Positions 1 to 64,000 of a stretch of 64,000 bases of DNA are shown here, piece by piece; the stretch's first letter is position 1, and every line of letters starts with the position of its first letter. The DNA is taken from the NCBI GenBank assembly GCA_026874595.1, contig CM049311.1, positions 62,457,453-62,521,452 of the forward strand, written 5' to 3'. Position numbers and translations under genes: made by a program. The notes below the pieces were generated by a model that saw only the letters and a list, made by a program, of their open reading frames with translations, had not been told where the DNA came from and did not search any database. This DNA comes from Sipunculus nudus. Its lineage: Eukaryota > Annelida > Sipuncula > Golfingiida > Sipunculidae.

Positions 1-1984
1 GAGATAGGGACAATATAGATATTTTGTCCCTAAAGACTTTTGCACATGGATTGGCAGGCATTTATCAGAAAAAGAAAGATTCCCCGAACGATCGTTTCGT
101 TTGAATGGTGGTTACGCAAAACGATTCTTGTATGCATCAACACACTTCTTTGCATGTAAAAGACCATAGTATGAACACTGAATTGAGGTTTATATGTACA
201 TTTATTGAAGCAAAAAGCCTGAATACTATCCACTATTACGCACCATCACGCAGTAGCGTTCAGGGGGCGACATGATGGCTAAGACTGCTGAGACTGTCAG
301 ATTTTCAACCTGCGGGATCTTAATCACGGCTCGTGGTATAAATATAAAAACTTATATGTAGAACCTTGACATGTATATCTTTCGTGCGATATATAACTTG
401 TTATAAAAAATCTTGGTAATTGTCACCAAATAATACGTTTAAAACACCCCAACTGTAACACAGTGGCCCGTTGGGCATGGTCAAGCAACATTGAAGTAAA
501 TGCCTACTTTAAACTCATTTGCAGCGTTATTTAGCAAACGATTATTTGTTTAAAAAAGTAAAATGAATATAAAGCTGACATCGTAAAGAGTTGCATAATG
601 GCTGACGATCGTTTTAAAATCAAGTTTGAGTGCCGCCATGTGCTGAAACGCCCTGGTGTTCTGCTAAGAATATTTTGAACGGCTGTACGCGGTGGGGGTA
701 AACAGAACAGCCACCTATTTCGTCCCAGTGTGCCTTGCGCAAACGCTACCTTGACAAGATGGCTCCCCACACGCGTACACAGACACTTTCTTGAGGAAAA
801 AAACTTGCTTACCTCGACCGGCCATTTAATTTCACTTCAAAATCACTCGTTTTCACGCATCATGTTTGCTATACGTGCGTATCTCAACAAGGTAACTTCA
901 GTTATTTTAATATTTAGTTGAGTTGACCAGCGATGTTTTCAAACGCATCAGCAAATTGTGACATGGAGCGATGTCAACGAATGATGTGACGATGATAATA
1001 CTGAAGTTACCGGTATGAAAATGATTCGAATCTTCCGAGTAATTCAAGAAATGGAATTTTCATCATAGATTAAAAAAAATATTACTTTTAGAATTAAAAT
1101 ATACAGTGACTTTAAATGGATCAGCAGAATGTTTCTATACAAAATATATTGAAAAATCAGTAGCAAACAAGAATACGGCACCGCATGTAAAATCTGTATA
1201 TTCACCAAATTCCATCGGCTGTAGTGACATGTTCTACCATTTATATCTACAAGCAGGTTTCCCCTCTCACACTATTTCCATTCATACAATATATTCGTGA
1301 TTGTATAAAAAAAACAAAGATTAAACAGAAGTAAATGACCGGGCTATACGCATTCAAGGATGAAGGTTTTCCAGAAACATGACATGGGGGCGAAAAGATG
1401 GGCTATTCAATATTGAGGTACATGTATCAGACATTATAAAAAATGTCAGTAAGTACCTGCTAAATTTGAACTTTTATAAAGATTTCATAGTGTTCTAAAT
1501 TACATATTTTGATTTTCTGAATTATTTTTATTAACAACATAGATTCCAGGGCAATTCAGCTCCGTCAAAGGTATGACCGGTAATACCGATTTTTCCCAAC
1601 AGACATCACCACTAGTCCTCACCATGAATAATCTCATTCATTTTAATCTCGTAATAAGTGTTGTTATTGTTCAATGTTTATTGTTATTGTTTAATTGATT
1701 GCATATAATTGTTATATTTTATATGAACATTTAGACTATACAATTTTATACAATAAATCTGTGACCACTAAGAGTATTTCCTCTGTGGTGTGCTTGATCT
1801 CCTATTATCGCCCAAAGGAGCGCCATGTCCGGGAGAGAGTTCTTCTCACAGTTCATTTCTGATAAACCATCTATTTATGGCCGCATCCCGAGTTCAGAAA
1901 AAAAAGTCGAGATTTTCGATTTTGAGTTTGTTTTTAAGGCCGCGGCGATAAAAACAGGATTTACGGTATCCTAAGAATCATGGC
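1..1984. other. AT-rich sequence, no gene recognised
   Basis: No exon or known repeat was recognised here. CpG dinucleotides and GC are locally raised around 660-830, including an AAGATGGC motif (YY1-like) near 757, so a regulatory or 5' UTR segment of another gene is possible but unsupported. A 49-codon plus-strand ORF at 1825-1974 has no supporting context. Confidence 0.4.
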
Positions 1985-2348
1985 TATCAAGGCATTAGTA
2001 ATTCAGATACTGGAGCTTTTGTTTGTATCAAATTTTACCTGGAGAATATGGGTAACAGAGACCTAATTTCAGGTTTCCAAGGAGATTTTTCATTATTCTC
2101 CCTGGATGTAAGGTAAGAAGATTCTAGGTTCAGCAGTTACGGTTTGTGTAGTGTTAACAGATGACCACTTCATTTGAAGGTCTCATAAATAGAGAAAAAA
2201 ATGCCTAAAAAATTGAAAAAAAAATACAGGTGGCAGCACCAGTGTTCAGGAACTGATGAAACACTCCATGATCAATATGCATGCTAAGTATCATGGTCAT
2301 CAGTGCATTGGTTATTCAGATACTTGAGTTTTTGTATCACATTTTTAA
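1985..2348 (+). repeat. Family F2 tandem unit, left fragment
   Basis: Matches the F2 unit found elsewhere in the window: a GATATGGGTAACAGAGACC block, a TTAACAGATGAC block, an AGGTGG palindrome region, then GATCAATATGCATGC. The family's palindrome is degraded here to GGTGGCAGCACC near 2230. The unit is interrupted at 2348 by an F1-like insertion and resumes at 3320. Confidence 0.7.
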
Positions 2349-3319
2349 CAAGAAAACATTTGCCAGGTGACAATGTCGAAGTCAGAGTGGTACAGGTGGA
2401 GTGAGGGATGGATTGAGTGGTTTGTCATACCACTCGTGAATATAGTCCACTTAAACTCTGAGAAAAGGGCATAAACTTAATCAACAAAAACACCTGGCAC
2501 CACCTCTTTGGTTTATAAAAACTCTCCAAGAAGGATTGACATGCCAAATTTCAGACCAATACCTTGAACCATTCCTAAGATATGAGCAATTTTCACCCAA
2601 GCAAATGTACAGATGGACAGCACAGGAAAACAATTGCAGATGGCGCCTCCAGTCTTGAGTACAACATGGAGGAGTCCAAGATATATGGACATGCTCAATT
2701 TTAGGCCAATATGGCACACCACTCCTAAGAAAAGAGCAGTTATTAATTCTACGGATATGGGGAGATAAGTGGCTCCACCTGTCCTGTTTACGAGAAACTT
2801 TCCAAGATGGTTTGGATATGCCAAATTTCAGACCAATACCTTGAACCACTTCGGAGATATGAGCAATTTCCACACAAAGCACATGAATGGATGGACACCA
2901 CAGGAAAATGATTGCAGATGGCACCACCAGTCTTGAGTACAAGATGGAGGAGTCCATGATCTATGGATATGCATAATTTCAACCCAATACATTGAAGATC
3001 CACTAAGAAGAACAGATGGCAAATGCACAGATGGATGCTACACAAAGTGTTGTAGGTGGCGCCACCAGACAATTACAAGATGAAGAGATCCAAGATCTAT
3101 AAACATACAAACTTTCAGCTCAATACATTGAGCCAACCCTGAGATATCGGCTGCTATCTAAAAGACACCCAGATTCAGACTGCACAGAAAGGATTGCAGG
3201 TGGTGCCACCTGTCTTTCTTATGCACGACTACATAGGTGAGGGAACAACTATGCCGGGTAACGGAAAGATCGGTCCAAGGGTCTCAGAGGAGTTCTCCAG
3301 AAACGAACACAGTTTTTGA
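2349..3319 (+). mobile_element. Diverged F1-like element inserted in F2
   Basis: The left part resembles the start region of F1 copies (a GTGAGGGATGGATTGAGTGG block) and the right end carries the F1 GTCTCAGAGGAGTTCTCC block. Internal units carry variants of the GGTGGCGCCACC palindrome about every 125-150 bp. The surrounding F2 sequence reads ATCACATTTTTAA on both sides (2336-2348 and 3320-3332), a 13-bp direct repeat that could be a target-site duplication. It is an old copy: both F1 terminal hairpins are eroded. No coding capacity. Confidence 0.6.
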
Positions 3320-3518
3320 ATCACATTTTTAATTATTTCGGGGATACTTACCAGCCCCATAGCTATGAGGATATGGGTAACAGAGACCTAATATCATATT
3401 TCCATGAAGACTTTTCATGGACCTCCCTAGATGTCAAATATGAAGATTCTAGGTCAAGTGGTTACGATTTGTGCCCTGTTACAAGATGAGGCTTTATTTG
3501 AAAGTCTCAAAAGAGAAA
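3320..3518 (+). repeat. Family F2 tandem unit, right fragment
   Basis: F2 sequence continues after the insertion with the GATATGGGTAACAGAGACCTAAT block near 3370 and the AGATTCTAGGTCAAGTGG block near 3444. It stops where a G-type start (ACAAGGGACCTATGGG) begins at 3519. Confidence 0.65.
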
Positions 3519-4483
3519 ACAAGGGACCTATGGGTCACTATGCTCAGCTGAAGTTGACCTTGAAGGTAAAAATCTAAAATAATATCAAATGGAGATGCTG
3601 TGTAAGAGGAAGAGGTAATAAAGGCCATGATTGGTTTATATGATTGGTTTGTATTGATGAGCAAGAAATTGTTGCAAATAATATTTTGTGACCTAACCAT
3701 GTGTTTCCTAATGTTGAAATTGAAGCATGTGAGCAGTTTGTGAACAAATGATCTGTAATATTACCATGATCATTAGTTGGCTTTTTGATTAACTGTTGAC
3801 ATTTCAGTAGTTTACACATTTGTTCAACTGAATCTATTTTTTGTATAATATATATTATTAAATATAAATGTATTTTTTTTAATGAAATTTATACAGTTGA
3901 AATATAACTAATTAACAACATAAAACAGGGCAAACAAAGCCTGATCTCAAATTCTGCTGAGGCAGGAAAATAATGAACAAATGTTCGTAATAAATCCTCA
4001 TTTTTTTATTACATCAATTTTTTTATTATAAGTTTATATTTCTATACATTTCCAATATAACATATATATCCGAATATAAAAGTTGATTCATAATTCTTAA
4101 TTGCATCATCATAAATCTCAATCTTGTCAGATAACACCACATCATTCATACAAATGTTTATTTATGTTTTACCACAAAAATATATCTTTTAAATCTGCAA
4201 AACAATAAATATCTTAAAATAATACTTGACTTAGATTTCACAATTTTTAAATGTGTCTTTATTTATCCATAATGTGCTTCATATTTTATAAATTTAAGCA
4301 TACTGATGGGTTCAATTATATTTGTTAAAATCATTTAAAAGAAAACTGATTTCTTTAAAAATGCCACATTACACAACATTGCATCTTCTTGATTACACCT
4401 TGAATTACCTTTTCAAGGAAAGTTTTTGCATATCGGAGTGGAAACAGCATAACAATGAAGGAGATACAGTGAAAACAATAACA

Positions 4484-5958
4484 ACTAGAATACGGGTAGT
4501 CGACAAGCGACTACGTGTATCCGCCAAAATCAGAGAAGGACGGGTGAAGTGAGGCATGGATTGAGTGGCAAGGGGATATAGAGTTACATATGTAAAATAT
4601 TAGTATTGGATCTCTGCCACATAAACATGATTGTAGGTGGCGCCACCTGTTATTTGAACGAGAAACTATCCAAGATATATACAAATGCAAAATTTCAAGT
4701 GGAAAAGTCAAACCACTGCAGAGATATGAGTGATTTTATCCCACAGCAGACAAACAGATGGACGCTGTGCAAACATGGTTGCAGGTGGCGCCACCTTTTG
4801 TTGTGTATGTTATAAAGCTATCCCAGGGCTACATTTGTGGAAAATTTTTTTCCGGATCGGTCAAACGGTTCCCGAGATATGAGCCTGGATGTCTGCAGCG
4901 TTAACATGAATGTAGGTGGCGCCACCTGTCATAAAATCAAGGAAGCTATCTAGGATGTATACGCATGCGGAATTTTAGGTGAATTAGTCAAACCATTGCA
5001 GAGATATGAGTGATTTTAACCCCAGGCAGATGAACAAATGGACACTGTGCAAACATGGTTGCAGGTGGCGCCATCTTTTGTTGTGTATGTTATAAAGCTA
5101 TCCCAGGGCTACATTTGTGTAAAATTTTTTTCCGGATCGGTCAAACGGTTCCCGAGATATATGGGTTTATGTGTGGAGCGTTAACGTGAATGTAGGTGGC
5201 GCCACCTGTCATAAAATCAAGAAAGCTATCTAGGATGTATATGCATGCCGATTTTTAGGTGAATTAGTCAAACCACTGCAGAGATATGAGTGATTTTAAC
5301 CCCAGGCAGATGAACAAATGGACACCGTGCAAACATGGTTGCAGGTGGCGCCACCTTTTGTTGTGTATGTTATAAAGCTATCCCAGGGCTACATTTGTGT
5401 AAAAAATTTTTCCGGATCGGTCAAACGGTTCCCGAGATATATGGGTTTATGTGTGGAGCGTTAACGTGAATGTAGGTGGCGCCACCTGTCATAAAATTGA
5501 GAAAGCTATCTAGGATGTATATGCATGCCAAATTTTAGGTGAATTAGTCAAACCACTGCAGAGATATGAGTGATTTTAACCCCAGGCAGATGAACAGATG
5601 GACACTGTGCAAACATGGTTGCAGGTGGCGCCACCTTTTGTTGTGTATGTTATAAAGCTATCCCAGGGCTACATTTGTGTAAAAAAATTTTCCGGATCGG
5701 TCAAACGGTTCCCGAGATATATGGGTTTATGTGTGTAAACAGACGCACAAACGGACGCTGGGCAGAGACGAAAGGTCAGAGGTCAAGGTCACTTGGTTAG
5801 GCACCAGTTCACATGTGACCCGATAATTTGTGTAAGTTTTGGAAAAATCTGTCCAGTAGTCTCAGAGGAGTTCTCCGGAAACGAACGCGGCGGCGGCGGC
5901 GGCGGCGGAACCCGGTCAAAAACATAGTATCCGCAAAACTTCGTTTTGGCGGATACAA
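4484..5958 (+). mobile_element. F1 element, complete copy
   Basis: 5' end: ACTAGAATACGG, then a hairpin with arms GTAGTCG/CGACTAC (4496-4514), then GTATCCGCC. 3' end: a hairpin at 5927-5956 closing with GGCGGATAC, the reverse complement of the 5' GTATCCGCC. The core is a tandem array with GGTGGCGCCACC palindromes at 4636, 4784, 4915, 5064 (one base changed), 5195, 5344, 5475 and 5624, so spacing alternates 148/149 and 131 bp (280-bp period). A CGG-repeat tract (about 5888-5908) precedes the end. No coding region; short ORFs across it follow the repeat. Architecture resembles Helentron-associated (HINE/pearl) elements; that assignment is inference. Confidence 0.75.
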
Positions 5959-5991
5959 TTATTACTGCATAACACTTGGTGGGTTGGGTAC

Positions 5992-6013
5992 GGGGGGGGG
6001 GGGGGGGGGGGGG
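5992..6013 (+). repeat. Poly-G tract
   Basis: A run of about 22 G just right of the F1 3' end. It produces a spurious poly-Pro reading frame on the minus strand. Confidence 0.9.
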
Positions 6014-6050
6014 AGGTGATTGGGATAGTGATATGAGAATAACTGTACAC

Positions 6051-6141
6051 CTGTCACAGCAGGGGATCTCCCCCAGTGACTGTAACAAATCAGAAACCCT
6101 GGCATAGCTGACTTCCATTGACCTGGAGTGGGACCCTGCAT
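6051..6141 (-). CDS. Candidate exon 12 of the KIAA2012-like gene
   Basis: On the minus strand a TTACAG acceptor (just above 6141) opens a 91-nt frame whose phase fits the phase-1 end of exon 11. It reads about 30 codons without a stop, contains SMEVSYARVSDLL, and ends at an AG|GTGTAC donor. GC is near 50%, higher than its surroundings. Against it: the donor is weak, the frame is short enough to be open by chance, and it lies between two halves of what looks like one G-family element, so it could be part of the repeat or captured host DNA. Confidence 0.35.
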
Positions 6142-6204
6142 CTGTAATCTGTAATCAAAGCAAATGACTACAACAAGGCCTCAAGAAAAAATCAATAACT
6201 AGCC

Positions 6205-6915
6205 TAATTTTCAAGCTTTTATTTTCAACTTTCAGATTTAAACAAATAAAATATTTATGTTTACATGCTGTGAAAATTGAATCAATGGTACTAACAGAAA
6301 AAAAACGTGCCATGGTCAAAGTTGGGCAAAATTTAAGGTACTGATTTTATTTTTATGTGAATAACTTAAAAAATTTACAAAATTCAGATCTAATTTTGGG
6401 TAAACAATTGAATCTTAATTAAACATAGTAATATACTTGGGGAAAATAGACTCTAGTTTCAAAATTTTTCATGTTAAGTGAGTAAATATTTTTCCTGATT
6501 TTTTACAAAGTCCATTATGTTTGGGCCCATAACTTAAAGAATTTATACTTAACAGACTTAATTTCTGGCATGTACATAGAAACTATACAGAGGAATATTT
6601 ATGGTAAATATGAGGAAAAACATATGAGTGGTTTTGATATTAGGCAGTCCTGAAGTGTGAAAATAGGTTTTTAATAAAAAATTGAGGTTTTTCCTTAATT
6701 TCTCAAAGGAACGAAGTCGCAAAGACCCAGTTTTCGGCTTGGTAGGAGATCTTGGGGACATCTAACATTATGCTGACTTTTGGATTCCTAGGTCTTACGG
6801 TTTCAAAACGTGCCACATCTACGGACGGACGGACGGACGGACGGACAGACGGACGGACGACGGACAATGGACCACGACTATAGCTCAGATGACTTATAGT
6901 CAGCTGAGCTAAAAA
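6205..6915 (+). repeat. G-family 3' module (CGTGCCATGGTCAAAG unit)
   Basis: Shares CGTGCCATGGTCAAAGTTGG, GGGCCCATAACTT, TTTTGATATTAGGCAGTC and GACCCAGTTTTCGG blocks with copies at 21400-21970, 22090-22660, 23610-24190 and 24250-24948. It ends with a GACG/GGAC microsatellite (about 6819-6862) and the terminal hairpin TAGCTCAG...CTGAGCTA. Here it is a single module; in the 4.8-kb element modules come in pairs. Confidence 0.75.
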
Positions 6916-8296
6916 TGCATACAAACTAAAAAAAAAATAGGTGGCGCCACCAGTCTGCAGGAACTGATGAAACACTCCATGATCAATATGCATGCAAAAA
7001 ATCATGGCCATCAGTACATTAGTTATTCAGATACTTCAGCTTTTGTATCACATTTTTAATTATTCTTAGGGTTACTTAGAAGCCCCATAGCTCAGAGGAT
7101 ATGGGTAACAGAGACATAATTTCAGGTTTTCAAGGAGATTTTTCATGGACCTCGCTTGATGTTAAGTAAGAAGATTCCAAGTCCAGTGATTACGATTTGT
7201 ACCCTGTTAACAGATGACATCTTCTTTGAAAGTCTCAAAAATAAAGAAAAAATTTTTGTAAAAATTGGAAAAAATACAAGTGGAGCCACCAGTTTGCAGG
7301 AACTGATGAAACACTCCATGATCAATATGCCTGCAAAAAAATAATGGAGATCAATGCATTAGTTATTCAGATACTGGAGCTTTTGTATCAAATTTTTAAT
7401 TATTCTGAGAAGTACTTACTAAGAAGGATATGGGTAACAGAGACCTCATTTCATGTTTTCATAGAGACTTTGAATGGACCTCGCTTGATGTCAAGTTAGA
7501 AGCATCCAGGTCAAGCAGTTACAATTTGTGCCCTGTTAACAGATGACAGCTTCTTTAAAGGTCTCAAAAATAAAGAAAAAAATTCATAAAAATTGGAAAA
7601 AATACAGGTGGTGCCACCAGTCTGCAGAAAGTGATGGAACATCCCATGATCAATATTCATGCAAATAATCATGGTGATCAATGATGTAGTTATTCAGATA
7701 CTTCAGCTTTTGTATCAAATTTTGCATTATTCTGGGGTGGGTATTCGGAGCCCCAAAGCTCAAAGGATATGGGTAACAGAGACCTAATTCCAGGTTTTCA
7801 AGGAGATATTTCATGGACCTCCCTGGATATTAAGTTTAAATATTCCAGGTCCAGTGGTTATGATTTGTGCCCTGTTAACAGATGACAGTTTCATTGCAGG
7901 TCTGGAAATAAAAGAAAAAATTCGTAAAAATTGGAAAAAATACAGGTGGCGCCACCAGTCTGCAGGAAGTGATGGAACATCCCATGATCAATATTCATGC
8001 AAAAAATCATGGTGATCAATGCAGTAGTTATTCAGATACTTGAGCTTTTGTATCAAATTTTGCATTATTCTGGGGGGTTCAGAGCCCCAAAGCATGAAGG
8101 ATATGGGTAACAGAGACCTAATTTCAGGTTTCCAAGGAGATTTTTCATGGACCTCCCTTGATGTCAAGTGAAAAGATTCCAGGTCCAGTGGTTACGATTT
8201 GTGCCCTGTTAACGGACAGCTGGATTGACAGAAGACCGATGGACAAAGGGTGATCGCTATAGATCAGATGACTTTCAGTCAGCTGAGCTAAAAAAA
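6916..8296 (+). mobile_element. F2 element, four tandem units with 3' end
   Basis: Four units with palindrome variants at 6940 (GGTGGCGCCACC), 7279 (AGTGGAGCCACC), 7607 (GGTGGTGCCACC) and 7945 (GGTGGCGCCACC), so the period is 328-339 bp. It ends with a CTATAGATCAG...CAGCTGAGCTAAAAA hairpin. The 5' end is missing: it abuts the G 3' end directly. The last base lies only about 43 bp from the exon 11 donor. Confidence 0.75.
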
Positions 8297-8339
8297 GATA
8301 TAAAAAAGCAAGAATTGACGATAAGCCCTGCACACCTAC

Positions 8340-8435
8340 CAGGTGCTGAAATAGAACTGCTTTTCCTGCTTGCAGTTCCAGGTGTTCCTGTTGATGGCAC
8401 TCTGCCTGTTAGTCTTGACTCACTGGGCAGAGATG
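8340..8435 (-). CDS. KIAA2012-like exon 11
   Basis: Acceptor TTTTCAG before 8435, donor GTAGGTG after 8340. The 96 nt enter in phase 1 (completing an Ala codon) and leave in phase 1. The peptide is Ser/Thr/Pro-rich and includes RVPSTGTPGTASRKSSSI. It continues the disordered style of exons 6-10. No next exon is securely identified on its 3' side; repeats start within 50 bp. Confidence 0.65.
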
Positions 8436-11400
8436 CTGAAAATAATCACAGGTACAGTCTCATTATACCTTTGCCATGTGGCAAGAAGTATTTTGTTTTA
8501 CATTAAGTTGTCTGGTTTGTCTGTGCCAAAATTTCGAGCAAAGAAGTTATGCAAAAAGTTCTGAACAGATCCTGAATTGTAAGGATAACACCAAATGCAC
8601 TATCCATTCGGAGGTAATCAGAATCACTACATTATGTTTTAATTTTAAGAAATCTTTCCCATTGTTACATGTGGTTATTTTTTTTATAATAGAGCAATTT
8701 ATTGGTAATATGAGGTTGGCTTTGTCCTCAAGTTAAACTATGATGGAGTTGATGAACTTTTCCAAACATTTCCTGTGTTGCTGTGTAGTTTGATTAGGAT
8801 CCTGGTGGAGGTTGTGGTCTCTGACCACTTTCTTGTAAATGCATGTTATGATATTTTAGCATGATCTAATATAAACTTCCTCTGCATGACTTCTGTCTCA
8901 AACCATAAGATACTAAAACAATGACCATGACATTAAAACTTGTGCTGTTCATTACCTGACCAGTCTTTCTGCATCTGTATTTCTGTATTTCATCTTTCTG
9001 CAACTTTCAATACAATTGAAAATGTATTTTTTAAATATATCTAAAATTTAAATACCAGAGGAGCTAATCCAGAATTAAATATTCTTTTAATTAATATCTA
9101 AAATCCTTGATATCTTGTAGAAAGAATATACCTGAATGGGGGTATAATTGCCAAAAATTATGACAGGCCAATCTAATTCCCTAAACCTTGTACATTTTTT
9201 CTGTATCTTTATTTTATTGTTAACTGATTTTAAGTAAAGCTGCATATTATAGGTACCTGTTGAATGTCTGGATTTTCTGCTTGACACCCTTGCCTCATCA
9301 CCTTGACCTTCAAGGTTTTGGTCATGTGGTACCTGAACAGCCAATTCCTGGCTCAGGCGGCCACTGCAAGAGCTGCGACCTGATTGGACACTGACAGCGT
9401 GAGGTATGACCTTGGATGAAAGGTCACTGTCAATGATGACAGAGTCACCTTGACCTTCATTGACAGTGTCACCCATGGCAAGCATGCCATTAGTGTTTCC
9501 TAGGAGACCTGACACTAAAAGAAGAAAGCATGAAGAGACAGTGATTTCCTCTGATCATAAGGCAGCAGTAACAAAATCTGTCATAAAAGTTTGATGAAGG
9601 CTTAATGATAAAGATACTGATTGTTTCCATAAAAGCAAAACTGAAGACATTATTTTATATTAGGAATAAAATTTTACAAAGTCTTTAATGACCAACAATA
9701 TCTTGTTTAAATCTTATTGTTGTACAATTGTACATATATACACGAGATGATGATTATATCAAACTGCTTATATTTTTAAGACTTTCATAGTAGAACTGAA
9801 GTAGAGCATCTGAATTAAGTTTAAGTCTTGAGATTTAATTAAATCCAACAGCTCACTTTGATAAGGAGGCTGCAGCGGTTGAGTCAGGGAGGTATCGTAA
9901 CCCTTAGGTTCTCTGTCTATCTCATCCAGGTCATCAACACTTGCACTTCTGTCAAAAGAACATTATGAAAATAAATAAACAATTATGATTCATTAGATTC
10001 TGCACATGGTTATAATGATATCATACAAATATGTAAATGACGCAGAAGACAAATGAATACCAAATTTGCATGTTACTTCTTAGTTTTGCATATTGTGGTT
10101 GTCTTTTTGTTTTCAAGGGTTCATGAGGGTTTCAAATTCGCGATTTTCACAAAAGGGGATTTTTTTTGTGAAAATCAAACCTTCCTGAATAATAGGTCTC
10201 ATCACTGAAGTAAAAGGCAATATTATGAATAAAAATATATTGTGTATGTTGAAAGATTGATATTCAAAATGCTTTTGGATATTTCAATTGTCTGCCATTT
10301 AAGAACACTGTTTTTTGTTTAATAAGATTACGTGCACATAATATTTAATGTAATTAATTCCAATAATAATGGTAAATACTCTTTGTACAGGTCTTTTATA
10401 TTGTCAGATCACAAAAATGGAACCCTCACGAAAAACTAAAAAGTTGAAAATAGCCAAATTTTAACCCACGAATATGAAGCCAACCACAGTAGTCATGTTG
10501 AGGGATGGATCCAATTTTTGGAAGGGGAAGGAATAATTGTTTGTACCAGATGATTAATGCCCTAAAAAATATCCACAGCTCTAGAAAAGGGGATGTTTTA
10601 TAAAAAGTTTCTCCCAGTAAGGGTAGGGGATTTTCTCCCAATCTTCATGGCAAAGGAATTTACTGAGTGTTACTTAACAGGTAAAGCACAGCAGATGGAT
10701 AAGATATTAATGCCAACTTTACTCCTGATTTATCCCTATACTCAGACATCAAATACCTTAAAAATTCATCCAATTCACCAAAGCTTTATCTGTATTCACT
10801 CGGAGAACAAAACACTTGATTTGACTTATATGAAATTTATTATGACTAATATACTCATTGCCTTATATTCTAGTAAAAATACCAATAAACTGGTCAAAAT
10901 TTATTGATAAAATGGTCAATATGTTTCACATGACCGTCAATATCTTTCAAATGATATTAAATATGACTGATGACTCATTATAACCCAAGTCTATAAAATG
11001 GTATGGCAGTCAGAAAGACTGATTTGGCACTCAAAAGACTAATACAATAGTAAATATGACTAATATGATGGTCAACAGGATTAGTATGATGGTCAGTGAG
11101 CAGAGATGGAGGACTCAAGTCAAGACTTTTTTAGGAAATCAGACTTGAGGGTTCTTGACTTGGACTTGTACTCTGACTCAGAGGTAAGGACTTGAAAAAT
11201 CATGCCCAGTGCAGTAGAAGGACAGCTCTGTCAGATACGGACATTTATATACATGTGTGAACTGCTAACAGAATATTATAAAAAGGACTTTATATACAAA
11301 TCTTCAGCACTACTTCAGGGGCTAAATGTAACTAAACATTAAAGAAAAGAGCGAGTTTAATTTCCAGGATATTTTTTTTTTACAAATTGGACAGTATCTA

Positions 11401-14400
11401 AAAAGATCCAGGCTATAGGCTGCAGGAGCCATTCCTCTGACTACTGAGTAATTAATAATGTCTTACCTGGCATGTAATTCGTATGAGACAAATAATCCAA
11501 AATATTGCAAAACAGTTCACAATGACTGCGATATGAGGACAGCAATACCAGTTGATGACGTCAGTCAATACCATGTCATGCGTCATCGACCTTTGTGACG
11601 TCATTATTATATTGTACGACGCTCTCGCTACCATGGGCATGGAAGACCTTCTGTGTAGGAACGTTTTGGGAGCTCATTGTAATAATTAGATTAAAAGGGC
11701 AGAGCATTTGGGCCCTGGTGGATAGGTCAATTGGACTTGGACACGGGCTTGGACTCAGGTTCCAGATGTATCAGGCTCAATGAAGGTGGACTTGGACTTG
11801 AACCTCAAGGACTCGGACTTGGACTAGAATAGCCTGGACTTGGACTAGCCCTTGGACTCAGATGGGATGAACTTGATTACATTACTGTCAGTGAGACTAA
11901 TAAAATAGCCATTGTGACAAATCTGAAGATGTGAATAATGGTGATTATAACTGATATGATAGCCAATACTAGTTTTCTGGTCAATAAGACATATGATAGT
12001 CAATTTGACTTATACAGTTGTATGACCAATACAACATGAAAACCAGACTGACCTTGTCCTCTGAGACAGGTGATCAGCAGCTTCAGATGGTGATGAGGGC
12101 GGGGCGTTGGCCCCTCCTGTTTCCGGTGGGGCCAGCTGCTCTCCTGTTCCACCTGTGATCATAGGAACAGAACCAGTCAAATAACATTCATAATGCTCAA
12201 TACAACACATAATGCCAGTGACAATACATACTGATATGTAAAACTGGTGAACTGATCATTTCTTGCTTGTCCACATTAAGAACAAAAGGAGGTTTCTGTT
12301 TTAAATATTTGTATTTGATTTTTCCTTTTAAGAGAATATATAAACTTGAAATAATTATGCACAGAATCTGGAGGTATATTGGGACCTAAGGCAGCACCTG
12401 TTGATGGAACATGAAATCAAGAGTTCTTTCTCCAGCAGAAAGAAGAAAAGTAATTCTAGTTTAAAATATTATCAATGTGAGTTATCAAAACACTCTCTCA
12501 TGTTGACACCAAGCTACTCACCCACTTAATATATGATGTGAAAAATATTGCTAGATATAATGCCCTCTCTTATGTATAATAAACCAAAGATTTTATTAAT
12601 GATTTCTAAAATACATGAAAAACTTATCAACCATATGAGAAATTTTTACTTTGTATACTGATTTAATGATACCACTTGAGAATATTTTGCTTCTGTACAT
12701 TTACTATGCAACTGACAGAGTATTCTTCTTTCATTTGTTGTTTTTGCAAATTATAAGATGACATAATTAATATTCCAGAAATGTATTCTTTAAATAATGA
12801 ACTCTCAAGAATGGTAAAACTGTATCATTGACTAAAACAGACATAAACATACACAAACATGTAAAACATCTAGGTATATCTGTTAAGCAAGAAATCTGTC
12901 ATAACCTTTATTATTTAGAAGTTCAATTTCCCACCTGTTGTCTTACCTCTTGATAGCCGCCTCTTGGCAGCGCTGTCATGACTATACTGACTACGCACTG
13001 ACTTGTGACTTGCTGGTCGCCACTCCTGATCATGAACAACTTCCGAGTAAACCCTGCTTACAGGGGACTGAGCCCTACTACTGCCATCTACGGGTGAAAT
13101 CAGGAACTAGTGTGTGACAGGTTAACATTCACATGCAGTGTTACAGCATAAGTGTATGTACATTTTGTTATGGGTAACATTGTGAAGGAAGCTTGTGCAC
13201 ATGTACTGATGACCTAATACCTGATGTAAAGCTATAAGATGGGAGGTATCACAGTCTGTATGGTTGATGAAAAGTTGAATTAAAGAAACAACAAAGTAGC
13301 TGAAAAGTTAACATATTAACAAAGATGAAACAGTTGACCATATGGAAAAATTTAAAGACCTTTGAAAGGCAATACAACATTTGAAACAGCTGATTGACAG
13401 AAACTGCTGAAACAGCTGACAAAGTGTTGAAAAGATTTACTGAAGGGTTTCTGCTGAGATAAAGGAAATATCAGCAATGAAAATGTTGTTTCGGAAGATC
13501 TCTTGAGAGTATAAACAGTTCAGACAACTAGAAGAGGGTATTTCATAGAAAAACTGCTGTCAGTTGAGAAATTATCAGTGTGTATCAAAGATATAACAGT
13601 TGACTGGGAAAATGTTCCGAGACAAATGAATCTGACAGTGACTATTAAAGATTAAACAGCTGACTAAGAAAATGTTCTGGCAGTTGAATCTGGCAGTAAT
13701 TATTCAAGAAGCATCAATTGAGACTTCTGAGACAGCTGGGACAAAATATTTCACTGAAAACATGTGATAAGGAGAAAGTACAGAGACAGCCAATTAACAT
13801 GATGTATATAATTAAGGTAGAAAAGGGTATGGCAGAACAACTGATACAACTGATGAACACTTGATCTTGACACAGTGCTGAAGCAGTGACAACTGAAAAT
13901 AGTGTCACAGATGGAATTTAGAATAAAACAAAACTGCTGTGACAGTTGAAGGAAATATCACAGAAGAAACAGCTCATACAGAGATATGGCTGCATGGAAT
14001 GTAAATGCTTAAACAGTGGAATGGTAACAATTTCTGAGACAGTGTAGTGTTACATTTCAGACTGTTACACTGATGCAGGGGATTGGGAATTTATGGTTGG
14101 GGGACGGTTTGGTGGGGGAGTATTATGAGTTTCATAAAACATTAAATCAATGAGGGGTAATACACAGTTAACTATTAATAATATATATACAAGCCATATG
14201 TTAACACCAGCAGCCAATGATTTTAAAGGTATTACCTGTTCTTTATTTTTCATTACCCACCAAGCTAATTTGGACAGAATTTATAACCCCCATCCCCCCA
14301 TGTTGTTCTTTCTCTCTGTCCATATTTGGACAAACATAACAAAACATACCTGTTGGATCTCAAGAAAATATTGAAAATAGTTAAGAACCTCGAGGCAATC

Positions 14401-17400
14401 GAGAGAAAAATCAAACCCTGGTGGGAATCTGAGCTCTCTGAGGGCAAAGTTAAAATTTAGCCAAAATATCAAAGTATCAAAATCCACTGGGTTTTTTTTT
14501 TTTATAAATTTGGATTAATTGCTAAATCCTCTTAATAAAGGTCACCTTCTATGAACAATGGCAGCTGTTGCAATCATTTGTTACTATTAACATGTTCTTT
14601 ATATGTCACTTTATTATATTATAAGTAAACATATTAATAGGTGATACACAATTAGTGTATGTGTATTAGTGGTTAAGGATATGTATATGATACTGAGCAT
14701 TACATGCATCATTACTTTATAGTTAAAGTATATAGTTAAAGTGTTAACAAAACTGATATTTACATTAAGAGTTTAAGCCAGATAAAATATTGACCAGATA
14801 TCAATATTTTATCGAGGGCAGGATTAACTACATTACATGCCAGCACACTATACCTTCTGGTAGTACTATATCTTCCTCCAGTAGTAGAGAAGGATCTACA
14901 TCTTGGTCGTCAACATCATCTTCGAAGATGCCACCAGCATCCAGTCCACCTGATTTAGCTGCAGAGGGGGCAGCCCCATCATTAGTTACATGTGCAAAGT
15001 CTCCTCTATCCCAATCTGCCATGCCCATAATGCCTTTGTACAGCGTGCTGTTTTGAGCACTGGCAGTTTGGGTAGGTACAGCGGAATAGCTACGACGTGC
15101 AGACAGCGGTGTGCCAGAATCATGCAAGTACTCGTGGGATTTGGATCTCAGATTATGTGTTACACTAACAGATTGCACAGGCGTTTGTACAGCTACATGA
15201 GTGTCTGATTCTCCACTCATATTTGAGTTTTCTAGGCTCCTATCTATTGTTTCTGAATCTGTTTTATGTGTCATAGCAGAAGCTGGTGCAGGAAGTGTGC
15301 TCTTGGGTAACTGAGACACACTCTCACTGCACCATGTGCTCTGGGATCCAAACTTGCTGGACCTACCAGAGGTCTTTCTGCTGATTGACCTAGAGCCAGT
15401 TTGCTGTGATCTGATTGGCTCTGCTGATTCTGATTTCCCCTCATCCTCAGTGTCCTCTGAAATCAGATATTAAGAATAGTTAAGTAAAGTTAAGAAAGGT
15501 GCAATAATTTAGTGAGTTGACCTAACTGATAGCTGCCAAACTTTTCCCTCAGAAAAAAATCCATTGTCTACAAATCTGCACAAATGTGCTTTTCTTTGAT
15601 GCTCTTTTGCATATATGGGTTTGCATCAAGACAAATCAAACAGAGTGTTTCTAAGTGGACTATTCAAGACATAAAAAAAAGAAAAAGGAAAAAAACTGTT
15701 GGTGTGCAAACTAATTGGATGCAGCTGACTAATGGCTTTGTTTATTAAGCACTATTATATAAGAAAAATAAATTAACTTAAACAAAAATGACCTTCCACA
15801 CAACTACTGGTAATAAACCTACCTTTAAACAGCATGTAATTATTTTTTATTTTTAATATCATTGAAATTATGTTGCACTATTATGACTTGTGTCCAAGAA
15901 AGAGAGTCCAGTAAAATGGCATAGCCCTCCCATTAATTAAACAATACATCATTCTAGAGATGAAAGGAAACTAGAGAAGAAACTAGAGATAACATTGGTA
16001 CCAGCATTACACACCTTTATGTATTTCAAGGTGGGAAGAGGTGGGACGACCTAGGTATGCTGGAGATTTGAGATGTGCTGTGAGTCTCTCCGCTGACAGC
16101 ACTTGAAAGGACCTCTGGCTGGCTTCTGTTGCTGGCCTACAAAGATATCTGGATCAACAGTCAAGCTGATTACTACAGAAAGCAGTTACTGATAAATTCT
16201 TGTTACAAATCAGTAGATCTGACAGTTGAGTATATTTAAAAACAAAGACCATGAACATTTTTGTTTGCAGTAATACAGATTGAACATGGACACAAAATGG
16301 CATTTACCGATCTTGGCCACTGGAGTTCTGGCTGGCAGTTGATGTTGGTCGGGTAAACAGAGTTGACGAGTCAGCAGAAATCAACCGATCAGTCCCTTTG
16401 CTTCTGTCAGACAGATTTCCAGTGGTTGGTGCCCTCTGAAGTCTGGCTGTACCTGCTCTGGAGCTGGAATGATAAAATTTAAGTAAATCATATGATGACT
16501 CAGAAATGGCTTTAGTTTACTACCTAATAGCATTAGATCTGAAGCCGGTGATATACAGATGTATCTACAGCCCTATTTACACACAAAATCTAGACCACTC
16601 TAGATTCCCCAAACACACTAGACATGGGGTGAACACGCTAGATTTAAGTTTACTGCAGTCTAAACTAAACTATTTAGACAATTTTAAGTGGGTTTAGAAT
16701 CCAGGCTGCCACTGTAGTGTGCTGAATCTTGTGTGAAAACAGAACTGGATTGAGCAAACAGATCTGGAGTGGCCTGCTCTAAATTAAGTGCAGTCAAGCA
16801 TTACCCACAACTATTACTACTGCATGTACACAGTTTAAATCAGGTTGGATCTCTAAATGTTAATGCAAGGTGAGATTTGGACCGAGATTGACACCAACAG
16901 TCTAATACAATAGTTTAGAATGCTTTAAAGGGTCACTTGGTTTGGCACAGTGTAACTATAAACAAGAGGAAATTTGTTGTGAGCTAGATTTGGTTAAGTA
17001 AAGCCAAAACTTTCTAGTGTAAAGGACATGAGGACAGATACAAAAAATCAACTGGTTGGACATGAATTAACATGATTTTTGTTTGCTTGGACCAGAACTG
17101 ATACATATGTGTGATTACTGTATTTGTGCATGTATAAGGTTCATTTTAGTGCACTACAACCCACAGATGTATACATATATAGAAAACATAACTTAAAGTT
17201 CCAATGGATTCAAAAGAGCTGGAATGTGACAATGTGACATGCACTGTCATACCACAATAGAACATACAATAATAATAATAATGAAATATCAACTTGGAGA
17301 CTTGCGACTTTACCTGCAGTGCCATTGATCCTTGAATTGTTTCTCTGTTAATTAGATATTAGAATAGAGCCTATCAGAACAAAAAAAATGATTATACAAA

Positions 17401-20400
17401 AACTGATATATGAATTGAAATCTTGCAGATTTACACATCTCTGATACAATTTAAACTAGATGTGTCGGAACGACACGAATGCCCCGCCTGGGGCAAATTA
17501 GAAACATTTGTTAAATTTTGTAGTTCAGGAGGTGTCGTATGGTCAAAAGTAGGTCAACAAGGGCAAAATACAAACTTGATCTGTAACGGGTCCTTATCAA
17601 GCAACACACCAAAAATCAGGCCAGTATCTGTAGGCATTGTGAAAAAAAGTCCATACATGTGCAAACATTTGGCCAGTATCTGTAAGCATTGCATTGCAAA
17701 ACTAGAATATTAGCAAAAGCTGATAATCAGTTATAAATTTTAATTGGAGAGGTATGTACCATGTTTCATAACAATCCACCAAATGCTTCCTGAGAAATAA
17801 GCTCCTAAGTTTTTTCTATACTAAGCTCAGTGACCTTGAAAAGTAGATCAAGATCACCCATCTTTGAACTTGACCAAGATTTTGTAAATATCATGCATTA
17901 GCACTGAAGAAATGAAGTTCCTGTGTTGAATACCTTTGGAGATATCCTGCACAAAAGGCCAACATTAAAAAATCTGATAAAAATTCATTAAAAAATCAGA
18001 AATTGTAGGTGGTGCTACCAAAATTGTGCAGCAAGCACAGACTGTCATTCCAAATGATCATAGTAGGTTTTGTGAAAATCCACACAATGGTTCCTGAGAT
18101 ATAAGCTTCTGAGTGTTTTTCTATAATCTGCTCTAAAACAAAGAAAAATAGGTCAAGGTCACCCATCTTTGCACTTGACCAAGGTTTTGTTGATATACAT
18201 CTTCACTCAGGCTGATGAAATTAAATTCATACGGTGAATCCTTTTAGAGATATCCAGCTCATAGGCCAAAATTGAAAAATCCAATAAAAATTTATTAAAA
18301 AATCAGAAATTGCAGGTGGCGCCACCAAAACTGTGCAGCACGTAAAGACAATCAGTCCCAATGACCATAGGAAGTTTTGTGAAAATCCACACAATGGTTC
18401 CTTAGATATAAGCTTCTGAGTGTTTTTCTATAATCAGCTCTAAAATGTAGAAAAATCTTCAAATTTTACTGAGATTTTATCAATATACATCTTCACTGAT
18501 GATATAAATTTCCATCGATGAATCATTTTAGAGATATCCCGCTCACAAGGTAAAAGTTAACAGACGCGGACAGACGGACAGACAGACGGATGGACGGACA
18601 GCTTGGGTGACGACAATAGCCCATCAGCCTATGTGATGAGGGCTAAAAACGGCTGTACATGTACATTTGTCATGAAAATTTATATTTTTCATGAAATTTT
18701 CTATGTTTAGGAGCCGTAAAACAATCAAAAGTAGGTCAACCGTGACGAAACATGAACTCGATCTGTAACTGGTCATTATCTGCCCACACACCAAAACTCA
18801 GGCCAATATCTGCAGGCATTGCAAAAAAAAGTACGTACATGTGTATTTGTCATGAAAATGTCTATTTTTAATGAAATTTTCTAAGTTAAGGAGCCGTAAA
18901 ACGGTCAAAAGTAGGTCAACTGGGACGAAAGGTGAACTCGATCTATAACTGGTCATTATCGCCCACACATAAAAAATCAGGCCAAAATCTGCAGACATTG
19001 CGAAAAAAAGTTCGTACATGTGTATTTGTCATTAAAATTTCTATTTTTCATGAAATTTTCTAAGTTTAGGAGCCGTAAAACGGTCAAAAGTAGGTCAAAC
19101 AGGACGAAACGTGAACCTGATCTGTAACTGGTCATTATCTGCCCACACACCAAAAATCAGGCAGATATCTGCAGGCACTGCGAAAAAAAGTCCGAACAAC
19201 TGTTTGATTTCGGAATGACGGAATGCTGGAATGACAGACATGGGTAAAACTATGTTTTAAAAACATTGTGGCGGGGGCATAAAACAAGTGACCCATGGGT
19301 CATGACGCTCAGCTAACTGGGAAGAGATTTGCAAAAGGAAATTTTATCATCTGAATGGAAGTATATACCAATTCAACTGAAGCATCAAACAGATTAACCA
19401 ACATGCTGAGATTGTGTCTGTATTAATATATCTAAAAAATAGAGAAAAATGCGTAAACTTTAAAAAAAAATACAGGTGGCTCCACCTTTCATAGGTCTCT
19501 CAGAATGTCAAGAATGAAGATTCTAGGTGCAGTCTTTACGATTTGTGCCCTGTTAACAGATGTTCACATTTATAAAGGTCTCAAAAATAGAGAAAAAAAA
19601 TCGTAAAAAATCGAAAAATACAGATGGCGCCACCAGTCTGCAGAAACTGATGAAACATCTCATGATCAATATGTATGCCAAAAATCATGACCATCAGTGA
19701 TATAGTTAATGAGATATTGAAGTTTTTGTATGAAATTTTTCACTATTCTGGGGGGTATTTTAAGGCCCCATAGCTCAAAGGATATGGGTAACAGAGACCT
19801 AATTTCTGGTTTCCAAGGACATTTTTCATGGACCTCTCAGAATGTCAAGTTACAAGATTCTAGGTACAGTGGTTACGATTTGTGCCTGGTTAACGGACGG
19901 ACAGACGGACAGACAGACAGACGGACGAAGGACAATGAGTGATCGCTATAGCTCAGCATGACTGAAAGTCAGCTGAGCTAAAAAACTGCACAGTGGTAAT
20001 TTTCTGAAGCACAGATATAAAACCCTTTGGCAAAATACATTTGGTAATCAAATCCCATTTCAGGTAACTGTCAAACATAAGTAACAAGAGACCCAGGGGT
20101 CTAATGTTCACTCTGTGAATTACTGTGCATTTTGGCAGGTGATTAAAAAACAAGGGACCTATGGGTCACGACGCTCAGCTGTTATATATGATAAAAAAAT
20201 ATTATTTAGAAATGAGGCACATGCTGGTTTTGTGTGGTAATAAATATAAGCTGTATTATGAGTTGTTGTTGTTTAGCTTATGTATGATTTTGATAGTACC
20301 TTAGGAGACAGGGAAGAGGATGATTTCATTTATTTTATTAACAAATGGAGTACTACTGTCACACAGATTTTGACTTGGCCATATAACTTATAAGCAGAAC

Positions 20401-23400
20401 ATATAATATAAGAGTTTAACTATTTATTAAAAAAATTACAAATATTGTCCCAACTATAATTTTTATTAAAAATAATAAGAGAATCATATGATTTTTTAAA
20501 ATGAAATATAACTGATATGATTATTAAAATAATATTAAAGAATATATTCATGAATGCATTCATGAATACATTTTGAAAGTATTTGCACGAGTATTCATAT
20601 ACTTTCATTTTTACCTGAATTCCCATTCTTTATGCAAGAAATTTTATAATGGAGTACATAATCATATTTGTATTTAAATACAATTACAAAGTATTCGCAC
20701 CATGTCTGGTATTTATTCAGTTTTCACCAAACAAAGATGTTGAGAATCCAGAATATACAAAATTCACACATTGAAATAATGATCATAAGTACCTGGTTTT
20801 ATGGCCTTTATTTATATTAAAAAATAACTGTAAAAAATTCATTTTGGACTAATTTCACATCAATGTACACACTAGACACAGTAGGAATCTAGATTAATAT
20901 TATCAACTGCATCTTTGTCTATCATTAATTTCCTTCATATAATCCCTAATGATTAGTAATGAATAATATGATTTACTTCTTTATCATTAAAACTGAACTG
21001 AAAAATGCCATAGGTGACTGCATGGTGTTATTTGGAATATGTGACATTCTACCCATCGATACAAGATTCTTATATCATCAGTAACTGCAAGTTAATTTCC
21101 TGTTATTATAAACTAACAAATTCCTTTTCTATTTTTCTTTAATTTGTTATTAAAAACCAATAAAAATTTATTAATTTATTGTTTATTGTTATGTTGTTGG
21201 TTAAAACTACTAGATGAGTTGGGTTGGACTCCTGGATCAACTGTGGCTGGCCATAAGCTGCCTGGATTCTCGCCTCAAGCGTGCATAATTTGATGAAAGG
21301 TCAACAAGGTCAACAAAGTGGTGACTCAAGAGGGGCTGGAGAGAGCCAAAGTCTGACAGGGTCTCATAAAAAAATTAATAAAAGCTACAATATTTGGCCA
21401 ATTTCTTTCAGCTTTCTAAACTAAAAAGCTGAAATCCTTATATGTGCATGATATGAAAATTATATCAACAGTGCTCACGGGAAACAAACGTGCCATGGTC
21501 ACAGCTGGGCAAAATTTAAGGTACTAATTTTATATTTATGCTAATAACTTATAAAATTTGAAAAATTCAGAACTAATTTTGGGTATTCAATTGAATCTTG
21601 ATTAAATAATGTTACATCCCTGACAAAAAAATCTCTAGCTTCAGCAATGCCCTTGTTAAGGGAGTAAATATATTTCTTGATTTTTTACAAAGTGCATTAT
21701 GTTTGGGCCCATAACTTAAAACAATTACGCAATACTGACATCATTCTGGCATGTGCATAGAGAATGAAAAATATGTATATTATTTATGATTAAAGTCAGA
21801 TCAGTGGTTTTGATATTAGGCAGTCTTGAAGTGTAACAATGGGTTTTTAATGGAAAAATGAAGTTTTTCATTAAGACCTCGAAGGTATTAAGTCCTAGTG
21901 ACCAAATTCTTGGCATGGTAGGGGATTTTGGAGACATCTAACTGTATGCCGAATTTAAGGAACTTAGAGCTGAAGCTGGGGAGCTGAGCTCTTGCAAACT
22001 GCATAACACTAGCTTGATGTAAACAATATGTTACATGGTGCTTGAAAACTTGATTAAAATTTACAGTTTTTGATCAACTGGTTTCAAATTTTTGGTGTTA
22101 ACAGTTGAAATGCTAACAAATCATGCTGTGAAAATTAAATCCACAGTACTTACAGTAAAAAAACGTGCCATGGTCAAAGTTGGGCAAAATTTAAGGTACC
22201 AATTTTTTATTTTTATTGATATTTTAAAAAATTTAAAAGATTTTAATCTAATTTTGGGTATACAATTTAATTTTGATTAATTAAAGTTATATTACTGGAA
22301 AAAAGGTCCATAGCTTTAACGTTTTTTGTGTTAAGTGATCAAATATCTTTCCTGATTTTTTACAAAATGCATCATGTTTGGGCCCATAACTTTTTTAAAT
22401 TAAATAATACAGACATAATTTCTGGCATGTATATAGGAACTATATAGAGGAATATTTATGGTAAATATGAGGAAAAACAGATAAGTGGTTTTGATATTAG
22501 GCAGTCCTGAAGTGTGAAAATAGGTTTTAAATAAAAAATTGAGGTTTTTCCTTAATTTCTCAAAGGAATGAAGTTGCAAAGACCCAGTTTTCGGCTTGGT
22601 AGGAGATCTTGGGGACATCTAACATTATGCCGAATTTTGGATTCCTAGGTCTGGACTAATACCTTTATTTCACATTCAAGGGAATAATACATTTAAGTTT
22701 ATATAATATTTAAGCATATCCACTTTTTCCATTAAAATAGTTTTTATCTGATTAATTTTTTTTTTTTAAAGTTTTATAAATTTGTATTAAAAAAACACTG
22801 AAAATATAAGTTAAAATATTAGAATTCTTAGTTGCAATCATTATACATCCAGAGTGTAGCTCGTATTGGGTCATATTATGCATACACATATATTTTTATT
22901 ATTTTTAAATCACAAATTTTTAAACTGAATTTAAAAGAAAATAATGCCACAACATGGCATCTGCAAGATTATTCCTTGAATCACTATTAAAAAGTTTTGC
23001 ACATTGGAGTTTTCAGTAAATGCTTAATCTTATTCACCAAAATAAAATAAGATTCTGTAAATTTGGTAAAATAAAAACATCTTTTCAAATAAAGTATACA
23101 CACTGTTGGTTGAATGAGGGACAAACAATATCATTATGTTAATTACAATCTAAGCTTTAATTTATTCCTGGAATTAATAGTCAATTTCACACCTTGTGAA
23201 GTTTTTACTCTTCTCAAGGAAGGAATTACTTATCTGATGAACATCCACACTTTCATAGCAATACACCACTTTGTGGACACAATTAAATGTGCACTTTAAT
23301 CATTGTAACCCTGGTGGTAAATACAAAATCTAAAATGTAGCATAGCCAAGAATAAAATGAAATACAGAAAATTATAACATTCATCTAGTTAATGCATCAT

Positions 23401-26400
23401 CTAGGGGGGGGGAGGGTGTGCAGGGCAGAGAAGAAGCCTGCTAGTAGTGGCCCAGCTGAGCCAAGACAAGCTGCCTGGGGTGGGTTACATAATGCAAGTG
23501 AAGGCTTTACTACTAGGTGGGCTAGATGTAAACAACACTTGACATGGTGTATGAAAACTTGAATAAAAGCTACTCTTTTCAATCAATTCCTTTGAAATTT
23601 CAGATTTTAAAAGATTAAATCCTTATGTATATATGCTGTGAAAATTAAATCAACAGTGCTTACAGAAAAAAAACATGCCATTGCCAAAGTTGGACTAAAT
23701 TTAGGGTACTGATTTTTTATTTAAGCTAATAACTTGAAAAATTTGCAAAATTCAGATATAATTTTGGGTAAACAATCGAATCTTGATTAAATAAAGTTAT
23801 ATTCCTGACAAAAAGTCTCCAGCTTCAGCAATTCTCATCTAAGGTGAGTAAATATATTTCTTGATTTTTAAAAAAGTGCATTATATTTGGGCCACTAACT
23901 TAAAAAAAATACACAATACTGACATCATTTCTGGCATGTGCATAGCAAATGTATAGAAAAATATGTATATTATATATGATCAAAGTCAGATCAGTGGTTT
24001 TGATATGAGGCAGTCTTAAAGTGTAACAATGGGTTTTTAATGGAAAAATGAAGTTTTTCATTGATATCTCGAAGGAATTAAGTCCTAGTGACCAAATTCT
24101 TGGCATGGTAGGGGATTTTGGAGAAATCCAACTGTATGCCAAATTTAAGGTACTTAGAGCTGAAGCTCGGGAGCTGAGCTCTAGCAAACTGCATAACACT
24201 AGCAATATGTGACATGGTGCTTGAAAACTTGAATAAAATCTACAGTTTTTGATCAACTGGTTTCAAATTTTTGGTGTTAACAGTTGAAATGCTAACAAAA
24301 ACATACTGTGAAAATTAAATCCACAGCAGTTACAGCAAAAAAACGTGCCATGGTCAAAGTTGGGCAAAATTTAAGGTACCAATTTTTTATTTTTGCTAAT
24401 ATTTTAAAAAATTTAAAAGATTTTGATCTTATTTTGGGTATACAATTTAATTTTGATTAATAAAAGTAATATTACTGAAAAAAAAGTGCTTAGCTTTAAC
24501 AAGTTTTGTGTTAAGTGATAAAATTTCTTTCCTGATTATTTACAAAATGCATTATGTTTGGGCCCATAACTTTTTTAAATTATATAATACAGACCTAATT
24601 TCTGGCACGTACATAGGAATTATATAGAGGATTATTTATAGGAAATATGAGGAAAAACAGATGAGTGGTTTTGATATTAGGCAGTCCTGAAGTGTGAAAA
24701 TAGGTTTTAAATAAAAAATTGAGGTTTTTCCTTAATTTCTCAAAGGAATGAAGTCGCAAAGACCCAGTTTTCGGCTTGGTAGGAGATCTTGGGAACCTCT
24801 AACATTATGCTGAATTTTGGATACCTAGGTCTTACGGTTTCAAAACGTGCCACATCTACGGACGGACGGACAGACGGACAGACGGACGGACGACGGACAA
24901 TGGACCACGACTATAGCTCAGATGACTTATAGTCAGCTGAGCTAAAAATGTTTCAGAAAGATCAGTCCAAGAGTCTCAGAGGAGTCTCTGTTTTGGCAGA
25001 TTATAACAAATAAATACTAAATGACATATTATGGATAAAAGTGGAAAAGACCATTACAGCCTGCTGAAAGTAGCTAAACACACGTAGCGCTACCTGCAAG
25101 TCAAAATCATTAAGCAGTATCATGATCAATATTCCTGTGAAATTTGAAACTGAAGGCTGCAGCAGTTCCTAAGATATTTGGTAACAGACAATACATCATG
25201 TATGGAAACACATCAAGTTGTTAAATTTTACGATCGACAAAATTTGAAGTTCCGTAGAGACGCCATCTTGAGAATGACTTGACTAAATTTTTACTCAAAT
25301 TATACCCCTTCCTCAAAGGAACTGTTGATATGATATGAAGGCTAAAATATTAATGCTTTGTGACTTATCTAGTAAGAAGTGGAAAAGACCATTTCGTCCC
25401 ACAAAAAGTAGGTCAACAAAGGTGGTGCCACCTGGAGGTCAAAATCATTGAGCAGTCACATGATCAATATTCCTGTGAAATTTGAAACTGAAGGCTGCAG
25501 CAGTTCCTAAGATATTTGGTAACAGACAATACATCATGTATGGAAACACATCAAGTTGTTAAATTTTACGATCGACAAAATTTGAAGTTCCGTAGAGACG
25601 CCATCTTGAGAATGACTTGACTAAATTTTTACTCAAATTATACCCCTTCCTCTAAGGAACTGTTGATATGATATGAAGGCCAAAATATTAATGCTTTGTG
25701 ACTTATCTTGGAAAAGACCATTTCGTCCCACAGAAAGTAGGTCAACAAAGGTGGCGCCACCTGGAGGTCAAAATCATTGAGCAGTCACATGATCAATATT
25801 CCTGTGAAATTTGAAACTAAAGGCTGTATTTGTGCGTGTATAAGGTTATAAATTTTATCCTTAAAATATTGCACAAAGAAATACAAAGATTGTTGCTGAA
25901 ACAATCATTTACTTATGTCTGGCAATGCGAAGCTGGGAGGGTCTTTTAGGAGAAAATTAGTAATTTGACCATATGTTGAACATATCATGCATTCCTTACC
26001 ATTCTTTAACTTATTTATATACAGTTTCTGCAAAGACTTGGAGATTAAATGTGTATACACAAAAAAATATTTCATCCACTTAATTTACAATCACATTTTA
26101 CAAACATATTTTGTGTGAGGTAGACTGTACATGCATGCAGACATGGATTTACATTTTCAAAATCCACTCTAATGCATATACGATTCATACTTTTTATGCA
26201 TCTTGCAGTGCAGATGATATGTGCAGAAACATAGAAAAACAACTGATATTCCATTTGGATCCTGATCAGCTTCATTTTAGTGCACTACAACCCACAGATG
26301 TATATATATAGAAAACATAACTTAAAGTTCCAATGGATTCAAATAAGCTGGAATGTGACAATGTGACATGCACTGTCATACCACAATAGAACATACAATA

Positions 26401-29400
26401 ATAATAATAATGAAATATCAACTTGGAGACTTGCGACTTTACCTGCAGTGCCATTGATCCTTGAATTGTTTCTCTGTTAATTAGATATTAGAATAGAGCC
26501 TATCAGAACAAAAAAAAATGATTATACAAAAACTGATATATGAATTGAAATCTTGCAGATTTACACATCTCTGATACAATTTAAACTAGATGTGTCGGAA
26601 TGACAGGAATGCCCCGCCTGGGGCAAATTAGAAACATTTGTTAAATTTTGTAGTTCAGGAGGTGTCGTATGGTCAAAAGTAGGTCAACAAGGGCAAAATA
26701 CAAACTCGATCTGTAACGGGTCCTTATCAAGCAACACACCAAAAATCAGGCCAGTATCTGTAGGCATTGTGAAAAAAAGTCCATACATGTGCAAACATTT
26801 GGCCAGTATCTGTAAGCATTGCATTGCAAAACTAGAATATTAGCAAAAGCTGATAATCAGTTATAAATTTTAATTGGAGAGGTATGTACCATGTTTCATA
26901 ACAATCCACCAAATGCTTCCTGAGAAATAAGCTCCTAAGTTTTTACTATACTAAGCTCAGTGACCTTGAAAAGTAGATCAAGATCACCCATCTTTGAACT
27001 TGACCAAGATTTTGTAAATATCATGCATTAGCACTGAAGAAATGAAGTTCCTGTGTTGAATACCTTTGGAGATATCCTGCACAAAAGGCCAACATTAAAA
27101 AATCTGATAAAAATTCATTAAAAAATCAGAAATTGTAGGTGGTGCTACCAAAATTGTGCAGCAAGCACAGACTGTCATTCCAAATGATCATAGTAGGTTT
27201 TGTGAAAATCCACACAATGGTTCCTGAGATATAAGCTTCTGAGTGTTTTTCTATAATCTGCTCTAAAACAAAGAAAAATAGGTCAAGGTCACCCATCTTT
27301 GCACTTGACCAAGATTTTGTTGATATACATCTTCACTCAGGCTGATGAAATTAAATTCATACGGTGAATCCTTTTAGAGATATCCAGCTCATAGGCCAAA
27401 ATTGAAAAATCCGATAAAAATTTATTAAAAAATCAGAAATTGCAGGTGGCGCCACCAAAACTGTGCAGCACATAAAGACAATCAGTCCCAATGACCATAG
27501 GAAGTTTTGTGAAAATCCACACAATGGTTCCTGAGATATAAGCTTCTGAGTGTTTTTCTATAATCAGCTCTAAAATGTAGAAAAATCTTCAAATTTTACT
27601 GAGATTTTATCAATATACATCTTCACTGATGATATAAATTTCCATCGATGAATCATTTTAGAGATATCCCGCTCACAAGGTAAAAGTTAACAGACGCGGA
27701 CGGACGGACGCCAGACGGACAGACAGACGGATGGACGGACAGCTTGGGTGACGACAATAGCCCATCAGCCTATGTGATGAGGGCTAAAAACGGCTGTACA
27801 TGTACATTTGTCATGGAAATTTATATTTTTCATGAAATTTTCTATGTTTAGGAGCCTTAAAACGGTCAAAAGTAGGTCATCTGGGACGAAAGGCGAACTC
27901 GATCTATAACTGGTCATTATCTGCCCACACATAAAAAATCAGGCCAAAATCTGCAGACATTGCGAAAAAAAGTCCGTACATGTGTATTTGTCATTAAAAT
28001 TTCTATTTTTCAAGAAATTTTCTAAGTTTAGGAGCTGTAAAATGGTCAAAAGTAGGTCAAACAGGACGAAACGTGAACCTGATCTGTAACTGGTCATTAT
28101 CTGCCCACACACCAAAAATCAGGCAGATATCTGCAGGCACTGCGAAAAAAAGTCCGAACAACTGTTTGATTTCGGAATGACGGAATGCCGGAATGACAGA
28201 CATGGGTAAAACTATGTTTTAAAAACATTGTGGCGGGGGCATAAAACAAGTGACCCATGGGTCATGACACTCAGCTGACTGGGAAGAGATTTGCAAAAGG
28301 AAATTTTATCATCTGAATGGAAGTATATACCAATTCAACTGAAGCATCAAACAGATTAACCAACATGCTGAGATTGTGTCTGTATTAATATATCTAAAAA
28401 ATAGAGAAAAAATGCGTAAACTTTAAAAAAAAATACAGGTGGCTCCACCAGTCTGCAAAACTAATAAAAAGACTTAATGGTCATTATCCATGCAAAGAAG
28501 CATGGTGGTCTCTGGATTAGTTGTTCAGATACTTCAGCTTTTGTATCAAATTTTCCATCATTCTGAGGGATACTTTGGAGTCCTATAGCATGGAGGATAT
28601 GGGTAACAGAGACCTAATTTCAGGTTAGTTATTGAGATACTGGAGCTTTTGTATCAAATTTTTCATTATTCTGGGGGGTATTTTGGAGCCATGCAGCTTA
28701 ATGGATATGGGTAACAGAGATCTAATTTCAGGTTTCCATGGAGATTTTTCATGCGTCTCCCTGCTTGTAAAGATTGAAGATTCTAGGTCCAGTTGTTATG
28801 ATTTGTGCCCTATTAACAGGTGTTCATATCTTTAAAGGTCTCAAAAATAGAGAAAAAAATTCGAAAAAAAGCCCGAACAAATACATGTAGTGCCACCAGG
28901 CTGCAGAAACTGATGAAACATGCCATGATCAATATCCATGCAAACAATTATGGTGATCTCTGCATTAGTTGTTCAGATACTTCCGCTTTTGTATCAAATT
29001 TTCCATTATTCTGAGCTGTACTTTGGAGTGCCATAGCTCAAAGGATATGGGTAACAGAGACCTAATTCCAGGTTTCAATGGAGACGTTTCATGGGTCTCC
29101 CTGTGTGTCAAGAATGAAGATTCTAGGTCCAGTCCTTACGATTTGTACCCTGTTGACAGATAACTACATCCTTAAAGTTCTCAAAAATAGAGAAAAAAAT
29201 TGTAAAAATTTGAAAAATACAGGTGGCGTCACCAGTCTGCAGGAACTGATGAAACATCTCATGATCAATATGTATGCCCAAAATCATGACCATCAGTGAT
29301 GTAGTTAATCAGACATTGAAGTTTTTTTATGAAATTTTTTACTATTCTGAGGGGTACTTTGGGGCCCCATAGCTCGAAGGATATGGGTTACAGAGACCTG

Positions 29401-32400
29401 ATTTCTGGTTTCCATGGAGACCTTTCATAGGTCTCTCAGAATGTCAAGAATGAAGATTCTAGGTGCAGTCTTTACGATTTGTGCCCTGTTAACAGATGTT
29501 CACATTTATAAAGGTCTCAAAAATAGAGAAAAAAAATCGTAAAAAATCGAAAAATACAGATGGCGCCACCAGTCTGCAGAAACTGATGAAACATCTCATG
29601 ATCAATATGTATGTCAAAAATCATGACCATCAGTGATGTAGTTAATGAGATATTGAAGTTTTTGTATGAAAATTTTCACTATTCTGGGGGGGTACTTTGG
29701 GGCCCCATAGCTCGAAGTGTATGGGTAACAGAGACCTAATTTCAGGTTTCCATGGAGACTTTTATAGGCCCCTCAGAATGTCAAGAATGAAGATTCTAGG
29801 TGCAGTCTTTACTATTTGTGCCCTGTTAACAGATGTCCAATTTTTAAAGGTCTCAAAATAGAGAAAAAAAATCGTAAAAAATAAAAAAAATACAGGTGGC
29901 GCCACCAGTCTGCAGGAACTGATGGAACATCTCATGATCAATATGTATGCCAAAAATCATGACCATCAGTGATTTAGTTAATGAGATATTGAAGTTTTTG
30001 TATGAAATTTTTCACTATTCTGGGGGGTATTTTGAGGCCCCATAGCTCAAAGGATATGGGTAACAGAGACCTAATTTCTGGTTTCCAAGAACATTTTTCA
30101 TGGACCTCTCAGAATGTCAAGTTACAAGATTCTAGGTACAGTGGTTACGATTTGTGCCTGGTTAACGGACGGACAGACGGACAGACAGACAGACGGACGA
30201 CGGACAATGAGTGATCGCTATAGCTCAGCATGACTGAAAGTCAGCTGAGCTAAAAAACTGCACAGTGGTAATTTTCTGAAGCACAGATATAAAACCCTTT
30301 GGCAAAATACATTTGGTAATCAAATCCCATTTCAGGTAACTGTCAAACATAAGTAACAAGAGACCCAGGGGTCTAATGTTCACTCTGTGAATTACTGTGC
30401 ATTTTGGCAGGTGATTAAAAAAAAATGTTTCAGAAAGATCAGTCCAAGAGTCTCAGAGGAGACTCTGTTTTGGCAGATTATAACAAATAAATACTAAATG
30501 ACATATTATGGATAAAAGTGGAAAAGACCATTACAGCCTGCTGAAAGTAGCTAAACACACGTAGCGCTACCTGCAAGTCAAAATCATCTGGCAGTCACAT
30601 GATCAATATTCCTGTGAAATTTGAAACTGAAGGCTGCAGCAGTTCCTAAGATATTTGGTAACAGACAATACATCATGTATGGAAACACATCAAGTTGTTA
30701 AATCTTACGATCGACAAAATTTGAAGTTCCGTAGAGACGCCATCTTGAGAATGACTTGACTAAATTTTTACTCAAATTATACCCCTTCCTCAAAGGAACT
30801 GTTGATATGATATGAAGGCCAAAATATTAATGCTTTGTGACTTATCTAGTAAGAAGTGGAAAAGACCATTTCGTCCCACAAAAAGTAGGTCAACAAAGGT
30901 GGTGCCACCTGGAGGTCAAAATCATTAAGCAGTATCATGATCAATATTCCTGTGAAATTTGAAACTGAAGGCTGCAGCAGTTCCTCAGATATTTGGTAAC
31001 AGACAATACATCATGTATAGAAACACATCAAGTTGTCATATTTTGCAATCACCAGAATTTGAAGTTCTGTAGAGACGCCATCTTGAAAAAGACTTGATTG
31101 AATTTATACTCAAATTATTCCCCTTACTCTAAGGAACTGCTGACTATGATATGAAGGCCAAAATATTAATACTTTATGACTTTATTTCAGAAGAAGTGGA
31201 AAAGACCATTTCATCCCGCAGAAAGTATGTCAACACAGGTGGTGCCACCTGGAGGTCAAAATCATTGAGCAGTCACATGATCAATATTCCTGTGAAATTT
31301 GAAACTGAAGGCTGCAGCAGTTCCTCAGATATTTAGTAACAGACAATACATCCTGTATGGAAACACATCAAGTTGTCATATTTTGCGATCGACACAATTT
31401 GAAGTTCCATAGAGACGCCATCTTGAAAATGCCCTGACTGAATTTACACACAAATTATTCCCCTTCTTCTAAGGAACTGTTGACTATGATATGAAGGCCA
31501 AAATATTAATACTTTATGACTTATCTTGGAAGAAGTGGAAAAGACCATTTCTTCCCGCAGAAAGTAGGTCAACATAGGTGGCGCCACCAAAAGCTTATTT
31601 TTGCATGTCCATCCCATGATCATTAATTCTGCAAAGTTTCATGAAGGTAGCAGCTGTGGCAGTTGAGATATTTGGTAACAGATGGTGGACGGTGGACAGT
31701 TGACAGTGGACAGTGGACGGCGGACACTGCGCCATGGCATAAGTTCACAGAGTGAACTAAAAATTAATGAAATTTTAATTTCTAACTCTTTGCTAACCTT
31801 ATGAAAAGAATATTATAAGAAAAAAAAATCAAACTTTTTAATGTAGTGTCTGACCAATCAACATGTCTTAGTGGTAATTAAGAAAAGGTGACACCTCTGT
31901 TCATTTCCAGAAAACAGGTAAATGATACAAAACGCTGGCACCATCTACACAATGAATTATTTTATTCAAGCATAATAATTTTACACTTTATAAAATGCTG
32001 GAATGCCTATATTACCTGACACTGTATTTCATCAGATTCATAGCATCAACATCAATGAACATGTGTCAGGTGTCTTGACCCCTCAACATAATGTGACAAA
32101 ATGGATAGTTTCTAATAATATATTAAATTTATGATTCATTACAATTCTTTACAGCATATGGTGCTGTCTTCCTTCAAAATAACTGCTAGGATTCTTAATT
32201 TAATCTGACAAGTTTCCTTCTGAATAATTGCTAGAATACTAGATTTATTCTGATAGGTAATTTGTCAATGAAGCTCAGTGAGTAGAAAATATCATTTAAA
32301 TATGGGACTAAGAAGGTTAATTAATTCTCCTTACCTGGTTTGTGATTTGACACTATCCAGGTAGAAGCTGAAGTCACCACCAGGCTGAAGCTTCAGATCC

Positions 32401-35400
32401 TGTGCCTGCTCCTGGTCCAAGTTGTGTAAAAACTTCAAAAACACTGCTGGGTCCTGATCAGATATACTGGCTTCATCCCTCTCACAGTCCTGTAATACCA
32501 GAAATAACCAAGCCCTGATCAGATATACTGGCTTCATCCCTCTCACAGTCCTGTAATACCAGAAATAACCAAGTCCTAATCAGATATACTGGCTTCATCC
32601 CTCTCACAGTTCTGTAATACCAGAAATAACCAAGTCCTGATCAGATATACTGGCTTCATCCCTCTCACAGTCCTGTAATACCAGAAATAACCAAGCCCTG
32701 ATCAGATATACTGGCTTCATCCCTCTCACAGTCCTGTAATACCAGAAATAACCAAGCCCTGATCAGATATACTGGCTTCATCCCTCTCACAGTCCTGTAA
32801 TACCAGAAATAACCAAGTCCTGATCAGATATACTGGCTTCATCCCTCTCACAGTCCTGTAATACCAGAAATAACCAAGCCCTGATCAGATATACTGGCTT
32901 CATCCCTCTCACAGTCCTGTAATACCAGAAATAACCAAGTCCTAATCAGATATACTGGCTTCATCCCTCTCACAGTCCTGTAATACCAGAAATAACCAAG
33001 TCCTGATCAGATATACTGGCTTCATCCCTCTCACAGTCCTGTAATACCAGAAATAATCAAGTCCTGATCAGATATACTGGCTTTATCCCTCTCACAGTCC
33101 TGTAATACCAGAAATAATCAAGTCCTGATCAGATATACTGGCTTCATCCCTCTCACAGTCCTGTAATACCAGAAATATAATCAAGTCCTGACCAGAAATA
33201 CTGGCTTCACACCTCTCACAGTCCTGTAATACCAGAAATAATCAAGTCCTGATCGGGTATTCTGGCTTCACTCCTCTCACAGTCCTGTAATACCAGAAAT
33301 AATCAAGTCCTGATCAAATATACTGGCTTCATCCCTCTCACAGTCCTGTAATACCAAAAATAATCAAGTCCTGATCAGATATACTGGCTTCTTCCCTCTC
33401 ACAGTCCTGTAATACCAGAAATAATCAAGTCCTCATCAGATATACTGGCTTCATCCCTCTCAAAGACCTGTAATACCAGAGATAATCAAGTTCTGATCAG
33501 ATATACTGATACATGTACACTCCTGGTCCAAGCTGTGGAAGAACTTCAGGAAAACTGCCAGGTCTTGATCAGATAAACTGGCTTCATGGATGAAGAGGAG
33601 CACATTTGAAAATTAAAGGACATGAAGATTACTTGCATAAAAAGGTGGACATATTTAAAGGTACAAAAGGATTATAGAAATGACAGGAATGTCCAAAAGT
33701 TTAAAAGTAACAAAATAAAAAAATACAATCAAGCAATGATTGCAACAAAAATTCTGATCCATCAGAAAAAAAAACACAAACCCACATGTTGTAAAGACTT
33801 TATGTGAGTGGTATCACTGGTAAATTTATTTATAAAAAATCAATAAATTTGATAAGTAAATAACAAATGAATTGTTTCAAAGATGTAATTCCAAATGGAA
33901 TGAATTTGTAAACAAGTGACCCATGGGTCATGACGCTCAGCTGGCTGGGAAGAGATTCGTAAAAGGAAATTTTATCATCTGAATGGTATTATATACCCAT
34001 TCAACTGAAGCATCAAACAGATTAACCAACAGGCCAAGATTGTGTCTGTATTTATATATCTCAAAAATAGAGAAAAAATGCGTAAACTTTAAAACAAGGC
34101 CTACAGGCCTAATGCGAACCTGTGCATTGGGAAATACACCAGGTATAATGCTTCAATGCTGGACCATTACTTTTCATGTATATGGACAATGCAAGTACTA
34201 AACATTTTGAATAAGAAAAAATTACACAAACATCACTGCTGAAATTCTGGCATGGGTGCACATCAACACTAAAAAGATTGTAGCTGGCACCACCAGCCTT
34301 GTATACAACGAAGCTATCAGAGATATATACATATGCCCAATTTCAGACTGATATATCAAACCCCTCCTGAGAAAAACGCAGGGACACACACTGTGCAAAA
34401 GTCACTGTAGGTGGCGACACCTGTCCTGTGAGAAAGAAAGCCATCAAAGACACATAGACAGGTCAAAATATTAGGCCAATACATCAAACTTACCTTGAGT
34501 CTGATGCACGGGGCTGACCAGACTTAGATTAGAAAGGCTGTTGCCCCATGTGAACTGTGACATATTGCTTGCTCAGGCTACTTCACTGAATTAACTCATG
34601 ACCTGCACCTGGCTAGACTGAATGAACTTTTGACCTGTACCTGGCTGCAGTGAGTGAACTCTTGACCTGTTGCATAATCTGACACAGTTGGCAGTCTGCC
34701 AAAGCTATAAATAGAATGCAGCTACTGCACTGAGTAAACTCCTGACCCATCCCTGGCTGCACTGAGTGAACTCTTGACCTGTTGCCTAATCTGATACAGC
34801 TGGTAGTCTGCCAAAGCTATAAATAGATCCAGACTGACCTCTAGCCTGTTGCCAAATCTGAAATAGTAGCCACACCATTGCATAAGCTCATGCAGGGGCC
34901 CTGCCCTGAGGGGCTTGACACCCATGAAGTGATCACATGGCCCCCATGAGGTGTCCACATGTCACCCATAAGGTGTTCACATGCCTTGTGCTTGGCTTTA
35001 CTGATTTAACTGTTGACCTATATCTGGCTGCACTGAATGAACTCTTGATTTGTTGCCAAATCTGAAACAGTTGGCAGTTTCTCAACCTATTTAAAGATAT
35101 GGATTCAATCTTGGCCTGTTGGTATATCTGATACTGAAAGACTTTGGCTAAAATTTTTTTTCCAAGCTGATATATTCATTAACTTTTTATCAAAGTATCT
35201 AGAATAATAAAAGATGCAGTACTTTCATTGTTAAAGGTCAAATAGTTCTGCCAAAAATCATTCTAGTAAACTTGAACAAAGGCCACCTAAGAATAATTTT
35301 TGTGCAATGTTACAGAAGATATAATTGAAACAATAATTTTGTAGAAGAACACTATTGCAGTCCTGTTTGAAAAAGACATAATAATGGCCATAAGACCAAC

Positions 35401-38400
35401 TTAAGCTTTTCACAACTCGACCAAAAATCAACAAACTCAGTATATTCTGATATGATTGAAAGAACCGTCCTAGGATAATTCTTTTGAAAAATTGAACAAT
35501 TCAACTTTACAGTTTCATCATTAAGCTGAAAGAGGCTAAAATTATGAGTTTTTTTGCCCATAAAAAACAGGTCAATGTAGGTGGCACCATAAATCTGCAA
35601 CTTCAAATCTGAGTCATGTGACCAACATTTGCACCATACCTGGTAATGCTAGCTTCTGTCATTTCTGAGAGTACTATGTCAGTATGCTTACTTGGCCAAA
35701 TGACTGTTCAAATTTGTGTAACTCCACTAAAATTCTTTAAAAGCAAACCATTTGAACAAACTTGAGAGGGCTTGCCTCTGGGATCATTTATGTAAAATAT
35801 TGAACAATTTGGCTGGACCGTTTACAAGAAGAAGACTTTTTAAAGGTTTTCAGCTTTTTCCCTATAAAATCTAAGTAAATGCAGATAGCAAAAAATACGT
35901 TTAATCCCACAACATTTGATATGTGACAGATTATTGCATAAAACCTGGGAATGGTAGCTCCTGCTATTCCTGAGAAATTATGGATTAATGTACAGATGAC
36001 CAATGACCCCCGTACAAAAAAAGGTTAATGCAGGTGGTGCCACCAATACCTGAATTTCATATATAACTCATGTGACCAACACTGGCAAAAAATTTGGTGA
36101 TGATAGCTCCGGCCGTTTCTGAGACAGTCATTTTAGTATGCTTTTTTGGACAAATGACTAAGTTCAATTTCCTGTAACTCGGCCAAAATTCACCGAACTT
36201 GAACCACTGGAACAAAATTTAGGGAGATGGCGTAAAAGATTATTTCTGTGAAATATTGAACAATTTGGCTTGAGTGTTTCGGAGGAGAAGATTTTTAAAG
36301 TTTTTTAAAGCTTTTTCTCTATAAAATTTAAGAAAATGCAGAGTTTTTCAGATGGCTAATTTTTTGCATTAAATTTCATGATGCTAGCTCCAGTCATGAT
36401 CAAGATTGTATGGGTTAACGTACAGACGACGGACTAAGGACGCCGCCACACCATCGCATTAGCTCACAGGTTCACTAAAAATTATTACAGCTGCATATTG
36501 AATGCAAAATTGTAATACAGATACATCTCACTGATGGCAAAATCTTAAATAAAGTTGACTATTGATACCAATTATTTATAATCCATGTACAGCCATCTTT
36601 ATATACCCACAGAGAGCTGTATACCTGTGATTGTAAACATTGCCTGGCATGAGGAATATCTAAAAAATCATAAATCTTTTTTTTTAAAAGCTTTTAAAAA
36701 ACATTCTTGTCAATATTAATCATAGAAAAACCTGAAATCTAAATGTCTAAAGGTATGATGTAATAAATGCTGATAAACTGGTGCCAGGCTTGATGTATCA
36801 GCTTCACACAGCTAACATATATGGTAAAATGACTCAATTCAATCTTTATAATTCAGCCAAAATTCATTCTTTGGAACCATAAAAGACAATTATTATAAGA
36901 ATTATTCAGGGGATTATTCTTGTAAAATATTAAACAAATTGGCCTCAGTGGCGTCAGTCAAAAAACGTTTTACAGGTTTATAACTCATATGGGAAAATAC
37001 AGCAAAATGGCTAAGTTAAGCTTCCCATAACTCAGCCAAAAATCACTGAACCAAAACCATTTGAACAAACTTGAATTATCAACATCTAAGGATAATTAAT
37101 GTGTGAGATTTTAGAATTTGGCCCAGTGTATTTTGAGGAGAAGATCTTTGTAGCCACTGAGCTAAAATGGGCTGTTACAGCATATATGACTAAATTCAGC
37201 TTCCAATAACTCAGCCAAAAGTCACTGAACTGAGACCATATGAACCAACTTCAGAAAGCACTACCCTAGGATCATTTCTGTGCGATATTAAACTATTTGG
37301 CCATATGGTTTCAGAGAAGAAGTTTTTGTAGCCGTCAGTATGATACGGGCACTGATGACCCCCGTACAAAAAAGGCCCATGCAGGTGGTGTCTCCAATAC
37401 CTCAATATCAGATATGTCTCATGTGAACAAGATTGGCATGACAGCTCCAGCCGTTTCTGAGATTGTAATTTTAGTATGCTTTTTTGGACATATGACTATG
37501 TTCAACTTCCTGTAACTCGGCCAAAAATCACCGAACTTAGACCATTCGAACAAACTTGAGAGAGATTGTACCAGGAATCATTTCTGTGAAATATTGGACA
37601 ATATGGCCGAACAGTTTAGGAGAAGAAGATTTTTAAAGCTTTTTTAGCTTTTTCCCTATAAAATCTAAGAAAATGCAGATAGCCAAAAATAAGCAAAATC
37701 CGATATAGTTTTTTAGATGACTAATTTTTTGCCTAAAATTTCGTGATGCTAACTCTTGCCGTTTTCAAGATAGTATGGGTTAAAGTACAGACGACGGACA
37801 ACAGACACCGGATGACGCCACACCATCGCATAAGCTCACAGGCTCGCTAAAAATACAGGTGGCTCCACCAGTCTGCAGAAACTAATAAAAACACATGGTC
37901 AATATCCATGCAAAGAATCATGGTGATCTCTGCATTAGTTGTTTAGATACCCTAGCTTTTGTATCAAATTTTCCTTTATTCTGGAGGGTACTTCTGAGTC
38001 CTATAGCTTGAAGGATACAGGTAACAGAGACCTAATTTCAGGTTTCCACAGACACTTTTCATGGGCCTCCTTGTATTACAAGAATGAAGAATCTACGTCC
38101 AGTTGTTAGCATTTGTACCCTGTTGACAGATAACAACATCTTTAAAGGTCTCAAAAAATAGAGAAAAAATTCATAAAAATTTGAAAAAAAAATAGTGGTG
38201 GCACACCCAGTCTGCAGAAACTGTAACACCTCATGATCAATATGTATGGCAAAATTAATGAACATCAGTGTTGTCGTTATCGAGATAATTCAGCTTTTGT
38301 ATCAAATTTTCCATTATTCTGAGCTGTACTTTGGAGTGCCATAGCTCAATAGATATGGGTAACAGAGACCTAATTTCAGGTTTCTATTGAGACTTTTCAT

Positions 38401-41400
38401 GGGTCTCCCTGTTTGTCAAGAATGAAGATTCTAGGTCCAGTCCTTACGATTTGTACCCTGTTGACAGATATCTACATCCTTAAAGGTCTCAAAAAAATAG
38501 AGAAAAAAAATCATAAAAATTTGAAAAAAAACAGGTGGCGCCACCAGTCTGCAGGAACTGATGGAACACCTCTTCATCAATATGTATGCCAAAAATCATG
38601 ACCATCAGTGGTGTAGTTAATGAGATATTGAAGTTTTTGTATGAAATTTTTGACTATTCTTGGGGGTACTTTTGGGCCCCATAGCTCAAAGGATATGGGT
38701 AACAGAGACCTCGTTTCTGGTGTCCAAGGAGATTTTTCATGGACCTTTGAATGTCAAGTTACAAGTTTCTAGGTCCAGCGGTTATGATTCGTGCCAGGTT
38801 AACGGACGGATGGACAGACGGACAGAAGGACGACGGACAAAAGGTGATCGCTATAGCTCAGATGACTAACTGTCAGCTGAGCTAATAAAAACTATAAATC
38901 AATTATTATTTGCAGAAGCAGAGCAACTTTTCCACAAACCAACTCAAATTTGCCTGAGACATAATGGTATGATCCTGAGAAACAATCACTGGCCCTTTGT
39001 CCTTTATAATACTAATACAAAGGTGGGGGTGGGGATGTCCACACCCTGTATTACAAACAGTTACTGATGCACATTGCTGACAATGTTCCAAGACCAGTTT
39101 GATGATAGAAGTCCTTATTCAATAGCAAGTGGTCTCGGACAGTCCCTCTCTTTGAAACAGCTGCCCAGTCTCTCTGCTGAGAGAAATGCACAGTCCAGTC
39201 TCTCGCTAAAAGGGCGCACTACAGATAGTTTTGTTATAGAGCTGTCACTTGACATATGAGACATATATATGCATATTTCTACATTTCATCATAAAAGATA
39301 AGCCTTATTCGCGGATCCAAAGTAGTTCACAATTACATCAGAGTTGTATGTGTACTTTAAATGTTTCACCAGATTCTATTGGATGAAAGTGTTATGGAAA
39401 ATCCCAAGTCTGACTTGACATACATCCAGTTATAGACTGACCTGCAGTGCTATTTCCAAACTCTATAAACATGATCTGATGATCCTATTGAAAAAAAACA
39501 AATTATAGTTACTTTGTGAGAGTACATTAAGGCTCTACAAATATACTGAATTACTATTAGATACTTGGTTGTCTGGTAACCATTAATTTCCTCTGGCTCT
39601 GTCTGAATATTATGGCCTCTTACATCCTGATGCCTATTGATCTAAATATTTGTCACTCCCTGAATTTTAAGTTTGTTTCTTTACTGATATTTTAAGTAAC
39701 CACCTCATAACAATACATCTCCTCTTGTCACAATTCTCCTCCAACCAGTAATAATGCAAAACTGAGTGAATACAAGTGTATCTTATTTCTTTTTTCTGAT
39801 CATATTTCACTAAACTAAAGGTTAGAGTTCACTTTTTACTCAGATTTTGTTTTACATGATTAGCAAATCAACCTTTACTGACATAAAGTTCATATGCTTG
39901 ATTTGTATATAATGAATAAATAAATAAGAAAATTAAAAACTAGCAATGTAAATGCCAATGTCTTCCAAATGACTCAAACACCGTAAATTATTTAAATGTT
40001 TGATGTATAATAACAGTTTTATTGAACATTTAATCATCCTGGGAAGCAATTATAACATATGTACACATACACTAAGCCAACATTAAAGGCATTATGTCGC
40101 TGAATAAATAATCAGTCAATATTTGAACAAGGCATTTTCATCAATAACTTGAATGAGAACTTTGTCATTTGGTTTTTGCTCTTTGTATTGAGAGCTCAAC
40201 ATATTCATAATTCACGGAGTTGTTACAATGGCAATGTAAACACTACAGATAAACCCTCACATATAAAACTGCATCAAGAGAGCAATGGTTATAATGTCAA
40301 CACACACAATAGGAATGACATAGATGTCCCTGCCGTCTAAGCCTGCCTTTTGAATGAGAGTCACGTTCTTGCCAATTATTTCTTGTCTGTCCTATTTCAA
40401 ACCAGACAACTCAGTCCCAGCACACACCAGGAATTACGAAGTCATTTCACATTGATATTATAAAGAATTTACATTTTACAAGGATCAATAAAACAAGAAT
40501 GTTTCTGGTCTGTGTGCATCTTTTAAAATTAAAAGGACTTCTTTCCCTTGAAATATCAAGGAAATAAAAGCACTTTATTTTTTTGTCTAATAAGTAATAG
40601 CTGATCTCACAAAAAAATCTAAATTCTGATGACAGCACCAAAGCTTTTTTTTTTACATTTTTCATGTCAAGGCTCGGTAGTCAGCTGTGTTAACTTTTTG
40701 ACACAAGGATTAGGGTTCAAATCTGATATTTCTTCAGTCTGCAGTTCCTACAGTTGAGCATTTATCAACTAAACTTCATAGATGTTGCCATAAGATATCT
40801 AATAAATAAAATGTCAGCTGAAATTTGGTAATTAATAATATGGTTCTGAAGAAGCAACAGTAAAAATAATAATCCTTGGAATTCTTCAGAAATTTCTAGT
40901 TTCACCATTAAGCAGGCACAAGTGGTTGAACTGTACAAGTACACATGCTAGTACAAATTTAAACACGGGAACTGATTCATTACCAATATGACTTAATTAA
41001 CCTAACTGACTAATTTAGACAAAGTCATGTCATGTTTGATCAAATCCCAACAACTGGAAAAAATCTCCAATCTGATGCCATGTAAGGCAAACTTTAAATT
41101 TAATGCACAGAATATTACATCTTGAAGTATGTCCTGATGTGCAGGATTATCAGGACCTGGTCAATACCACAAAACTGAAAATGCACTAAAGTTCAAAACC
41201 ACAAACATGACCTTTCATACAGCATATGAACATTAGCTACATATACTGTTACGAGGGAAAGGAGTAAAAAATAAGACTCTGATGCTTCAGACAGACTGGT
41301 CATGGAAGAAATGTTACCATCTGTGACAAATGATCAGTTTTAGTAACACATGTAATGCGTTTCCTCTACTATTATTTCTATAATTAATAATTTTTGTCAT

Positions 41401-44400
41401 TACCATATAAACTAGAATACGGGTAGTCGACAAGCGACTACGTGTATCCGCCAAAATCAGAGAAGGACAGGTGAAGTGAGGCATGGATTGAGTGGCAAGG
41501 GGATATAGAGTTACATGTGTTAAATATTAGAATGGATCTCTGCCACATAAACATGATTGTAGGTGGTGCCACCTATTATTTGAACGAGAAACTATCCAAG
41601 ATATATACACATGCAAAATTTCATGTGGAAAAGTCAAACCATTGCAGAGATATGAGTGATTTTATCCCACAGCAGACAAACAGATGGACGCTGTGCCAAA
41701 ATGTCTGCAGGTGGCGCCACCATTTTTGTTCATGTTATAAAGCTATCCAAGGGCTACATTTGTGTAAAAAATTTTTCCTGATTGGTTGAATGAGTCTGGA
41801 GATATAAGCATGGATGTCTACAGCGTGAACGTGAATGTAGGTGGTGCCATCTGTCATAAAATCAAGAAAGCTATGCAGGATGTATAAGCATGCTGAATTT
41901 CAGGTAATTTGGTCAATCCACTGCAGAGATATGAGTGATTTTAACCAAAGGCAGACAAACAGATGGACGCTGTGCAAAAATGGCTGCAGGTGGCGCCACC
42001 ATTTTTGTGTATGTTATAAAGCTATCCAAGGGCTACATTTGTGTAAATTTTTTTTCCTGATTGGTCAAACGGTTCCCCAGATATGAGCTTGGATGTCTGC
42101 AGTGTTAACGTGAATGTAGGTGGCGCCACCTGTCAGAAAATCAAGAAAGCTATCTAGGATGTATAAGCATGCCGAATTTTAGGTGAATTAGTCAAACCAC
42201 TGCAGAGATATGAGTGATTTTAACCCCAGGCAGATTAACAAATGGACACTGTGCAAACATGGTTGCAGGTGGCGCCACCTTTTGTTGTGTATGTTATAAA
42301 GCTATCCCAGGGCTACATTTGTGTAAAAAATTTTTCCGGATCGGTCAAACGGTTCCCGAGATATTTGGGTTTATGTGTGGAGCGTTAACGTGAATGTAGG
42401 TGGCGCCACCTGTCATAAAATCAAGAAAGCTATCTAGGATGTATATGCATGCCGATTTTTAGGTGAATTAGTCAAACCACTGCAGAGATATGAGTGATTT
42501 TAACCCCAGGCAGATGAACAAATGGACACTGTGCAAACATGGTTGCAGGTGGCGCCACCTTTTGTTGTGTATGTTATAAAGCTATCCAAGGGCTACATTT
42601 GTGTAAAATTTTTTTCCAGATTGGTCAAACGGTTCCTGAGATATATGGGTTTATGTGTGGAGCGTTAACGTGAATGTAGGTGGCGCCACCTGTCATAAAA
42701 TTGAGAAAGCTATCTAGGATATATAAGCATGCCGAATTTTAGGTGAATTAGTCAAACCACTGCAGAGATATGAGTGATTTAACCCCAGGCAGATGAACAA
42801 ATGGACACTGTGCAAACATGGTTGCAGGTGGCGCCACCTTTTGTTGTGTATGTTATAAAGCTATCCAAGGGCTACATTTGTGTAAAATTTTTTTCCAGAT
42901 TGGTCAAACGGTTCCTGAGATATATGGGTTTATGTGTGGAGCGTTAACGTGAATGTAGGTGGCGCCACCTGTCATAAAATTGAGAAAGCTATCTAGGATA
43001 TATACGCATGCCGAATTTTAGGTGAATTAGTCAAACCACTGCAGAGATATGAGTGATTTTAACCCCAGGCAGATGAACAAATGGACACTGTGCAAACATG
43101 GTTGCAGGTGGCGCCACCTTTTGTTGTGTATGTTATAAAGCTATCCAAGGGCTACATTTGTGTAAAAAATTTTTCCAGATTGGTCAAACGGTTCCTGAGA
43201 TATATGGGTTTATGTGTGGAAACAGACGCACAAACGGATGCTGGGCAGAGACGAAAGGTCAGAGGTCAAGGTCACTTGGTTAGGCACCAGTTCACATGTG
43301 ACCCGATAATTTGTGTAAGTTTCGGAAAAATCTGTCCAGTAGTCTCAGAGGAGTTCTCCAGAAACGAACGCGGCGGCGGCGGCGGCGGAACCCGGTCAAA
43401 AACATAGTATCCGCAAAAATTCATTTTGGCGGATACAATAATATGCACTGGTTGTTGAAAACCTGAACAGTAGAAATAAAAGTGTGCAATAACTCAACAA
43501 TTGGATTTTCCTAACATTTTCTTTTTTAAAATTTCCATTAAACATCTGAATGATTGTCCCAGTGGCCTTTATATTTGTTGTTAAAACTTGTAACTTAAAA
43601 TCAAGTATATTTTCAGTGGTATCAGCTGAAAAGAAGGCTTGTCTTCGTTATTTGTTTGGGCTGTCCCATGGTCTGCAGAGCACAGGGTTGCTGTGCTACA
43701 TGAGTACTACAGCAGCACACCGTATCCACCAACCCATATATGTACAATAGGATTTGGCCCAATACATGTTTACAAAGCGTATACAGAGGGCCAACAAAGC
43801 CATTTACATAGGATTGTTGGCAACAAATGGGGGGCTAGGTGTCCAGACACTGAGCAAACAACACAGCCTTACAATATATCAATCAGGGCTAATACTACAT
43901 TAACCAAATAAGCACAGGTGTTTACCTGAGAGAAATATATACAGGCATCGATCAAATTAATATGCTACTTGTGGCAAATTATTGGGTGGGGATATGATGG
44001 AATAATGAAACTGGCCCTGACAAACACAGACTGCACTAGCATGCACAAAAATGGAACCGATGGAAACAGCATACCTAAAACTGAAGGAGAGAACTGTGAC
44101 ATGTTTTATACATCACTAAAGAATCTGTCCACCTGTTTAAAAGTGACTGAATTATCCAAGATGAACATAATACCCTTCATGGTTCAGTTATTCTGTCAAA
44201 GTTGTATTCCAACTATTTTCCAGAAAGAAGAAAACTAGAGGGCCCTGAGTAGAGAGCAACAGCACACACCAAGGTTTAACATTCCCCAAAGAGAAAAGTG
44301 GGAAAAACTTTTCTGTAAAAAAAAAACTGATATATATGAACAAACACTTTTAGCTCGAGCATTAAGTTGAATGAACATTTTTCTATTCACAATTATATTT

Positions 44401-47400
44401 TTTTTAATCACAGGTTGTTGTGACATGAAAAGTAGGAACAAAAATAACAAATGGAGAAAACAAGAAAATACTGCAGTGGTTTTATCTATATCTGGGTCCT
44501 GATCAAATTAATAATTTACTGAATTCTCAATCTATCTGATACTTGGAAAATGATCAACCATGGTGTCAGGAAAATCAGCTAATAATGTTTTTGCAATCCC
44601 ATTAAATGACAACTATTTAACAAATATAAAATAAACCTCTCAGCCAGTGCAAATAATTCAATCAAGGCCAACTCTGGGGCACAAATTTTTATGGTAAATT
44701 TCTTATCAAGACCTACAATGGCATGGATGGCTGGAAAAGGGGAAAGAAGAAAAGTTTCAATTTCATGGACACTTAGAATGAGAATGATTATCAACATCTT
44801 GGCTACCTGGCTCAAATCTGGTCAGTTTCATATCTTATCATAACATTAAAACTGGCTTTAATAACTTACTGCTTCTATAGTTGAAATTAAAAAACTGCAA
44901 GGACACTGGATGAAGCACAACACATGAGGTTTGAAACACTGAAATGGGATGAAAAGGTTAACGGCACACTCTGTAGATATGACAGAAAGAACAGGTGATC
45001 ATCTTTACTAGACATGCTTTGTGAGCACTATGTGACAGAATGTATAATCATAGGAAAGGTTGAAGGTCATGGAAAAAACAACCAGAGGTATATACACGAT
45101 CAATGCCTAAAAGCATGTTGCAAAATCAGAAAAAAATTCAACAAGTCAACTTTCCTGCCTTTTGCTACACTGGGTTATCTTTGATACTATGATAGGGATC
45201 CATGGGGTTGATAACCAGTTTAAGATAGTTCCAAGTTCATCACCACAAGATTGCTCAATGTGGCCATACAATGTGACAGGTATGATGGCTTCTACTAAGG
45301 AAAATAATGACCAAATTACTCCCCTATCACACAACAATAATAAGAATGTGAAGAAGTTGATTATTAATCGACTTTATCAACACACTATCAGTTCAGTTTT
45401 GCTTTATACATAAGTTTCCCAGCTAAACTATCCCAGCACACAGTCTTAGTACCTCGCATACAGCTGTTTTAAAGCTTGTTATGGATCTGCATGTTGGTAA
45501 ACACAGTCTATGTGTGTCTGTTTACCATAAGAAGGCCGCGTCACTGGAGGACCGATTGTGAGCCACAACAACTGGTTTTTCAGCCAGCGAGAACATGTAT
45601 TACATGCTTTTGACCTAGTCAGTGAGTGCATCTCCTGAATGACACGTGTTGTGGCCCTGCAATGTATATGGCCTCACGTGCTGTGTTTATTTTGACACCT
45701 GTGATCACGCCCGATGCATTGTTTTTAACACTCATTTACAGGAGTAAGCAAACGGTTTCAAGGAAATAATTATGCAGGTACAGATTTATTTTAAAGGGAA
45801 GAAGAAATTTTCATGAAAATTCAACATGCTTGATAGGTGATTGGGCCCCTTTAAAATTTCATATCACCAGCAGGGAGAAATTGCGGAGATTTACAACAGC
45901 AAAGGAAGAGAGCACGAATCTGGATAGATGTTGTATCTGTCTCTACACAGAGACAGAGAGCACTTATATTACTAAATGTCCATCCTTTGGCCACATTACT
46001 CATCAAAATCTGACAAAGAAAACCTTAACTATGACACCTTACTTATTTTCTTGCTCAAATAAGAAAATGAAACATATTATCCAGGTGCAAAGTTAGGAAG
46101 CAATGCAAGTAAGTTTCTAACTAGAAATAACATATTGATTAGGGTCAAGCTTAGGCCACAGAGAACATCAAGTTTTCAAAAGTCCTTCTTCTGATTGGCT
46201 CGTTGAAGGCTCGTTCATCATGGAAATCAAAGCATGAGATTTACTGCCTGGTCCCTAAAATAGTGCCATCTAGTGACTAAAACAAAACGTTCAGGTAAAT
46301 AATGGCTCCAAGCAGGGCTTGCGGCTACCTGCACATTTTCTTGTTTTAACTTATTAGAAATGGTTTACACATGCATCCAGTTAAAGACCCACATTTGTTT
46401 ATTTTAAGCTAATTATATGATTCATATAAAAATCTGTGCCATCGCTCGCACACCAATATTTTATACTGAGTGCTCGTAAGCCTAACTGGGAGGCTTTCTA
46501 TGTAGACTAGATTCTGGATGATATCATCAATAACTGGAAGCAGTCATTTTGAATTACCTGTTACTTAACATGAATGGTGAATGAAATTATTACAATAATA
46601 CATTTCCATTGTATGTGGGGTGTGTGGTGGGGTGTTGTTTAATAAACCTTTACTTTCGACAGAGATTTCTCAAATTTGAAAGAGCTCTTGAATTTGTATT
46701 AAATTTTTTTCCTACAAATTCCATGGAAATCAAATAATACTAAAAAAACAAGGGCACTGCAAAGCGGAGCATCCCCTTGCATGGGAGCATAATGATATGG
46801 GGTGTATTACGCAAGTGTTTAAATTAAGAGGGGAGGTGTGTGAGCTTGAGCTTTGACGTCAAACTCAATAAGTTGTACATGTATCAGTGGGTGAGGCTAA
46901 GTGCAAGATGAAAGGTTTAGGTCAAACTGTTTGGCTTGAAATCGATCCAAAAGCTTTTTCAAGAAGTGGGTGCTGTGGCTGTGACCTTTGACCCCGTGAC
47001 CTCAAAATCGATAGGTTTCTTCATCCATGGGTGGGTAAGCCATATGTGCAAGATGAAAGGTTTTGGGCAAACGGTTTGGCTTGAAATTGATCCACAAAGC
47101 AATTTCAGACGGACAGACGGACGCACGAACAGAGGCGTTACTATATCCCTTTCGCAACTTCATTGCGAGGAGATAATAATTCTTACTTTACAGATTGAGA
47201 ATATACATTAAAATAAAAGCCTGTATACATCTATTTATTCGAAGATTGCATGATTAGTCTCTGAAGAAAATGCTTGAATATCTTCAGCAGCCATGGTCCT
47301 TATTCAGCCTTTATTTATTCAACTGTAAGTTTATATTTGTTCCTTTCTAATGAATGCTTTATTAGCTCCACTACACAATGTGAAAGTGTGATTCAAACGA

Positions 47401-47612
47401 TTGAATGGTCATCTAAATTAACAACTGTCCTATAAATATGACTGTTGATATGACTTTTATGTAAACATGACTTTCTCTTCTCAACACTGCATAGAATGAA
47501 CTCGAACGCTAAGTAGTTAAGTAGTTATATTGAGTGCTAAGGAAAAAATCCATCAAAGCCTGCTTAATTAATACTATACAAACACAATTCTCCTGAAAAA
47601 AACAAATTATGT

Positions 47613-47707
<95 letters not shown>

Positions 47708-50700
47708 TCTAAAACGAGAATTACTTTATGTTAAATAAATTATTTCTCTCTTCTCTCTTTTTCAAAACTGATTCATTGTTGTAAATTTGTAATAAATGGT
47801 GTACGTGTCAAAATAATAAAATACTATCTCAATCTATCCCTATATTTATTGATGTTTTAGTCATAAAGAGCCGATAGAGTCAATAACTTAGCGTTGGCTG
47901 AAACCTGCGTTCCAGTATTCCCATGCAATTTGCAGCAACAGTTATCATTTTTAAAATGACTTGAGTTAAAAATCAGTACATCATATAGGCGATCACTGGA
48001 ACAGAACAAAGCCTGTTAAGCAATATTTGCTCTTCTGCTAAATGACCTAAGAGGGAATGGAAAATAAGTGTACATGTATTACTCTAAATATAACTTTGCC
48101 TTCTCTTGTGAGGTGAGCGGGTGTCTTTATCCATGTTTGATTATTCAGATTAGCATGTTAAATATTCTTCACTGCATAGCAGTAAGAACAGATCCATGAG
48201 AAAATCTATTTTAGTAATAGCTCTTCAAAATTCTTACTCTCACCAACAACCAATTTAATTCAAAGTGAGTTGTTCAGCACTACAGGTTGCCAGAGAGTTA
48301 TGCTTCAATAACATGGACAGTTTGATGGTTTTATTCCTGAGTCAAATATAACAACAGAACTTAAAAGTAATTGAAAAGTAATTGTTAAAACAATTACTTT
48401 TCAAAAGAAATCGATTACAAGGACAATTACTTTTCAGGATTTCAAAAAGTAATCAATTACAAGTACAATTACTTGAACAAGGCCTACAGGCCTAATGCGA
48501 ACCTGTGCAAAGTTTAGGAGTATGAATGGAGGTTTATTTTTAAAATTTAATATTTATCCTTCTAAGTCCTGCATATCTACCTTAGTCATTATGTTTTCAG
48601 CAAAATGGACATTTCTGACCTGCAAGTTTCGGACTAGGGCATTTTAAAACCAGAATATGGGTAGTTAACAAGCCACTATGTTTATCCGCAGAAATCAGAG
48701 TGGGACGGGTGAAGTGAGGCATGGATTAAGTGGCAAGGGAAATAGAGCGTGATGTGTTGCATATTAGCATGGATGTCTCGGCTTAAACTTGAATGTAGGT
48801 GGTGCCACCTGTCATAAAATCAAGAAAATTGTCCAGGATGTATAAACCTGCAAAATTTCAGGTGGATAAGTCAAACCACTGCTGAGATATGAGTGGTTTT
48901 ATCCAAAGGCAGTTCAACAGATGGATGCTGTGCATAAGTGGTTGCAGGTGGCACCACCAGTTTTGCCTATGATGAAGAGCTATGTGAGATCTATACACAA
49001 GCAAATTTTTGGCCCAATCGGTCAAACTGTTCCCGAGATATGAGCTTGGATGTCTACAGAGTAAATGTGAATGTAGGTGGCGCCACCTGTCATAAAATTA
49101 AGAAAGCTGTCCAGGATGTATAAACCTGCAAAATTTCAGGTGGATAAGTCAAACCACTGCTGAGATATGAGTGATTTAATCCCAAGGCAGATGAACAGAT
49201 GGACGCTGTGCATAAATGGTTGCAGGTGGCGCCACCAGTTTTGCCTATGATGAAGAGCTATGTAAGATCTATACACATGCAAAATTTTGGCTCAATCGGT
49301 CAAACTGTTCCCGAGATATGAGCTTGGATGTCTGCAGAGTAAATGTGAATGTAGGTGGCGCCACCTGTCATAAAATCGAGAAAGCTGTCAAGGATGTAAA
49401 ATACCTGCAAAATTTCAGGTGGAAAAGTCAAACCACTGCTGAGATATGAGTGATTTAAACCTAAGGCAGATGAACAGATGGATGCTGTGCATTAATGGTT
49501 GCAGGTGGCGCCACCAGTTTTGCCTATGATGAAGAGCTATGTGAGATCTATACACATGCAAAATTTTGGCCTTATCGGTCAAATGGTTCCTGAGATATGA
49601 GCTTGGATGTCTGCAGAGTAAATGTGAATGTAGGTGGCGCCACCTGTCATAAAATTAAGAAAGCTGTCCAGGATGTATAAACCTGCAAAATTTCAGGTGG
49701 ATAAGTCAAACCACTGCTGAGATATGAGTGATTTTATCCCAAGGCAGATGAACAGATGGACGCTGTGCATAAGTTGTTGCAAGTGGCGCCTCCAGTTTTG
49801 CCTATGATGAAGAGCTTTGTGAGTTCTATACACATGCAAACTTTTTACCCTATTGGTCAAATGGTTCCCGAGATATGAGCTTGGATGTCTGCAGAGTAAA
49901 CGTGAATGTAGGTGGTGCCACGTGTCACAAAAATCGAGAAAGCTGTCAAGGATGTATAAACTTGCAAAATTTCAGGTGGATAAGTCAAACCACTGCTGAT
50001 ATATGAGTGATATTATCCCAAGGCAGATGAACAGATGGACTCTGTGCAAAAATGGTCGCAGGTGGTGCCAATAGTTTTGCCTGTGATGAAGAGCTATGTG
50101 AGATCTATACACATGCAAAATTTTGGCCCAATCGGTCAAAAGGTTCCTGAGATATGAGCTTGGATGTCCACAGAGTAAATGTGAATGTAGGTGGCGCCAC
50201 CTGTCATAAAATCGAGAAAGCTGTCCATGATGTATACACCTGCAAATTTTCAGGTGGAAAAGTCAAACCCTGAGATATGAGTGATTTTAACCTAAGGCAG
50301 ATGAACAGATGGATGCTGTGCATTAATGGTTGCAGGTGGCGCCACCAGTTTTGCCTATGATGAAGAGCTATGTGAGATCTATACACATGCAAAATTTTGG
50401 CCTTATCGGTCAAACGGTTCCTGAGATATGAGCTTGGATGTCTGCAGAGTAAATGTGAATGTAGGTGGCGCCACCTGTCATAAAATCGAGAAACCTTTCC
50501 AGGATGTATTAACCTGCAAAATTTCAGGTGGATAAGTCAAACCACTGCTGAGATATGAGTGATTTTATCTCAAGGCAGATGAACAGATGGACGCTGTGCA
50601 TAAGTGGTTGCAAGTGGCGCCTCCAGTTTTGCCTATGATGAAGAGCTTTGTGAGTTCTATACACATGCAAACTTTTTACCCTATTGGTCAAATGGTTCCC

Positions 50701-52923
50701 GAGATATGAGCTTGGATGTCTGCAGAGTAAACGTGAATGTAGGTGGTGCCACGTGTCACAAAAATCGAGAAAGCTGTCAAGTATGTATAAACTTGCAAAA
50801 TTTCAGGTGGATAAGTCAAACCACTGCTGATATATGAGTGATATTATCCCAAGGCAGATGAACAGATGGACTCTGTGCAAAAATGGTCGCAGGTGGTGCC
50901 AATAGTTTTGCCTATGATGAAGAGCTATGTGAGATCTATACACATGCAAAATTTTGGCCCAATCGGTCAAACGGTTCCTGAGATATGAGCTTGGATGTCT
51001 ACAGAGTAAATGTGAATGTAGGTGGTGCCACCTGTCATAAAATCAAGAAAGCTGTCCATGATGTATACACCTGCAAATTTTCAGGTGGAAAAGTCAAACC
51101 ACTGCTGAGATATGAGTAATGTTATCCAAAGGCAGATGAACAGATGGATGCTGTGCAAAAATGGTTGCAGGTAAGGCCACCATTTTTAGTGTATGTTATG
51201 AAGCTATCAAAGGGCTACATTTGTGCAAAATTTTTAGCCTGATCGGTCAAATGGTTCCCGAGATATGTGAGTTTATGTCTGGAAACAGACGCAAAAATAG
51301 ACGCTGGGCAGCAAGGAAAGGTCAGAGGTCAACCAAAAATTAGGTTGCAGCAGTTCATATGTGACCTGATGATAAACCCGATTCGCTTAAAATGCAAAGC
51401 AAGTTTTTTCAAACAGTTGAAAGATATATTTCCAATAATCTGGGAATTCTGCATCTAAACATTGTGTCTAGACGTCTAGACGCTGTGTCTAGACGTCTAG
51501 ACACATTGTCTAGACCCCCCCCCCAAGCCAGGTCAGTTGCCATGGTGATGTCTGGACCCCACCTGTTTGTACTGAGTGAACTCTTGACTTGGCTGCTGAA
51601 ATTCAGTATGAAGTCAAATCTGTTTTCAAATACAGAAAGCCTTTTTCAATTGGCTACAATGCTTTTTTTAAACTGTATTTACCCAATCTATTCTTATAAA
51701 ACTGGCAGAACCCTACCATAGAATAAATCTTGTAAAGTTTAAACCAATCAGCTGAACAGTTTCATCATAAATCACTGTATAAGCTAGAAGAGTTTAAAAT
51801 TACGTTTTCGCTTGTAAAAAACACATCAATGTAGGTGGCGCCACTAATACCTCAAAATCAGATATGACATATGTGACAAACATTAGTATAAAATTTGGTC
51901 ATTATAGCTCCAGCTGTTCCTGAGATTTTAATTTTAGTGTGCTTTTTTGGACAGATGACAGTTCAACCTCCTGCAACTTGGCCAAAAATCTCCAAACTGG
52001 AACCATTTGAACAAACTTGAGAGAGATTGTTCCAGGGATCATTTCTGTGAAATATTGGACAATTTGGCTGGACAGTTTCAGGGAAGAAGATTTTTAAAGG
52101 TTTTTAAGCTTTTTCTCTATAAAATCTAAATTAATGCAGATACCAAATAATAAGCTCCAGGGCACCAAGTTTCACATGTGACGAATTCTTACATGTAATT
52201 TGGAGCTGCTAGCTCCAACAGTTTCTGACTTACAGCCATGGACGGCGGAAAGGCCAGCCCTGGACGGCGGACTGCTGACGGCTGAGGGCGGCAGACGATG
52301 CTGTGCCATGGCATAAGCTCACAGGTTCGCTAAAAAGTAATTAAATAACATGGACAGTTTGATGGTTTTATTCCTGAGTCAAATATAACAACAGAACTTA
52401 AAAGTAATTGAAAAGTAATTGTTAAAACAATTACTTTTCATAGAAATCGATTACAAGTAAATTACTTTTCAGGATTTCAAAAAGTAATCAATTACAAGTA
52501 CAATTACTTGAAAAAGTAATTGTAAAAGTAATCAATTACAAGTACAATTACTTGAAAAAGTAATTGTAATTACTCTTGGACCCAACTCTGATTCACACAC
52601 AATCACTGGCAGATTTTACAGAATCTGAAGATCTGGTGGGAAAAAAAACTATCAGCATTTTTAAGCAGGAATAAAAAAATTCAAATTTGTGCAAAATGCA
52701 CAATCTTTAATCAAACATTATGCACGTGAAGCTTGTTAATGAGTTTCAGGAGTGATATATGCAGTGATGTGAGAGATTGTGACTCAATTACTAACTCAAT
52801 TATGTAAATTTCAGTTCTATTACCAACCGGTATAAAAACTTACAACAAATACATAATACAGGACTTTCTTGAAAGTCTTTCATTTGAAATTTCTTTTTAA
52901 ACTATGAAAAGATAATATATATA

Positions 52924-52994
<71 letters not shown>

Positions 52995-55900
52995 ATAAAG
53001 AATAAAAACCTATACAAAGTGCCTTTCCTTGAAAAGAAGTGTAACCCCTCTCCCCCCCTTGCATATTTCCATTTAACTTAATTTATAACAATTAAGTACT
53101 TTTAAATCAAAAGCATGTAATATTCATCACAGCTGAAGTAAAATGAATCACTGATATAAAAGTTCTATATCATAGTAACAGGTGCCTGATTGCATACATT
53201 TGGTTGTTACACATGACCTAAGGCATTAATGTATTATCATTTGTGATTAGACCTGTCACTCCAGTGCCTTTTCTCTGCACACAGCCTTTGTCATGCATGA
53301 ATGCCTTATCTTATTTTAAGTTCAAACTTGGGTAGCCAAAGCATGTGTACCAGGATTAGTCAAAAGTGTTCCATGTAGTGGTGGGAGTCGGTTCCTTTTT
53401 CATAATCGATCATCGGTTTGAGCAAACCAATCGATGATCGATTATTAATCAGTTCAGACAAACATAAAGAAATATGCAATTATCTGTGAAACTGCACTTC
53501 ATTTAACCCAGCCCGCATGTGTGAGTAATTCTACCTTAAGTATATGAGTTCTTGCCTTTTTAATTTTCCTTTTAATACTAAGTTATGCTATTCCAAGTAT
53601 CATTTTAATTAATTATAATAATCAAGAATTACACCACAATTTATTAAGTTCTCTGTTCTCGCATGTACTGTGTCATGCTTAGTTACATACGGAAGTTTTT
53701 TGGTAACACAGACTCATTATATGAAATGCAATGTAAAAAATGAATCATTCTTGCCTCTAACATAAAAGAAATATAGAAAAAAAAAACAAGTCATGATGAT
53801 TATGGTGTAATCGATAGTTGCCTTTGGTAATCGAGCGCTTGAAAGTGGCAACAAACTGACTGACTTTCGATAAAATTTGATGATCGGCCCATCACTAGTT
53901 CCATGGTACTCATGGATAGGGTGAAACACGTAGGTCATATAGAATTACAAATATCCAAATCCTCTGTTGTCACATACAAAGTGAAAAAGTCTACCTGTCC
54001 ATATAGCCAAATACTGATATAAATCCCAGAAATCTAATGTGACTTTCTAATAATGATGCAAAATATACTAAAAGGAAATGTAATAAAAATAATAATAAAA
54101 CTAGATGTGTCGGAACGACACGAATGCCCTCGCCTGGGGCAAATTAGAAACATTTGTAAAATTTTGAAAAATTTTTTTTAGTTCAGGAGGTGTCTTATGG
54201 TCAAAAGTAGGTCAACAAGGGCAAAATGCAAACTCGATCTGTAACGGGTCATTATCAAGCAACACACCAAAAATCATGCCAGTATATGCAGGCATTGTGA
54301 TAAAAAGTCCATAGATGTGCGTTTTCCATAAAAATTTCTGTCTTTCATGAAATTTTCTATGTTTAGGAGCTGTAAAACAATCAAAAGTAGGTCAACCGGG
54401 ACGAAACGCGAACTCCATCTGTAACTGTCATTATCTGCCCACACATAAAAAATCAGGGTGGTATCTGCAGGCATTGTGGAAAAAAGTCAGTACATATGGA
54501 TTTGTTATGAAAATTTCTATTTTTCATGAAACTTTCTATTTTCAGGAGCAGTCAAATGGTCAAAAGTAGGTCAACTGGGACAAAACAAGAACTCGATCTG
54601 TAACTGGTCATTATCTGCCTACACACCAAAAATCAGGCCCGTATCTGCAGGCACTGCGAAATAAAGTCCATACATGTGCGCTTTTTTATGAAATTTTCTA
54701 TGTTAGAGCACCGTCAAATGGTCAAAAGTAGGTCAACTGGGACAAAACGTGAACTCGATCTGTAACTGGTCATTATCTGTCCACACACCAAAAATCAGGC
54801 CCGTATCTGCAGGCACTGCGAAATAAAGTCCATACATGTGCACTTTTTTATGAAATTTTCTATGTTAGAGCACCGTCAAATGGTCAAAAGTAGGTCAACT
54901 GGGATGAAACGCGAACTTGATCTGTAACTGATCTATATCTGCCCACATACCAAAAATCAGGCCAATATATGCAGGCATAGTGAAAAAAAGTCCGTACATG
55001 TGTATCTGTCATGAATATTTCTATTTTTCATGAAATTTTCTAAGTTAAGGAGGCGTAAAACGTTCAAAAGTAGGTCAACCGGGATGAAACGCAAACTCGA
55101 TCTGTTACTGTTCATTATCTGCCCACACACAAAAAATCAGGCCAATATCTGCAGGCATTGCGAAAAAAAGTCCGTACATGTGTATTTGTCATGAAAATTT
55201 CTATTTTTCATGAAATTTTCTAAGTTTAGGAGCTGTAAAACAGTCAAAAGTAGGTCAACTGGGACAAAACGCGAACTCGATGTGTAACTGGTCATTATCT
55301 GCCTACACACCAAAATTCAGGCCAATATCTGCAGGCATTGCAAAAAAAAGTCCATACATGTGTATTTGTCATGAAATTTCTATTTTTAATGAAATTTTCT
55401 AAGTTTAGGAGCCGTAAAACGGTCAAAAGTAAGTCAACCAGGAGGAAACGTGAACTCGATCTGTAACTGGTCTATATCTGCCTACACACCAAAAATCAGG
55501 CCAATATCTGCAGGCATTGCGAAAAAAAGTCCGTACAACTGTTTGATTTCGGAATGACGGAAGGACGGAATGACGGACATGGGTAAAACTATATGCCCCG
55601 GCCACTTTGTGGCGGGGGCATAAAAAGTATTTAGATAGCGCCAATTCCTCAATAGTTGAACTGACAGTGCTACTAACTGATGTACAAATACAGTACAACA
55701 CCAACATACAGACCACAATTTCTCAGAAACCTTGTTTAACCATTGAAATTCATAAAAAAAAATAAATACATACTAATGACCAAATGCTTGCCAAGAAAGG
55801 GAGTTTTTAAATTTGTTTTGAATGATGCAAGATTCAGAGATTTTCAAAGTGTATTAGGATTTATTTAGTGAATTCCAGTTTTCAGGGCTATGAAACAGAA

Positions 55901-58900
55901 GAAACATTCACTGACTTTCATATGACACTTTGGTAATTTAAGAGGTTTTGCAAGCTCAACACAGTGTAGGCAAAAGGCGATAGGTAATTAATTTTTCTTT
56001 TCTATAAATAAACATAACTGCCAACATTCCATATTGGAACTCAGATGGGACAGTTATAATGATAGGTATACTCAGGTGGGAAATTATGGCTGTAAAACAT
56101 ATTATTAGTATACCTGTTTGCCTTACACAAGAGCACATCACACAAAAAGATATTTTGAGAATATCTAAAACCATATAACACTAGCTTTTAGATAAAACTA
56201 GAAACACAAATAGTGTATGTCACAGATTAATTACCAAATGTCCCTGTGTTCAATTGTGTACTTCAAAATACAAGACTGACCCAAAGCCTCATCACTTTTT
56301 CATGAGTTAAGATAGTATAAATAGTGTGAACAAAAGAAGGCATGAACTTGTTCTTACACTGACTTGAACCAACAGTTCAGTGGTACAAATCCCTCATAAA
56401 CCATGCACTCCCTTATGTTGTTGTGGTAACCAATCCAGGGCTCAACCGTCCCTTGTGATATTTGTATTGCGGGTGGTCAAGGGCCACTAAATCAAATGCT
56501 TTAGAAAATCCAAAACACCGAAAGCTGCATGCTTCCAATTTCTCAGCCTGCAAAGCTAAATCTTCTTTTGTGTTATGATAACCTGTTTTTTTTTTTTAAT
56601 TTAATGTGAGAACAAAATTAAATTAGCAGTATTGTGTTTGTATGAAAGTTTTGTGTTACAAGGCAAAAAAAAAAGGATTTCATGACTGTTTACTCAATCT
56701 GTTTAGCATTTTTCTTCCATCTCAGACCGTGATATATATATGCTGTGACACTTTTAATATTCTGAAATATTTTATAAGTTATATAATTATAACCAATCCA
56801 TTCTTTACAAAGAATTATAATAACCTATAAAGACAATACTATTTAAAATCCTCACACACCTGTTTTCATTACTTAATATTAAACTGAAAGAAAATTTATC
56901 ATGAAATAAGTTTCCTCTGCATGTCACTGTATCAGTGAGCAGCCTGTCTTTAAGTGTGGGTGTTCTACCTTTACCTCCATGTTACGCTGACCGGACACAC
57001 AAATTGTGTCAAGATTAAAATAAAAAATTATATTTAAGCTTAAAACTTATTGTCTAAATAGAAATATAAAATCACTGACAGGTAATATATTTACCATTTG
57101 AATAACTAATACAGCAACCATGATGCTATATCAATAATGATCGTATACATGTATGAGTACCTAATATATATTGTGTGCCTTGCCAAGTCAGTATTTCTCC
57201 TGGCTGATTATTTACATGTATCCTGCATGACGGAATGAGGAAGGAGCACTGGGAGGTTTAACAAAGTCACTGATACATATTTCATTTAACAGAACACTGT
57301 GGGACAAAAATTAGAATTTAGACAGATTTAATGATGAGGCTCTGTCCAGAGATACCCCTGTAAGATATGTTTCTTCTAAGGTAACGTTTCCTTGGCAAGA
57401 TTTTTTAATAACTTCTGTCCAAAACAAATTTCCTATTACTAAAAAAGGTATTGTATTCAGATCCTTCTAGATGAAACTTCTGCTGAGTCAACAAAATATG
57501 ATTTTCAACTGTAAATGCACTTGACACCAAGTACAAATGAATTGGAACAAAAATGAAATGATTGAAGAATTATAAACTGAAACCAATGAAAGATTCATAT
57601 ATGGGTTCACAGAAACAAAGTTTCCTCATAACAATGAAAGACACATCAATTTCTTGATATTGTTTATAAAAAGATGGAATGTTATGCTAAACATGTAATT
57701 CATATTATAGTTTTATACACAATAAAATATCATGTCAAACATATCAAGTGAACCATACCAATGTAACATATAAATTTGTATTGATATTTTGAAAATATAC
57801 AATACAATAATTTAAAAACATAAAATTTTCAAAATAAATTCACTTACCTCTTCCCCAAAAGAAAGAACTGACTTTGTGAATCTTTCCAAAGTTCCAATCT
57901 TGGCACTGTTTTCTAAAAGCTTTGTCCTTTTCAAGATTTCAGTTTTCAATTGTTCTTGTTTTTGTAAATTGAAACCTTCGGGAGCAGAAAACAACAACAG
58001 GGCACCTTTCCTGGTGATGTACGTCTTTGGCAGCACTAGTCCACCATCAGGGGTATTTTCACCTGGACTGCTGGAGGGGGGACTTGACTTGGGACGTACC
58101 GTTATACCGTGCCGGTGTCCGTCCTGTGTGAGGTAAGGCAGCTCCATGGTCACCTTAAAATACAATAAAATACCATGAATACCGTCAAATATTTCACAAT
58201 CAAGTCAAACATTAAAGGTACCTATTCTGATACCTGACGTCTACATACGACCCTTGGACCATATGTCAACATATAGGGCAATATAGACTATCAGATCATA
58301 AAAAGGCCCCGAACAGTGACATTCTGGACTAATGTAAAGATATGGCAAAAAAAACAAAGCCTATTTGGGATGAAATTGACAGAAACTATTTTCCTCATAT
58401 ATAAAGAATGTTATTGACTTCACTGTAAGTAAGTAACCAGGAACTCTACAAATAAGGGATATTTTGTTCAAACTGATGGAGAAAAAGATTGCACACCTAG
58501 GATTGCCCCACATCTATAGGATTATGACATGACTGCAGTACTGACATAAATTGGAGGGACAGAGAATATTTCTAAAATTTCTTAAACTGATACAGGTCTA
58601 TGTGCAATGGAACCATTCAGTTCACCAGACATTTCTTGGCATCACAGATGCCATAGTATCCCCAGACAACCCCCCCCCCCTTAAAAATAGGCCCCCATCT
58701 TCAGAAGCATATTTACTGCCACATGGTAAGCCAGCAGGGTTTCTTCAGGTGTGACTGTCAAAACCAAGGTCAAGGTCACCAGTCTCTTTCAACAACTTAT
58801 CATCTGACATCTTTCATCTTGATTTTCAGATAGATACATCTATTGACAAAAGAAACCATACTCTTCACCAAAAATTAGAATATTCAAGGTCAAGACCACT

Positions 58901-60170
58901 CTTTTAGGAAAGGTCATGACCCAAATTTAAATAAATACCTCATCTTATAATCCATATCTATGTATATGCACAATATGAAGTTATATATCAATTAGTTTTT
59001 TACTTTTAATGCTCACAGTACTTTCAAGTGGCAGTGATGGTGTTATTGAAAGGAGCCAAAATGAAAAGGACAAAGGTAGTGCCACCTATCTCCCAATGAA
59101 TTCAAAGCTATCCAAGATCATCAGTCAATTTGTTTTTGGGCCAATCCATGCATCCCTTATTGAGATATTGAAGATTAAGTGTGATTTTCATCAAATATGG
59201 AAATATTCAAGGTCAAAGCCACTCTCATAGTAAAGCTCATGGCCCCAATTTAAATATACCTCATTCCATAATCCACATAAATGTATATGCATAATATGAA
59301 AGAAATCTGTCAATTAGTTTTTACTTATAATGCTCAGCACAAAGTACTGTCAGGTGGCAAGGATGGGGATGTTAAAATGCGCCTGAACAAGAAAAGGATA
59401 ATAGGTGGCGCCACCAGTTTCTGGTACATGTCTACTACACGACAACACTATCCAAGTTCTTTGGTCAACTCAATTTTTGCAATCAAAGCAATATTTCTTG
59501 ATATATTCAAGAAAGTGTGTGATTCCCAAAAAAAATTGATGTATTCAAGGTCACTCTCCTAGTTAAGGGCATGATCCTTACCTTTTGCCCTCTTACCCAT
59601 AATATCCATATGTCATGAAACCATAGTATCTCCAAACTTTGTCTAGGGATACAATTACCATAATTTTTTTAATAACGACTCATTCTTGATTCTTGATAAT
59701 GGCAGGAACAACTAAATCCCATAATCTCTCTACCAGCAGGCAATGTGCATGAAAGTGACCAGATGCAGAGATGGCAAGCAAATCACTGATCATTATCACT
59801 AACAACTGCAAATTTGTGATTCTGCCAGATACAATTTAAAAACCTACAACTTGGCTCGATAGGCCTACAAACTCTGACTTCACTGCGTAAGACACTAACA
59901 TTTCATGTGAAACATTCATATCATAAATGTATGAAAAAATACTTAGACTTCTTTACTGATCATTTCTTATATAATACAATCCTGAAACTTTCAGAGTTCA
60001 TATTTAAAAAAAAACTAACATAAAATTTTTTTTTAAATATTCTAAATAAACAAACAGCTTTTCTGTTTAAGATAAATTAATAAAAATATGAATTGTACCT
60101 TTCCAACATCTCGGTCTGGATGATACTGTCCATCCCATGTTCCAAACCCTCGAGCCAGTTGTGTGAACAT
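8340..60170 (-). CDS. KIAA2012-like gene (span of 11 exons, 3' incomplete)
   Basis: Eleven minus-strand exons (60099-60170, 57848-58153, 32335-32489, 16308-16463, 16015-16136, 14854-15456, 12947-13087, 12053-12152, 9857-9948, 9257-9514, 8340-8435) join to 2101 nt, 700 codons plus one base, with every GT-AG junction in matching phase and no stop. The N-terminus (MFTQLARG) and the block LPKTYITRKGALLLFS around residues 72-87 resemble vertebrate KIAA2012, a protein without an assigned biochemical function. Residues from about 180 on are low-complexity, rich in S, T, Q and R, with an acidic patch (FEDDVDDQDVD). The C-terminal part, which I recall as long and charged in vertebrates, is not in the chain, so the gene probably runs on past exon 11. 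Introns 2 and 3 are 25.4 and 15.9 kb and hold most of the repeats. Confidence 0.75.
8436..9256 (-). other. Intron 10
   Basis: AT-rich single-copy sequence between exons 10 and 11; no repeat family or other exon recognised. Confidence 0.6.
9257..9514 (-). CDS. KIAA2012-like exon 10
   Basis: Acceptor CTTTTAG above 9514 and donor GTACCT below 9257 frame 258 nt, entering and leaving in phase 1. The encoded stretch is rich in G, S, D and Q, contains NEGQGDSVIIDSDLSSK and VSSRKSRHST, and shows no fold or domain I recognise. GC and codon use differ sharply from the flanking introns. Confidence 0.75.
9857..9948 (-). CDS. KIAA2012-like exon 9
   Basis: Acceptor TTTGACAG above 9948, donor GTGAGC below 9857; 92 nt entering in phase 2 (completing Arg) and leaving in phase 1. 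Encodes an acidic, Pro/Gln-containing segment with SASVDDLDEIDREPKGYDTS. The frame stays open past the donor to an in-frame TAA, so an alternative end within intron 9 is possible but less likely. Confidence 0.7.
10900..12050. repeat. Degenerate short repeats in intron 8
   Basis: Two decayed types. Around 10900-11100 and 11890-12040, units resemble GACTAATATGATGGTCAA. Around 11100-11190 and 11720-11870, units resemble GGACTTGGACT. The second pattern recurs at low fidelity in many animal genomes. The rest of intron 8 (9949-10900) shows nothing recognisable. Confidence 0.55.
12053..12152 (-). CDS. KIAA2012-like exon 8
   Basis: Acceptor TGATCACAG above 12152, donor GTCAGT below 12053; 100 nt entering in phase 1 and leaving in phase 2. 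Encodes a Pro/Ala/Gly-rich linker (GEQLAPPETGGANAPPSSPS) that is GC-rich relative to its introns. No domain recognised. Confidence 0.7.
12153..12946 (-). other. Intron 7
   Basis: AT-rich, no repeat or exon recognised. Confidence 0.5.
12947..13087 (-). CDS. KIAA2012-like exon 7
   Basis: Acceptor ACCCGTAG above 13087, donor GTAAGA below 12947; 141 nt, phase 1 in and out. Encodes a basic Ser/Arg-rich stretch including SPVSRVYSEVVHDQEWRPAS and ending in KRRLSR, probably disordered. Confidence 0.75.
13260..14060. repeat. Degenerate CAGCTGA/CAGTTGA repeat in intron 6
   Basis: The motif ACAG(C/T)TGA recurs at roughly 40-70 bp intervals, often followed by GGGAAAATGTTC-like sequence near 13605 and 13665. 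It looks like an old decayed minisatellite. The rest of intron 6 (14060-14853) is AT-rich without recognisable content. Confidence 0.5.
14854..15456 (-). CDS. KIAA2012-like exon 6 (largest exon)
   Basis: Acceptor GATTTCAG above 15456, donor GTATAG below 14854; 603 nt, phase 1 in and out, about 201 residues. It starts acidic (EDTEDEGKSES), continues as a Ser/Arg segment (SRSISRKTSGRSSK), then a Val/Gln/Ser stretch (HVAVQTPVQSVSV), a MGMADWDRGDFAHV segment that is the most conserved-looking part, and ends with an acidic patch (GGIFEDDVDDQDVDPSLL). No enzymatic motif or membrane segment seen. Reading through the donor meets a stop within nine codons, which supports the splice. Confidence 0.8.
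15457..16014 (-). other. Intron 5
   Basis: AT-rich, nothing recognised apart from an A-rich stretch near 15675. Confidence 0.5.
16015..16136 (-). CDS. KIAA2012-like exon 5
   Basis: Acceptor CTTTGTAG above 16136, donor GTGTGTAA below 16015; 122 nt entering in phase 2 and leaving in phase 1. Encodes ASQRSFQVLSAERLTAHL and YLGRPTSSHLEIHK. The donor is not the strongest type but phases on both sides agree. Confidence 0.7.
16308..16463 (-). CDS. KIAA2012-like exon 4
   Basis: Acceptor CATTCCAG above 16463, donor GTAAAT below 16308; 156 nt, entering in phase 2 to complete a Ser codon left by exon 3 and leaving in phase 2. Encodes a basic Ser/Thr-rich stretch with RAGTARLQRAPTTGNLSDRS and LFTRPTSTASQNSSG. 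The intron on its 5' side is 15.9 kb and almost wholly repeats. Confidence 0.75.
16464..17117 (-). other. 3' part of intron 3, single-copy
   Basis: Between exon 4 and the tandem duplication. Several decayed CTAGA-containing stretches occur at 16580-16680; nothing else recognised. Confidence 0.5.
17455..19283 (+). mobile_element. F4 element, copy A
   Basis: Start ACTAGATGTGTCGG with a hairpin GTGTCG-GAA-CGACAC, then a second hairpin GCCCCGCCTGGGGC. The core is tandem units of about 180 bp with GGTCAAAAGTAGGTCAAC blocks. The 3' end is shortened to GTGGCGGGGGCATAAAA. An F7 element (17701-18649) is nested inside. An F2 element follows directly after its A-tail. Confidence 0.7.
17701..18649 (+). 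mobile_element. F7 element nested in F4, copy A
   Basis: Starts ACTAGAATATTAGC with a short hairpin CTGATAATCAG, contains two related units with palindrome-like cores (GGTGGTGCTACC near 18010 and GGTGGCGCCACC near 18317), a GACGGACAG tract (about 18560-18602), and ends TAGCCCATCAG...TGATGAGGGCTAAAAA, a hairpin. Units include AGGTCAAGGTCACCCATC blocks. Confidence 0.6.
19284..19985 (+). mobile_element. F2 element, copy A (short)
   Basis: Starts ACAAGTGACCCATGGGTCA (TGACCCATGGGTCA is a perfect palindrome), then GCTCAGCT. Ends after a GGACAGAC tract with GTCAGCTGAGCTAAAAA. Relative to the copy B counterpart (28246-30256) it has lost about 1 kb plus one further unit, all at tandem-unit boundaries. 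Confidence 0.8.
20084..25823 (+). mobile_element. F5 element, copy A: interrupted and truncated
   Basis: 5' part at 20084-20149: ACAAGAGACCCAGGGGTC then GTTCACTCTGTGAA. The element resumes at 24949 (TGTTTCAGAAAGATC) after the G insertion, with units of about 330 bp whose cores are GTAGCGCTACC, GGTGGTGCCACC (25421) and GGTGGCGCCACC (25750). It is cut off in the third unit at the duplication junction, so its 3' hairpin is absent here. Confidence 0.75.
20150..24948 (+). mobile_element. G-family element, complete 4.8-kb insertion
   Basis: Start ACAAGGGACCTATGGGTCAC and GCTCAGCTG; end GTCAGCTGAGCTAAAAA after a GGACGGACAG tract and the hairpin TAGCTCAG...CTGAGCTA. The second copy of the duplication has the uninterrupted site (GGTGATTAAAAAAAAATG at about 30410-30426), which fixes both ends. 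Inside, two paired blocks (21400-22660 and 23610-24830) each hold two modules with CGTGCCATGGTCAAAG-type sequence. The left third is AT-rich and holds nothing recognisable. No ORF suggests a helicase, transposase or RT, so it must move, if at all, by proteins supplied elsewhere. Confidence 0.8.
26585..28245 (+). mobile_element. F4 element, copy B
   Basis: Same structure as the copy at 17455 with a few substitutions; the first hairpin is damaged (GTGTCGGAATGACAGG), and it has one F4 unit fewer. An F7 element is nested at about 26831-27790. Confidence 0.7.
26831..27790 (+). mobile_element. F7 element nested in F4, copy B
   Basis: Near-identical to 17701-18649, with an altered and slightly longer GACGGACGCCAGAC tract near 27700. 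GGTGGCGCCACC is near 27446. Ends with the same GGGCTAAAAA hairpin. Confidence 0.6.
28246..30256 (+). mobile_element. F2 element, complete copy
   Basis: Starts ACAAGTGACCCATGGGTCA, ends GTCAGCTGAGCTAAAAA. Six tandem units are visible, with core palindromes GGTGGCTCCACC (28439), TAGTGCCACC, GGTGGCGTCACC, GATGGCGCCACC and GGTGGCGCCACC. Unit boundaries carry the GATATGGGTAACAGAGACC block. It also preserves the uninterrupted sequence at about 28412-28450 where another copy (33912) has an F6 insertion. Confidence 0.8.
30356..31763 (+). mobile_element. F5 element, complete copy
   Basis: 5' end ACAAGAGACCCAGGGGTC followed by GTTCACTCTGTGAA; 3' end a GGTGGACAGT-type tract then AGTTCACAGAGTGAACTAAAAA. 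The 5' TTCACTCTGTGAA is the reverse complement of the 3' TTCACAGAGTGAA. Four core units of about 335 bp lie between, with GGTGGTGCCACC at 30898 and 31236 and AGGTGGCGCCACC near 31577. No coding capacity. Confidence 0.8.
31764..32334 (-). other. 5' part of intron 3
   Basis: AT-rich single-copy sequence between the F5 element and exon 3; nothing recognised. Confidence 0.5.
32335..32489 (-). CDS. KIAA2012-like exon 3
   Basis: Acceptor GGTATTACAG directly above 32489, donor GTAAGG below 32335; 155 nt, entering in phase 0 after exon 2 and leaving in phase 2. Encodes DEASISDQDPAVFLKFLHNL and a following PGGDFSFYLDSVKSQT segment that looks helical and folded rather than low-complexity. Its first 37 nt and its acceptor are repeated tandemly upstream (minisatellite to 33509). 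Only this proximal acceptor keeps the reading frame. Confidence 0.8.
32453..33509 (-). repeat. 61-bp minisatellite derived from exon 3 and its acceptor
   Basis: Seventeen units including the true exon edge, with the CTCACAG mark at 32481, 32542, 32603, 32664 and so on to 33459; period 61 bp, once 63 bp. Read on the minus strand each unit is the first 37 nt of exon 3 plus 24 nt of intron ending in GGTATTACAG, so almost every unit repeats a usable 3' splice site. The units nearest the exon are almost identical; those above about 33180 carry more changes. Confidence 0.9.
33521..33587 (-). pseudogene. Decayed second copy of exon 3
   Basis: The 67 bases align without gaps to 32410-32476 of exon 3 with 10 mismatches (about 85%). 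The exon frame is still open and reads EASLSDQDLAVFLKFFHSL against EASISDQDPAVFLKFLHNL. The first codons and the acceptor are gone on one side, and the sequence diverges after DQE on the other with no donor, so it is probably a relic. It lies at the far edge of the minisatellite. Confidence 0.7.
33588..33911. other. AT-rich intronic sequence
   Basis: No gene or repeat recognised. Confidence 0.5.
33912..34093 (+). mobile_element. F2 element, left part (split by F6)
   Basis: ACAAGTGACCCATGGGTCA start followed by the GAAGAGATTCGTAAAAGG and GCGTAAACTTTAAAA blocks seen at 19284 and 28246. The element resumes at 37854 with TACAGGTGGCTCCACC. Confidence 0.8.
34094..37853 (+). mobile_element. F6 element(s) inserted in F2
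   Basis: Start ACAAGGCCTACAGGCCT with GCGAACCTGTGC; end GCTCACAGGCTCGCTAAAAA, whose CACAGGCTCGC is complementary (one change) to the 5' GCGAACCTGTG. A second F6-type end lies at 36482 (CTCACAGGTTCACTAAAA), so this may be two elements in series. Core units carry GGTGGCACCAT (35580), GGTGGTGCCACC (36032) and GGTGGTGTCTCC (37385). Bounds are fixed by the empty site at 28412-28450. No coding region. Confidence 0.75.
34570..35130 (+). repeat. Tandem repeat inside F6 region
   Basis: Units contain TGGCTGCACTGAGTGAACTC, TTGACCTGTTGC and GCAGTCTGCCAAAGCTATAA; copies start near 34630, 34750 and 35020. About 120-bp spacing for the first pair, more decayed after that. Similar AGTGAACTCTTGACTTGGCT text recurs at 51575 in the other F6 copy. 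Confidence 0.6.
37854..38890 (+). mobile_element. F2 element, right part
   Basis: Continues from 34093: three units with cores GGTGGCTCCACC (37858), a damaged one near 38196, and GGTGGCGCCACC (38534). Ends in a GGACGGATGGACAGAC tract and a CTATAGCTCAG...CAGCTGAGCTAATAAAA hairpin. Confidence 0.75.
38891..41410. other. Intron 2, mostly single-copy
   Basis: AT-rich. A possible 43-nt minus-strand exon at about 39441-39483 was considered and rejected. Nothing else recognised. Confidence 0.45.
41411..43438 (+). mobile_element. F1 element, second complete copy
   Basis: Same start (ACTAGAATACGG, GTAGTCG/CGACTAC hairpin, GTATCCGCC) and same end (CGG-repeat tract, hairpin closing in GGCGGATAC) as 4484-5958. 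It has about two more tandem periods. The left units are more diverged, with GGTGGTGCCACC at 41562, while units at 42115-43130 closely match those of the 4484 copy. Confidence 0.75.
43439..46747. other. Intron 2, single-copy segment
   Basis: No repeat family or exon recognised. GC and CpG rise at 45480-45720, where two inverted TGTTTACC motifs and two CACGTG motifs lie close together. 43600-43900 is also GC-richer but has no splice-bounded frame. Confidence 0.45.
46748..47180 (+). mobile_element. Small element with ACAAGGGCACTGC start
   Basis: Starts ACAAGGGCACTGCAAAGC after an A-run, has two related internal units (GCAAGATGAAAGGTTT near 46903 and 47049), a GGACAGACGGACG tract at 47109, and a 3' hairpin TCGCAA...TTGCGA followed by GGAGATAATAAT. 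About 430 bp, no coding capacity. Same general plan as F1-F7. Confidence 0.55.
47181..48306. other. Intron 2, AT-rich with microsatellite
   Basis: Nothing recognised apart from the (TA)n tract. Confidence 0.45.
47615..47704. repeat. (TA)n microsatellite
   Basis: About 45 uninterrupted TA dinucleotides. Confidence 0.95.
48307..48476 (+). repeat. 170-bp repeat, left copy
   Basis: AATAACATGGACAG start, then alternating AAAAGTAATTG and CAATTACTTTT blocks that can fold on each other. Repeated at 52344. F6 inserted at its right edge. Confidence 0.8.
48649..51372 (+). mobile_element. F1 element, third copy, 3' truncated
   Basis: Start ACCAGAATATGGGTAG with an eroded hairpin, then units of 277-280 bp with alternating palindromes (for example 49076, 49225, 49354). 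Ends in the CAGAGGTCAACC block without the CGG tract and hairpin, so the 3' end is lost. Units near 49781 and 50612 share the same private changes (CAAGTGGCGCCTCC), a three-unit higher-order repeat. Confidence 0.7.
51466..51515. repeat. 21-bp repeat of a 16-bp palindrome
   Basis: GTCTAGACGTCTAGAC occurs at 51466-51481 and 51487-51502, and half of it at 51508-51515, then a C-run. Each full copy is a perfect palindrome with two TCTAGA sites. Confidence 0.9.
52344..52580 (+). repeat. 170-bp repeat, right copy, with extra AAGTAATTG units
   Basis: Matches 48307-48476 and continues through CTTGAAAAAGTAATTG, which is the empty version of the F6 insertion site, and then further AAAAGTAATTGTAA units. 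Confidence 0.8.
52581..53367. other. Intron 2, AT-rich with (TA)n
   Basis: Contains a pure (TA)n tract at about 52930-52992; otherwise nothing recognised. Confidence 0.5.
53376..53897. mobile_element. hAT-type non-autonomous element
   Basis: 522 bp bounded by TAGTGGTGGG at the left and CCCATCACTA at the right, inverted repeats of each other with one change over 10 bp. The 8 bases GTTCCATG occur directly outside both ends (53368-53375 and 53898-53905). An 8-bp target duplication with TAGNG-type termini is the hAT superfamily signature. There is no transposase frame. Subterminal sequence is rich in ATCGAT/GATCG motifs, as if in several inverted copies. Confidence 0.85.
54100..55626 (+). mobile_element. 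F4 element, complete and without F7
   Basis: ACTAGATGTGTCGG start with the hairpin GTGTCG-GAA-CGACAC, then eight or so units of about 160-180 bp with GGTCAAAAGTAGGTCAAC. 3' end: ATGCCCC-GGCCAC...GTGGC-GGGGCATAAAAA hairpin. The 5' TGCCCC and 3' GGGGCA are complementary. No GGTGGCGCCACC core, unlike the other families. Confidence 0.75.
55627..57847. other. Intron 2, single-copy, near exon 2
   Basis: AT-rich, no repeat family or exon recognised. Confidence 0.5.
57848..58153 (-). CDS. KIAA2012-like exon 2 (conserved core)
   Basis: Acceptor TATTTTAAG above 58153 and donor GTAAGT below 57848 frame 306 nt, 102 codons, phase 0 on both sides. It encodes MELPYLTQDGHRHGITVRP, a Ser/Pro linker, then LVLPKTYITRKGALLLFSAP, then a Lys/Gln/Leu-rich helix and ERFTKSVLSFGEE. 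The LPKT..TRKGAL.L.S block is the part I recognise from vertebrate KIAA2012, where a LPKTFSTRKGALILYS-like sequence follows a similar start. The role of this block is unknown to me. Confidence 0.85.
58154..60098 (-). other. Intron 1, with decayed palindrome-unit repeats
   Basis: 58740-59600 holds two related units, each with AAGGTCAAG blocks and a palindrome core: GGTAGTGCCACC near 59075 and GGTGGCGCCACC near 59404, about 330 bp apart. This is an old member of the palindrome-bearing repeats with no recognisable ends. The rest of the intron shows nothing recognisable. Confidence 0.5.
60099..60170 (-). CDS. KIAA2012-like exon 1 (start codon)
   Basis: The ATG at 60170-60168 opens 24 codons, MFTQLARGFGTWDGQYHPDR and DVGK, to a GTACAA donor in phase 0. 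TGA and TAA codons stand in frame five and four codons upstream, so this is the first possible Met. The MFT-x-LxRG start also resembles vertebrate KIAA2012. Any untranslated exon further upstream is not seen. Confidence 0.8.
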
Positions 60171-61540
60171 TTTGGATATTTTTTATCAGTTTCTTTGTGA
60201 TATCAGAAGATTATTTTGATTTTCTTGTGAAAATCTCCAGTTTTATTTATCCAAAGTGCATATATTTCTTCTGATTCCATTTCTGTTTGTTGTCGTTCAT
60301 TTAAGATCAATGCATCTTTTCTATATCAACTTTACCTTTCAAAGATGGAACAAATACCTGACATTAGCAAAAGTAAATGATATTTTTAAAATAAAAATTA
60401 AGATACTTAATTTAAAATATTTTTTTTACAATTTTTGGTAATTTATACTTTTCACAGGTGATTCAGTAATTTGAACGTAAATTGTGTGACAATTGTTAGA
60501 GATTGTACAACGTTACTCATACTTAAGTTTCCGCAATATAGCACTGCACTGGTCACTGCGTTAATAATGATCTTAATCGTTATATTAGTTAAATTTTTAG
60601 CGATTCTTCTCTCTCCCTGCAGTCACTGTGGAAAGTGTAAGTATCGCTTTTATAACCAGAGTCAAGATACAGATATTTCCTTACGTACTTATTTTACGAC
60701 ATGACTGATACAAATATTACTGTTCACGAAACGAAATTCTTGTTTTGTCACCATTGTTCCTTTAATTAGGGTTATTTCCTCTGGCAATTATTCCACATCA
60801 CGGTACCCCTGCGATGATAAGTGACGGTTGTTTACACCTGGCAACGCTACTGTAGGCGGCCATATTATTTACAACCTGTTGTATTGGAGATAGAGTGCTA
60901 CCGGGTCGTGATATCGGAAGCGTCCATTTTTAGCGGGGGAGGATTATTTCTTTGACGTAAAGCCACTGAGAAAGCAAAGACGCTCAAACTTTAATTATAA
61001 TCATAACATCTTCTTTTATTTAAAGATATTATAACATCACAGATTTAAGGTTAGAATTTCTCATTCGGTAGCCACTAATGGATAGTTAACGAGAGATGAT
61101 AACCCTTCTCTAAATGGACCAGCCGTTTGACAGAAGTACCTGTCTTGGAAGAATACAATGATTGTATATTGAAAACGACAAAGTTTGACCCGAAAGGGGG
61201 GGGGGGGGGGTAAATCAGCAACGTGCACAACTAAGAGAGGGCTTACTCTTCCGTTGACATCCAAATTAACTCGGCTGAAGATATTATTGTTATAATATAT
61301 TATTCTTTTTAAAACAAAGTCAGAAAGTTTACATCGTGTACATTTACATGTATGTACATATATGCACATGTGGAAATGAAGTACATGTATATATAAATAT
61401 GTTGCAAAAGAGCTCGAGTATCGATCGAATATGTCAGGATAAAATGCATTTTTCTTTTAATCATGAGTTTCGTTACTGATATCAACCGACCTTGGTAAAA
61501 AAATACATAATTGTCGTATATTTTATTTGCATTATATACA
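60171..61540. promoter_or_regulatory. Probable promoter region of the KIAA2012-like gene
   Basis: CpG-richer block at about 60780-60960 upstream of exon 1 on the minus strand, with a GGCGGCCAT motif near 60857 and TTACACCTGGCAAC (60832-60845), one base from the RFX/X-box consensus. No TATA box assigned. A poly-G tract lies near 61195-61210. Confidence 0.4.
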
Positions 61541-61544
61541 TAAA

Positions 61545-61691
61545 TTATTATTATTATTAATTATTAGTATATTTATTTTTATTTTATTTTTTTTTAAATA
61601 ATGTTATTAGTATTAGTATTAGTATTAGTGTTCATAATAATAATGATAATAATAAAAAAAATAATAATAATAATAATTATTATTATTATTA

Positions 61692-61750
<59 letters not shown>

Positions 61751-61751
61751 T
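61545..61751. repeat. (ATT)n-type microsatellite
   Basis: Long ATT/TTA trinucleotide run with ATA/AAT stretches in its left half. It gives spurious poly-Ile frames on both strands. Confidence 0.95.
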
Positions 61752-61813
61752 GCATTTTTAAATCATTAAAAGAAAAAGAGAACAATTTTCCTACTTTTGA
61801 TACATGTATAATA

Positions 61814-61906
61814 TACGGAGCCCAGGAGACGACAGGGTCAAAATATTTATTTACCCATGAGCACGGATTGATTAATTTTTTACCATGTCGTGTCCTGGGT
61901 TCCGTA
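61814..61906. repeat. 24-bp inverted repeat, 45-bp loop
   Basis: 61814-61837 and 61883-61906 pair at 21 of 24 positions; arm core CCTGGG(C/T)TCCGTA. Lies between the ATT tract and the right-hand gene start. It could be a small foldback element or a structured upstream transcript. Confidence 0.75.
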
Positions 61907-62034
61907 CATAACTATACTTTTTCAAAGACAAATAAATTAAACCGTGAGCAGAAGCAGTTTTAATTGTCGTCGTAACATAAAATTCGTTTTCAGTAATTAA
62001 TTTGTGCTTTAGTTAGCGTTCCCGAAGCACGAGT

Positions 62035-62076
62035 CTTTTCCGGTTTGTGTGAACTGCCGAACGAACTGTCAAAATG
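62035..62076 (+). CDS. Putative first exon of a TOP-type (ribosomal protein-like) gene
   Basis: CTTTTCCGG at 62035 fits a 5'-terminal oligopyrimidine start. About 39 nt of short GC-richer leader follow, then ATG at 62074-62076 in a CAAAATG context, and directly a GTAAGA donor. A start codon that ends exon 1 is common among animal ribosomal protein genes. Only the ATG would be coding here. No second exon is recognised in the remaining 1.9 kb, so the product cannot be named and the call rests on this layout alone. Confidence 0.45.
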
Positions 62077-64000
62077 GTAAGATGTTTTTATCGTGGACAG
62101 TTAATTTGGTTTAATATTTTGCTGTTATCCACTCACTTGTACTTAATGAAATTGAATGTCTGTTTTATTTGTGTAATGCTTTGAAGGGGTTTATTCAACA
62201 AGGTTTATGTAGAAGAAGTATATTACGGGTTGTTGACTTGCCACGTAGAGCGCTTGGCCAATAAGCAGTTGACACAAGCTGTTCACCCACCGTGGCCGGT
62301 CCATAGAATTCAAACATCAGTTATGATCAGTTTTTTCTGAAAAAAATTTTTTTCATGCAAAAATAAAATAGTTTCTGGCAGTTTAAACATTGCACACATT
62401 GGGTTACCTTTATATGGTAAATATACAAATAATGCAAGAGATATTTGGGTTAATCAGTGTTAATGTTTGGGCGATAATTAAAGATATCGTTGCAGATACA
62501 CCGACCCCCTGCCCATGCCCTCGATCAATATTGAAAATGAGAAACTCCACGTGGATTCATTTCGTTAGATGTTGGCTTTATAGAGTTGGGCATCTTGTTC
62601 TAGCAGATGTTACAAAATTCTGGCGTGAGAATGAAGGCAAAGTGAAAAGACCTTAATAAGCTATAATTATATTTATAAATTTTGCAGTATGGCAGTTTAA
62701 AAGATTTATGGGTGTTTGCAGTATATGTTTAAACTTCCAGGGAGATACTTTATCAACTGTAATGTGGTGGAGGGGTTCAGGAGGCTGGATACCTACAGCC
62801 TACAAATGCTCGGACTAAACTCCTAAACTCAATAACCAGTAAAAAAATCCAGTACCATATTTATAAGATAACTGTTTTCATTTGTTTGCCTTCTTAGGAT
62901 TAATTAGTTAAAGACAGGGATATGACTGAGAATTCTCTGTGAATATTACATATGCTTATAATTGAATAAATGAAGCAGCTTTAGAAAGTACCTGGGTTCA
63001 GGTACAGATAGGTTTTGCTCAATTCAGTGGCATTTGAACTGATGATAATTGCATGCATTTCATCTTGCTAGGCAATAATCATTTAGAGCAGAAAATATTA
63101 TAAGTATTAAAATTATCACACCTTGTGTCTTCACAAATAATATTTGCCTTACAAATATTTTGCACCATTTTCAGGAAAAGGGATATATATACAAAATTGA
63201 CAAATTATGAAAATACTATAAATATCATTGATAATGATTTATTTATGAAGAAATCAATTAACTGGAAATGGTGACCTAAAACTAAGTAAAAGCTGTGCAT
63301 GTTTGGAAAGTTACAAATGGAATATTTTTTTTAAATATTAGCAATAAATAATAAACAAAATTAATTTTAATACAAAGAAATTGGATGTTCAAGAGAATCC
63401 ATATTAAAGAAGTTCATTGACAGCAATGTCCATAAAACTGTTTAAAGGAAGTTATTAATACAGAAATATAAAATACTTATTCTCAGATTTAAATATAATG
63501 AAAATTATTTCCTGGATATAAGAAATAACAATAAATATGTTTAAAAAGTCACACTAAGTGTCATGGGAATTATGACCAACAGAATTTGGTGCTTGACCGG
63601 GGGGGGGGGGCGTTTTCTGTCAAATGGAAAGTTTTCCTTTTCGGCTGATGATGAGAGTTCAGCTATGTAACTTGTATTTCATCCATTCTTCATTAACTCT
63701 TCACAAGTGTTCTGTGTATACCAGAGAATTTATCTGTGTGGGATCAACACTATTCATATCCTTTGTTGGATATCCTTTTACTTGTGCTGATAATTAGCTA
63801 CCTGTGTAGAGGCTTGAGATAGACTGCATGCCCAGTCAAGCTAGTCCACTCAACTTCAAAGGCTGCAGGGGATAAAGCTTGGTAATTACCCCTGTCTGGG
63901 ATAGTTAACTGCCCTGACAGGGCTGACAGTTCTGTACATGTACTTGAGCCAAGCTAATTATCCATTTGAAGTATCATATTTGTATCTGGAGTATATTATA
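62077..64000 (+). other. Likely intron 1 of the right-hand gene
   Basis: AT-rich with a poly-G tract near 63600. No exon or repeat family recognised before the window ends. Confidence 0.4.

Follow-up and report, generated by a model that had tools for sequence, protein, structure and literature searches.

A 12-bp palindrome in the tandem units of HINE-type elements of Sipunculus nudus: descent, rate of change and orientation

HINEs are non-autonomous Helentrons that carry subterminal inverted repeats (subTIRs), an inverted copy at the 5' end, a microsatellite and a 3' hairpin (PMC7492417, PMC4067079). In the Cg_HINE elements of Crassostrea gigas, short arrays of monomers, mostly of 140–180 bp, are flanked by subTIR-bearing ends, of which the 5' one has an inverted copy and the 3' one a palindrome, and a microsatellite is also present; the repeats keep a fixed orientation to the ends, and some of the several families have two common conserved segments (PMC7492417). 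The repeats analysed here lie in a 64-kb stretch of Sipunculus nudus DNA, referred to as the window. Their F1 family is like Cg_HINE in having an array between subTIR ends, a 5' inverted copy, a microsatellite, a 3' palindrome and a fixed orientation, a likeness set by published descriptions rather than by monomer sequences.

The palindrome and the elements that carry it

The 12-bp palindrome GGTGGCGCCACC occurs in the window in 35 exact copies and in 69 copies with at most two mismatches, whereas 100 dinucleotide shuffles gave 0.35 on average and never more than 2. The genome (1,426,538,692 bases) holds 111,729 exact copies against 14 of the reversed word; the genomic mean is about 78 per Mb, compared with 35 per 64 kb in the window. 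In a sample made up of the window and 16 random 10-kb stretches, it was the commonest 12-bp palindrome outside simple repeats (62 copies, the next having 6), and AGGTGGCGCCAC was the top 12-mer outside simple repeats (98 copies). Further material came from the surroundings of the eight motif sites that come first in the list for contig C1, from 40 extra C1 stretches of 501 bases with one exact site each, chosen among 100 listed places, and from 12 Helitron-domain loci and a single wider Helentron region; 236,762 bases in total underlie most of the sequence analysis. In the literature, the exact 12-mer was seen in an endochitinase paper, and the inner 10-mer combined with 'repeat' led to no paper on such repeats as judged by title and start of abstract, figures and supplements lying outside the search.

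All twelve exact places named in the first-pass annotation carry the palindrome (the copy put at about 18317 begins at 18315), and its statement that the motif stands once or twice in each tandem unit holds: units of about 280 bp contain two, about 130 and 149 bp apart, and units of 307–340 bp contain one. Its list was correct but incomplete, as it lacked among others the exact copies at 3055, 27445, 29895, 31577 and 38534 and two further F1-type arrays (41562–43118 and 48798–51032).

Coordinates are given for the plus strand unless stated otherwise. At the left of the window a mixed array of divergent units from several families (2229–3210) has an exact motif at 3055 and five more copies with one or two mismatches. 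The first F1 element begins with a 3' hairpin (13-nt arms 4490–4502 and 4508–4520, 85% complementary) that overlaps the outer edge of the 3' subTIR TGTATCCGCCAAAA at 4516–4529. Its tandem array (4636–5635) is built of a 280-bp unit consisting of two related half-units and includes eight motifs, of which seven are exact and that at 5064 has one mismatch. The 5' end (5924–5957, minus strand) comprises the subTIR at 5957–5944 followed by its inverted copy, with a GCG-type run just inside. An F2 array follows at 6940–7956, with one motif in each unit of about 339 bp (6940 and 7945 exact, 7279 with two mismatches, 7607 with one).

An F7 array of 307-bp units at 18008–18326 (18008 with two mismatches, 18315 exact) has a near-duplicate at 27138–27456. 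Shortened F6/F2-type units at 19475–19634 have one mismatch in both motifs; an array of this type, with a unit of about 336 bp, lies at 28438–29906 (29895 exact). By eye, 17500–20300 and 26600–30300 are near-identical blocks in which an F7 array, a 180-bp tandem repeat and F6 units follow one another in unchanged order; F6 units are more numerous in the second block. F5 arrays are located at 25083–25761 (25750 exact) and 30560–31588 (31577 exact); in the first unit of each, at 25083 and 30560, the motif place reads CGTAGCGCTACC, two mirrored changes that keep the inner 10 bp palindromic. A 61-bp tandem repeat of about seventeen copies with 95% matches spans 32451–33508. Two divergent single units (34283–34421) and units of cluster family 6 (35580–36044; 36033 with one mismatch) precede another family 6 unit at 37384, after which F6/F2-type units extend to 38545 (38534 exact). 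The second F1 element (41443–43437) has its 3' subTIR at 41443–41456, twelve motifs (ten exact) in the array 41562–43118 and its 5' subTIR at 43437–43424 on the minus strand. The stretch 48798–51845 holds a third F1-type array, with a decayed 3' end on its left, and after it a family 6 unit at 51834. Two related units at 59075–59415 complete the series, one with an exact motif at 59404 (family 8) and one with two mismatches at 59075 (a cluster of its own).

The ends of F1 have the features of a HINE. The 14-bp subTIR TGTATCCGCCAAAA, within the range of about 11–15 bp typical of HINEs, is exact at both ends of the two elements (4516/5957 and 41443/43437) and has at most two mismatches at other loci. 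Its inverted copy at the 5' end forms arms 5924–5938 and 5945–5959, 87% complementary, beside the GCG run, and the hairpin next to the 3' subTIR has the same sequence in other F1 copies. In F1 copies of either strand for which both ends could be inspected, the units have the hairpin end on the same side, and the same terminal structures recur in either orientation. HINEs are expected to insert in T-rich sites without target-site duplication; among the F1 5' ends listed, a T stands immediately before the element. By its ends, the F1 family appears to be a HINE, a non-autonomous Helentron. We infer that the other palindrome families are HINEs too; ends were checked computationally for F1, and by eye the right ends have ACGG-type runs in F2 and F6 and similar runs in F5 and F7. 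End-like sequence seen by eye at 3517–3560, 19290 and 20150, and at about 6060 of a second locus (L021), consists of a hairpin around GACCCATGGGTC or decayed forms of it beside CTCAGCTGA or similar sequence, and is perhaps the 3' end of F2-type HINEs. The variant GATGGCGCCACC recurs on C1 at regular spacings of about 10 kb and about 5 kb near 3.70–3.77 Mb and 10.74–10.76 Mb, a pattern suggestive of large tandem duplications.

Helentron-type genes with long open frames are present in the genome, and the Helitron N-terminal domain has at least 143 matches (150 of 195 candidates scored). On contig C8 (G000:C8:80132600-80147500; L037, L031 and L038) an open frame of 2,250 codons encodes DUF6570, OTU, Rep, PIF1 and a C-terminal endonuclease, the layout described for Helentrons (PMC4067079). 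Within these 14.9 kb neither the palindrome nor the F1 subTIR was found; a 13-bp inverted match (positions 3341–3353 and 12791–12803) may represent this Helentron's own ends. An AT-rich tandem repeat of 319 bp follows in 5.7 copies (L038, 2232–4086). An autonomous partner of F1 was not found in this region or in 11 loci covering the Rep region only.

Common descent of the units and slow change of the motif

The 144 sites with at most two mismatches were grouped into 25 clusters. With the motif removed, right flanks of 95 bases connect 53 of 300 cluster pairs in register at E<1e-3 and thereby bring 19 of the 25 clusters together. Left flanks link 22 of 300 pairs, whereas reversed controls link none of 300 on either side; at E<0.05 the counts are 77 right and 32 left pairs against 3 and 7 reversed. 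This comparison read every site on the plus strand, before orientation. When both orientations were offered, masked flanks at 35 bits placed between 121 and 125 of the 144 sites in a single component, and no site entered a component in both orientations. With three isolated hits omitted (L010 9401, L014 1574 and window 12125), 20 of 23 families remain, and their right flanks can be aligned for about 85 bases, in most cases with few gaps and for some singletons poorly. In these alignments a block near AACCACTCCTGAGATATG returns at equal distance from the motif, and the common unit of most families consists of the palindrome, about 40 bp and a second block ending near GAGATAT. The 40 further C1 sites matched motif-masked models in register in all cases at E<1e-3 and in 39 at E<1e-5, against none of 40 in the reversed control. 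Matches were obtained for 155 of 253 family pairs, with a mean identity of 62% in the flanks and 90% in the motif, a comparison that includes the three isolated hits and has no shuffled control.

Judged by this homology outside the motif, most families descend from one motif-bearing unit, which makes convergence on a shared site unnecessary as an explanation; for most families, convergence from unrelated origins is rejected on the masked-flank homology together with the empty reversed controls. The families had been described in the first-pass annotation as otherwise unrelated, a view that the flanks contradict. The same annotation had named two observations whose combination would refute a functional site, descent of all families from one unit containing the motif and change of the motif at the rate of its flanks; the former largely holds and the latter does not.

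Motif-masked models gave 186 distinct hits, 163 of which cover the motif place at E<1e-8. Among these, 70 are exact, 144 have at most two mismatches and 159 at most four, but all 144 were model seeds, so that their recovery is by construction and only 19 other units remain. Masked models of another family found 131 places, 110 of them with at most two mismatches; of the remaining 21, sixteen differ from the motif at one to four positions, one of them probably through a shifted alignment, and five at seven or more. Within families, substitutions with gaps ignored amount to 0.046–0.125 in the motif, 0.107–0.226 in left flanks and 0.094–0.184 in right flanks. Of the seven families with at least six copies, six have a lower value in the motif than in either flank, the exception being family 6 in relation to its right flank.

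At non-CpG G/C columns the values for motif and flank are 0.037 and 0.164 in family 0, 0.049 and 0.144 in family 1, and 0.071 and 0.254 in family 2 (40, 41 and 21 copies), corresponding to flank-to-motif ratios of 4.4, 3.0 and 3.5; in families 3 to 6 (8, 9, 9 and 6 copies) the ratios are 5.3, 1.5, 2.0 and 2.4. Counting gaps in the flanks as mismatches had given 4.4, 3.4 and 4.0 for the three largest families; since units with a gapped motif were omitted, this favoured the motif in the earlier rates, in the CpG-retention count and in the mean identities of 62% and 90% given above. Flank windows of 12 columns conserved like the motif number 5 of 125, 7 of 119, 13 of 69 and 3 of 157 in families 0 to 3, and 34 of 123, 31 of 129 and 85 of 152 in families 4 to 6. 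Across families, motif columns carry an information content of 1.4 to 2.5 bits and most columns outside it less than 1, values into which conservation between families is partly built because sites and models were first gathered via the motif, so that families long devoid of it would be missed. The motif extends to the left, with A at −1 and G or A at −3, and by this one-sided extension the conserved site is imperfectly symmetric.

Within these alignments the motif changes more slowly than its flanks. Its CpGs are retained at 0.75, 0.82 and 0.60 in families 0 to 2, compared with 0.50–0.81 for flank CpGs, and are slightly better kept in family 1 (0.82 against 0.60–0.76). As motif CpGs decay much like those in the flanks, the constraint would act on the elements that spread rather than on each copy in the host: inserted copies would decay freely, and the motif would persist because source copies retain it.

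Strand-coherent domains

In the window all 81 units lie on one strand, a count that includes the isolated hit of arbitrary strand at 12125 and in which families outside the main component were set plus by default (F5, F7 and families 6 and 8 do have their second block on the same side). Strand is likewise uniform within every other multi-unit locus, L016, L021, L022 and L024 being among the loci concerned, and 40 of 40 sites between 0.25 and 0.94 Mb of C1 are plus. Genome-wide, a 26-base word from the F1 3' end is evenly divided between forward and reverse (2,689 and 2,688). Its first 100 places (C1, 0.16–14.8 Mb) form 27 strand runs, fewer than the 50.8 (SD 4.9) expected, and not one of 20,000 permutations gave so few; when the set is reduced to one place per 50 kb, the remaining 64 form 23 runs against 32.9 expected (163 of 20,000 permutations). 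The 52 F2 arrays taken alone, derived from the first 100 of 9,000 units, showed no deviation (24 runs against 27.0; 4,987 of 20,000).

The two families agree with each other in strand. F1–F2 pairs within 100 kb agree in 60 of 82 cases, while in 107 circular shifts the agreeing fraction averaged 0.50 and never exceeded 0.69; nearest neighbours within 60 kb agree in 26 of 32 cases. Pooled, the 118 elements form 34 runs against 59.6 expected, and 44 of 60 adjacent cross-family pairs agree (p 0.0002). The longest same-strand runs of the pooled elements on C1 measure 0.90 and 1.43 Mb, and agreement has faded by about 200 to 400 kb. Over the roughly 15 Mb of one contig and the two families covered, F1 and F2 arrays tend to lie in shared strand-coherent domains of about 0.1 to 0.2 Mb, with single runs of up to 1.4 Mb.

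Bacterial IS200/IS605 elements are reported to follow replication forks (PMC5371812). By analogy with them, HINE polarity might be read from the chromosome if Helentrons integrated on the single-stranded arm of a moving fork, the palindrome array serving as an iteron-like site for Rep or a host replication protein; we regard this as speculative and on balance unlikely. Alternatively, the strand of an element could be set by gene direction. GC or AT skew, taken as a proxy of fork direction, had no clear relation to strand over the sampled loci; three reading frames of the window compared with Pfam matched no family. As an orientation control a repeat from outside the HINEs was sought, but no 16-mer passed the filter of four loci. 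Among the titles and abstract openings listed, 15 of 1,105 papers in one case and 3 of 3 in another, none reported a strand bias of Helitron insertion. If fork guidance were true, the genome would be a transposon-written fossil map of fork direction. The strand-coherent domains would allow the question to be put to sequence alone: do eukaryotic rolling-circle transposons follow forks?

Candidate functions of the palindrome and comparison with known systems

To our knowledge, no role has been assigned to the internal repeats of HINEs. Iterons of rolling-circle replicons are short protein-binding sites in tandem. We propose that the ancestral unit, which would form the central tandem repeat of HINEs, had two conserved blocks, the palindrome being the first, and that the families diverged by mutation of this single unit. 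The palindrome and its short one-sided extension (approximately TRYA before it) would be kept because source copies devoid of the motif amplify less well. It would then be a putative double-stranded protein-binding site in tandem, somewhat iteron-like, and candidate readers are the Helentron Rep/helicase or a host replication or chromatin protein. That the palindrome is an inherited block of the HINE unit, kept because source copies need it to propagate, as a putative protein-bound site, is a reading in which we place roughly even confidence; in this reading the palindrome is probably bound by protein. A single 12-bp palindrome with 111,729 exact copies, found in about 20 divergent unit clusters, would point to a specific site within HINEs that can be tested.

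The first-pass annotation had taken the persistence of the palindrome as a sign of function. The slower change of the motif leaves room for this claim, but a common ancestor explains the sharing between families, and motif CpGs decay as flank CpGs do. Common descent could even suffice: the motif would be inherited with the unit, look special because families are recognized by it, and be maintained by concerted evolution. The unit common to the families fits this explanation, as does the second block, conserved though it is no palindrome. Families 4, 5 and 6, in which many flank windows match the motif in conservation, fit it as well and, together with the 13 of 69 in family 2 and the one 14.9-kb Helentron region without the motif, count against a role in propagation. 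Homogenization, however, is expected to act equally across the whole unit, and non-CpG G/C columns change 3.0–4.4 times more slowly in the motif than in the flanks for the three largest families, and 1.5–5.3 times over all seven, so that descent as the whole story appears rather unlikely. A decidedly improbable alternative is a regulatory or chromatin site of the host, where every copy would be bound by a host protein and selected on the host. The palindromic shape, the GC-rich core in a window of about 36% GC and the large copy number are compatible with it; the CpG decay and the commonness of inexact copies (93 of 163 units) are not what it would lead one to expect.

Other readings concern the palindromic form itself. 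Helentrons are thought to move via a single strand, as are Helitron-type elements such as Helraiser (PMC5876387 for the latter), and the motif could fold into a hairpin, GGTG-GCGC-CACC, acting in rolling-circle transfer. The pattern of change makes this extremely improbable: the loop positions G5 and C8 are rarely changed (3 and 6 of 159), stem positions 2, 4, 9 and 11 change more often (16, 14, 12 and 11 of 159), and compensating changes lack a clear excess. In the sampled units, 4 mirrored double changes were counted where 7.9 would be expected; with the CpG pair left aside the count is again 4 and the expectation 2.9. Three of the four are still complementary, two of these three coming from one family, and compensating palindromic changes were not clearly above expectation in this sample. 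Genome-wide, GATGGCGCCATC occurs 431 times against 203 expected from single changes, an excess indecisive for paired change since the sample likewise has more unpaired doubles than independence predicts (74 against 52.5). The binding site for a dimeric protein put forward in the first-pass annotation likewise drew no clear support from mirrored positions in the sample; a protein dimer is possible. The same annotation had suggested a recombination signal. A recombinogenic palindrome would drive array expansion or module exchange with breakpoints at the motif, as reported for the clam repeat phBglII400, in which a 12-bp palindrome is the place of 13 of 16 junctions; in DTC84 a conserved palindrome is situated close to repeat junctions (PMC5139131). 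Flank change at the motif was seen by eye at 19475 and 31577, but among pairs of 157 units one flank switch fell at the motif (19475 with 38534), while each of six other positions had between 0 and 4, and the first units of F1 arrays retain homology for approximately 48–72 bp to the left of the motif. A junction hotspot is thus unsupported here, unlike in phBglII400, and we consider recombination at the palindrome quite unlikely.

The CENP-B box is a short protein-binding site repeated in tandem. Together with iterons, it resembles the putative site proposed here, namely an inherited HINE-unit block kept by source copies, in its arrangement. Compared by description, the bivalve repeats BIV160/Cg170 and the pearl elements CvA and DTC84 combine divergent monomers with two well-conserved motifs, DTC84 being also alike in its conserved palindrome near the repeat junction, and phBglII400 of Ruditapes philippinarum shares an internally repetitive unit with a 12-bp palindrome (PMC5139131). 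Junctions of phBglII400 cluster in the palindrome, whereas those in the 157 units compared here do not. Cg_HINE differs in another respect: several of the oyster clusters are reported to be unrelated to one another (PMC7492417), whereas most of the S. nudus families examined share one unit.
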